Assembly (NCBI GenBank): GCA_016748015.1
Contig: JAAOMT010000570.1
Location: forward strand, 589,253-653,252
Length of the DNA: 64,000 nt
DNA from: Geosiphon pyriformis
Taxonomy: Eukaryota; Glomeromycota; Glomeromycetes; Archaeosporales; Geosiphonaceae
Direction of reading: 5' to 3'
Each line of letters starts with the position of its first letter. Within the stretch, counting starts at the first letter, position 1. Of this stretch, positions 1-64,000 are shown in pieces. The position numbers were made by a program, and so were the translations under genes. Below the pieces are notes generated by a model. It made no database searches. It saw only the letters and a list, made by a program, of their open reading frames with translations, and had not been told where the DNA came from.

Positions 1-651
1 AACCAAAAGAAAAGATAAATCAGTTTTTATTTGGTCAGCCCAGTTCTTAAAAACAGATAATAATACAAAAGATGATTGTTTTACTTTTAAAGCCAGTAAT
101 AATCTGTCGGAAGACACCACATTTAACAACATAATTAGTGGTTGATTTTGGTTCATCTTAAATAATATGTTGAATAATATTATAGAGATCTCACCTAAGA
201 TCTTATTGAAAACTACAAAAAAGTTTAATATAACAATAACAAAGACAAGTAACTGCTCCCATTTTTCTGAACTTTTGGTTTTTTTGATCATTTTTTTTAA
301 AGAGGTGGTACTGACAGCACCAGATGTTGAAACTATAGAAGATAAGACCATCTTGTTTATTGATCTATTATTAAAAACTTTTGGGCTTTTAGTTGGAATG
401 GAGGCAACACTGAAATTAATCCAAGTGTGTCTTTTTGAGAAAATTTTAACTGGTGAAAAACCAGCCAAAAATGAGAAAATTGCTTTAGTAGCTACTAAAA
501 GCAGTTTTTTACAATTATTAAGTAAAAAAAAGACTTCTAAAATGTTCTGTTTGGTTGCTTTTACAACAAAAAGAGCTTTTCTGATTGAAATTTTATTAAA
601 TATCTTAGAAAAGATATTAGGTGCAGTTTTTTTACTCTTTGCTCTGGTCAT
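1..651 (-). pseudogene. Retroelement ORF1-like fragment, cut by the left edge
   Basis: Read on the minus strand, a frame opens with ATG at 651-649 (MTRAKSKKTAP). After one frameshift near 505-520 it stays open for about 167 codons to position 1. The product is basic and rich in Ser, Thr and Lys, with stretches such as FSKRHTWINFSVAS and KNWADQIKTDLS. The style matches the N-terminal half of retroelement-encoded proteins that I recall from Rhizophagus-type genomes, but I could not check this. Many Leu, Ile and Phe codons sit where Pro and Ser would fit, as C-to-T decay would produce. It may belong to a LINE family different from the copies to its right. The plus-strand open frame at 167-748 is its antisense shadow. 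Confidence 0.5.
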
Positions 652-1004
652 GATCATAAAATTAAAGAAACAAAGAGTTTTCCATATATATTATAATTTA
701 TTGTTTTATTATATTATAAATAAGTGTATTTTAATAAACTATATTTAAAGTATTTTAATTATTATATAATTTTTTTAGTAAAAATTATATATATATATAT
801 TTTATAAAATATTGGTTATTATATTAAACAAAAACTTTTTTATTTTTTAAAATAATTATAATTCTTATTTTTAATTAGTTTAATACTTAAAAAACTTTTT
901 TTAAAATAAAAACAACCAAGTAATATTTTTCTAAAATGCTTTTTTTAAGTAATATAAAGTTAAAATGTTATTTTTGAATTTTTATTATTATTATTAATGC
1001 AATT
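652..1004. other. AT-rich spacer
   Basis: Very AT-rich DNA with homopolymer runs and short AT dinucleotide tracts. No coding or structured signal is seen. Its right end, with ATT repeats at about 983-997, is probably the A-rich 3' tail of LINE copy A. Confidence 0.6.
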
Positions 1005-1119
1005 AATGAATGAAGTCCAACTGCTATCTAGTACATAAAGCCAAACTAAGAGGCTTAAACTAAATACAGTTCATGCACTTTCTACATGTAGTTAGCCATT
1101 TGGGCCAGACAAGGCAATA

Positions 1120-4100
1120 TTACACACCTAAAAAAACATGCGGACTACCATCCAAACCAGAGAAAAAGAGACAAGACCTATGATGACCAAAACTAACAGC
1201 AAAAGAGCTATTAACGCCAAGCATCCTCACCACCTTGCCAGACAACAAAAAGTTCATGCAATAAGACAAACCAGAAATCAATGTGTCATTACCAACCAAA
1301 CCTGCTGCTTCTATTTTCATCCTGTACGCAAACCTCACCAACCAGGCCTTTGAGTGATGCAACTCAACCAAATGCCCAACAAAACCAACTACAACACTAA
1401 CAGCCTTCTTTTTACTTTCGAAAACCTCCATAGTCTCTGCACACCAATCTCTTAGCACAAACCTCTTACACAGGACAGAATACAAGCCAATGTCCAAAAA
1501 ACACCAATCAAGAAACTGCAAAACAGCAAAAGATGACAAGCTACAAGATCTAACAAAGAACACCCAGTTAGCAGAAGCAACAGCCAAAATATTCCTCCAA
1601 ATCTCTGTGTCATGAGAACACGTAAAAACATGATCTGACAACTCCACCTCACAATACAGCAAACACAGCACACTAGGGTAACATTTATCATAAAGCTGTT
1701 TCCTCACCACCACAGGCATCTGATGGTGCACAGCCTTCATCAAATAGGTGTGAAGACAAACAGATCTCTGACTAGTAAAACCAGTAAGCATATGCAAATT
1801 AGGATGCCACACCCTAATGATAGCTTCCCAATTAACAGTTTCAGTCAACATGGCAGGAATCACGTCTCGACCAGGACCCACCTTTCACCGAGCACGACAA
1901 ATGGATCTAAACAAATCTTGAACAAAATGATGAGCATTGCCAAACATAGGTGTGTCCTCAGCAACCAAAAAATGCTCACTGACACCAACAGGTAAAGAAA
2001 ATCAAGAGAGAACAGTGTTTCCAGCAGCAGCATCCACTCTAACATTGCCATAAACCCCAGAATGTTCTTTAACCTTGACCCAATGAACAGAAAGATCCTT
2101 GTTATGAACCAAATTAAAAATCCAGTGCCTCTCCAACCAACACAAGGAGTGAAAATCAGGCACAGACAATGACATTTCAGAAATGCATGCATTAATGGCC
2201 ATCTGACTATCAGAATGCACTACAACAGAACAAGAAGAAGAAATGCACTCCAAAGCAAAAGCGATGGTCTGCAGTTTGGCCATAGTAGAAGACAACAGCC
2301 CAAGAACCCTAATGCCAACACTCAAATCAATTGCAGGAAAATAAGCAGCTGCTCCACTGGCTACATCAGCACGACCATAATTCCTAACAGAACCATCCGT
2401 AAAAATCTCAAAAGAACCAGACCAAATCTCATGCAACTCATTCTGAACAACAGAAAACTCCTTGGTATCCAAAACACTCAAACTAGAAGAATAAGCAGAT
2501 TTTACAGAAATGGCCATAGAAGCACCCCCACCACAAAGAAACTCAGACATTACCTTAAACCAATAAGGAGCAGGACCCCTTGGATCCAGCCTTTTCTAGC
2601 ACCAAAAAGTCTCCCAACTCATAACATGTCCTTTTTTGTCAAACAGTCTATTATCAGAAGCCACACCAAACCACTTCAACAAACAAACAGAATCGAAGAA
2701 TAGAGAACCCCCCAGAATAGAAAACACAGGAAAGTGACCAGAACTATGGAATGCATTGGGCAAATTATTGGCCAGAGACAGCTTATTATACAGAAAAATC
2801 TTAACCACACTAGCCAGAAAATTATTTACAGGACTAACACACAATTTAACAGAAAACTGTAAAGGGTTTAAAGGAAACCACCCCAGAACCTGCAAATCAA
2901 GAAACCTATGCTCAAACAAACGTTCAAGAACACCAAAAGAATTGAAAAATGAGATCAAGACAGCCAACTTCTCTTTGAACTGCACCTGCTCAAAAGATTT
3001 TTGGCTGTACAAAGAGGGATGACACAAAGCCTCAGTAGGAAAATCATGAGACAAACCAGCTTTGGACTTAAGACCCTTTCTCAACATCACATCCCATTTG
3101 CAGCATACAGATAATGAAACAAAGCTGAACTGAGTGCAATAGCTGACAATAGACTGCAAAATGGCTAACACCAAATATGAGAACTGCTTATCAGTAATAG
3201 CTTTTCTAAGAATCACATTAGTAAAAAAACGAACATCAGAATGTGTCTTGACCAGACTTGGCTTTAAAAGCCCATTAGTAGATAAAAAGATCCCCAGATA
3301 ACAATGAGTTTTACTCTTTTTAGTGATTAAGATGAGAAGACCACTATTACACAAAGAAACAACTCTAACACCCTGATTGATCAAAATGGCCACAGTCTTT
3401 TCATTGTTAATAGAAATGTCATTAAGAGCAAAAAACCCACTTGCAATGTCCAAAATATTCTGAGTAGCAGTTTGACAGTTTCCAATTCATATTGTATTAT
3501 CAACAAAAGCACTAGCTGCAAAATAAGAAAAGAACCCACTGCCACTTTCAATACAGTCTGACCTCGAAACAAATCTGGAATCCATCTGGTATCCAAAAAA
3601 CTGTTCATGCCTTTTAACCTTACACAGAAGTGGGTCATAAAAAATTCTCTACAAAAGAGGTGAGAAGACTTCACTCTAATCCAACCCATCACACACCACA
3701 TAACTATTTGAAAGCCCAAAGTCTGTCATTAACCTGTTAACTCTATTCTTATGAATGTTACCAAAAAATAACACAAATCTCTTACACATTTTGATACATC
3801 GCAAGCTTGTTCTCAAGTAGTGCCATCCAACTAAGTTGTATGCTTTGGATATATCTTGCAAGACCAACCAAACTTTTCTGTTCTTTTCAAGGGCATCCTT
3901 AATCACAGACCCAATTGCAAACACCAGAGATTGCATAGAAGTACCCTTAAGCACCAAAAAATTATTACCTTGAAAAACACCAAACTTGCTGTATGCCAAA
4001 GAAATACAATCTGACAAAATTTTGGAAAGAATCTTCCTGGCCATCTTGATGAGAGCAATGGATTGAGTGTTTGTAAGAATTCCATCCCAGTCATAAGGTT

Positions 4101-5810
4101 TAGGAATTATGGGAACCCAAGCTCTTTTCCACAAAACAGGCACATCTCCCACAGTCAAACATGAATTCAGCAAACCCAAAAGACACTTCAACACCATGTT
4201 ACTACTATGCTTCCACAACTCATTAGGAATATCAGACAGATCAGCAGCCTTGCCATTAGGTAAATTGTTAACCACCAAAAGCAACTCACTCATATTGATT
4301 GAGCACATCACACCTGAAAAAGCATTATCTCTTACATAATCTAATGGAGCATACTAATGAGCCCAGACATTAAGCACAACTGAAGACACCATTCTCTTCC
4401 TAGTCCAGTCTTCCATAATCTCATTAACACCAAGTTTCACCATACTCGGCTCCAACACCAATTTATCATTAACAACTAAATGATCAAAAACTATTTTGTG
4501 GAAAGGCCAATCCAACATACTTCTAATCATTGCACTCTTATCAGAACAAAATTTTTCCATGCGGCACTCAATGGCCTTCCAAACAGAAGCTTCTTCAGCC
4601 AACTTTGACTCGTACATCTTGGATTTCCTGTATTCCTTCCGAATAATGACAATTGCTTTAAGACATCTGAAGACTTGCCACCAACCTGGATCATATTAGC
4701 AATCATGGCAGCCTTACCACCATCCAGTTTGGCCCAGACATTGATAAGCTGATTGACTCTTTGCAAATTGCCCAGTCCCAGTCCTTTAACAACTTTAGCA
4801 ACTAACAGTTCTAACCTGAAAAACTTAGAAGAAAATTTGTTCTTGGAACACTGAAACTCACTGAACCAATGCCTCAAAAATATCTCATTTGCTGAATCCA
4901 CCAACACTTTTTCTAAAAGTACCCATATGCCATCCACATCAGCATGAGCCAAAGTGTCTGAAAACTCACCAGATACAGCCAAAAGCTTGGTAGAAGTGCA
5001 GTCCTTAAACTGAGACTATTTGGTCTCATCAGCAGCCTTAATGAGAAACTTCCAGCAATCCTTGTTAGTCTGCTTGCACAAGCTATTTAACCAGCTGTCC
5101 AAGAGGCCACCCAAACCAACAGAGACAGAAACCACACAATGATTAGTGTCAAAAAAGTCAGAAACAGAGCTGACCTCATGGCCAGTAATGACAGAAGCCA
5201 AATTTTCACTAACAAAAATGAAATCAATAGTCTTTTTGACCTCCCTAGAATTGGTCCATGTAGAATTACTGACCAAAAGGTGGCCAGCAAACAAATTGAC
5301 CAGACCCAACCCCAAACAGAATTTGAAACTCGCATTTCTTCCAGATTTATTTTCATTGAAATTTCCACCCAAAATAACAAAACAGCTAGAGTTAACAGCC
5401 TTAGCAATGACAAAGTTTACTTCAGAAGCCTGACCAAAACGAGTTCTAAAAGATGCACCTGTATACAAACCAACAACAGACACCAAAAGCTTATCCTTGA
5501 ATAAGAGATGCACCACCATGACATGACCAGGAACCTTCTCAATTTTAGTGACATGACAGACCAAGAAGTTGGCCATAATAATAGCCACCCCAGTACCAAG
5601 AAAACCCTTATCCAAACCCAAAGAGAAAATTCGCACACTGTCAAATTTATTCGCAATTCATGGCCTAGTTAAAGACCTTAACTTTGTCTCTGTAATGATC
5701 GAAATCAAATTTCCAGAATCAAAATACCAGTGCACAACATCCTTTTGTTTAGCAGAAATGTTGATGCCACAAATGTTACATGTAGCCATCTTCCAAACCA
5801 AGTTACTCAT
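1120..5810 (-). pseudogene. LINE ORF2 (endonuclease - reverse transcriptase - RNase H), copy A
   Basis: Start ATG at 5,810-5,808 overlaps the ORF1 stop. In order: an apurinic-type endonuclease at about 5,790-5,040 (ATCNI; LGGNFNEN, where the family has LGGDFNED; TIDFIFVS; DTNH); a reverse transcriptase at about 4,150-3,350 (IPKPYDW, LQDISKAYN); an RNase H at about 2,440-2,030 (FTDGS, HSDSQMA, and KEHSGVYGN followed by VDA); a zinc-finger-like CLLYCEVELSDHVFTC near 1,650; and a conserved tail ending at 1,120. Frame changes near 4,570 and 3,420 and several stops break it. The catalytic FVDD reads FVDN (near 3,505), followed by a stop at a Trp position, so it should be inactive. Confidence 0.9.
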
Positions 5811-7715
5811 TGGGATAAAAAGGCCAAATATGAACCTAAACCAGAACACAAGAGATCTAATCTCACTAGAATTGAACCAAACAAAGTCTCTAAAGCAGAC
5901 ATCTTTGATTCCAAACCACCCACCTTGGAGATAAAGACTTTTGAACCACTTGAACTGAGAACAGTAGCAGACTCACCACTACCTGAAAGGAGAGGATCAG
6001 CCAAAGCCAACACATCATTCAAAGCCATGTCTGAATCCACAGCTGGAGCCGAAGGCACAGAAACAGCCAAAGAAAGAGCACAAGGAAGAGCCACCAATGG
6101 CACCAGTTCAACAAAACTCAATTTTTTAAGAATAACAGAAACTTGATCTGAAAAAATCTCCAAAGAGTGCTTTAATACTGCCAAATGATCATTTAGACCA
6201 ACAACCTAATGACTAGAGGGGCCCACAACGGAAGGCATGCCACCAGAAAACAAACCAAAACTGGAAGGAGAGCTACCAGAAGAGAAGGCACTAGACACTA
6301 CTTAAGCCCAAAATTTGCCACTAAAGGCAGTAGAGCAAGAGATGGGAACGTCTTTTTTGGCATACAATCTTGCCAGCTGAAGATAATTCACACCAAGAGA
6401 AAGTTTTTTTAACAACTCGGAAGATATAAGAGGTAGAACATCAGAGGCATTGCACTCCAGAACCAAATAACCAAAATGCCCACACTTTCCACACTAAACC
6501 AAATCTAACCTAGCCCAAAAAAGACGAACGCCACTGAAAATAGACTCAGTAAGAAAAGCAGATTCCAACTCCTTATTGGATTCAAAACCAATCACAGCAC
6601 AACAAAACCTATTGCCGGTTTCCAATGAATGATTGATGATGCAAGTTTTACCTTCAGCCTTTTCCAAAAGGGTACCAAGATCATGTACAGTTGTTCCCAC
6701 TGACAAAGTAAACAACAGTGCCCTAAACCAATCTCTTGATGCCCAGACATCATGAACCTCCACAGCTTTGGCAACATGTACAGAATCTTTTCTGATCAGG
6801 AATGACCATTTTGATGCCAGCAGATTAGCTTGACTTGATTCGGCAAACTCTACCACAGTCTTTTGCCACATTCCAATCAATTGAATTCTGATTAACTTAA
6901 TTTCACTAAACTCAGTGACTGTGGTGATGATCATATCCTTCAGTGTGTCCATGGGAATCTCTTTGATTACCACAGCCCAATCTGAATGCACTCTCTGTTT
7001 TTTGAGATCAGTGTTTACAACAATCTTATTTTCTTTGGCCAATGACATGGCCATTTCTATGCTCTTTTTTAATGTAAACATTGATCTGATGATCTCTTCA
7101 AATTTTGAAGGGGTAGTGGCCTCCTCAAAACCATTGATTGTTGAGAAAATTTTTCTAATTAACCAAGTCTTAGCCATTGTCAATTCACCCTCTACAGCTA
7201 AGAGACTAATATCCAAAGCAAATGACTTTTTAACTGACACTTTTACAGGAGTCTTGATAATTTTAGGGTCAATCCATTTCTTCTCTAAAGAGATAGGTAA
7301 GCAAAGAGGGAGCACAACTTCATCATCATCCATATGAAAATTAGGAGAGCTAAGCAGAGAACCAAAACCAGCACCAGTATTGACTCATTTTGCCTTGGAT
7401 GTAGTAGCTGCTGAACCCAAAAGAAATCCACCATCTGTTCCAGACATGCTAACATCTTCATCTTCACCAGAAAGACTCTCCACATCAGAATACACACTGC
7501 CACTAGATCCAGCTTTGCTCAAGAATATATCCTTTTCATCACCAGAATGTTTCACATTACTAAGAACAACCTTTTTCTTCTAAAAAAAGGAGCCACCAGT
7601 AGGATCTTGAAAAGCACCCTTAGGAGCCTTCTTCTTAGGTGCAGTGCTACTAGCAGTAGCCTCTATATCCACAAAAAATGGGTTGCTATTAAGTAAAAAA
7701 ATATTGATATAGATT
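5807..7715 (-). pseudogene. LINE ORF1 (RNA-binding protein), copy A
   Basis: The frame runs from about 7,715 (NPFFVDIEATASS) to a TGA at 5,809-5,807, with stops near 7,380 and in the 6,185-6,493 stretch. The middle part at 7,333-6,494 has an RRM-like block: VVIKEIPMDT, then IQLIGMWQKTVVEF, then LASKWSFLIRKDSVHVAKA. A CCHC-type knuckle (CGKCGHFGYLVLEC) lies near 6,440-6,490. LINE ORF1 proteins of this kind bind their own RNA. This ORF1 is clearly distinct from the ORF1 of copies B, D and E (for example FEEATTPSKFEEIIRS against GGASASSKFGGIIWA). No start codon could be fixed, since no ATG precedes the conserved N-terminus in frame. Confidence 0.85.
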
Positions 7716-7790
7716 AAAAAAAATAAAAAACTTTTTTTTCCAGAAAATGCGCTTTTTGGGGATTTGTGGAGGTAAGAGAGAAAGAAGTTA

Positions 7791-8069
7791 ATTTTTTCTT
7801 TTTGAATTTAAGTAAAAGTTTTTTTTTATTCAAAATTTTTTTTAAGTAATTAATTAAAATTAGTTTTAATATATATTATTATTACAAAAAATTTAAAGAT
7901 TTTTAATAACAAACCAATAATGAAATTGTTTTTTTTATGTAATTTTTTATATATATATTTAAATAATTAAAAAAAGCAAAAAAGCAAATTTTTTTAGTGT
8001 TTTTTAAAATACTATTTTTACTTTAAAGTCTATTTTTTTTGTAAAAATATAACATTAACTTTATCTAAT
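7791..8069. repeat. AT-rich block, left half of the site split by copy B
   Basis: Non-coding and AT-rich. It aligns in order with 31,176-31,471: for example AGTAAAAGTTTTTTTT, a GATTTTTAATAACAAAC-like segment and TTTAAATAATTAAAAAAA occur in both with the same spacing. The right half of that sequence appears on the other side of copy B (14,886-15,020). Confidence 0.55.
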
Positions 8070-8247
8070 TTTTTTGGTATTTATATTAATTTTATTATAA
8101 TTTTATTTTATTTTATTTTTTTTATTAACATTTAATGAGTGAAGTCCAAACACTGCCTAGTGCAATACATCATACAAATGATCTAAACTAGGTGTGAATC
8201 ATGCATTATCTACATGTGACCAGCCACTCTGACCAATCAGGACAACA

Positions 8248-11200
8248 CTAAGCACCTATATAAACAAAAACCTCATCTCCTATGCCTGAAAAAAACAAAC
8301 AAGACTTACAGAATCCAAAACCAACACTAATTGCCTCAGCAACACCCAGCAGCCAAGTTACACCAGATGACAGCCCTAAAGAAAGCCCAGAAATTGAGAC
8401 AGGAACTGACCTATCACACGGAATAAGCCTATTTTTTTCCATAAAAGCATGGTGCTTGGCGCAAACCAACCAAATATCTTCTCAAAAAGCCAAGCTAAAC
8501 TCATGCACAAAGGCCACAATGTTCTGACCCGCTATCCTGGAATCCTTGAAGACAGAAACAGACTCACGAAACCAATCCTTGAAAACAAAACCTTTGCATA
8601 GAGCAGTACTAACTGAAATGTCAGATACACAAGTAAACATCAGCTGTGAGACACCTGAGGAAGAATGAGCCAAACTGGATGAGCGTCCAACAACTGAGCA
8701 TGACCATTGGCATCAAATGAACAAGAAAACACATGGTCTGAGACCTCGACATTACCGCAAAACAAACACATCACATTGGGGTATCACTTATCATAAAGCC
8801 GCTTACGTATGGCGACAAGGAGCCAATAGTGCAATGCCTTCATAAAGTAAGTCCAAAAACCAGCAGTCCACTTGCTAGTAAAGCCAGCAGCCATGTAAGA
8901 ATCTAGATGCCAAACCAGCGATGACCTAAACCAATCAATATCTGTACACAGACTATTCACCACCACCCCCATACCACAACTGATTTCCCAATGTGCATGA
9001 TGAACTGACTGAAAAATATCTCGAACAAAATGTCTAGAATTACCAGAAATGGCTGCTCTCCCACTTCTAAGATAGCGTTCATCGACAGAATGGGGCAGAT
9101 GCCAACCAGAGAAAGCTGCAGCTCTGGCCAACTTATTAGCTTGTTCATTGCCTAAAACCCCTAAGTGTCTTTTTACCTTACACCAATTAACTTTTAAATT
9201 CTTATGATGAATAACATTAACAATATGGTGGTGTTCAATCCAACACTGATTCCTAAAATCTGGGCAAACCAATTCCATTTGCAACCTGCAAGCATTCAAA
9301 GCAGCCTGACTGTCCAAGAACAAGTCGACTGAGCAAAAAGAAGGGACGCACTCAAGCGCCAGAGCAATAGCCTGCAGTTCCGTTAAGGTAGAAGACATCA
9401 AACTAGATACCCCTACACCCAAACCCATACTAATGTCCTCAAAGAAAACAGCAGCCCCAGCTTTTATATTAACAGTCCCTAAATCACTTAGAGATCCATC
9501 TGTGTAAACGGAAAAACAACCAACATTAGAATTGAATAAATTGGTGCCAATGACACCAAACTCATGAGACTGAAGAACATCTGAAGAGCCGCGATCAGCC
9601 AAAAGCGTGGAGCAGACAGGAAAAGAAGACATGCTACCAAGAAAACGAACTGACAGCTCAAACCAGACAGGAACTGGACCACGTGGGTCTAACCGCTTCC
9701 ACCGTTTGAAGGTTTTCTACTCAAAAACAGTCCCATTTCGGTCTCATAGCTGGTCTACAAAAGCAATCCCATAACGCTGAAGTGAAGAGACACTCTTAAC
9801 ATAATTTGATTCACCAAGAACAAGAAACATAGGGGTTCCACTCCGATAACAAAAAGCGCTAGTCAGAGAGCCACCCAATAACAAATCACATCCAGAGAAA
9901 ATATGCACCACACCTGCCAGAAAATTGTTTAGAGGATTGACTTTGACACGAACTGGACACTACAACAGATGTAGTGGACACCAGCAGAGGACCTACAGAT
10001 CATGTGACTGGTGAGAAAATAGACACCCCAAAATCCCAACAGAGTTCGTGAAAGAAACGACCGAAGCCAACTTGCTCTCAGCTTGAACTTGCTCAAAAGT
10101 CTTCAAACCATACAGAGAGGAATGATAAATCACATCATTGGAGAAATTACGTGGCAAACCAGACTTAGATCTCAAGCCCTTATGAATCAAAGTGTCCCAC
10201 TTTCTACAAGAACTAATAGGAATGTAACTGAACTGTGTTCTATATCCAATGATAGGAAAGAGGACCACCAAAACCAAATATGAGAGTTGCTTATCAGATA
10301 CTGCCTTTTTTAGGACTAAATTAGAAAAAAACTGGACATTAGAATGTGCCTTAGCCAAACTAGGCTTCGAAAGACCCTCAGTTGACAAATAGATTCCCAA
10401 ATAGTGATGTGATTCCCCCTTCTTGGTGATAGAAATAGATGACCCGCTGATCAGCAAAGAGGAAGCTGTACCATCACAATTAATGAGAATGGCAACAGTC
10501 TTATCATTATTAATCGAGATGTCATTAATATTAAAAAATTTACTAACAACGTTGAAAATGTGTTGTGTGGCACTTTGACTGCTGCCAATTCATATAGTAT
10601 CATCAACAAAGACACCCGCTGCAAAAAATAAAGATACACCAGCCCAAGACTCAGCATGACCACATCCAGAAATAAAATGAGAATTCAATCTATAGCCATA
10701 CCCATCCGCCTGTCTCTTAACTTCATACAAAAAGGGATTATAAAATATGTGCCAGAGAAGTGGTGAGAACACCTCCCCCTGGTCCAAGCTATCATGCACC
10801 ATGTACCTGTCCGTCAAACCAAAATTTGTTATAACTCTGTTAACGCGACTACTGTGGATGCTGCCAAAGAACCTAATGAACCTACTACACATCTTTATCC
10901 TAACTAAACTGTCCTGAAGGTGTTCCCACCCAACAGAATCATAAGCCTTCCGCATGTCTTGCAAAACCAACCAGAGCTCATGATTCTTCTCCAAAGCATC
11001 CTCAATAACTGAATCAATGGCAAAAATAGGAGACTGTGTTGTCATACCCTTTAAAACCAAAAAATTGTCCTCATGCAGAACATCAAAAGTATTACAAGCC
11101 AACAAGATCCTATCTAAAAGAATCTTGGAAAGAATTTTGTGGGCAGTTTCAATCAAGGCAATAGGTTGAGTGTTCATAAGAACCCTTTCCCACTCATATG

Positions 11201-12914
11201 GCTTAGGGATCATTGAGACCCAGGCTTTCTTCCAAGCACTAGGTATTGACTCACAAATCAAACAAGAATTTAAAAGCACCAAAAGCATATTCAAAATTGA
11301 TCTGTTATAGTGTTTCCAGAGCTCATTCGAAATCCCAGAAAGACCAGCAGCCTTGCTCTCAGGCAGACCAGAAACCACACTGAACAACTCATTGAAACCA
11401 ACAAGACACATTATACCAGAAAATGCACCATTGAAAACATACTCCAAAGGCTTGTACTGGTGAGACCAAATATTGGAGATATCTGGCATTACCTTGCACT
11501 TCCTGGTCCAGCCTTCCATGATCTCATCCACCCTAACCTTGACTGAGCTGGGCTCCAAAATCAACTTGTCACCCACAACCAGATAATCCAGTACCACTTT
11601 GCGAAAGGGATGCTCCAAAACACTCCTGATAGTGTGATCCTTGTCTGATTCGAAACTTTCTATTCTTCTATTAATAGCCGCCCTGATATGGGATTCCTCA
11701 GCATGTTTGAATTTCAGCAACTTAGCAGAGTGGTAAGACTTCCTTGCCTTAGCCAGAGCCGAGCAAATCCTGTCAAAACTGGAGCTTGAAAGAAATAAAG
11801 ACTTTACCACCGAAGCACCATTAACATTAAGCTTCTCCCATGTATTCAACAACAACACAAATTCCACACTAGACAACAAACGAGACGCCTTAACCAGCTT
11901 GAATACCAGCAACTCAAGCTTGTGAAACCTAGAAGAACTCTTGGTAAAAACCTCATCATAACCCTTAAACCATTTCTTTTTGAATGTTCCAACTGCTGAA
12001 AGAACCATTACTTTGCATACAATGTCCCATATAGCATCCAAATCTGAAGATTTTGCAGAAGCAGCGAAATTACTCGAGAACATTAGGCCATTGGCCAATG
12101 TAGCATTCTTAAAATTGTTCTACCCTTTCTTGCCAGCATTCCCGAAATCAAACTTCCAACAATTTTTATTAGCCTGCTTACATATCAAATTCAGCTAAGA
12201 GTCAAGCAAGCCACCCAAACCCACAGAAACAGAAACAGCCTTATGATCAGTATTAAAAAAGTCCTCAACCCCAGTCACACCACAATCCACCACAGCATTG
12301 ACCAAGCTCGAAGAGATGAACATATAGTCAATGGTCTTGACAACACTATGAGAGTTACCCCATGTCAGCGTCTTTGCAAGCACACTTCCACCCAAGACAT
12401 TAACCAGACCCAGATCAAAGCACTTTTTGAAACTGGCACTCTTATGAACGTCATCCTCATTGAAGTCGCCACCCAAGACCACAAAAAAAGATTCATTTAC
12501 TGCCTTAGCAATCAAAGAATTGATGTCACCAGCCTGTGAGAATCGGACACTTGAAGAGGCACCAGCATAGAGACCCAAAACAAAAACCGAAAGTTTATTT
12601 TTAAAGAGAAGTTTGATGGAGAGGAGCTGGCCGGGCACCTCAGAAACCTTGAAAATATGCCTTGCCAAAGAAGAATTCATGATGATTAACACCCCAGCAT
12701 CCAAAGAACCAGAATCCAGACCAGAAGTAAAAACCCGAACACCATCAAATTTGTTGGCCAACCACGGACAAACTTTCTCTTTAAGCTTTGACTCAGTGAA
12801 AATAGAAACTAAATTGCCCATATTTCTATGCCAACAAATAACATCATCTTGCTTCACAGGATTGTTCAACCCACGAACATTACATGTAGCAATTTTCTAC
12901 ACCAGACCACTCAT
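8248..12914 (-). pseudogene. LINE ORF2 (endonuclease - reverse transcriptase - RNase H), copy B
   Basis: Start ATG at 12,914-12,912. Endonuclease at about 12,890-12,200 shows ATCNVRGLN, LGGDFNED, TIDYMFIS and NTDHKAVSVSV, so its catalytic residues look intact. Reverse transcriptase at about 11,230-10,580: IPKPYEW, QPIALI, LQDMRKAYDSVGW, QGEVFSPLLW and an intact FVDDT at 10,610-10,596. RNase H at about 9,510-9,100: YTDGS, TELQAI, FLDSQAAL, and NEQANKLA, where the usual last Asp reads Asn. A CX2CX7HX3C finger (CLFCGNVEVSDHVFSC) is near 8,720-8,765. In-frame stops replace Trp (near 12,898, 12,190, 12,135, 10,591, 9,719) and Gln (near 10,000, 9,960). One TGA near 8,780 replaces a Cys/Tyr position. 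Not translatable as one protein. Confidence 0.92.
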
Positions 12915-14757
12915 TGAGAAAGAGGTAGAGGAAGAGCATCATCTGCTAAAGCCAAATCATCCAAGTGCACTGATAGGCTTATGATTGAAGCAGAGAGACT
13001 TTCCAACATGTTTTCCAATTTCACAACCTCAGGTGAGGCAGTTGAACCTGTAACGGCAGCAGTCTTGTTACTAGTGGCATCATCCAAACCCACTCCCATC
13101 ACTATATCCTCTCCTTGATTCTGTGATGGAAGGGTCACCGGCAGCTAACATCCAGGGCTAGGCTGGGAAACTGCCGGCACAAATAAGTCCAACCTCTTAG
13201 CCAACTCACCAATTTGTCCTGCGAGACTGACAAGACTGCTCTCAATATTCTTCAAATGGTCTTCCAATTCACCACTAACAGTTGGGAAAGATTTACCATA
13301 AGATAAGGAACCAGATTGAGCTGAACCACTAAATGATGCTAACGGAAGTGGTTTACCAACCATAGAGGCCCAGGTTTTTCCACTGAAAGCCAAAAGGTGA
13401 GAAATGGGGGCAGATTTTTTTTCATATATCTTAGCCAGACAGAGCTGATCCTAAGCTGAGAGAGGAGCTCTCTTGCTCCTAGAACTTGAGGATACACCAG
13501 CAATACAACAAGCGAAAGAAGTATGACCGGAATTTCTGCAAATTAAGCACAGTACAGCAGTCAAACAAGACCAATGGAGACCAACACCTTTTATAACAGG
13601 AGTGTTTGCCATTGTCTGAATAAGGCTACCCTTAGAATCAAAGCACATAGTGGCACAGCGTGCCCAGACATAACTGACAGAGCTGCGTTCAATAACACAT
13701 GTTTTCCCACCAACTGAACTAATGAAGTCTCAAAGATCATAAGCAGTAGTGCCCATAGGGAGAGTGTAAAGCAAAGCCCTGAACTCATCTCTGGCGTTCC
13801 ACGTTTGTTTGTCAACATTGGCTCGGGCCACATGCACTGCATCTTTCCCAATAAGAACAGACTACTTAGCTGCCAAGAGATCAGCCTGAATTTGATCTTC
13901 CAATTCGACAATCGTCTTTTGCCATAGACCCACCAACTGCATTTTGATTGACTTAATAAGCCCAAATTCAGAAATGGCTGCATGCACTGCCTCGATGGAA
14001 GTTCCCACAGGAATTTCTTTCAACACAATTGTCCGATTCATATGATTGTTGATGGGACGCTTAAGATCGGTGTTTATCACAACACCACAATTATTTGCCA
14101 ATTGAGCAGCTGCCATCATCGCCTTTTCGGAAGTGAAAGATGCCCAGATGATTCCACCAAATTTTGAGGAAGCAGAGGCCCCCCCAAAACCATTCACACC
14201 TGAGAAAATTTTTCTGACAAAGTTCAATTTCTCCTGAGATGATTTCCCAGCAACAGCCATGAGATCAATATCCAAAGCAAAGGACTTGCAAACAGGCACT
14301 TGAACGGACGGTTTGATAGGCAAAGGGGGTGGGAGAAGGAAGGAACCATCTAACACGTCATCATCTACATTGACAGTACCATAATCAATCACATCCAGAG
14401 GCTTCCTTAACACCTTCTTGGTCTTTACACGCAAACTCTTAGGCATTTGATTAGAATCCCCTCCTGTGAAAGCACTATTCTCACCATAGTCAACACTGGT
14501 TTCCTTAATCAAGCACTCCTCCTCCATGTCAATATTCTCAGATTCAGTAGTGTCACTTGCCTCAGAACCCCATGAACGATTACCAAGAGCTTTATCAGCA
14601 ACCTCACTATTATCAACACTCTCTGCCAATACACCACCCTTTCTTTTCTTCCTCGATGCAACTGTTTTAAAACCATCCTCAGAACCAGAAACTTTGATAG
14701 CCTTCTTCATAACAGCAATAACAGAGCCAACAGTAGCCTCGTAATCGAAAAATGGTT
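12911..14757 (-). pseudogene. LINE ORF1 (RNA-binding protein), copy B
   Basis: One frame from about 14,757 (KPFFDYEATVGS) to TGA at 12,913-12,911; the first ATG in it is at 14,710. An N-terminal Lys/Glu-rich region (ASRKKRKGG, then an acidic stretch) leads to an RRM-like block at about 14,040-13,800 (IVLKEIPVGTS, IKMQLVGLWQKTIVEL, IGKDAMHVARA). A CX2CX4HX4C knuckle (CLICRNSGHTSFAC) is at 13,549-13,508. A helical Ser/Leu-rich C-terminus follows. Four stops interrupt it: TAG near 13,861 and TGA near 13,735 at Trp positions; TAG near 13,145 where copy E has Gln; and TAG near 13,453, probably also Gln. No frameshift was found. Confidence 0.9.
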
Positions 14758-14885
14758 TTAATTTATTGTACTGAATGGTAAAAAAACTTTTTTCGAAAAA
14801 ACTTTAGACTCTTTTTTGGGAATTTTGGATGAAGGAGAGAAAGAAGTTTTTTTTATTTTTATTAATTATAATATTTATTTTAGAT

Positions 14886-16666
14886 TTAATTATAAACAAC
14901 AGTTTTTTTCTATTTAATTTTTAATTAATATATAACTAAATTGTTTAATATATTGAATTTTAATTAATTTTTACCAGTTATAAAAACAAACAGTTATGTT
15001 TTTATATATAACTTTAAATAATTTATTTATTTATTTATTTATTTATTTATTTTGATTTTAAAAATTGAACTAATTAAATAAAAACTAAACATTTTTTTGT
15101 TTTCTAAAAATATTATTTTTAATGTCTTTAAAAAACTATTACAAATTATTAAATAAATAACTTTTATTTTAATGTTTAATAAAACTATAAAAATTAAATC
15201 AATTTATATATTAAAACTATTTTTTAGTTTTTGTATAATTTGTTAAATTCAAAATTAATAATTTAAAACAATATTAAGCTTTTTTACATAAAGTTTGTAT
15301 TTTAAACTTTTTAAATATTGTTTTATAGATTAAAGTTGCTAAATTAATCTTTTTTATTTTATTTTTAAGATTGTAAAATTTTCTGTGGTTTTGGTATTTG
15401 TTTTTGTTTTTGCTATTGTAATTTGTTTAATGTTTTTTTAAAATATATTTTTTAATAAAATTGTAAATATTAAATCAAAATCTATTAGTTTATAGTAATA
15501 TATTGTGTATTTAAAGCTGTTAATACTATTTTGTTTGTTAATTAATTTTAATAATAAAAAATAAAAGAATTTTTTTTTGATTAATTAAAAAAAATTGTTG
15601 TTTTTTATAATAATTTTAAAATTAAATTAGTTAATTTTTTTTTGGTTATAATTTTTAAAATTAATAATTTGGTTTTTTAAGTAAATAGTTAAATCTGGTT
15701 TATTTTTTAGTTTTTTAATATTAATTATTAATAATAATTTATTACTGTTATTTTTAAGTTTAAAAAAGCTTTTAATAAAATAATTGTTAAAATTTATATG
15801 CTATATAAAAGTTATATTCGGTAAAAAACTTTTAAATATTAATATTGTTACAAATATTAAAAATTAAATTATTTAGTATTTGTTTGTAAAGCTGTTTTTT
15901 TTTTAAAAAAAAAATTTTGTTATGTTTAAAGTTTTTGTTAATTAATTTATTAAATTAATGTTTTATTTGGTTTTTTTTTAATAAGACTTATAAATTTAAA
16001 TTTGTTTTTTTGAAATTCAAGTTTCAAAATTTATTTGTTATTATTAATTTTATAATTGTAAAAATTAATTTTCTGGTCGTTTTTTTTTTGACTGTTTATA
16101 TTAATTTTATTATAAACATTAAAAGTTATTTTGTTTTTTGAAGACTTTAATTAAGTATATTATTAAATTAATTATTATTGTATTTAAAAATTTTAACCAA
16201 TTTATAAATAAGTACAAAGCTTAAAAAGTGAATAATTGTGACTTTAAAGATTATAAATTATTTGTTATTAGTTATAAAAATTATATATTATATATATATA
16301 TTATGATAGAAGATAAAATTAAGTTTAATAAAAATATAGCTAAAAAATAATTGCAAAAACTTATTAAAAATAAACCAAGTATTTTAATAAGATTAAAAAA
16401 TCAAGTGTTTTTGGTTTGAAAAATAGATGGATATTTATTGGTTTTTGTTTAAGTAATTAATTATATATTATAAATAATATAAATTAAACCTATAATTTAA
16501 CTTTTAAAAATAGAAACAATACAGATTTTTGGTAAAATTATACTTACTAAAAACATAATAAAAAAATTATATTAAACAAATATAATATTCATTTAACAAA
16601 ATTGTAAAAAGCAAAAAATATATAATTGTTAATTATAAAATACAAATATTTTAAATTGTTTTAAAA
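14886..16666. other. AT-rich non-coding region
   Basis: The first ~135 bases (14,886-15,020) are the right half of the AT-rich block also seen at 31,472-31,625. The rest is extremely AT-rich with no frame of note. An ATTT tetranucleotide tract of about eight units lies at 15,020-15,052. Nothing else is recognised. Confidence 0.6.
15020..15052. repeat. (ATTT)n microsatellite
   Basis: About eight uninterrupted ATTT units directly after the AT-rich block that flanks copy B. Confidence 0.85.
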
Positions 16667-17598
16667 ATTTTACTTTAATGATTATTTTTAAAAAATACAT
16701 AATAATATGTAAATTTGAATAGTTTTTATAAAAAAATTATACATCAAACAAGTAATCAAACATTTCAAGATTTATTTATAACTAATTGTTACAATTGTTA
16801 TTATTGTCAATTAGAAAATTAATTCATCACAACAAAAAACAACTTGTAAAACTGATTTTTAGCAAAACATTTAAAAAACCAACAAACCATTTTCATTATA
16901 CTGAATAACAATAAAGATAAATTGTTTGTTTGTAAAGTGAGTAAAAGACCATATGACAATAATTAAACAAAAATTGAACATAACTTGCTTACATTTTGTT
17001 TAGTTTCAATTGCCAATAAGAATGAATAAGTTCTATCAATTGAAAAATACTATTTCTGTAATGTGGAAAAGAGTAGGTAAGCCTTAACTTTGAAAAGATG
17101 TTTTATTAATGTAGATTCAAATCCAAAATTTTTTACTTTAATGATTATTTTTAAAAAATACATAATAATATGTAAATTTGAATAGTTTTTATAAAAAAAT
17201 TTATACATCAAACAAGTAATCAAACATTTCAATATTTATTTATAACTAATTGTTACAATTGTTATTATTGTCAATTAGAAAATTAATTCATCACAACAAA
17301 AAACAACTTGTAAAACTGATTTTTAGCAAAACATTTAAAAAACCAACAAACCATTTTCATTATACTGAATAACAATGAAGATAAATTGTTTGTTTGTAAA
17401 GTGAGTAAAAGACCATATGACAATAATTAAACAAAAATTGAACATAACTTGCTTACATTTTGTTTAGTTTCAATTGCCAATAAGAATGGATAAGTTCTAT
17501 CAATTGAAAAATACTATTTCTGTAATGTGGAAAAGAGTAGGTAAGCCTTAACTTTGAAAAGATGTTTTATTAATGTAGATTCAAATCCAAAATTTTTT
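16667..17598. repeat. Tandem duplication, two ~463-bp units
   Basis: Unit 1 (about 16,667-17,128) and unit 2 (about 17,129-17,598) are the same sequence with only a handful of differences: one extra T in a T run, CAAGATTT/CAATATTT, CAATAAAG/CAATGAAG, GAATGAAT/GAATGGAT. Marker TACTTTAATG starts at 16,671 and 17,134. No coding frame is shared. Near identity means the duplication is recent. It lies about 0.5 kb downstream of the SOUL gene stop. Confidence 0.93.
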
Positions 17599-18084
17599 GT
17601 AAAAAATTGAAGAAAAATCCAACGCAGCACAAACATTAATGATGTTTTAACAAAAACACCAAGCAGACCAAAAAAAGCAATATTCATAGTGATTATTTTA
17701 CTTAGGATTCATGTTTGGCAAAACCTGAAAGGAATAATTTCAAAACTACATTATTCATAGTACAAAATTAAACCTTGAAAAATTCCATTCGACAATATGA
17801 TATACCCTAGTTTTTTTTTGGTACGGTTGTGAGTTAGTTATTAATTTCAAAGTTTTTTAAATTTTTAATTTGGAACTTGATGACCCTTGTTTATTTACAA
17901 CAATCGATCCAAAATGCTATGGGGAATAGGATTTTAATAAAGCTCACATTTCCTGTTGAGTTACATTTGACAACGAATACAATTGCGAAGAAACTAATTG
18001 GCTATTTTCAATTTAAACTATTTGAAATAAAGCTATTCAAATATCTTCTTATTAATCGTGGTAAAATTTTATTCCCAAACCCTT
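17599..18084. other. Downstream region of the SOUL gene
   Basis: No gene is seen on either strand. It is less AT-rich than the repeats to its left, and the part next to the stop codon probably holds the 3' untranslated region and polyadenylation site of the SOUL gene. Confidence 0.5.
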
Positions 18085-19242
18085 TCAAGCAGAAGGAAGA
18101 TTAGCAGTGGTTGAGGTTTCAATTTCGGGGTCAATCTCGGGTTCAGTGATTGGTTTCAAATATGTAACCGGAATCAGAATTTCGTTCTTTCGTAGAAATG
18201 GAAGTGTCCACTGTATTTCGATATTAAAAAATTGATTATCAAAAAATTTCATGTAAAACTTTGACATTTGATCAAAATTATAACTTACAGGAGGATTATA
18301 CCGGGCCAGAATAGATTTTGCATCGTCTGCTACGCTAACATCTTGGTCTTGCTTCAATGCGGCTATTATCTTTTCAGATAATGTCTTTACTTTAGAGTCT
18401 GAGTTGAAGCCTGGAAAACATTTAAGAGATTAGAATTCGGTAACAGAGTTAAATCAGAAATGAAATAATTTGGCCAACCTGAAAAAGTGAATGTAGCAAA
18501 TGTCTGTTCAGGGACTTCAGTGAGTTTAACTCGAGAATCTATCGGGGTAGGAAGATCCGAGATCTTACTATACTGTGACGGCATGGTAAATGCCATTTTG
18601 TACAGTTTGTTGGATGAGGAAGAAGTTGTTTCTGTTGAAACAGGAGGCGCCTATCATAAGAGAAGAAAAGAAGGGTAAGATGTTTTAGTAGTAGAAAAAT
18701 TGCATGTAAAGTTGAAAATTTCCATTACAACCTCTGAGTTAGCTTCTGTCAACACTGGTGCAGTCTATTCAAAAATAATGATTGTAATTATAAGTAAAAA
18801 ATATTATTTTCACAAATTTCCAGAGTTTGTGAAGTAGGATTCTTACCATGGCAACTTTAGTGTTGTTTTCTTTTTCAGTTAAAACAGGCACAGTCTATAT
18901 TTTATTGGGATTGAGAAAAAAAACACGCATAATGAATAAGATTTCTTCGAATTGGGAATCCACAAACTTGCCAGTAAACTTTATCTTAAATCTGATAATT
19001 CTATATACCATTGCAACTTTCGTATTCTCGTTAGATTCTCCGTTTTTCACGGTGTTCTTTCCAAAAATGTATCCAGCTAACAACCGAAAACTTCCATTCG
19101 CATCCGCCAATTCACCCTCATATTCCGCCTCAGCACGTATGGAAGGTGGATAGACGCGAATTTCATAATCATCGGTTTTCTTAAGAACGCGATGTTTTGG
19201 GGTTTCCACGTCAATTTTGCCAAAAAGTGAGCCGATGGACAT
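18085..19242 (-). CDS. SOUL/HBP-family haem-binding protein, five exons
   Basis: Exons, from the start: 19,009-19,242, 18,847-18,894, 18,729-18,764, 18,479-18,650 and 18,085-18,410. All introns are GT-AG and phases agree, giving 271 residues. Family signs: VETPKHRVLKKTDDYEIRVY at residues 12-31; the AMTVPV and AMTAPV type strands (78-98); MAFTMPSQYS, LPTPID and VKLTEVP in exon 4; and RYNPP plus TLPFLRKNEILIPV in exon 5. SOUL/HBP proteins bind haem or other tetrapyrroles; in fungi the role is poorly defined. No signal peptide is visible, so it is probably cytosolic. Exon 1 starts at the only ATG fitting the family N-terminus. Exons 2 and 3 are 48 and 36 bases and look like copies of each other. 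The exon 3 donor (GTAATG) is the least certain boundary. Confidence 0.88.
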
Positions 19243-19406
19243 GATTAATTTATTTTGTGGGTTAGTGAATTTGATAAGGTGGATGAGAATTGTGAATATA
19301 GAACTTGATCGTTGAAGTTGGAAATTTTTGGTTGATGAATCTTTAGTATAATTTCGATAATTAACGTGTTTTTATCTTTAGAAAAAAAGTGGTAGCGAAC
19401 GCGAAC

Positions 19407-19418
19407 CTTTATATATAC
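19407..19418 (-). promoter_or_regulatory. Possible TATA box of the SOUL gene
   Basis: TATATATAAAGG on the minus strand, about 165-176 bases upstream of the ATG, just before a GC-richer stretch with two GTTCGC units. Position and sequence fit a TATA element, but no transcript start is known. Confidence 0.35.
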
Positions 19419-19840
19419 ACACTTTTTTAACTATCAGAAAATTACAAAGGATAAATTTTTTGATTTCTCATCAAATGATAAATCGTGATCTTCAAAAGAA
19501 ATCTCCGATCTTTAATCATTCATAGCAAAGGGAATTTGTCAGCTATTCGATATTGATTGTATTTTATTAAATGATAGCATTCACAAAAAGTTGGTGAGAT
19601 TTCTTTTTTCCGATCGTTTTATTCCAAGATATCAAATACTCAAATCCCCAAACACAAGTACACAGCAAATGAGCTGATTTTGGGATCAGGGGTTCGGAAA
19701 AATCTCGGATTCAATTTGATACAGAAATTCTGAATATTTTGGTTAAAAAATGAGAATTTGTCATGAAAATTTTTGTAGAGAAAGAAAATCATTAAAAGTA
19801 TAGGCATAACAAAAAACTTGTCAAATTAGAATTGAGCAAA

Positions 19841-19881
<41 letters not shown>

Positions 19882-22670
19882 GATTATTATTATAGAATTT
19901 TTCGTCGATGTGAAGACTATCTTTTGACATATGCCTCAAAGACGTCTTTTTCCGTAAAGGAAGTAGATTACCAGTCGCTTCACCATTACATTCTTGGATA
20001 CTGAAAAATTGTTTACTGCAGAGGATTGGGATGAAATTAAGAGCAAAAGTTTTCAAACAACCAAAGTGGATGTGTATGTAAGTCGAGATTTTTTCTCTCC
20101 ATGATACTTTACTGAACAAAGGTTTGCAATACTAAAATTTTAGATTCGAAACAGTTGATCTGAGAAAGGTTCTGGGAAGACCTCATAGCAGAATGGCCTG
20201 AAAATGTGATGATGTATTTATTAGTTCTATTTTTGGCTTTTCCGTAACATTTTAAAAATCTTATGACATATACACACCTTATGAACAGTAGACCCAAATG
20301 AAACGCTCCCAAAAGAAACATTCAAAGAGCTCGTTTCATGGCAATGTATGGTTGGTTATTATTGATCATGCATTTCCCAACATTCGAGATTATCAGGTAT
20401 ATATTCACAGGACGGGAAGCGAGCCTAAAAAGACAGAACGTCTACTCGACGGGGATTTTCTAAACCTATAACAGCAATCGAAGTGATAAAAACGCTTGTT
20501 CATGTGAAATCTACCAAAATGCTCACAGATGGATTAAAAATGATAAAAACATTATGTCAAATGAACAATCCAAATGGATACATCACACTTGAAAAAAAGA
20601 AATTTCATGAGATATAGATGATGGTCAAAAAAAAGGTGAAAAATTTGATCATACTCTTATCAAGTGTGTAAACAGTGAAATTTTTTGTTTACTTTTTTTC
20701 TTTACATTCTCCAACATCAGAAAATGGTGATTAATTCTGTGAAAAACTCTGCCACATTCCGTTTCTTTGCCTTGGGTTCATTTAATATCACGAATAGCAG
20801 TAGCAAAAGTTCTTTTTATGATATTGGATTTGACACAATATCTTTCTTAATGTAAAGATGGCAAAGAAAAATAACGTTTTATGAGCAAAATGGCTTGTAA
20901 CATTTAATATTCAGAAATGACCCCTTTATTGTCAATAATGATCTACAATACAATATATTATTTTGAGTGTTTAATGTTTTGCAGTCAAAAGCTGATTTGG
21001 GCTTTTTCGTTATCTTTTGGGTGTGCATTGTAACCCCCAAGCGATTATCTTCCAATGAAGAGAAAGAATCAGAATAGTAATAGAGTAATTTTAAAAATTA
21101 ATTTTATTATTGTTTGTTTTTTGTGACATATTATAATAATAATAATAATAATTCCTGAATTTTTCTCTTACAGCATAGATGGCGCTGATGAAAATAAACG
21201 AAAAAATATATATTATCATTCATTACTCGAAATTAACCAGATGTTTCGACGCACAATAATATATATATATATACATATATTCTTGAACTCACATGATTGT
21301 CGACGTTTAAGAATGATAACTGGATTAGAAACTAATTTTTTTGTTCGATAAAGTTATTCTTACCTAATCCATCCATCGGCGGTTTTAAACTCGTTTTTTT
21401 TTTTTAAATAAAAAAAAGTTCAAATTGATCGCTTTTCGCGTTAGTGTAACTTTCTTATTGTTCATGCTTTACACGTTTTCTTTTATTGAGGTAAAGAGTT
21501 AAAAAAGCTCATGCCCAGCAGGAAATAACTTTACTATTCCTTTTAAGAGGGCTGGAATCTCTCACATGTGCTCTTCCCCTTCACTTTTCTCTAAACGTCT
21601 CGTAATAATAAATTTGGGTTCAATTAATCCAAAAACGTAAATTCATGCTCTACTTTTTTTGTCTTTCGCTTTTTTGATTCAAGTTTTATCTGGATTTGGT
21701 TTGATTTGATTTGGTTTGATTCCTTCTATTTCTCTTTGTTCTCGGGCTTTTTTCTTCAATTAAACTCTTTAATAACAACTTTCTCTTTGCTTTGTAATTC
21801 TTTGTAGGTTCTTACCATTAATGAGTAAATTTAATTCTCTTTTTTTAGTTTAGTAATATAATTATATTTTTGTTTTTTTTCTTGCTCTTTTCTTTTTCCT
21901 TTTTGTTTGTTGTTATAACCATTTTGTGTACTTTATCCTTTTCGGTTATTATCATTATACAATCTTTCTTTCCTTCAATTGCCTAGAAAAATATCATCAC
22001 CGTTCCATTCTCTCTATCAATCGCGTTACTGTTTCTTTCTCTGTAATTAATCTCTAATTCTTGATTTTCAATTCTTTAATCTCTTTGCTTGATTAATTTC
22101 TTTCCAATTTGACTTTATCGGTGTTTCCCAATTACTATAAATGTGGAAAAAGATATTTTTATCAGAATGTGTAATAGTGTTTTTGTCTTGATTAAAGTAA
22201 GAATAATGAAAAGCGTTCAAAGAGATATAAGGAAAAGTCTCAGGTTCGAATAAAGATAACTCGTCAAAATGAAATTTGATTCAGAAGTATTGTCTTACAC
22301 TGAATCAACTAAAAGAAATTTACTCGGCAGATAACACTATCAAAATGAATTTTTTAGAGTCTAATTTAAAGTTTTCCACATTTTTGTCTTTCGAAAATAA
22401 TTTTTACAACTTTCCAAATAATTTTATTCAAAGAGAGATATAACGTCTTTAATACTACATAAGTTTAAATAATAAATACAAGAGGTTTTTCCCCTCTAAA
22501 ATCTTTTTTTAGTCAATAAATGTTGTGATTTATTGGATATCTAATAAAAATCGGCATAATAGAGAAAAAAAATACAATGCAGAATAGTAAAATGGGTATT
22601 ATTGTTACTGTTGTTGTTTTTATTATTATTATTATTATTATTGTTGTTGTTGTTATTTTTATTATTATTG
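19419..22670. other. Long intergenic region between the SOUL and ABC genes
   Basis: No exon with recognisable homology is seen. The base composition is less extreme than in the repeat regions. ATT microsatellites lie at 19,840-19,891 and 21,131-21,151. A stretch at 20,130-20,980 is GC-richer than its surroundings but broken by stops in all frames. About 21,540-22,130 is pyrimidine-rich on the plus strand. The right end carries the 3' untranslated region of the ABC gene. Confidence 0.55.
19840..19891. repeat. (ATT)n microsatellite
   Basis: About 17 ATT units with one interruption, upstream of the SOUL gene. Confidence 0.9.
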
Positions 22671-22672
22671 TT
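22617..22672. repeat. TTA/TTG trinucleotide repeat at the ABC gene stop
   Basis: Read on the minus strand, the repeat of AAT and AAC units starts within the stop codon region (TAACAATAATAATAA) and runs into the 3' untranslated region, so it lies in the mRNA but not in the protein. Confidence 0.85.
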
Positions 22673-25600
22673 ATGAAGAAGAGAATGAATATTTGTGAAT
22701 CAAATGATGTGCAAATACTTCTCCTAATGAAGGTGGCATGTGAGGTGCTGGGGTTGGAGGTGTGGTTATTGACGCGTTGTCACCAGTGGCAGCGCCAGAT
22801 GAATGTATAGAGAAACGATCAGCACTTTCCGAAGCTCCGGCTCCCAGTATGACTGTGGATGAATGTACACCTTCATCGGCGGGTGAAAAATTTGATGAGG
22901 CTAATGATGAGTTTGTTTGATGTTGTAAAGCATTATGGATAGCGATATTTCTTAATCTTTCTGCGGCTTCAGGACCACTACGTGAAATTAATTGGTAAAA
23001 AAATCCGTCCGGTTGGTCTAATAATCTTAAAGGCGTATCGAATTCAACAACACGGCCTTCGTTTAGACATAGAATTCGTTCAGCTTCCATGATCGTATTC
23101 TATGTTGAAATATTGATTTAAAATTAAATTGTAAAATCAATGTGATACATGATTATTAATGTATCCATATCACTTACTAGTCGATGTGCGATCATGAGAA
23201 TGGTATGACTTGCGAAATTCTTCTTTATCGTTTCTTGAATTAGGTTATCAGTCTGTGAGTCAACAGCGCTCGTTGCTTCATCCAAGACCAAGATTTTGGT
23301 TTGCTTCAATAACGCACGAGCAATACAGAATAATTGACGTTGGCCATACGAAAAATTCTTGCCATTTTCTTGTACGACTGTATTCAATTTTTCAGGCATC
23401 GACTTGACCTTATCGGTAAGATGTACCGCTTTCAAAGATTCCCATATTTGTTCGTCAGTACGTAAATTGAACGGGTCGAGATTTGATCGAATTGTCCCAG
23501 CAAATATTACTGGTTCTGTGTATATTTATTTCACCCGATGCATGATTGCATGAGAAATTATATCAAGATTCGAATGATTAAGGAAGAAATTCAGGTTCAC
23601 ATACCTTGTGGAATAATAGCAATCTTATTTCTGAGATCGTGCAGCCCAATTGTACGCGTATCCAGATCATCAATCAATATTTGCCCAGCCTCGAGCTCGA
23701 CTATTCGCAACAAACTGACCAAAAGTGTTGATTTTCCTATTTTAAAAATGTTTCACATTCGTAAAAAATTTGGTCTATATCGGTAATAATAATTATTGCG
23801 TTTACCTGATCCTGTTTTGCCAACAATTCCAATCTTCTCACGGGGACGCACGTGAAAGTTAACATTCTTGAGAACGGCAACTCCATAAGCATTGTAGCGT
23901 AAAGTCACATGTTTGAATTCAATCTATTTGAAATCAGCGTAAAAAGGGATATCCACAATTAATATATGGGCAAAGCCGAAAGTATAATTTCTGTTCTATT
24001 TAAAGCTTACCTCCCCACGTTCACCCCATTCCGGTGGAGGTCTATTATCATCGATAATTGTTGCTCTCTATGAAAAGAGAACCATATGATTTAATCAAAG
24101 CTGAATCTTGTAAAATGTCAAAAATAGTTCAAAGAAAAATTTGATTACTTCAGCAGGTATATTTTGTCTATAGTACAATAGTTGCTGTACACTACTCATT
24201 GTCGCAATCATGTCGCGGCATGAACGGACCATTATTTGACCAAAGATCAATAATTGTAGAGCGTTGGTCAAAGCTAAACCAGCATTCGAAGGATTAATAT
24301 AGCTTGTATCACGTAAGACCACGACGAACATCGCGGTTAAATAAATAAAGATTGAAGCGAGAAAATCGATATAGAGTGCTAGCCAGGATTTTACTGCGGG
24401 TAAAAAGATGGTCTTAATTAAAAGGATTGAGGATGAAAATTGACATTAAACAAAATTTTTTTTTACCTTGCATCATTCCAAACACGATTTTATTGTTTGC
24501 ATCAATTTTTTCGAGATTTCTCTCGTCAAATCGAGATTGGGCATTGTATACACGAATGCTGGCTAGTCCGTCCAGAGTCGCTGATAAATGGGAGAATATA
24601 GGCGCCTTGGTGGTTGCTATTATTGTTTATTTATTATCTAATGGTTTATCATATTTGTTTCGGAAATGGGTAATCGATAAAACATTCTGTTTATACTTGC
24701 CATCCAAAAGTTTAAACCTTTCTTCAATATCGTATGAGACGTGAATCAATATCCAGCCCAAGAAACTCAGTACAACGGCAGGTATTAAAACCCAAGGGAT
24801 AAGCACAGCCACAAAAATGATCGTTCCAAGAACAAGGGGCAGAAACGAAAAGAACTTTTTAAAGAAGCAAAAAAAATTCAACTTGTGATTCTTTAGCCAA
24901 AATCAATTGGAAATAGTAAACTAAACACTTTACCTGTAAGGCATTATCTGTCAACACTTCATCGACAAATATTTGATGTTTGGCGAAAATGGTCAAGATT
25001 CTTCCAATAGGAGTCACATCGAAATAAAACATTGGAGCTCGCATGATTTTACCAAAGGTGCGATCATGTAGTGCGTGACTTTTATGATTTACCGCCCAGG
25101 CAAACGCTACCCCTCTTATAAACACGCCTAAAGCCGCTAATGCCTTAGTTAAGCATCAAATTTTTTTTTTAAAGTTGGCTGAAAATCAATTTTTGATTAA
25201 ATTGAAGATAACAGAAATTGCGTCTGCTTACCACGAGGGCACCATATACGCCAAGTATTTTTCCATATTCCGAATTATTGGTGATGAGAACGGTCTTTTT
25301 AAGCCACCAGTCTAGAAAAAGGAAAGTTACGAAACCAAAGTAGCAGATTGGTCCACAGCTCTGAATAGATCAATTAATCAAAACTGAAGGATACAAACCG
25401 CTAAATATTCTGATACCGTGAGCGATAAAAAAGCCGAGAATAATTAGAGCTGAACCGGTAAATCCGGTATATTTGCGCAGATATTTTAAATAAACATGCC
25501 AATCAACTTCAGCTTGACTTTGCTTTTTTGACCGCGAAGCTGCCATCATACTTAGGCCATCAGGCTCATTTACACTATGAATTGTCAATTGATTTTTTTC

Positions 25601-28600
25601 AATGGCCTTTGCCGTGGGGTTCATATCGCGATTAATTTTATTACCCCTCATTCGGGTTTTACCAGCCCCACCGAGGACCGTAAGATTTCGATGCTCAATA
25701 ATTTTAGAAATGGTGAGCTCATTAATATTTGTATTTTGTATGGTATGCGCGTTCTGGCCAATAATCTTAGATATTGTGTATGCATTGGCATCTGTATATG
25801 AATCTGTCTTGCCATCATATTGAATTGTGTGATATCGAGAGACTGGGGCACTGCGACTGCCCGCCACCAAGACTGATTCCAATTCGTCATCATTTTCTTC
25901 ATCAATTACTGGATCGAGCCGAATTTCACTAATAAGTTCGTCAATTTGATCTGGATCTTCTATTTCCATGTATTCACCAATTAAAGCTGCAAGGTTTACA
26001 TCTTTGGCGATTAACTCTTCATAAGTTCCCTGTTCATCACAACTTCCGTCTTTCATTACCATAATACTATCGCACTCCGATAGAAACTGTAATAAAATGG
26101 GCTCATTGATTATGCCAGTTTAACGATCAGGTAAACGAGCATCTTTTCTTTCTGATATAAAATAAATGTTAATTTGTGAAACACGTGCCTGTAATTGATT
26201 CGTAACATAAACCACTGCCTTATTCTAAAATAATTGAGATAAATTCTGTTTTAGAACATTATCAATCATCGATTATTTGATGATTCAAATAATTAGCTGG
26301 GACATATTGTAAAAAGTATGAGATACCTTGAGATATTTCCGAACACATTCATTAAAAATATGCTTTCCAACCACAGGATCCATTGCGCTTGTGTTTGAAG
26401 GCAAAATTTGTTTAGATATTTTCAATGTGATTCAGACAGAATTCAATATCGAGTTTCCTACCTCAAAGGATCATCTAATAGAACAATATCCGCATCTGAA
26501 TAAACTGCTCTCGCCATGCTAACCCTTTGCCTCTGTCCTAAACTGAGATTCACACCCCTTTCGCCAATCTCAGTCTCATCCCCATAACTCAGCAATGGTA
26601 AATCACGGTTGAGGGCACAAACATGTAAAACTTCTTGATATCGTTTTGGGTCAAGAGGCTTACCAAAAAGAATGTTTTCTTTCAATGTAGCATTCAATAA
26701 CCATGGATCGTGAGGTACATAGGACATGGAGCCACGTATGAGCCGGGTACCAACTGATAATCGTAATTGACCTAATATCGCACCCAATACCGAAGACTTG
26801 CCAGCACCTACATCCCCAACAATTGCAACTACTTCACCCTGCTTTACACGCATAGTTAAAAAACGCAGTGAAGGATCCATGTATCCTTCATAAACGAAAT
26901 CAGCACTGTCTAGGACGATTCTAAGCTTAGGATCATTTTCTAGTGGATTATCGTCTTGTTGCAGAGTTTCCAATTCAGGTTGTAAGAGAAATTGGTTCAA
27001 TTGTTCAAAGGAATCTTGAACTCCTGAAGTTGACAATTAAAGAAATTAAAGAAATCGATAGTGTCTTGACTGAGATCGTTCAACATGACGGAAAACAACA
27101 CATACCAAGGGTAGCTCTAACAGCAATTGGTAGCATGAAAAGAGGATATCTACGAAGGAAAGAAAAATAGGTGAATTCAAGTGTTTAATGAAACAGCTTT
27201 GTTTTAAGGTAACATTTGATATAAATAATTTCCCGAAATATACTCTATTCATTGTTATAAATCATTAAATTTTGATTTTACGATTGCCAATACTTTCATA
27301 AAACACTAAAGAAACAACAATAACAACAACAACAACAACAACCAAAGAGACAGATAAATCTCACCTTAAAATATTAAACAAGGCCAATGCGGTAAAAATG
27401 GTACTAGCTTTGACACCCCCGTCATCCGAATAAGCGAGATCCTTAACCAACACACATCCAAACATGATGATAATAGGCGCGCCAAAAACCACACAGAGGG
27501 TCCAAACTTTCAGCACGAGACTAGTTAACAATTGGGCCATTTCCTTCCGACGTACCCAGAAAACACGGTCACGGAAGTAAGATTCCCAAGCGTAGAATTT
27601 AATTAATTTCATTGCGGTCAGAATTTCAGACATAAGATTTATACGAGACATGATAGTTTTGGCCACGGAATTTGAGGATTTGGAGGTTAGAAGACCGAGT
27701 TTGTATTGTATGGGGATGAGTAAAAGTAGGATAATGAGGGCTAATCATTTTTTTCGTACGGATAGCGGGGTTGGGTGATATTTTATTCAAGATTATACAG
27801 AGGTGGCAGATGTGGAGAATTGCAAAAAATCCCAGGATATATATTTAAATACCTGGTACCGCGGCAACTCCCAATTCTATCAAAGCGAAAACAATGACGG
27901 CTAGAAGAATTTCCGCAGATTTACCGATGAAACGTTATGGATATTTCAGATATATTTTGATTTGGAAATGGTAAATGATGAGAGACGAAATATTTTTTCC
28001 TCCGAATTAAATTCTCCCTCTCCCTCTCCCTCTCCATCCCCATCCCCATCCCATTTCAACATACCAATAATTTCAACGACAGAACTCCATAGGAAATGGA
28101 AATTGACACAAGCTTCTGCCACCCTAGATTTTTAAAAATATATAAAAGGGAATCAGCAAAGGAAATATTGATATAAAGGATGTTCAAAGCTCAAATTTTT
28201 AAGTGGATTAATTCTAAATATTGAAAAATAGACGAAAAACTTTATGAATTATTCAAGAACATTTGAATGGGAAAAAAGGGAATTTTGTTTCACCGATCAA
28301 ACTTTAAATTTCAGATTTACCTATTAACGTCATGAGATACCAAATTGACTAAATGAGATAATAAAAAATAATTATTAGATTGGAACGTTCAGGGATAATG
28401 AATGTCTTCACAAATTGACCTTTTGAGAGTCGTATTCATTATTCTAGTTGCCGATTAATTTTGACTTTGAGCTTGGGATTCAGTTTGATATTAAGAAAAT
28501 ATATAGACTATAAAATACTGAGCTATATTCCCATTTTAATACCAGAGGAATCTCAAACTCAAACTTCAATTATCTGAATCGAAAAAACAATTTGTCAAGA

Positions 28601-29524
28601 CATTCAAGAAATCTGTTAACAAGAAACAAAAAAACGGAATTAATCAATATTCCACACACCCACGGCAGTGTTACCACGAACTGAACTAATTTTCAAAGAT
28701 TTGCGGTACACCAAGACCATCAAGGCAGCACGAACCTAAAAACTTTAGAGTTAAAAAAAAAAAAAAACGAAATTTGGAAATCCTCAATAAAAATATATAT
28801 ATGAAATATCGGCAAACCTGAACTCCAAATCTGGTACACTCGGCAACCAATTGATTTATTGCAATGCTGCTAAAGAAAGCTGTGAGGAATAAACCCAATG
28901 CATACATGTGGCCAGAAAATTCAGTCGGTTTCTGGCCTGCATCATATTTCTCCACATATTTTATCAATTCGTTAAGGAGATAATAGGAACCGATAAAGTT
29001 GAGTACAGCCCATATGAGTTTATAAAAGCCGAGTAGTGAGTAAGAAAAGCCGAAAGTTCTTATGAGGGCACGTCGTATTGAAGGGTGACTAGGGAGGAAT
29101 GTAAGTTGGGTAACTTTTAGAATGAATTTGTGTTCAAGAGCAAACTCGTTCCCCCTACTGAAAAACATGGTTTGATAGATCGCGCGTCTACGCGCTAGTT
29201 ACCGACACGTCTACATCGAGGGTTTTTTAAGTGTGGAGGTTCTCAGTCAATTCAAATTGTGTGCTTCAAGTAGGTAGACGAGACACACCTTTCTTTACAT
29301 TCACCCAACCAAGTTTTCTCCAATTTATCTCCTACAACACCAGCTTTTTCAGATTCCTGTAAAGATAAGTTATCGTTGCTTAAATTGTGCCGTCGTGATA
29401 GCTTGAGAAGACCAAAGACCCATAAAAAGAGCCAAGAGGAAAGGAAGTTAGCACGGTTGCCACCATGTAAAGTCACTTGAGGACGGGAGGATTTTTGAGA
29501 GCTGGAGGTGGTGGTTGGTGGCAT
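22671..29524 (-). CDS. ABC transporter, subfamily C (MRP/YOR1-like), 22 exons
   Basis: Exons: 29,289-29,524; 28,818-29,157; 28,660-28,735; 28,321-28,348; 28,065-28,123; 27,853-27,900; 27,365-27,740; 27,106-27,149; 26,462-27,023; 26,327-26,387; 26,189-26,224; 25,399-26,086; 25,232-25,311; 24,934-25,143; 24,701-24,854; 24,467-24,616; 24,149-24,393; 24,011-24,067; 23,806-23,923; 23,605-23,736; 23,178-23,515; 22,671-23,099. They sum to 1,488 residues with phases intact. Layout: TMD1 (about 80-400), NBD1 (Walker [10 protein letters not shown] 472-480, signature LSLGQ 562-566, Walker B IVLLDD), TMD2 (about 830-1,110), NBD2 (GKTGSGKST near 1,185-1,193, FSYGQ near 1,288, VLDE near 1,310). No N-terminal TMD0, as in YOR1 and ABCC4. 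It should export organic anions, drugs or conjugates across a membrane using ATP; substrate unknown. NBD1 has Asp in place of the catalytic Glu, usual for this subfamily. Introns 11 and 15 are GC-AG. Confidence 0.93.
27314..27342. repeat. (AAC)n microsatellite inside an ABC gene intron
   Basis: Run of CAA/AAC units in the intron between the exons at 27,365 and 27,149. Confidence 0.85.
28013..28052. repeat. CTCCCT-type minisatellite inside an ABC gene intron
   Basis: Repeated CTCCCT units passing into CCATCC units on the plus strand, just inside the intron after the exon ending at 28,065. Confidence 0.8.
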
Positions 29525-29998
29525 GTCGGACGGAGGGTTTATTTGTTTTTTTTAAAAAGATAACTTTTTTTTTCACGAGAAAAAGATGCAAAAGATACTC
29601 GATAAGAAAAACTGGAAAGGTGTCTATGTAAATTAAGAGTGATACAATTTCTAAAAACGTTAGATTGTGCATTGCATATCAGAAACCAGTTCGGGTGAAG
29701 TAAAATATTCCTTTTCTCGAGCATGTGGGGCTGAGATAATGTTTATGGTGACAATTAGTCGCATGTCAAATGAGTTTTTTTTTTGTGTAGATGAATTTAT
29801 CTTGATTTGATATAATGAGGGATTTTTTATCTTGATCGAAGTGTTCGTGGAACAATAATTAAAGTTATTCAATTAGTCAAACTAACTTTAAATCTATAAT
29901 AATCGGTGGTTAGTAATTGTGGGTGGGATACCCAATAGTTTCGGACAATGAAAAAGTTCAAAAATGTTTATAAAATTTTTGCATTATTTATTTATTAC

Positions 29999-30065
<67 letters not shown>

Positions 30066-31169
30066 GTTGTTGTTGTTGTTGTTGTTGTTATTTATTATTG
30101 TTATTATTAAGAGATTTATTTTAAATGTTAATATTTTAAGAAAATAAACATTTGATAAAAAAAACAAGTCACAGTTTAATTGGCAATTCTTAAAATGTTT
30201 AAATTGTGTTTTTTTAATTATTAATTAATTGATGTTCTTTTATATATATATATATATGTATAAATTTTTGTTTTTCTGAAAAAAATATCTAAAAAGGGGA
30301 ATTTGTTTGTAACCATGTAAACAATGTAGATTTATACTAAATTTAATTTATGATAATTTTGTGTTTAACTAAAAATTCATCATTTGAAAAGCGCCAATTT
30401 TTTATGATCTAATTATTACGTATTTTTTTGTTTCTTGGAATATAAAATCAAATATTACTTTGTTAAGATGAAAAAAAACAAAAAAAACAGTGCGTACTTT
30501 TTTGAAACTCTCCCAATCGATATTTGGAAAAGTAAGATGTTCGCCTTGTTTCTATAAAGTGTGAAAATAAAAGATAAGTAAAATAAAAAAAAAGAATTTT
30601 TTACATTTAATATTACATAATCATAAGAACCAAGAAAAAGAATCCCATTCAATAAGTATTTTTTTTTAGATTATTTCAATTGTGTTTTTAACTTTAGACT
30701 TCGATTTTTAGCCTTTATTTAATAAAGAAAATTAATTAAAATTAATCTCATTACAATTTACAATTTTGCTGTTGCTTTTAATAAAGAGTATAATTTAAAT
30801 ATATTCATGATTTGTTTTAAAACTGTAAATTATCTGTATTTTTACGATTGATATTAGTAATACATTCTGAGAATAAAATTTTTTGTTTATTCTTATTTCA
30901 ATGAATAATTAGTCAAACTGAATAAAAATTTATATAAAAATTTTTTTAATAATAAGAGAATAAGTTTATTTAAATATTTTTTCTTGTAAAATTATTTTCG
31001 AAATGTATAATATAATAAATAATTTTACTTAAACTTATTTTTTAAAAAGAGAGTAAATCCTATTTTTCTTATGGTTTTTTTCGGTATAACTACTTTGAAA
31101 GTTTTTTTTACAATACAACAAAATAGTATTTTACTAAATTATTTTTAATTGTTAAGAAATCATTTTTTT
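29525..31169. other. Upstream region of the ABC gene, non-coding
   Basis: No gene is seen. The part next to 29,525 should hold the ABC gene promoter and leader; no clear TATA box was picked out. A long TTA/TTG microsatellite follows, then increasingly AT-rich DNA. Confidence 0.5.
29998..30110. repeat. (TTA)n(TTG)n compound microsatellite
   Basis: More than 20 TTA units from 29,998 followed by about nine TTG units from 30,065 and further TTA units; about 475 bases upstream of the ABC gene start. Confidence 0.92.
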
Positions 31170-31630
31170 GGCTATAAGTAAAAGTTTTTTTTATTTAAGG
31201 TTTTTTCAAATAACCAACTAAAAATAATCTAGTGTAATTGTTATTATCATAAAATTTTTTAGGATTTTTAACAATAAACTAATAGCAAAACTGTTTTTTT
31301 TTTTAATAACTTCTTTTATTATTACTTAAATAATTAAAAAAACCAAAAAAGTACTTTTCTTTTTTCTTAAAAATATTATTATTAACTTTTTTGATATTTT
31401 TTAAAATATTTTTTTTAATTTAAAATTTGTTTTTTCTTTTATAAAAAATAAAAACTTTGGCTTTTTCTAATTATAAACAATAATTTTTTTATCTTAAATA
31501 ATAATAATAATAATAATAATAATATATTTATTAAAACATAATATAAATTAATATATAATTATATTGTTTAATATATTAAGTTTTAATTAATTTTAAAAAC
31601 AAAAAAATTATGTTTTTTTATTTATATAAT
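31170..31630. repeat. AT-rich block matching both flanks of copy B
   Basis: The left part (31,176-31,471) aligns with 7,811-8,069 and the right part (31,467-31,625) aligns with 14,886-15,020; shared pieces include AATTATAAACAA and ATTGTTTAATATATT. It contains an AAT microsatellite at about 31,498-31,523. It is best read as the site of copy B insertion without an insertion. The 3' end of a LINE fragment abuts its right end. Confidence 0.55.
31605..31630. repeat. Target-site duplication, left copy
   Basis: AATTATGTTTTTTTAT followed by TTATATAAT, next to the 3' end of the LINE fragment. A near copy stands at its other end (33,446-33,470). Confidence 0.5.
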
Positions 31631-33445
31631 ATTTTATTGAATAAAGTCCAACTGCTATTTAGTACATAAAACCAAACTAAATAGCTTAAACTAAATATAA
31701 TTCATGTATATACTACATGTAATTAGTTACTTAGGCCAGACAAAACAACACTATACATCTATACAAACACACATGTCATTATTTAACCCAGAAAAAAAAA
31801 ACATAATTTGTATCTATCAAAACTAACAGCAAAAAACTTAGTAATACCAAGCAATTAAATCATTTTATTAGATAGCATAGACACCATACTATAAAACAGT
31901 TCTAATATTAAACTATTATTTTTAACCAAACTAGTTTTTTTTATATCTACTCTATATTCAGATCTTATTAATTATGCTCTAGTATGATACAATTTTACCA
32001 AATATTTTATATACTTAATAATAGCAAATATAGTTTCCTTTCTTTTATTAAAAATTTAACAGCTTTAACATACTAATTATTTAATATGAAACTCTTACAA
32101 ATCATAACATATAGGTCTATATTCAAGAAAGTGTTTGCAAAACAACAAAAAAAATTGATTACAAACACTTATCACTGTAACTTATTGTGTAAAAGTCTTA
32201 GCCAAAATTTTTTCACAAACATCAATATCTTAAATACAAGTAAAGACATAATCAAACAATTCTACCTTATTATACAATAAACATTACATATTAGAGTATT
32301 TCTTATTATATAATCTTTTTTTAATTACTATTAACAGTTATCTATATACAGTTTTCATCAAGTACATATACAAATTAGTAGATTTCTTATTGGTAAATTC
32401 AGAAAGCATATGTGAATTAGAATGCCAAATCTTAGCCATAGTCACCCAATTCATTTTTCTAATTAATACATTCAGAATTATATTGTAACTAAAGCCAACT
32501 TTTCATTAAGTATAACAAACAGACCTAAATATATTTTGAACAAAATAACAGATATTGTTAGACACAACTGTGTTTTCAACTACCAAAAAACATTTTTACA
32601 CACTTTTTAGCAAAAAAAAGAGAATAAACAGTCTTGCCTACAATTATATCAGCTCTTATATTGTCAAAAATACTTAAATAACTCTTAACTTTTACCCAAT
32701 TTATAATAAAATTCTTGTTTTTAATCAAATTAGCAATATGTGTTTTTTTATTCAATATTAATTACAAAAATCAGACATAATTAATACTATTTTAAACACA
32801 TATACATTAATAGCAGTTTGACTGTTTAGATGTAAAATTACTGTACAAGAAGATAGAATACACTTTAAGAACAGAACAACAGCCTATAATTTGACCATAG
32901 TGAAAAACAGAAGTTCATATATTCTGGTATTAATATCTATATTTACAGCTGAAAAATAAGCAGCAGTTCTATTAGTAATATTAGCAGATTCAGTATTCTT
33001 TAAAGATTTATTTGTATAAAATTTTATAGAGCCAAACCAAATTTTATGCAAACAAATTTACATATTAGAAAACTCTTTTAATTCCGAAATGTTTAAATTA
33101 AACAATTGATTTGTCTTAGCTAAACCAACCAACAAAAAACTTTTATTGTGCAAAAAATTTGATACAATTTCGAACCAATAAGGCACAAAGCTTTTAGAAT
33201 CTAATCTTTTTTATCAGTAAAAAAGTTTTTAGTTTATTATATAGCTCTTTTTATTTACAAATTTATTATTAAATACAACTCTAAACTGTTTTAAAAAATA
33301 AACTAAACTAAAGTACAATGATTATCCTAAAATAATTAACATTAAAAACTTACCAAAACTATAAAATACATTAAGCAAATTGTTTATTAAAGACAACTCA
33401 AGATCCAAAAAAATCTTCACTATTTTACCCAAAAAATTATTTACC
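31631..33445 (-). mobile_element. 5'-truncated LINE fragment (C1), 3' end of a copy-A-type element
   Basis: The 3' untranslated part (31,637-31,760) matches copy A closely (AAAGTCCAACTGCTATTTAGTAC). Decayed ORF2 follows: the C-terminal region, then RNase H near 32,600-33,030 (YTNKS where intact copies have YTDGS; NWVKVK), then the region between RNase H and reverse transcriptase. It ends abruptly at about 33,445 at a position equal to FLAG/VK in intact copies. Truncation at the 5' side with a target-site duplication is the usual result of incomplete target-primed reverse transcription. There are many stops and no function is possible. Confidence 0.85.
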
Positions 33446-33470
33446 AAAATTATGTTTTTATATATAATTT
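33446..33470. repeat. Target-site duplication, right copy
   Basis: AATTATGTTTTTATATATAAT, close to the sequence at 31,605-31,630 on the other side of the LINE fragment. Confidence 0.5.
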
Positions 33471-34143
33471 TAATTTATTAGATTATTTAATTATAAGAAT
33501 TAAATTAATTTTATTTATTTAATAAATACAATTTAAATACTATTTATTACAATAAAATTATATAAAATTCTAAAATAAGTATAATTTATAATTTATATAT
33601 ATATATAATTAACTACTTAAATTAATTAAAACAATACTATATATTTATATTATTAAAAACATTTATGTATTCATAAAAATCATTAAAAATTAACTATAAA
33701 ATAATAATAAAACTAAAATTAACAAATTTATTTTAATTAATACTTTTTTTACAAATAAATTTCTTAAAACCAATAATAATTAAATCTCAAATATCAACCA
33801 AAATTAATTTATTATTAATAATTAAATTTTTTTTTATACTTAATTTTAAAGTTTAATAATATTATGTTTAATTAAATTAATTCTTAAATATTCATTAAAA
33901 TATTATATTAAAAAATATTTATTAATAAATTTTATATATATTAATTTTTTATTTAATAAAATTTACAGAATTAAATATTTTCAAAACCAATTTATTATTT
34001 ATTAAAAATATTTTTTTGTAATATTAAAATGCAAAATTTTTCTCTTGTTAATCTTTTAATTACAGTAAAAACATAGAGTAACCAAAAAAATAAATTTTTT
34101 TTTCTTCATTTTCTCTTTGTTTTTACAGTTATTTTTTTTAACA
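33471..34143. other. AT-rich spacer
   Basis: Extremely AT-rich, with no coding signal on either strand. Confidence 0.6.
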
Positions 34144-35305
34144 CATTTTTATTTATTGTTATAAAACCAGTAGACTTTTTTGCTAGTGGTTTTGGTTCTA
34201 ATTTGGCTGGGTTGAAAATCTAATTTGATACTAAAAAAAATGTTAAAAGTATTTACTTTTATAATATTTTATACAAGAAACTGAAAAAGTTTAAAGCTAT
34301 TAATAATATAATAGATTTGTTGTTGGTTTTTTTTCTGTTAATAATTTGCATATTAATAATAATAATTACAAAAAGTTTTGGAATAGTAAAGTAAATAGCA
34401 AAAAAACCAGTATTAATAAAGTATTAAATATAAAAAACATGAAAAACATAATTGTAAAAGAAACTAGTTATATAAATTTAAACACTTTAAAGACTAATAA
34501 GATAATAAACAATATTATTTTAAAAAAGATATATACTAAGATATATATTTTAAAACAACTACCAAATAAATCTTTCTTTAATAAATTAAATAATAATAAC
34601 AACATATTGATGTGTTTAGTTTTTAAGTTTGATGGCTCTTAAAAATTGCTATTAGTTAAGTCATAAAGCAAAGAAATTAAAAGTTTTGGTTCAAAAAAAT
34701 TTTTTATATTAAATATTAAGCTTTTTGTAATGTCTAATAAAACGTTTAGTAATAAATTATTGTCAATAAAAAAATTTATTATTATATTGATAATTTTAAA
34801 GAAATGTCTATTCTTTTAAAATTTTAGATATTATTAGATTATTATTTACTTTTAAATTAAGTTTGAATAAGGCTAAAAAACTGGTTATTAGTAAAAAAAT
34901 TTTGATTAATAATATTATCAAAAAAATAAACAATTATACAAATTAAAAAGTAATTGTTAAAGAGATTCCAGTTGATTTTTTTAAAATTGGCTTTTTTTAA
35001 ATTTAATAAGATTGTTTTTATTAAAATACAGCTAATTAATCTTTAACAAAAGACTTTAATTAAATTTGAATTTGTTGAAATTACTAATTTGGTCACAGCT
35101 AAATGTTTAATACTTATAAAAAAAAATTCTGTTTGTGTAGTTAAAACTGTTGAAAATAAATAAACATGAGTATTTAAAGATTGTTATTGGGTTTTGTTGT
35201 ATATTTTACCAATTAATATTACTGTTTATAAGCTTTTTGATTTGTTAACATTATATGATAAGAAAACTTGTTTTATTGTTATAATTCAAAAATGTATAGA
35301 TATAA
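34144..35305 (+). pseudogene. Retroelement ORF1 remnant of a further family
   Basis: Plus-strand translation in shifting frames gives pieces that follow the ORF1 order: VDFFASGFGSNLAGLKI near 34,170; IIVKETSYI near 34,450; VIVKEIPVDF near 34,950; then from about 35,035 a run with QKTLIKFEF, LVTAKC, ILIKKNSVCVVKTVENK, LLYILPI and DKKTCFIV, parallel to copy B (QKTIVEL, LLAAK, LIGKDAMHVARA, LLYTLPM, GKTCVI). It is heavily decayed, with many stops. The N-terminal part does not resemble the ORF1 of the other copies, so I take it as a third lineage. It meets an oppositely oriented ORF1 piece at about 35,310-35,330. Confidence 0.65.
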
Positions 35306-35329
35306 CAAATATGAATTTTTTTTATTACC

Positions 35330-36150
35330 ACAGCCTAATCTGAGCACCCAGAAAATTTCTTGAGATTGGTGTTTACCAAGATCTTTGTATTCTTAGCCTT
35401 TTTGGAAGCCTGTGGTAAGCTCAATTTAGAAGTAAATGATGTTTTAATGATCTCAGCAAATTTTAAGGAAGTAAAGACCTCCCCAAAACTATTGATTTTC
35501 GAAAACAACTTTCTAATAACCACAAGCTTCTTCTGAAATAATTTTCTAGCAACTTAATCCAAACCAATATTCAAAGCAAAAGATTTACAAACAGAAATGT
35601 TGACCAAATTTTTTACAGGTAAGGGGATTTTCAGTAAAGCATTCAAAAAAACATTATTGTCATTACTATTTATTGAGAAATTAATTTTCTCCTAAGGTTT
35701 ACCCAATGCCTTCTTGGTTTTGACTTTTGAATTTGTAGGTGTTTAATTAGGATTTTCTCCAGCAAGAGCACTACTTTTACCATAATCAAAACTGGTCTCT
35801 TTCACCAGATATTTTTCCTCCATATCAATACTATTAGACTTAATAGTGTTACCAGTCTCTGAACTTTATAAGTAACTATTCTAAACTTTAAGACCAATAT
35901 TTTCACTACTAGAACTATCTTCTAAAACACTACCTCTTCTTTTTTTCCTTAGAAGAACAAATTTAAAGCCATTACTAAAACCAAAAACTTTAGTAGTCTT
36001 CTTTATAACAACAATACTACAGCCAATGGTGATCTCATAGTTAAGAATAAAGGGTTTAGATTTATCATACTGAATTGTAAAAAACTTTTTTTAAAAAACT
36101 TTTTTGACTCTTTTTTGAAAATTTGGGATGAAAAAAAGAGAGTTTTTATT
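35330..36150 (-). mobile_element. LINE fragment (C2): leader and ORF1 N-terminal half
   Basis: On the minus strand, a leader (A/T run, GACTCTTTTTTGAAAATTTG near 36,095-36,125) is followed by ORF1. ORF1 shows the conserved start near 36,040, the acidic segment, and then KLFSKINSFGEVFTSLKFAE and VNTNLKKFS near 35,340-35,520. It ends at about 35,330 inside the RRM-like block. It is closest to copy E and copy D ORF1, with several stops. Confidence 0.82.
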
Positions 36151-38870
36151 TTTATAACTATATCTTATAATAATAATTAATTTAGAATCTTATATAATTA
36201 TATTTTTTTAAGTAGTAATTAGACTATATTTATAAAACATAAATAAATAAAATACAAAACAAATAATAATATTTAATTACTTAAGTTAATAATTATTATA
36301 TTATAAATTAATATATACTTTAATATAAAAGCAACTATTTGTAATTTAATTAATATAAATAATAAATATTTATATTTATTTTCAAGTTAGATTTAAAAAA
36401 TAAGTTAAGATACTATTAATAATATTATAAGAGCCTATTTTTAAGAGAATTATTTATAAAATTACATTTAAATTAAATTTTTTCAAGCTATTTTTATGAT
36501 TTTAAAACAATTAAAATAATAAAAATCAATATAATTAAACTTTTATTTATAAGATTATTTTTTTAATAAAAATTTAAGTTAAATTATGCAAAAATTAAAT
36601 TTTTAAAATCAAGTCTTTTTTAACAGTAAAAGTTTTTTAATTAAAACAAAATCATAACTGTTTAAAAGTTAATTTATAAAAACAATATTAAATTTTTTAA
36701 AAAATTCAATCATATTATAATAAACAAATTAATTTAAAATATTTAAAATTAAAATTTTATTTTTAAATAAAAAACATTAATAAAAAAAACTTTATACTTA
36801 AAAAAAAAGATTGTTATATTAACCAAAAAATTAAAACAAATATTATAATATTTAATTTTAACTTTATAAATTTATTATTTTGTAATTAAAAAATTTGTTA
36901 AAAATAATATTAATATTTAAATATATTATTTTACTAATTATTATTTTTTTAATTGAATTTATTTAAAAATTTGCAAATTATATAGCTTTATTTAAACAAA
37001 TTGGTCTTAATTTTTAATTAATAAATCATATTTTTTATAAATATTTAAAAACAAAACTGTACTGAATTTTATAATTAATAATAAACTATAAAACTATTAA
37101 CACTAAATTAAAAAATTACTTATTTAAAATAGTTATTTTAAAAACCATATTTATAAAAAAACTAATTTCTTAATTAACAAAAAACTTCAATGTATTTTTT
37201 TTAATAATAAAAATAGATAAATTATTAATATTTAAAAAAGCTTTTTTAATTTTTTAATTAATAAAAATAATTATATATATTTATAAATATTAATTTTATG
37301 CAAAATTTTTAAGATAATTAATTAAATGTTATTTAAAAATAATTTTTTTGAAATAATTTTAGAATTTTGTATTAAAAACAAGATTAATTTAAACTAACAA
37401 AATTAATTTTTTAATAATTAAAAATATAAATAAGAGCTTTTTTGTAATTTTGAATAATAATTTCAATAAAAATAGCAGTTTAATTTTAAAAAGTATTTAA
37501 ATTTAAATTTGGTTAATTTTTTGTTAAGTAATTTAATTGTTATAATTTATTAAAAAAATTTAAAAAAATAAAAAAAATAATTAATTATATTTTTGTCAAT
37601 ATATTATTTGTAAATATAATAATTAAATAAAATTTTTTTTAATTAGTTTAAATAATTTTTTAAATATGTAATTTAATATTTTATAAAAACAAATAAATAA
37701 AACCAATAAAAATACAATATTAAAAATGTAAATAATTTTAAATAAGACCAATTTAAGAATATTTTAATTATTAAAAATAGTTGATTTAATAAAAAACTTT
37801 AATAAATTAAAAAAAATAGAGATTTAAATATAATATAAGCTTTTATTTAAAGAATTATGTATTTTTATATAATAATATACTTGTTAAAACTTGGTTTTAT
37901 AATTTTAATAAAGATAAAACCAAAAAATTTTAAGTTTTTTAAGTTAAAACTTTTAATATTTAATAATAAATTTTTAAAATTATTATATTTTTAATAAAAT
38001 TAAGACTTTAAATATTTAAATATAATAAATATAAATTTTAGTTTTAATAATATTAAAGTAATTTTGTTTAAAATAAAAAAATTTTAAGTATTTAAGTTTA
38101 TAAATTTTAAATAGTAAAAAAATCAAGAATTAAATTATTTATTATTAAATATATAAAAATTTTTGCTTATAATAAAGACTATATAATTAAAAATGTTTTA
38201 AAATATATATTTTAAAAAATTATTTTGGATTATTTTGTTGTAAATAATAAATTAATATTGAAATTTAATAAAGTTAATTCTAAAATAAATAAAATTATAA
38301 AAGATTAAACTAAAAAATAATTAATATTATTAAAATATTTTATTAAATTATATTGATAATAAAATATTTTTTAAAGTAATAAAAAAAATAACTAATAATA
38401 AATTATTATGCATAATTAAAAATTTATTTAATAATAAAATTATTAAGTTATTTAATATTTTAAATAAATATTAAAAGTATTGTAATAAAGTCGAATATTA
38501 GAAAATAATTTAAAGAAAAATTCAAAATTCTAATTAATTTTATAAAATATGTAAAAAATATATAATTTTATTAAATAATATTATTAAAAAAATAAGTTGA
38601 TTAAAATTAAAATATTTAAGTATTTTATTAAATTTTATGATTATATTATAATAATAAAATAAATAAATTAACTTCTTTCTTTTCTTTATTCTTACAAATA
38701 AATTAAGTAGTATGTAGTAATAATATTTAATGCTCAAATTTTTGGATTTCTAAAGAGTTTTAAAGGTTTTTTTTCAGTAGGCTTGTTCAATATTACTTAT
38801 AAAATATGAAAATTATATATTATTATATAAATTAGCCAATTAGAAAAAGATGTAGTAAAAATGGAATTTC
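36151..38870. other. 2.7-kb extremely AT-rich region
   Basis: Almost only A and T with scattered C and G. Only one chance frame (38,540-38,737, minus) is found and it has no coding character. Probably heavily decayed repeat DNA. No repeat unit could be made out by eye. Confidence 0.6.
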
Positions 38871-39029
38871 AAGATTCCTCTCAAAAGAATTGCAGAATTC
38901 CAGAATTATAGAATTCTTATGTGAGAAATTGCAGGATTCCAAAATTCCAGAATTTTTTTTAAAAAATTATAAGATTACAAAAATTTTAGGATTTCTGGCT
39001 AGAAAATTGAGGAATTAAAGGAATCTTGT
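38871..39029. repeat. Small inverted-repeat (MITE-like) element
   Basis: Starts CAAGATTCCT and ends AGGAATCTTG, a perfect 10-base terminal inverted repeat 159 bases apart. The inside is packed with GAATTCC-like words in both directions (GCAGAATTCCAGAATT, GCAGGATTCC, AATTCCAGAATT), so the transcript or single strand could fold. Flanks (AATGGAATTT / AATGAAATTT) may be a diverged target duplication. Confidence 0.5.
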
Positions 39030-39234
39030 ACAATGAAATTTATGTATATATAACAGTAGTATTAGAAGCAAAAAAGACAGAATTCTTAGTTTTAGAACTT
39101 CAGTTTCAATTCTATACCCATCTTTTCATATGATAATATTTTATGAATTGAAATAGAAACATAAAATATTAATAAAATACTTATTACTATTGCAATTTAT
39201 CTGTTTATTATTAACAATCTATGTTGATAATTGT

Positions 39235-39690
39235 TAATACTTAACTATATTAAATCAATAGCTTTTAATTACAGTTATTAATAAGATATTAACTCTTTTT
39301 TGTCTTGACTTATTTCTTTATTTTTATTTATTTTATTTATTTCTTTGTTGTTTGTTGTTTATTAATTGATTTGAGGGATTAAACACTAATTAATTAATGT
39401 TAAAAATAGTCTGGTAAAAGACTCCAAAGGAAGAGTATAAAGTTTAAAGAATTTATGAATAGCTTACCAGAAGAGTATAACTATCAGAATAAACTAGCTA
39501 TTATGATAAAGACAGAAATTGAATGGAATTATGATTCTGAAAGGCTACTAAACAATATTTGAATCTCTGTTTATTATACAAAAAACTCACACTAAAACCT
39601 TCAGATCACAAATATCATCAGATATCATCAACCAAATTAGCTATTAAACACCAAATTACAGATTTGTTATTTGTATCAACATCCCAAATA
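39235..39690 (-). repeat. Dispersed repeat R, copy 1
   Basis: Reverse complement aligns along its length with 54,768-55,185: TATTTGGGATGTTG, ACAAATAACAAAT, GTATAAT(A/G)(A/G)ACAGAGATT, GGTAAGCTATTC, GTCTTTTACCAG and an AACAACAAAG/AAATAAA tract in the same order. No protein is recognised. A 25-base tandem duplication (ATCAACATCCCAAATAATTA…) sits at its inner end (39,665-39,715). Confidence 0.6.
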
Positions 39691-39789
39691 ATTATTTGTA
39701 TCAACATCCCAAATAATTATTTGTAATATTGGTATTAGTGTTATCAGTCTTTAAAAGTCTTTTTTGATTAATGTAAATTTACTTATAGA

Positions 39790-40110
39790 GTTTTTTGGTT
39801 ATAAGGCACAGAAAAATAGTTTCACAATATTGTAACTTTGAGTACATAAGCTATCTTTTCCAAGCTAGTCAAACATAATTATTAGGGTTTGGTGGTGTTT
39901 TTTTGCCCTTCTAATAAGCTAATAAGATAATATTAATATTTAATCTTAAAAAAAGCTTCTCTTTTTTACCAGACTATTACAAAGTCTATTTCCAGACAGT
40001 TAATTTTTCTATGTTGCCACTCTACAGAAAAGACAAAATAAAATAAAAGAAAATAAAAAAGAAAAAATTAATATCATCAATTACTATAATCAAGAGTGAT
40101 TGGTTCAAGT
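39790..40110 (+). repeat. Dispersed repeat R, copy 2
   Basis: Direct orientation: TGCCCTTCTAATAAGCTAA, TTTTTTACCAGACTATTA, an A-rich AAAATAAAAGAAAATAAAAA tract and TATAATCAAGAGTGATTGGT follow the order of 54,940-55,175. With copy 1 it forms a head-to-head inverted pair with about 100 bases between. Confidence 0.55.
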
Positions 40111-40624
40111 TGTAATAGTTTAAGACTGTTTTATGCTAAAAGCATTTGGCCAGAAACCAAGATAAAAACAAAATTAATTCAGTTAAAACACATGAATATG
40201 AAAATCATATAGACATAAATTATGGGTTTGTTAATATTTTTTTATTTTAGTAATATAAGATATAAAATATAACAAAGAATATATAACAGATATAGATAGA
40301 AAAAATTGATTCTTGTTTATCTGTTTTTCTATCTTCTACAATTACTCTCTTTTATAAATTTTTCTTAGTTCTACAAGACTGTTTTTAATTGTTTTGTTAT
40401 TGTTAATTATTATTTGTTATTTTTGTTATTGCTTTATTTTTTTATATTATTACTAATTATCCTTGTTATTTTATGTTATATTACATTATTGCATTTTGTA
40501 TTGTATTATCTTAAGTTATTATGCATTATTCTATGTTTTTTCATATTATTCTGTATTATTATATTGTGATTATATTTTTTTATAACTTGGATTGGTTTTT
40601 CTACTCAAATAACATTGTTTCAAA
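40111..40624. other. Non-coding, degenerate TTATT-rich repeat
   Basis: Between 40,420 and 40,580 the sequence repeats words such as TTATTNTATGTTATATTA with variation, a decayed minisatellite. No gene is seen. Confidence 0.5.
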
Positions 40625-40699
40625 TTTCCAAAAAAATGTCAAAAAGTTTTTTTTGAAAGAAGTTTTTTACCATTCAGTATAATAAATCCAAACCATTTT

Positions 40700-42529
40700 T
40701 GCTTGATTACACAGCTACTGTTGGCTTTAGTATTGCTGTTCTAAAGAAGTTTATTATAGAATCTGGTCACATTATGATTGCAAAGTCTGTGTTATCAAAG
40801 AAAAAAAGAAGAGATAATATCTTGAAAGACAATATTAAGACTAAAAAAGTTTCTGCTAAGGGTTTTAATGGTTGCTTTTGGGAGTTGAAAGCTAGTAATA
40901 CTATTAAATTTGATAGTATTAACATAGAAAAAGAGTGTTTAATTAAAAAAACAAGTTTTGACTATAGTAATAAGGCCTCTTTGAATAGTAAAAATGCTAA
41001 CCAAATACTTAAAAGTTCATGCATTAAGACCAAAAAAGCTTTAGAAAAACTGTTGAGAAAAATCAACTTTTTGAATAATGGTGATAATAATGATAATATT
41101 TTGTTGAACACTCTGTTAACTTTTTTCTCTCTTTTGAAAAATTTGGTCAATATTCTTATTAAGAAGTTATTTACTTTGGATATTGGTTTAAATAAGGTAA
41201 TTGGAAAGTCTTCTCAAAAAAAGCTGGTAGTGGTCAAAAAATTATTTTCAAAAATCAAGATTTTAGAAGGACCTCTACTTTCTCAAATTTGCTGGGATTA
41301 TTAGAATAACATTTACTTTTAAATTAAGCTTGGCTCAGGCTTCTGATATGGCAAAGAAGACAAAAATTTTGGTGAACACCAATTTTAAAATATCTGCTAG
41401 ACATTTAGATCAGATTATGGTTGTTAAAAAAATTCCAGTTAAAACATCAGCTGAAGTTGTGTGTACTGCACTATCTGAATTTAAAGTAATTAAGTTGATC
41501 AACATGCAATTGGTAGGGCTGTGGCAGAAAGCTATGGTAGAATTTGAGCAATCAAATTAGACTGATTTGGTTGCAACTAAATAATCTATTTTAATTAAGA
41601 AAGATGCTATGTATGTTATTAGAGCTAATAAGGATAAAAAATCATGGAATTTAAGAGACTATAATAAAGCACTACTGTATACTCTTTTTGTAAAAACCAA
41701 TACACATGATATTTGAGATTACATTATTTTAATTGGTAGAAAAACATGTATTATTAACCATTATTTAGTTATATATGCTCAAACCAGGTGTATTGTTGTT
41801 TGCTTTAACTCTACTGGTTTATTAAATACTGTCATGATAACCACACTAGTGCTAAAGAGCGCTAATCTATGCTGGTCTTATTTGAGATCTGCCAAATATA
41901 TAAAGTATAAGAATTTAAGTTATATATTATTGGGTTGTTTTATATGTGAGAATTTTTTCTCTGGTCATTCTTCTCATAAAATATTGTTAAACATAGATAA
42001 AAACAGGCTAACTGCTATCTATGTCAAATGTTCAGCACCTGTTGCTTGTTCAGTAGCCTTTGATAGTATTTTTTGAACCAAAATTGCTGGTGAGTCTTTC
42101 TTTTTTCTTCTTACAAGAAATGGTTTGGTCAACTTTGGTTTCTTTTTAGAGATAAAGTCTTTCTTTTTAGTGTCTGTCAAAGTAAATAATAGGTTTGCTG
42201 TTTTTAAGCACAATCTCACTAGTCTTACAGAACAAGTCAGTTAATTGGCTAAGAGGTTAGATGTATTTGGACTGACAGTTTTTTAGCCTAGTCCTGAATA
42301 TTAGCTATTAGTGACCTCTTCATTACAGAATTAAGAGATAAATATAGTAATAAATAAGAGTTTGGATGTGGTTATTAGTGGTAAAACTGTTGCAAAAGCA
42401 ATGGGTATTAATTTTTCAGTTGTTTTAAAACTGAAAGAGACTTTGAACAATTTATCAAACATAATTATAGATCTAATAACCAAAATAAACAATACAAATT
42501 TGGGTAGAAATGATTCTTTTTCTCAATGA
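40700..42529 (+). pseudogene. LINE ORF1 (RNA-binding protein), copy D
   Basis: Begins with KPFLLDYTATVG and runs to TGA at 42,527-42,529, with a frame change near 41,290 and many stops. It shows the acidic N-terminus (IEKECLIKKTSFDYS), KKLFSKIKI, the RRM-like block at about 41,420-41,640 (MVVKKIPVKTSAE, INMQLVGLWQKAMVEFEQ) with TAA in place of the Trp of AKWS near 41,581, and a zinc-knuckle region without its cysteines (KYIKYKNLSYIL). A TAG near 42,302 replaces the Gln that copy E keeps. RNA-binding is inferred from family. Confidence 0.85.
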
Positions 42530-45500
42530 TAAATCTAATTTGGAAATTTTTTACATGCAATATTTGAGGTATCAATGTTTCTGCAAAGCAGAAGAACATT
42601 GTTTAATAACATAAAAATTCAGCTAATATGGTTTTCATTATTACTAAGACAAAATTGAGGTCTAATATTAGGTCATAAATCATGAAAAAGTTTGATAGAA
42701 TTTAGATTTTTACTTCTGGTTTGAATGTAAAATTTTTTGGTACTGGAGTTGTCATAATTATGAACAATTTTTAGCTTGACATGTTTCAAAAGTAAATGAG
42801 ATTCTGGATTAGTTGATTTCTGTATGTTTTTTGTTTAAAAACAAGCTTTTGATCATGATTTTAGGCCTGTATATTGATGTCTCTATTGGTGTGCATTATG
42901 GCCAAGCTTCTAATATTAACTTTATAATCTTTAAAACAGTTAATTCTAGCTTCTTTACAGTTTTAGGTGGTGATTTTAATGAGAATAGATTCAAAAAAAG
43001 TGCAAGTTTCAAGTTCTGCTTGGATTTAAGTCTAGTTAATACTTTTAATAAACATTTGTTGGCCAAAACTTCTACTTGGAGCAATTTTAAGAGTGTTGAA
43101 AAGATGCTGGATTTTATTTTTGTAAGTAAAAACCTGATATCTGCAATCACATGTCATAAAGTTGATTGTATATTAGAATTTTTTGATATGAATTATAAGA
43201 CAATTTTGATCATAGTTAGTTTAGATAGACTTTTGAATATTTGTCTTAACAGCATTTATAAATAGACCAATTAGAACTGGTGGAAGTTCAAGTTGAGAAA
43301 TATGAATGAAGCTCAATAGTTATATTTTAAGGAGCAATCTTTTGCTAAGTTGTTAGAAAAGTCTAAAATATTTGAGGATACAAAAAACAATAATAACTTA
43401 AACATAATATAAATGGTACTGAAAGATATCATAGTACAAGCTGCCAATACAATATTTTCTAAATATTGGTATAGTGAATATGATTGTTCAAAAAACAAAT
43501 AATCTTCAAAATTTTTTAAATTGAAGCTGCTTATTGCAAAAATTGTAAAAGTTTAGAATTTTAGAAATTTTCTGAATTTTAATCATTTTGTTAAGATTTG
43601 GTTGACTATTAATGAAGTTAAGATGTCTAAGATTGTTGACATAGTTTTAAATAGTGTGAGTTTGATGAATTTGGTTAAACATTTGTCAATAATAAAGAAA
43701 AGATATTAGAAATCTAAGTATTATAAGTCTAAAGCATTTAAGAATACAGCTATTAGGAAGATGATTAATTGTTATATGAAAAATTTCTGTTTTGACAAAA
43801 AGCAGATAATAAAGAGCATTTTAAAATATCCATTTTACAAAGTTGTTTTGGATCACTTGGTAATAGGAGATAAGTTGGTGGTTAAGCCTAATGAGGTAAA
43901 GTTTAAGGTAGATAAGATTATGGAAGAATGGACAAGAAAGTAGTTAATGCTTTTAAGAATATCTGATCTTTGTTTTTATTAATACTTGTCTTTAGATTAT
44001 ATTGATAATGATGCTTTTTCTGGTGTAATAAAAGAGATTAATATGGAAGAGTTGTCTTTGGTTGTTAATAATCTGCTGAATAAGAAGACTGCTGGATTGT
44101 TAGAGATACTTAATAAACTTTGGAAACATTGTGATAAAGAGGTGTTGATTTGTTCTTTAAAATTGTTAAATTTGTATTTAATTTTGGGTACAGTTTTAAT
44201 TCCTTGAAAGAGAGCATGAGTTTTAATGATTCCAAAACCTTATAAATAAAATAGTGTTTTAACAAATACTAAGCCTATTATATTGATTAAGACAGCCTAA
44301 AAGATCTTATTTAAGATTTTTTTTGATCAAATATTATTAACTTATAACAAATTTGATGTTCTTTGCAATAATAATTTTTTAATGTTAAAAAGTATGTTAA
44401 CTCAGTTTCTTATTTTTGCCATTAGATTAGTAATTGAAAATGCTTTAGAAAAAAATAAAGAGCTTTAGTTGGTGTTGTAAGACATGCATAAAGCTTATGA
44501 TTCAATAGACTAATATTATTTGAAAGCTAGTTTACACTGCATTAAAATATGTAATTAGTTTATCAAGTTTTTTGGCAATATTCATAAAGATCAGATCAAC
44601 AAAGTTATAACAAATTTTAGACTCTTAAATGGTTATAGAGTACACAATAATTTAGATCAGAGTAAGGTTTTTTCTCTACTCTTTTAGAGAATTTTTTATA
44701 ATTCACTTTTGTGTAAGGTAAAAAGACATGAATACTTGTACAGATATTATATTGATACTAGATTTGTGGTAAAAACTAATAGGGTTGAAACTATTAAAAG
44801 GAGAACTTTTTTTTGGCTGCTGGTGTTTTTGTTAATAACACAATTTGGGTTAGAAGTTGTCAAGCTTTTACACAATACATTTTGAATATTATTAGTAAGT
44901 TTTTTGATATTAATAACATTTTGATTAATAATAATAAAACAGTGGTTATTCTTATTAATTAAGATATTAGAACTGTCTTGTTGTTAATTAATAATTTGCT
45001 GATCTCAATTGCTAAAAGAAGTAAGTCATACAGATACTTGAGCATTTTTTTGTCTATTAAAAGTCTAGTCTGGCTTAGGCTCATATATATGTTAGGTTTT
45101 TTTCTAATGTGATATTAAAAAAGACTATTATAGATAAGCAATTTTTTTATTTGGTTTCAGCTGTTCTGCAGTTTATAGTTAGTTATTAGACACAGTTTAG
45201 TTTTGTTTCATCAGATGTTTGTTGCAAATAAGATATAATAGTTAAAAAAAGTTTTAAGGCCAAAACTGGTTTACTACATAACTTTTCCAGTAAAGTTTTA
45301 CATCATTCATTTCTGTATGATTTGAAATCCTTTGAACAAGTGCAGTCTAAAGGAAAGCTGGCTTTATTGGTTTTTTTTTCAATGTCTATGGCATTTTTGA
45401 ACATCTATTTAAGCATAGGTTTTTGAATTTGCAGGCTCTAGATTGATTCTTTTTGAATTTTTTGCAGTTTCTTGTCAAGTTGTATGTCAGTTCAGTGAAT

Positions 45501-47222
45501 AATTTTTTGGCCAGAATAGTAAAAATTTTTTTGGAAAATGAATTATCTTTAATAAACAATTTGCTTAATGTTTTTTATGGGTTAGGTAGATTTCTAATGT
45601 CTGGTATTCTGGAGCAGTTCTTGTATTATAATTTTGTTCTTTTTTTAAAGTGGTTTAGTATTGTATTTGGTAATAGACTTTTAGACAAAAAAGAGAATGT
45701 AATGGACTAGAAAATGGTTTAATGATGAAAGAAGTTGAATTCAAGAGACTTTGTGTTTCACTGGTTTATATTAATGTCTAAGTTTATAAGCAAGAGTGTT
45801 TCTTTGGAAGTTAAGTTTACTGCTGTTTTTAGATTGTCTATGTTTGATGTCTTGAAATCTGAGATATTTTTTGATATATGTAATAGTTAAATGGGAATTT
45901 GGTTTAATTGTTTTGAGATTTATACAGATGGGTTCTTAAAGAGTGCTGGTTCTGTTGTAATGACAAGTGGAATGGCTGCTTATTTTCCAGTTTTGAACAT
46001 AAAAGTTGAGATTAGAGTGAATAGACTTTTGTTTTCTACTTTGGCTGAATTACAAGCTATTGCTTTGGCTTTAAAATATGTTCTATTTTTATGTGTTGTG
46101 GTTTTGTATTTGGACAGCCAATTTGTAATTGATACTTGTATGTTTGAGACTTTGTTTGTGGTGTCTAATTTTCACAGTTAATGTTAAATTAAAAGATTGT
46201 ATGTAGCCAATTTTATTAAAGATAAAGACATTTTGGTTAAGTGAATGAAAGTTAAAGGATATTTAGGGATTCCAAATAATGTTAGGACTGATGTATTGAT
46301 TGGTAAGACCACTTTCTTTTCTTTTTCTTTGTCTGTTGAAATTCAGAAATAATTTTTGGTTGCTAAAAATACTGTTGTGTCTGGTAATACTTATTATTTT
46401 GTTTACAATCTGTACTAGTTAGTTTGCCATGCTCATTAAAAGACCAGTTCTAGTTATAACATAGTTTTAAGCATTTTAATTAGGGCAATTAATTGGGTTG
46501 TGATTATAAAAATCTAGTAACCTAACTCACATATGCTCTCAAAATTCACTAGTAAAAAATTGGCTAATTTGCATATATATTTAATAAAAACAATACATAA
46601 ATGGCTGCCAATAGCAATTAGAAAGAGATTATATAACAAGAATTATTTTGGTGTGTTGTGTTTGCTGTGCAGTAAAGTAGAGATTTCTGATTATGTTTTT
46701 ACTTATACTGGTAATATTAGTCTCTATAGAAAGGTTTTGGTTAAGACTGCTAAGAGATAAATGTTATTAACTGGTCTTTTTTGCTTGCCAATCTTTGTCA
46801 TTTTGCTTTTGCTTTTAATGTGTTCTTTAGATATTGGGCTGTATACTATAATTTACAAAGATTTTATGTTAAGGAATTGGTATGCTGAAGCTGTTTTGTT
46901 CTTTAAAGAAAAGAGAAAGACTGCTCTGGCTCTTGTTAAATATATTAGATTTATAGTGAAATTGCATTACACTAAGATATGACTTATTAGTTTCAAACAT
47001 AGAATAGACATAAAAAAGACTAATTTGGTCAAGGATACTGGTTTGGTTAAAGATGATAGTTTAGTTTTAGGCTTGTCTTGCTGTGTAGTATTTATGTTAA
47101 CAAATAGAATGATTTATATGCTTGGTATTATGAAATTCTTTGCTATTAGTTTTGATAGGCACAAATTGTGTCATTTTTTCCCCAGTTTAAGTGGTAATAT
47201 ATTTTTTAGCATAGATATATAA
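42526..47222 (+). pseudogene. LINE ORF2 (endonuclease - reverse transcriptase - RNase H), copy D
   Basis: ATG at 42,526-42,528 overlaps the ORF1 stop. Endonuclease at about 42,555-43,265 (TCNI, VLGGDFNEN, LDFIFVS, and MNYK where others have TDHK). Reverse transcriptase at about 44,220-44,860: KPYK, then KAYDSID with nearby stops where copy B has LWLVLQDM and VGW; motif C reads FVNN near 44,833 instead of FVDD. RNase H at about 45,915-46,310 (IYTDG, AELQAI, LDSQF). Finger at about 46,655-46,710 has His-to-Tyr and Cys-to-Tyr changes (CLLCSKVEISDYVFTY). Tail ends at 47,222. After one frameshift near 42,760, one frame runs to the end, broken only by nonsense codons. Confidence 0.88.
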
Positions 47223-47345
47223 TATTGTTTTGACTGGTTCAAATGGCTGATTACATATAGTAAGTACATAAATTGTATTTAGTTTAATCTACTTAGTTTA
47301 GTTCTATGTATTAAATAACAACTAAACTTTACTCATAAAATTTCA

Positions 47346-47774
47346 TAATAATAAAAAAATAAAATAAATAAAATTATATAAATTTTGGCTTAATAAAAAA
47401 TTATAAAATACATAATAAGTTAAATTAAAATAAAATTTTTTTACTATTTTAGAAAAAAGTTTACAATCTTTTTTGTATAAAATAAAAAGATATAAAAGTT
47501 TGTATAAATACAGAATTAATAATAAATTTATAATTAAGACTAATAAAATTTAAATTAAAACTTATTTAATAATTAATATATTTATTAATAATACAATTTA
47601 AATTAAAAATAATTAAACTATTATTTACAATATTTTAAATATTATTAAGAAATTTTTAAAATCAATAATATTTTTATTATAAATTAAAAAATATTAGTAA
47701 TTTATTAATTTTTATTATTAAAAAAAAATCTACAAATATCTTTAAGTTTTTTGTTAATTAAACATATATTTTTT
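47346..47774. other. AT-rich spacer between the tails of copies D and E
   Basis: Extremely AT-rich and without coding signal; probably made of both elements' A/T tails and old target DNA. Confidence 0.55.
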
Positions 47775-47898
47775 TTTTACCTTTAATAAGTGAAGTCCAA
47801 ATATGGCCTAGTACTATACATCACATCAATAATCTAAACTAGGTGTGAATCATGCATTTGCTACATGTGACCAGCCACTCAGACCAATTAAGACAACA

Positions 47899-50800
47899 CT
47901 AAACACCTATATGAACAGAGGCCATATCTCTAATATTTGAAAAAAACAGACAAAATTTACAAAACCCAAAACTAATACCAAATACATTGGCAACACCCAA
48001 TAACCTAATTACATTAGCCAAGAGCACCATAGGAAAACCAGAAACCAAAACAGGAACAAAACCATCATGCAGGATCAAGCCACTTTTTTCCATAATAATC
48101 TAGTGTTTGACATACACCAGCCAAATATCATCCCAAAAAGCAAAACAAAACTCGCACACAAAAGATACAATATTTTGAGCTGCAACTTTAGAGTCCTTAA
48201 AAATAGAAATAGATTCATAATACCAATTGTTGAAAACAAAGCCTTTACACAGAGCTGTACCAACAACAACATTAGCAACACAAATAGACAATAACTGTAA
48301 GACACAAGAAGAAGAGTGAAATAAACCCAAGTGCACTTTCTAAGCAGATGCATGAATTTTTATCAACTGAACATGACCAACAGCATCAAAAGAGCAAGAA
48401 AAAACATGGTTTGAAACCTCAACATTTTCACAGAACAAACACACTACACTGGGATAATACCTATTATAAAGCTGCTTATGTACTGCAACAGAGAGATAAT
48501 GATGCAATGCCTTTATAAAATATGAACAAAAGCAAGCAGTACATGCACTAATAAAACCAGCAGACAAGTGAGAATCAGAATGCCATACTGACAAAGATCT
48601 GGACCAATCAATATTAGCATGTAGACTGTCTATCAAGATCTGAAAACCAGAACCAATTTTCCAACATGTACAGTAAATAGATCAGAAAATATCATGAACA
48701 AAATGCCTAGAATTACTGGAAACTGTCATATTATCAGCTTTAAGAAAATGTTCACTGACCATATGAAGTAGGCATCTATTAGAAAAAGCAGCAGTCCTAA
48801 CAAAAGCATCAACACACTTATTGTCAGAGGCACCAGAGTGGCCTTTAACTTTAATCCAATTAACATTCAAATTCTTGTGACAAATGACATTAGCAATATG
48901 GTAATACTAAATCCAACACCAATTCTTAAAATTTGGACAAGCCAACACAGACTCCAACTTGTATGCATCCAAAGCAGCCTGGCTGTTCAAAAACAAGTCA
49001 ACAGAATGAGAAAAAGGAATACACTCAAGAGCCAAAGCAATAGTCTGCAACTCTACTATTGTAGAAGAAACTAAACCATAGACTCTCACACTCAGACCCA
49101 AATCAATGTCCTCAAAAAAAGCAGCAGTATCAGCCATTATATTAGAAGTTCTTAGACCACTCAGAGATCAATTCATGTACACAGAAAGACAAGTATTAAC
49201 ACATAACAAATTGACTCCAATAACACCAAAATTACAAGACTGAAGGATATTAGAAAAGAAACAATCATTTAAAGATAGAGGACAAGCCAAAGAAGAAGCC
49301 TTACTATCAAGAAAATGAACAGAAAGCTCAAACCAAATGGGAACAAAACCACAAGGGTCCAATTGCTTCCACTGCTTAAAGATTGTCCAACCAAAAACAA
49401 CACCATGCTTGTTACACAGCTGGTTCATAAAAGCGATCCCATAATGTTGAAGAAAAAAAACATACTTAAAATAATTAGGCTTACTAAGAACAAGAGACAT
49501 AAAAGTACCACCTTGAAAACAAAATGCACTGGCCTGAGAGCTGCCCAAGAGCAAATTACATCCAGAAAAAATGCAGACCATACCAGCCAAAAAATTGTCT
49601 GAGGGGTTGATTCTAACATAAGCTGGAAATTGTAGAGGGTGGCAAAGACACCAGCTAAGAACCTGAAAATCATGAGATCTATGAGAAAATAACTGACCCA
49701 AAATACTCAATGAATTCACAAAAAAAACAAGGAAAGCCAATTTGCTTTCAGTCTGAATTTGTTCAAAAGTCTTTAAACCATACAAAGAAGGATGATGGAT
49801 TGTATCAGTAGAGAAATCAAGTGGAAAACCAAACTTAGACTTTAAGCTCTTGTGAATTATAGCATTCCATTTACTACAAATGCTGACAAAAACAAAATTG
49901 AATTGAGTTCTGTAACTGACAATAGAAAAAAAGACTGCTGACACCAAATATGTAAACTGTTTATCTGAGATTGCTTTTTTTAAAACAAGATTGACAAAAA
50001 ACCAAACATTTGAATGCACTTTAGCCAAGTTAGGTTTCGACAGACTCTTAGAAGATAAAAAAATACCCAAATAATGATAAGATTCCCCTTTTTTGGTAAC
50101 AAAAATAGGTGAGCCACTAACAGTCAGATAAGGATTCGAAATTTGGCAGTTGATGGGAATGACCACAGTCTTGTTATTATTTATAGAAATGTTATTAAAC
50201 CTAAAAAATTCACTAGCAACATTGAGGATGTATTATGTAGTAGTCTGATTACTATAAACCCAAATTGTATCATTGACAAAAGTACCAGCAGCAAAAAATA
50301 ACATCAACCCAGACTTGGAAACAAAATAAGAATTTAATCTGTAACCATATACACCCTTCTGCCTTTTGATCTTACATAAAAGCAAATCATAGAATATGCA
50401 CCAAAGAAGAGGTAAGAAAACTTTCCCTTGGTCCAACTCATTATGAACATGATACCCATCAGTCAAGCCAAAGTGTGTCATCACTTTGTTAATATGACTA
50501 TTGTAAATACTACCAAAAAATCTAATAAATCTGTTACATATCTTGATTCTAACCAAACTCCTTCTAAAATGTTCTCAACCAACAGAGTCATAGGTCTTAT
50601 GTATGTTCTACAAAACCAGCTACAGTTCTCAGTTTTTCTCTAAGGCATCTTCAACCACTGAGCTGATGGCAAAAATGGGAGATTGCATTATTATATCTTT
50701 CAAAACAGAGAAATTGTCCCTATATAAAACATCATAAGTGCTGCAAGCTGAAAAAATTCTATCTGAAAGAATCTTGGAAAGAATTTTATGAGCTGTTTCA

Positions 50801-52563
50801 ATCAAAGCAATAAAATAAGTATTTATAAAAACACCTTCCTATTTATATGGCTTAAGAATCATTGAAACCCAAGCTTCCTTCCAAGACCCAGGCACTGATT
50901 TACAAGTCAAACACAGATTTAAGAACACCAAAAGCATATCCAAGACTGAATTGTCACAGTGTTTTCACAATTCATTAGAGATGCCAAAAAAACCAGCTGC
51001 TTTTTCATCAGACAGATTCGAGACTACAGCAAACAATTTATCAGAACCAATCAGACACATTACATCGGAAAATACACTATTGAAAACATAATTTAATGGT
51101 TGATATTGGCAAATCCAATCATCAAAGATATTGGGCACCACTCTGTGTTTCCTAGTTTAATTTTCCATAATCTTATCTACCTTAGACTTAACTAAATCAG
51201 GCTTCAAGACCAATTCATCATCTACAACTAAATGATCCAACACTATCTTGTAAAAAGAATGCTCCAACATATTTTTAATGGTATAACTCTTATCCAATTC
51301 AAAACTTTCTATTCTATTGGTAATGGTCTGCTTGATGTGAGATTCTTCAGCACACTTGAATTCCAGCAACTTGGAAGAATAGTAAAACTTCTTTACTTTT
51401 GCCAACCCAGAACAAATAGCATTAAAAGTAGAACCTAAAAGAAAAAGAAATCTTACTTCTGCTGTACCATTAGAGTCAAGCCTGTCCCATGTACCCAGCA
51501 ATGAAGCAAAATCCTTACTTGAAACCAAATGAAAAGCTTTTACCAGCCTGGACACTAGCAACTCAAGCTTATAAAGCCTAAAAGACACCTTGGTAAAAAC
51601 ATTGTCATAATCTTTGAATCATTTTTTTTTGAATGTCCTATTGGCTGAAAAAACCATGACTCTACAAACAATGTCCCACATTACATTCAGATCTGAAAAT
51701 CTCTCAGCTGCCACAAATGCATTTGAAAACATAGCAGCATTAGCAGCTGTGATATCTCTAAACTTGCACCACTTCTTCTTATTGACACTTATAATGTCAA
51801 ACTTCCAATAATCTTTGTTTGTCTGTTTGCACAGCAAGAATAGCTGAACATTCAACAAACCATCCAGACCCACAGAAACAGAAATGGCTATATGATCAGT
51901 ATTAAAATAATCCTTAACACTAGCCACATTGTGACCCATTATTACATTAACCAAATTTGAGGAAATGAACATATAATCAATCATCTTAGCAACTCCACGA
52001 GAATTGCACCATATTAGTGTCTTAGCAAACGAGCTTCTGGCCAAAGAGTTGACCAAACCCAAATCAAAACACTTCCTGAAACTGGCACATTTATGAGATT
52101 TATCTTCATTGAAGTCACCACCAAAAATGATGAAAGAAAATTCATTTACAGCCTTTGCAATAAAAGAATTAATGTCACCAGTCTGAAAGAACTGAACTAC
52201 CAAAGAAGCATCAGCATACAGCCCCAAAATTGACACAGAAAATTTATTTTTGAAAAACAACTTGACAGAAAAGATCTAATCAGACATCTCAGAAACTTTG
52301 CACACATGATGAGCCAAAGAACTATTTATAATAATAGCAATGCCTAAATCCAAGTAACCAGAATCCACACCAAAAGTGAAGACACAAACATCATCAAACT
52401 TGTTCATGATTTATGGACAGATCTTATCTTTCAATTTAGTCTTAGTAACAATGGAAATCAAATTGTTCATTTTCCTATACCAATGAATTATATCACTCTG
52501 CTTCACAGGATTGTTTATCTCTCTAATGTTGCAAGTGGCAACATTCCAGATCTTATCATTCAT
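47899..52563 (-). pseudogene. LINE ORF2 (endonuclease - reverse transcriptase - RNase H), copy E
   Basis: ATG at 52,563-52,561 (MNDKIWNVATCNI). Endonuclease at about 52,545-51,830 (FGGDFNED, MIDYMFIS, NTDHIAISVSV). Reverse transcriptase at about 50,900-50,240, with motif C FVNDT (near 50,275) in place of FVDD. The connection region at 50,166-49,168 is well kept. RNase H at about 49,180-48,780 starts YMN-stop-S where copy B has YTDGS. The finger CLFCENVEVSDHVFSC near 48,400-48,450 is intact. All preserved segments from 52,260 to 47,899 lie in one reading frame, so damage is by point nonsense and missense changes only. Inactive. Confidence 0.9.
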
Positions 52564-54415
52564 TGAGAAAGATGAGAGGCAGAAACTGAACCAGCATTGT
52601 CCATTTTAGCCAAAAGACTTATAACTGTGATTGAAAAATTATTTAATGTCTCTTCTATTTTTAAGACAATTGAAGGATCATAAACTACTGCTTCCACAAC
52701 AGTCTTACCACTAGTGATCACACCTGAATTTTCACTCATCACTATATCTGCTTCCTGATTCTGTAATGAAGAGATCACCAACAGCTGGCATCCAGGGCTA
52801 AGCTGAGAAACCATTGACCCAGGTGTATCCAACCTTTTAGCCAGCTTATCAACACACTTTATGAGACTGGTAAGACTGCACTCAAAAGTAGCAAACCTAT
52901 CATTCAATTTCAAAGACACCAGTGGGGTAAACTTTATCTCCGAAGAGAAACCAGTATTCAACACAACATTTCGAATGGAAGGGGGAGGGAAAGAGGACTC
53001 ATCAGCAATTTATGTTCATAAGACATCATCAAAAGAAACAGGACGAGCAACTGAAGCTGAGCATTTAGCATAAATAGTGGCCAGCCTGCTTTTATTAAAG
53101 TCTAAAAAAGTTTTCTATAATAAAACACCAGAAGAAACATTCTTCTTCCCACTAACATAACAAAGCCAAAAATGTATGGCCTAATTTCTTATACCCAGTA
53201 CACTTAGTCAGAACAAGACAAGACCAGTACAGATTGGCCTCTTTTAGAACAGACATGGTCTTTATGACAACATCCAATGACTTAGCAAAATCAAAACAAA
53301 CAGCAGCACACCTGGCTCGGACATAAAAAACCAGGTAATAGTCAATGACACAAGTTTTCTCACTCACTGAAGCAACATAATCCCAAATATCATGTATGTT
53401 GGTCCCCATTGGCAAAGTGTATAACAAAGCTTTGTAGATGTCTTTCACATCCCATAATTTTTTGTTTACATCAGATCTAGCAACATGCATTGCATCTTTT
53501 CTGATTAGAATAGACCATTTTGCTGTGACCAAATCAGCATAATTAACTTGTTCAAATTCAACCACTGCTTTTTGTCATAGCTCTACCAATTGTATTTTAA
53601 TTAACTTAATTATTTCGAACTCAGATAGTGCAGCTCACACAGCCTCAGTTGATGTACCAATTAGAATTTCCTTCAACATTACAGTTCGATCTAAACACTC
53701 AGATAATTTTTTGAGATTAATGTTTACCAAAATCTTTGCTTCTTTAGCTTTTTTAGAAGCCTGTGCCAAGCTTGATTCAGAAATAAATATTGCTCTGATG
53801 ATCCCAGCAAATTTTAAAGAGGTAGAAGCCTCCCCAAAACCATTGATTTTTGAAAACAACTTTCTGATTACTTAAAGCTTTTCTTGAGAAGATTTCTCAA
53901 CCACTTTGTCCAACTCAATATTCAAAGCAAAGAATTTGCAAACAGAAATGTTGACCAGATTTTTTAAAGATGGAGGGAGTTCCAATAAAGCATCCAAAAA
54001 AACATCATCTTCATCATCATTTAATGAAAAATTAATTTTACCCAATGGCTTGTCTAATACCTTTTTGGTTTTGACTTTCAAACCAGTAGGTGTTTGATTA
54101 GAATCTCCTCTAGCAAGAGCACTATTTTTACTATAATCAAAACTGGTCTTTTCTATTAGACATTCCTCCTCCATATCAATACTATTAGATTCAGTGGTGT
54201 TACCAGTCTCTGAACCCCATGAGCGACTATTTTAAACCTTAGAACCAACATTTTTACCACCAGAACTATTTTCTAAAACACTATCTCTCCTTTTTTTCCT
54301 TAAAAGAACAGATCTGAAGCCATTACTAGAACCAGAAACTTTAGCAGTCTTCTTTATAACAGCAATACTACAGCCAATGGTGGCCTCGTAGTTAAGAATA
54401 AAGAGTTTAGATTTA
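52560..54415 (-). pseudogene. LINE ORF1 (RNA-binding protein), copy E
   Basis: Starts with NYEATIGCSIAVIKK near 54,390 and ends with TGA at 52,562-52,560. It has an acidic segment (MEEECLIEKTSFDYS), KLFSKINGFGEASTSLKFAG, an RRM-like block (MLKEILIGTSTEA, AKWSILIRKDAMHVARS) at about 53,690-53,480, and a knuckle remnant near 53,180 in which one Cys reads Tyr (CTGYKKLGHTF). A stop near 53,875, another near 53,577, and a frameshift between 53,150 and 52,965 break it. It keeps Gln (SPGCQLL) where copies B and D have a stop. Confidence 0.87.
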
Positions 54416-54767
54416 TCATATTAAATTGTAAAAAACTTCTTTAAAAAAAAACTTGAGACTCTTTTTAGGAATTTGGGACAAAAAAAAAAAAGAAATTTTT
54501 AAACATATATTTAAGCTTAATTAAATAAATTTATTAAAATACCAATTTTTTGTTAAAATAATATAATTAAATTTAAAAAAACTTGTTTAAATAAGATTTT
54601 AATATTTATTAAAAATTTGGTTAAAAACTTTAATTAATTATATATAACAAGTAATGTTGTAATTTATTTTGCTAAGTTAAATTTAAAAATAAAAGTAAAA
54701 ATTTATAATTTGTTATTATTTATATTAATTAAATTATTATAATTTTGGTTTTTAAGTATTGTTACAG

Positions 54768-55185
54768 GTGATTATTTGGGATGTTGGAACAAATAACAAA
54801 TTCATAACTTGGTGCTCAATAGCTAAGAATATTGGTAATTTTTAAAGGTTTTCATAATTTGAAGGTTTTGGTTAAGTCCTTTGTATAATGGACAGAGATT
54901 TAATTAATGGTTTCTTTTGTGAATTTTTTTCTTTAGCATGGTGGCTGATTTATTCTGACAATTGTGCCCTTTTGGTAAGCTATTCTTAAATTTCTATCTT
55001 TGTTTCCAGGTCTTTTACCAGGCTATTATTAATGTTAAATACTTAGGACTTAATCTCTTTAATTAATTAGTAAACAACAAAGAAACGAAACAAAAGAAAA
55101 TAAAAGAAAATAAAAAAGAAAATAAAAAATTAGTATTTTGTCAATAGCTATAATCAAAAGCTATTGGTCCAATGTGGTTAAGTAT
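54768..55185 (+). repeat. Dispersed repeat R, copy 3
   Basis: Begins TATTTGGGATGTTGGAACAA and ends near GGTTAAGTATTGG. It aligns with 39,690-39,235 reversed and 39,790-40,110 direct, so copies of R stand on both sides of the D/E LINE pair. No coding content is seen. Confidence 0.6.
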
Positions 55186-55762
55186 TGGATTCTATTAACA
55201 TGAAGTATTAATAGTGAGAAAAGTGATTAATATTCTTAATCAAGAGATAATAACATAGATTGGATGATAATTAGATATTTTTATTAATATTGATGTGATT
55301 TCACTTCAAGTTATAGAAAACTATCTTTTGAAAGAAGAGGTATTGTTGTTCTAAACTCTATATGCGAATATATATATATGAACAGAATTAAAAAATCTGT
55401 TTTTGATAATAAGATAAAGGCCTTTGTAATAATATTGTCACAAAAAAGTAAAAACCTTTTGAAGTATTAAGTGATTTTTTTATTCAGCAAAAGCTTTGAA
55501 ACCATTTATACAAGGAGAGGATACAAATTGAGGAAAGATAAAAAGAAATTTCTACAAAAAATATGTATTTTTTTTACCTATTATTATGAACTATGAACTA
55601 TGACCTATGACCACCCACCACGGCTCCTTTCTCAATTTACAAAGATATCGAATATAATATGAACTAAAAGAAGCGTTTTAAAAATTGTCCATTACACTAA
55701 TTGATTATTTGAGATCCATGATACCAATTACCAGGTTTAGTATATATCATTAGTTTTTAGAA
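55186..55762. other. Downstream region of the HECT ligase gene
   Basis: No gene is seen. A short GAACTATGAACTATGACCTATGACC-like repeat lies near 55,588-55,612. The part next to 55,762 is the likely 3' untranslated region of the ligase gene. Confidence 0.5.
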
Positions 55763-58700
55763 TTATTGGAACCCAAAACCAGTAGTTCCCTCCGAGATCG
55801 CAAGCAGGACTTGTGCTCTTAGTTGCTCGTAATTATCGTATTCGGGAATATCCAATTGATTGAAACTAAGAGAATTTTTGATAATAAAGTTTTTAGTGAT
55901 TGAAACTTAAATTTGTGTGTGTGTTGCAATGAATTAATATATTCATTGACAGAAACTTACCACGTATGAGCACTCGGAAGACGATCTGGGCTGGCAAAGT
56001 CTTTATGTATTTGGAATTTCTGTACACCATGTACACCTTGGAGAGCAGAGAAACCTTCAAGAGGAACTTTTGATGTACCAGTAACAAATTGTAATAGCTT
56101 AGCACGTTCTTCTTGGTCGAAACTCCGTACAGCCCTCCAGAACCATTGAATCTGTGGTGATGATGAAGTATAATTTTGATATTCAGTGTTATTTTTCCAG
56201 TCGTCGATATCAATGTCTGGCATTCCTGAAATTAACAATTCCAATTCTTGCTCATTGAATATACTGATTAAATGAGCCGGAATAACTTCATGAAAACCAG
56301 CGAGGAAATTGGCAATTTGTTCTTTAATAGCCAAGGTGAGCTTTTGTTCCGTCACTAATTTGACATACTCTCGCTTATTTTCCTCTGTAACTCGAGTGTT
56401 GGCACCACCAGGCTTCAATTCGACTTGCTTAGTCATACCAAAGTCGTTATCTTCGACGGTAAAGGTGAGATCATCCATTTGAGAGATATCATTCTCCAGG
56501 ATCCAAACCAAACTATTGTAGTATTCTAAATCGATCGCTTCAACGTCTCGGTAATCAACAGGTTTTCCCAAAATATGCTTATAGAATGACCGCGTGAAAT
56601 AAGCATCAAGTAGTCGCCCATCATAAATAGCTTTTCCTATGACTCGGCCAACAAATTTGAAGAAGAGCAAATGTTCTGGGTTAACGAAGGATGCCCTGTT
56701 AGGTTGATATGTAAGCCGGTCCGCAGCAGAGGTTTTGAAGAGAGCATAATTTTCATTGAACATCTGCCTGGCAAGGACTTGGAACCATTCTCTTGTAACA
56801 CCACCAGCATCAACACCTTCTTCCTCATAGAAACGAACACTGAGTTTACCATACTTGATCTCATCTCCAGTTCTTCGTTGTAAATACTGGAACGAGTCCT
56901 CAAATACATATTGTCGGCGAACATTAAGCTGTAAATTGCCATAATGTTCACGAGTGCTAGGCCTTTTGTGTAGCTGTTGTGTGAAATAATTCCTTTTGTT
57001 ATCGAACTCGAGAATTTTGGGGTTGTGGACAAGTAAAGAAAAGGAGCCACTCATTAAGGACGGATTATTTCGAACCATAGTGTTCAGTATCTTTCTATGA
57101 TCTTCTGTGAAGGTCAAAAATAATTCTTCCATATTATCGGTAGCTGAAGATTCACCAGGTTGGGCTGATGAAGTTCCTATTGCCACATATTTGCAAACCA
57201 CCATCAATGTTTCTATTAAGGGCAACAAAACAGTTGCTACGTGAATCATGTCTGCCTTTTCATGTATAGTTGTTAAACATCTTCCAAGCTTTTTCCAAAG
57301 TTCCGTGAATTTTAAACTATCATAAATGTTCATGACCTTTTCCTCGTCTTCTGTCAACTTGGATCCAGAGCTAATAGCAACAACTTTTGTCCTGGGTGTA
57401 GCTGTATCAGCTTGTTCAGGATCAACTGTCGGTGCCAAAGAAACCTCAACACGTGTGTTCGAGGTGGGCGTCGATTGTTGGGTTTGTTTTCGAGAATACA
57501 TGTAGTCTATCGTTTTGAGAACTCGAAGAAGTTTGGCTTGCTTAGATGATGTAGGCGAGAAGTTTGATAATGTAACCCCTTGAACTTCCACCCCGGATGT
57601 AGCTTGATCCAATACTCGAGCCAATTCATCGAGATCTTCAAGAATATCGTTACCCAACGATTGTGCTTTCTCGACCAATTCAGAAGTAATGACTTCACGT
57701 GCACCACTCAATGTTGAGAGATATTGGATCACGTTTAAGGTATACTTAAAAGTATTACTAGTACACTCCCCAGCTGTAAGTACATTTACAACTAGCCGTA
57801 AACAATGGTCAGGGATGACTGGGGGTTTTAATGTAAGGGCCTCTGGCTGTGGTCTCGATGTTGATGGTCCTGCAGCCGTAGTACTATTTTCATTAGCAGA
57901 GGAATTAGTTTGTTCATTAGGAGGCTGAGGGGGTTGGCTTGAATTAGTATTAGTATCATTATTGCCAGAGTTATCTGTGCTATTATTTAAATTATGAGAA
58001 GACTCCGTAGATTGAGCAGTATGTGTGTTATTGGCAGGTTGATTATTCGTTATATCAGAATCGTTTTGTTCAGAAGGGATTGTTTCGGGTACCGAACTTT
58101 GAGGGGCGTTGCTGCTGACTTCAGCAGGGGAGTCCGAAGTGGCATTCAATTGAGCATTTAGGGAGTTTGATTGAGCCGAGGGCTCAGCACTAGTAGATAA
58201 TGTTTTTGAAGATTCCAGTTTGGCTAAACTAGACAATGGCCGTAGTACAAAAGATAACAGGTGCATCAATTGATCCATTAAAGTAGTATTCTTAACAAAT
58301 ACTTGCTTGTCCAAAAGGCTTAATAGTATCACGACGGGATATTTGCTTGTAATTACTTTAGCTTGCTTTTCTTTTCCTTTCTTACTGTTAGATCTTTTTA
58401 TCCCAATGACTTGTTCGTGCTCGCTTAAGAAGTAATTGACGGATGCTTCGTTATAAGTGATAATATAAGTTAATGCTTCCAAACACCTTTGCGCAATAAG
58501 ATTGGGAACATTTTCGCCTGCGGTCTGAGCAATTTGAGAAAGCATATTTGCACTATTGGCCTTGCCCTTTTTTGCACCTTTTGGTGTTCCTTTGTTGCGC
58601 AAAGTCATCTGAGCAAAGCTTTTATCAACAGCTACAACATCAGCACTACCATCCTGAAGGATGGACAATAACATTGCTACAAGCTCCGCCCGAGTTTTGC

Positions 58701-61700
58701 TGTTTTCACAAAGATTTAAAAGTAATTTATGAAGCAGATTCTTGCCAAGGGCTTGAGGCAAAAATAACAAACGAACTAGGGTGGCTAATCCATCTACATC
58801 AACGAGCTTCATCGCGTCACGCTGAAGGGTTGGCTTTTTGGGAATATGTGTCGGGACTGCATTTGCTAACGTTCGTGATCTTACGGCACTGGTGTAACGG
58901 CGATTAGCTCTTCTGAGAGCTTGAGCTTCTGCAACGATTGCTGGAGGCAAAGATTGCAGGATCAAATCGTCTTGTTCCATAAGTACTGTTTGCCGTAATT
59001 GAGGATCCAAGGTGGCAAAGAAGGTTGCATTATCCATTTCCGCTGGTGCAGCACCGGTAGGTCGATCTCGTTCTTGTCTTTCTCTTTGAAGGTCTTGTTG
59101 TTGTTGAAGCACCTCGTCACGGAGTTCATCTGGTAGAGCCTGAAGAAATTCGGGGCTGATTTGAGCTGAACCAGGTGCCGCAGGTCTTGGCCTATTTCGT
59201 GGCAAATGTTCATTAAGCACTTCTTGTCTTAAATCATCTGGAAGCGCTTCAAGGAAAGTGGGATCAATTCCGGTGTTTGTTATATCTACAGGCACCCCAT
59301 TCACCATTACAGTGGTCCTCTCCTCCGGAGGAGGAGCTGGTGGTGGTACATTTGAAGGATCACTAGCCCCTTCACCTGCTTCGCTCGCTACCACAACCGA
59401 GACCGATTCCGTAGCCATGAGTATATCAGAAGAGCCTGCCTCAGGTGTCGTTTCAGTGTTCTGTTGCTCTGGTATCATTGCAACGTCCAATGTAGCAGTG
59501 AACTCGACTGCGGGTATCTGTTCATTGGATTCAATGTCAAGATTTGATGTTGTTACATTAGGGAGATTTTCAGGTGTGGGGGAGGGCTCGGCCTCCATTG
59601 GTGTCACTGTCGTTTCTTCTTCCATTGCGGTTCTAGATGATAAGTCAGCTATGGGAGGTTCAACCGAATGCGTTATTATCAGCGAAGGTTCTTCTTCCAT
59701 AGCAGTTGTTGAGTCGAGTTCAGGGACTCTCTCTTCGATCGGGGGTGCATCTTCAATCACAATATCGGTTTCTATGACATGGCTTGTTTGTTCTTGGGTC
59801 GTCTGATTTTCGTTGACTGATAAACTTCCTCCAGCTTGCTCTTCTTCAGCTTTTGCCTTTTCTTCTTCTTTTTTACGGGCTTCTTCCTTTTGTTTTTCTT
59901 GCTCGTCTCGGATTCGACGTTCTTCTTTTTCTTTTTCTTCTCTTGCTTTTCTCTTTTTTTCTTCAACCAAGGCTTGAGGAATTAATGCATTAGCGATGTG
60001 ATTAACTAATTTAGTAGATTTCTCTGCGACGGCGGTTCCATACATCATACGTGCTTCATCAAACCATCGTTGACTTGTGGGTGCTGGGGTAAATTCTTGA
60101 ACAGCTGAAATAGGATCTCCAGGGAGGGAAGGTAAGTTAGTTTCTTGAGCAGTTACAATAGGTCTTGGGGGGAACATACGATCGACGTCTATCCCGCTCA
60201 CTACTCCAGTCGAATTTGGATTAAGTTCAAGTCGGTATGTTGATGGAACCCCTAACGTACGTCCTCTATTTAATAATTGTTCTAATAATTGTACCGCACC
60301 TCCACCAATCAATTCTTCGATTGATTGTGTCCAATCACCTAAAGGCCCGTTTCTAGAGCTACGACTTCTGGAAGGATCCGCACCAGGTACGGGTGGAAGT
60401 GCAGGGGCACGATTAACAAGAAGTGGATGAGATGAGACCTCATCTATTGTATTCGTTAATGGTCTGCCTCTTCCTAAACCAGGAAGATCGGAATCTGCTC
60501 CCAAATAATCGTGACGGCCTTGTTCACTGGTATCACCCCACAGATAATCAAGACTATCTGGGGGAACTTCCAAAATAGCTCGACGTCCTGGTAGACCACG
60601 GTGCCGCCGGTTTCCAAAGCTAAAGAGTGCACGGCCGGGGCGTACTACAGGTGCGCCAATATCGTCCTCATTCACAAATAATGTACTATGATTATTCCAT
60701 CCAAAATTAATACTTAATCGATCCTCATAACCGTCATCGATGGCATCGCCACCATCCAAGACAACATCATTTTCGCCAACGTCATCCTCTTCTTCGTCCT
60801 CATCCTCTTCGTCCAAATCTTCATCGTCATCCTCGTCTTCGTCAACAAGCATCGCACCATCATCATCTTGACCAAAGCGATCATGTCTAGAATGTCGAGG
60901 GCGACGACTTTCATCATTTTGAATTACTTCTTCGATATCGCCATTGTCGAGCATGACGGATTCGTTAACATTGTTCCAAGTTATGCCTTGACTTTCATCA
61001 TGGTGGTCAACGTCATCGTCGTCTTCATCATCAACATCGTCAGTCTCTTCTTCATTTAGGTCTTCCGAGATACGATGTTCTTGGCTTTGGTTAACTTCAA
61101 AATCAGGATCGTCATCTTCATCATCAGACATTTCGGAAGCATGAGAAATAGGTGGCTGCCGAACGACAATTTCAACGTCCATGTTATCATCATCATTGTC
61201 ATCATCGTCAGAATCTTCTTCATTACTCAGGTCGCTAAGATCACTAGCACTCTCTTCTTCATACTCATCATCTTCATATGGTTCCTCTTCTTCCTCCGAG
61301 GTATCTAACGTTTCTTCTTGATTATTATCTTGCGATACCCGACCCTCAAGAGTACCAAGAACAGAGTTTTCATAGAGATCTGGGGTATCCATAGCTTCAG
61401 TGGTTAATTCTTCTGAAGAACTCGTTGAGCCAGATGAAATACTATCACGACGAGGTGGTTCACTTTTGCCATCTTTCAAAGATTCCGCAGTTCGACCCAT
61501 TTTAGTGGCGACTTTTGTCAGACACTCCAATGGTTTTAACAAAGAATTAATGAGATTCTTTGCTGAAGGGTAATTGAGATCTAATTCGGCAAGAGCGGTT
61601 GTTAAGATTTCTACAAATTTTCTGTCCAGCATTATTTTGGCGATGCTATTAGACCCTTCATCAATAACTTTGTTTATGTTGTTGTTAGACACACCACGTG

Positions 61701-64000
61701 TTGTAAGAAGTTCGTAGCACAATTCTGCCAAACCGAGAAGTCGTCCATATTTCGTCTCGAGGGGCTCAGTGGAAGCAATAGCGGCGTGAAAAGAGCGACT
61801 GATGCAATCCAGTACAAATTTTCTCACTTGAAAAATTTCGGGATTGAGTTTTTTATCCTCAGATTCAGTCTGATAACCGCAAAGAGCGACAAAGAAAGCT
61901 ACCGTTAATTTAGATTGTCCGTGGCGCTTGCGCATTTCAATATCATTTGTCTGGGTGATACACCCATAAGGTAATAAATCGTCAAGAAGATAATCTATGA
62001 GGGCTATGCGGTGTTTTGAAGTTGTGTTGGGACCTGTGCTATTCCTGCGCCGGCAGAGATTAATAACATCAATTTTGCACGAAGGATATGATAAAAGAAG
62101 CTCTGTAAAACATTGGAGCAAAAAGCACCGAGACAAATAGTCAAGATTGTCCTCAGGTTTGAAATCAATAAGCGGGTTACTGGACGTATTAAATATAGTG
62201 GCCGAAGAAATTTCTTCAATATTTGTGACTCTTTCCGGCTCTAGCTCCTTGTTAGCAGTCACCCCCGAGCTTGATTGCTCACGAATCGAGATCAATTCAT
62301 TTGCAAGAAATTGGACAGGGTTTTCAGGGATTTGTGAGATATGTGTTAACTTTTTTCCTTTTTCTGCTGATGCGGAGGTTGACGGGGTGACATCAGCCAT
62401 TTCTTCCGCGCTTATTGGAACATCTTGTTTTTGATTGGCAGTATTAGTCTCTTCAGCATCTGGGCGAATCACAGTTATTTGGTAGTTTCGTCCAGAAGAA
62501 TCATACTTTGTTAATTTACAAACGTTTTTGGTTGATTGTACGAAAACTTGAGGGTCACGTAAGGCGAACTGACTGTTATTTCGAAGATAAGTATTGATAT
62601 CAACCACTCTGGGACGGGGATGTGTGAACCAATTTTTGATTTCCCGATCCATTATTGATTCCAACACTTGCGACTCCTCGATAATATGTCTGAGAATCAT
62701 AATAATGAAAACTTGTTGACGATGAAAATCATACGCTTTGGTCTTGTATAAATTGAAAAGTACTGAGAGACCATTTCGTTTTACAAATTCAACAGCATCC
62801 GCATGTCGCCGAGTAAGACGCACCAAGATGCGAAGGAGAGCATGCCTGACATCCTTGCCAAACTGGCGTGTTGAAATTAAAGCTAGCGCATAGGATAAAA
62901 GCGAGGATCTTTGCTCATCTGTGACTGTGACACTACTCATGACAATATCCTCATCTTCCTCTTTAGAGTCTTCAGGTTTGGTATCAAGAGGAATTAATGT
63001 AGGTTCATCAGCTAAAGAAATGAAAGCCTCAATAACTAATAAAGCTGCTGCAAGCCAACTAGACAATTGAGACTCAGAAGACAAAGCAGCTTCTCCACGG
63101 ATCAGTTGTAGAACAACCGGAATAATATCAAGGGGTATGGAAGAGATATTGGTTTGTATGCTAGATTCATTCAATAATAGGGCTAAAAGTCGAAGACGAG
63201 AGCCTAGTACTTTGGTGCGCTGAGAATCCGATTGCGATAATTCGGAAGAGATGTCCTCGATACTTTTGAAGACCAACTCCATCGTATTCGCAAACTTATC
63301 TTTACTTAGTAGCACAAATAAATCTCTGACTTCGAAAATTACATCCTCAGTTTGATTCAATAGTTCAAGGGCACGCGGAGCAGCAGTTTCTTTAACTTCT
63401 TCCTGCAATATTTTAAATTGATCAATGATTGATATTTCCTTACCCTTTCCTTTTTCCATTTTTTTGGCAACAGGATCCATTTCCATAGGGACAGGTGCAC
63501 CAGAATTATCAAATGGATTGCCTTGCATTGATAACGCGAGCGCTTGCTCAAGAACACTTTCATCATCGTTAGAAATATTATCATCTTCGGTACTGGAAGA
63601 TGAGCCAGTTTGTTCTTGAGTAGTTGGATCCGCTTGAGATTCAGGGGGTGGAGCTTCTTGAGGTGTATCGTTGGCAGTAGTATCATTAGTATTTTCAGCT
63701 GCTTGAGACGCTTCAGCGGATGCGTGAAGAACGGCCTCTGCTACCATTTCGGGATGGGTGACCAAATATTCAGCAGCTGTATCAGCATGATTGTTGCAAC
63801 GTAACAACGCAGTTTCAGCGGCAGATCGAGGAAAGCCCATGTCAATTAACTGTTGGATTCTTTCTTCATCAGGAACTATGTTTCTTCCGAATACATATGG
63901 AGTTGTGCTGCTGTTTGTTGACCCCTCGGGACGCTGATTTACTTCTCCTTCTCCTTTTAATATCTGCACCAAGTTTTGAACCACAGATTTGACTATATTC
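55763..64000 (-). CDS. TOM1: HECT E3 ubiquitin ligase, TOM1/HUWE1 type (5' end outside the window)
   Basis: Two exons: 55,961 to beyond 64,000, and 55,763-55,865; the 95-base intron is GTAAGT…TTAG. They encode 2,713 visible residues. Domains (visible numbering): UBA about 45-83 (IQQLIDMGFPRSAAETAL); UIM about 145-162 (ESVLEQALALSMQ); armadillo-like helical part; long Asp/Glu tract about 890-1,085; Lys/Glu-rich coiled coil about 1,340-1,390; three ubiquitin-binding (UBM-like) units about 1,570-1,690 (FLEALPDDLRQEVL, FLQALPDELRDEVL, FFATLDPQLRQTVL); Asn/Ser-rich linker about 1,930-2,035; HECT about 2,360-2,713. Exon joining makes AHTCFNQLDIPEY with the catalytic Cys at 2,680, 33 residues from the end, as usual in HECT enzymes. 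The N-terminal DUF908/DUF913 part must lie to the right. It should polyubiquitinate nuclear and cytosolic substrates. Confidence 0.96.

Follow-up and report, generated by a model that had tools for sequence, protein, structure and literature searches.

Cytosine-to-thymine decay of repeated LINE copies beside spared genes in Geosiphon pyriformis

The window analyzed here, a 64,000-nucleotide stretch of the Geosiphon pyriformis genome, contained five LINE copies (A to E) and two spared neighbors. Copy A (1120..7333, minus strand) had open reading frames and a CpG observed/expected ratio (o/e) of 0.15, and it resembled copies B, D, and E when the window was compared with itself. Copy B (approximately 8100..14890, minus strand; CpG o/e, 0.34) carried RVT_1 (within 10590–12098) and RNase_H (within 8784–9632) domains and had 27 near-full-length matches in the genome at 86–92%. 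The old, broken pieces of copy C (31607..36186, no strand assigned; GC, 0.20; CpG o/e, 0.09), examined by their own composition only, resembled copy E on the plus strand (80% over 849 bases) and copy D on the opposite strand in self-comparison. Copy D (40615..47633, plus strand; CpG o/e, 0.01), recognized by self-comparison, was strongly decayed, with its best genomic relative at 79%, and copy E (47118..54535, minus strand; CpG o/e, 0.08) had best relatives at 79–83%. Comparisons with close relatives covered copies B, D, and E. The spared neighbors were a HECT ubiquitin ligase gene (55957..63999, minus strand; HECT, UBA, and UBM domains; GC, 0.42; CpG o/e, 0.86), a 3-kb piece of which matched the genome once, and a stretch with an ABC-transporter domain (24500..27500, minus strand; ABC_tran at 26458–27036; CpG o/e, 0.92). 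Intergenic DNA of the window was very AT-rich, with a GC content of 0.10–0.12 at, for example, 15.5–16.6 kb and 36.2–39.2 kb.

The original prediction held that the LINE reading frames had been killed by C>T and G>A changes with almost no indels, and it listed 11 stops in copy B at Trp or Gln positions. Called against seven close genomic copies, copy B had 13 premature in-frame stops, located in ORF1 (13864, 13732, 13453, and 13147), at 12899, and in ORF2 (12197, 12122, 10592, 9995, 9962, 9746, 9719, and 8786). All 13 derived from the inferred family codon by C>T and/or G>A, at six Trp, five Gln, and two Arg sites. The earlier list had missed the stop at 9746, the stop near 12,190 proved to lie at a Gln rather than a Trp site, and the TGA near 8,780, previously regarded as a misfit, fell at an inferred Arg (CGA) site and hence fits; the TGA at 8642 was common to the family. 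Under our gap rule, a 22-nt deletion was the only private gap run of copy B among eight aligned copies, private insertion runs being absent; the other seven had one to six runs each. The near absence of indels therefore applied to copy B but not to copy D, in which the best single frame contained 42 stops over 3 kb (C>T or G>A could explain 22 of them), consistent with frame breaks; the stops expected around 44,465–44,515 were present at 44,466, 44,478, and 44,511. Copy E had nine stops over the 3 kb examined, and for the eight that lay opposite TGG, CAG, or CAA in relatives, C>T or G>A is a sufficient explanation. Since the genetic code makes every sense-to-stop transition C>T or G>A, stops alone cannot show bias, and the stop-codon pattern was set aside as proof in favor of whole-alignment counts.

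For these counts, 20 of the 27 near-full-length relatives were aligned with copy B, and changes were polarized in 13 copies by star-tree EM, since CpG columns vary in several copies and are therefore masked when singletons alone are counted (C>T or G>A, 370/494; transversions at C:G, 10). C:G>T:A accounted for 3,356 of 3,561 changes (94%) in the 13 copies, for 311 of 335 in a second reverse-transcriptase family, and for 256 changes against 10 others in copy B alone, indicating that the predicted mode of death was real and stronger than first described. The transition-to-transversion count was 498:37 between copy E and its relative L045, and the ratio ranged from 27 to 86 in five LINE pairs at approximately 9% divergence.

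The stops had been read as changes at CpA, the context preferred in canonical repeat-induced point mutation (RIP), but counting transitions by dinucleotide did not support this reading. Clade 1 C>T rates were 0.333 at CpG (978/2,940 site-copies changed), 0.090 at CpC, 0.072 at CpA, and 0.065 at CpT, and clade 2 behaved alike. CpG was thus changed approximately four times more than the other sites, which were similar to one another, and a CpA preference was absent in both clades; canonical CpA RIP is not supported. Cytosines after T or C were changed approximately twice as often as those after A or G. The slightly higher raw rate of C>T (0.130) than of G>A (0.109) in clade 1 was due to sequence context, with both falling within 2% of expectation after trinucleotide correction. 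Non-CpG changes in the 13 copies were independent of one another, showing neither strand runs (combined z, 0.01) nor clustering (z, −0.18). An apparent coordination between strands (z, 4.9) and a spacing more even than expected (z, −4.8) arose because both cytosines of one CpG had been counted as independent, and they were rejected after both disappeared on non-CpG sites alone.

CpG depletion, expected from methylation-linked deamination, was seen in transposons and absent in genes, with a CpG o/e of 0.86–1.00 in four gene stretches (HECT gene, 0.86; three others, 0.92–1.00) against 0.01–0.34 in the five LINE copies. The one non-transposon gene duplicate examined, which may be old or exempt, was an inverted pair of approximately 1.1 kb at approximately 90% identity, 32 kb apart, and was spared: it showed 50 transitions and 19 transversions, with equal rates at CpG (9/87) and other C:G sites (41/346) and hence no CpG excess. 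Duplicated transposon DNA, by comparison, had 635 non-CpG C>T changes against 24 transversions (p = 3e-11). Non-CpG C>T was also compared inside a single duplicated segment, and there it was approximately twice as common in transposon DNA as in short AT-rich strips, where the excess was lower but not zero (8 C>T against 3 transversions). The tie between the C>T excess and repeats is firmly supported.

The genome was searched for methyltransferase genes, a RID/Masc1-type enzyme having been proposed as a target. It encoded a DNMT1-type enzyme (C96) with RFD, BAH, and catalytic domains, and two enzymes (C355 and C327) with BAH (below its cut-off in C327), weak RFD, and catalytic domain matches, labeled DIM-2-type from these matches and a chain ranking. 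In that ranking, a piece of C355 placed two chains, presumably Neurospora DIM-2, above DNMT1. A further compact methyltransferase (C318) had no BAH match in the exons scanned, and its motif VI read ENV, which RID/Masc1 enzymes are not known to carry.

Of the two causes originally offered, repeat-induced mutation and deamination of methylated cytosine, the second fits the repeat-tied C>T excess better, and methylation-directed cytosine deamination over time is probably the cause of the transposon decay. Transposon copies would carry cytosine methylation, dense at CpG and lower elsewhere, favoring C after a pyrimidine, likely written in all contexts by the two DIM-2-type enzymes and at CpG by the DNMT1-type enzyme. 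On either strand, and each independently, the methylated cytosines would gradually deaminate to thymine, so that insertions would lose C:G pairs, CpG first, and frames would die as Trp, Gln, and Arg codons turned into stops, before transversions or indels mattered much. Since C>T reached approximately 50 times the transversions even outside CpG, passive deamination would need dense non-CpG methylation. This need, the C>T excess in the short strips, the slightly different proportions of C>T to other changes among copies (p = 0.025 and 0.047), and the spread of the C>T-to-transversion ratio (24 to 228 over 17 pairs, with an overdispersed fit and no clean clock) speak against this explanation. 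In Microbotryum, a CpG-preferring transposon C>T excess was ascribed to methylation and deamination, and a Masc2/DNMT1-class enzyme is present, as in our case (Amselem 2015, PMC4352252); the signature described there is CpG only, whereas here all contexts were affected, with a 5' pyrimidine favored and DIM-2-type enzymes present too. Rhizophagus irregularis, a probably related host, is described as having high CG methylation at most transposon loci and a detected DNMT1-related protein; that account mentions methylation at CG only, describes no mutational consequence, and cites RIP as undetected in Gigaspora margarita (PMC8647823).

A RIP-like active mutator, recognizing repeats and enzymatically converting their cytosines round after round in a broad context that leans toward CpG and not CpA, is a possibility that we regard with some doubt. 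The lack of strand runs and of a CpA preference argues against it, as may the ENV motif of C318. The high transition excess of the five LINE pairs would suit it, as would an rDNA copy lying apart from all assembled arrays, in which C>T or G>A made up 10 of the 11 changes that fell at strongly conserved positions, and the compact form of C318, RID/Masc1 enzymes being described as BAH-less (PMC7862722). An early-burst term also improved the likelihood (LRT, 9.9), in an overdispersed fit (chi2, 98 on 15 df) in which one pair, L028/L036, joins copies from different subclades and parent-element divergence may contribute to the older pairs. RIP of Neurospora, in its canonical form a premeiotic process of the sexual cycle that strikes any long duplication, genes among them, likewise changes C:G to T:A in repeats, whichever the strand, and kills frames by stops, but an 802-bp repeat suffices there and cross progeny are described as carrying 0 to 108 mutations (PMC12543289), whereas here the 1.1-kb gene duplicate was spared and changes per copy were nearly even (variance/mean, 1.9 and 0.6).

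An active mitotic mutator steered by the DIM-2-type enzymes, acting as genome defense in the order CpG, C after pyrimidine, and C after purine, is a more speculative and rather unlikely reading. In Zymoseptoria tritici, DIM-2-dependent mitotic C>T is described as making up >95% of mutations, in methylated repeats and with no need for sex, and >98% of it as lying at CpA, the CpG rate not being high (PMC8016269). Our data share the C>T dominance in repeats and a DIM-2-type gene, but CpG was changed most and CpA was not special, so the pattern of mainly CpA change with CpG spared is absent.

A genome-wide mutation bias toward AT, in which transposons are nothing special, would agree with the very low intergenic GC of the window and with the fall of the transition:transversion ratio to approximately 3–5 between LINE subfamilies at 70–79% identity, but it appears improbable given the contrast between the gene duplicate and duplicated transposon DNA and the CpG retained by genes, including the HECT gene that stands beside the depleted LINE copies. 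APOBEC-like deamination of single-stranded DNA during retrotransposition, or light damage, could account for the preference for C after T or C but is highly improbable, as the strands were equal after context correction and free of runs, CpG was preferred, and CC>TT showed no excess (50 against 48.9 expected and 24 against 26.8 expected).

Collectively, the decay looks more like slow methylation burn-out than a classical fungal repeat-mutation system. A literature search of limited scope listed no paper on transposon hypermutation by C>T in arbuscular mycorrhizal fungi, for which DNA methylation and RNAi are named as means of transposon control (PMC8647823). If the decay is general, mycorrhizal transposons would also be destroyed by mutation, with a spectrum overlooked by CpA-based RIP indices, and transposon ages from raw divergence would be too old, because young divergence is nearly all C>T. 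If the mitotic mutator were real, it would be a defense with an undescribed context in an arbuscular mycorrhizal lineage often called asexual, having escaped notice because RIP surveys seek CpA-type shifts.

Two minor observations concern the genome at large. No type-I FAS domain was found in it, the positive control being detected, which gives some support to a host in Glomeromycotina. The rDNA copy, itself mutated and so not used to place the host, was matched by the AML1 and AML2 primer patterns at one mismatch apiece, while AM1 found no site even with up to three mismatches allowed.

The 124.7-Mb genome assembly (406 contigs), in which the window lies at C315:589253-653252, yielded at least 43 matches to a 3-kb piece of copy B, a LINE copy on the minus strand at window positions 8100-14890 (40 best candidates scored), and the matches listed included, besides copy B, at least 27 near-full-length relatives at 86-92% identity. 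The best 20 of the 27 were taken whole for alignment, and seven of these 20 matched copy B over 6.4-6.8 kb. With the search settings used, the other 13 (L028-L040, with L039 truncated by a contig end) matched window 8100-14890 in ORF2 and at the 3' end but not in ORF1, so that their ORF1 regions are of another kind or have diverged far more; parts of elements may have been exchanged. Distances among copies of one clade were roughly equal over the shared 4.8 kb and were thus suited to polarised counting, which covered eight clade 1 and five clade 2 copies, with the most likely base per column taken as ancestral and with 12 of the 4,863 clade 1 columns and 5 of the 4,866 clade 2 columns left out. 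The remaining 8 of 21 copies belong to other or mixed subclades and entered pairwise counts instead.

The original prediction, prompted by stops at Trp and Gln positions that interrupt the frames of the LINE copies, was that these had decayed by RIP-like C-to-T and G-to-A change, and counts by type in the alignment bore out the dominance of such changes: 2,113 C:G-to-T:A versus 121 other changes in clade 1, 1,243 versus 84 in clade 2, and 256 versus 10 in copy B alone. Five LINE pairs gave transition-to-transversion counts of 363:13, 405:8, 430:5, 477:12 and 507:19, a pair crossing subclades (L028/L036) gave 443:48, and E-family pairs of about 82% identity gave, for example, 498:37 and 450:32. 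The ratio fell to about 3-5 between subfamilies at 70-79% identity (for example 523:161 for copy B versus copy E); mutation of the parent elements seems to be of a more ordinary kind, and C-to-T change saturates. In five copies of another reverse-transcriptase family, 311 of 335 private changes were C:G-to-T:A.

The part of the prediction that stressed CpA did not hold, and the excess lay at CpG. Changed site-copies in clade 1 numbered 978 of 2,940 at CpG, 397 of 4,408 at CpC, 416 of 5,780 at CpA and 306 of 4,738 at CpT, and the clade 2 pattern agreed. At non-CpG sites of clade 1 the 5' base also had an effect (0.111 after T, 0.086 after C, 0.047 after A and after G). This context matches neither Neurospora RIP, with its CpA, nor a signature of CpG alone. 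Raw clade 1 rates were 0.130 for C-to-T and 0.109 for G-to-A, both within 2% of expectation after correction for trinucleotide context. Among non-CpG changes in 13 copies, neither strand runs (combined z 0.01) nor clustering (combined z -0.18) was detected, and CC-to-TT counts were at expectation. Changes per copy had variance-to-mean ratios of 1.9 and 0.6, and the C-to-T share of all changes differed slightly between copies (p 0.025 and 0.047).

CpG observed/expected was low in the LINE copies (B 0.34, A 0.15, C 0.09, E 0.08, D 0.01) and about 0.2 in each of five further retroelement copies (L003, L004, L005, L007, L008); that family keeps open frames of 340-546 aa with several percent of cytosines changed. 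Values were 0.86 for the HECT ubiquitin ligase gene (55957-63999), 0.92 for the ABC-transporter-domain stretch (24500-27500), 1.04 and 0.90 for two unannotated window stretches, and 1.00 and 0.92 for two methyltransferase loci; the very AT-rich window stretches 15500-16600 and 36200-39200 (GC 0.12 and 0.10) gave 0.60 and 0.12. A 20-kb duplicated segment, with an assembly gap in each copy, lies on contigs C223 and C205; C223:95600-115400 and C205:16100-35900 (L051-L054) are about 94-95% identical and could be a duplicated segment or two haplotypes. Two of its stretches gave transitions to transversions of 412:5, where LINE covers at least 5.4 of 6.9 kb, and 364:19, where a LINE piece and an LTR-type integrase were found in the frames read. 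AT-rich strips beside the elements, which are short and hence a weak control, carried non-CpG changes at 8 of 146 sites versus 635 of 5,482 elsewhere in the segment (p 0.018); transversions numbered 3 over 1,474 bases of strip and 24 over the other 15,530.

A predicted methyltransferase gene on contig C318 (C318:788280-789372) is duplicated in inverted orientation some 32 kb from it (C318:820713-821336), at about 90% identity. The pair differs by 50 transitions and 19 transversions, and CpG sites changed as often (9 of 87) as the remaining C:G sites (41 of 346). Non-CpG C-to-T change was about 12-fold commoner in duplicated transposon DNA than in this pair (odds against transversions; p 3e-11), a control of one pair that is older by its transversions and to which selection may contribute. 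SSU rRNA had a single full-length match in the assembly (C320:1044781-1046597), apparently a decayed copy: among the 280 strongly conserved positions in the counted portion of the Rfam alignment, 11 differ, 10 of them by C-to-T or G-to-A, and changes of this kind account for 36 of 98 differences at weakly conserved positions. rDNA may thus also be a target, and the process may act on repeated or silenced DNA in general instead of on transposons in particular.

Methylation-linked cytosine deamination is the probable cause of the decay. CpG sites of affected copies would be densely methylated and all other contexts more weakly, and deamination of the methylated cytosines would then account for the context, the strand symmetry, the independence of changes, the similar dose and the spared genes. 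An active RIP-like mutator seems rather unlikely: the changes do not favour CpA, strand runs are absent, the dose is similar from copy to copy and the C318 gene duplicate is spared. In Zymoseptoria, a functional dim2 raises mitotic C-to-T mutation in methylated repeats at CpA (PMC8016269), whereas CpG changed most in the present copies.

Candidate enzymes for such methylation came from a methyltransferase domain search, which returned 12 exon matches at seven places. The predicted C96 gene has RFD, BAH and catalytic domains, and a 328-residue piece of it matches DNMT1 chains only. Weak RFD and catalytic matches were found in C355, with BAH, and in C327, with BAH below the cut-off. The top two chains for the C355 piece are DNA (cytosine-5-)-methyltransferase, which we take to be Neurospora DIM-2, and DNMT1 comes next. 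The C346 gene is DNMT2-like, and that on C307 carries a similar motif. The compact C318 enzyme, present in two copies (L009, L013), has chain 3g7u and DNMT1 as nearest solved structures, and a scan of its exons gave no match to BAH in those covered. A description of RID/Masc1 enzymes has them without BAH (PMC7862722), and DIM-2 is listed as active in all CpN contexts (PMC13297926).

Absence of type-I fatty acid synthase is a mark of arbuscular mycorrhizal fungi, and the family PF08354 had no match in the assembly in a search that was positive in Corynebacterium. Together with the size and AT-richness of the assembly, this fits a host in Glomeromycotina. The literature searched held no report of such C-to-T transposon decay in these fungi. 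Decay with CpA, CpT or CpG signatures has been compared across 10 Ascomycota and Basidiomycota genomes (PMC4352252). One source describes CG methylation of transposons in Rhizophagus irregularis and cites RIP as undetected in Gigaspora margarita (PMC8647823), a species taken in by a kingdom-wide RIP survey (PMC12543289).

Elsewhere in the window, at 16668-17598, about 464 bases are duplicated in tandem with 99% identity.
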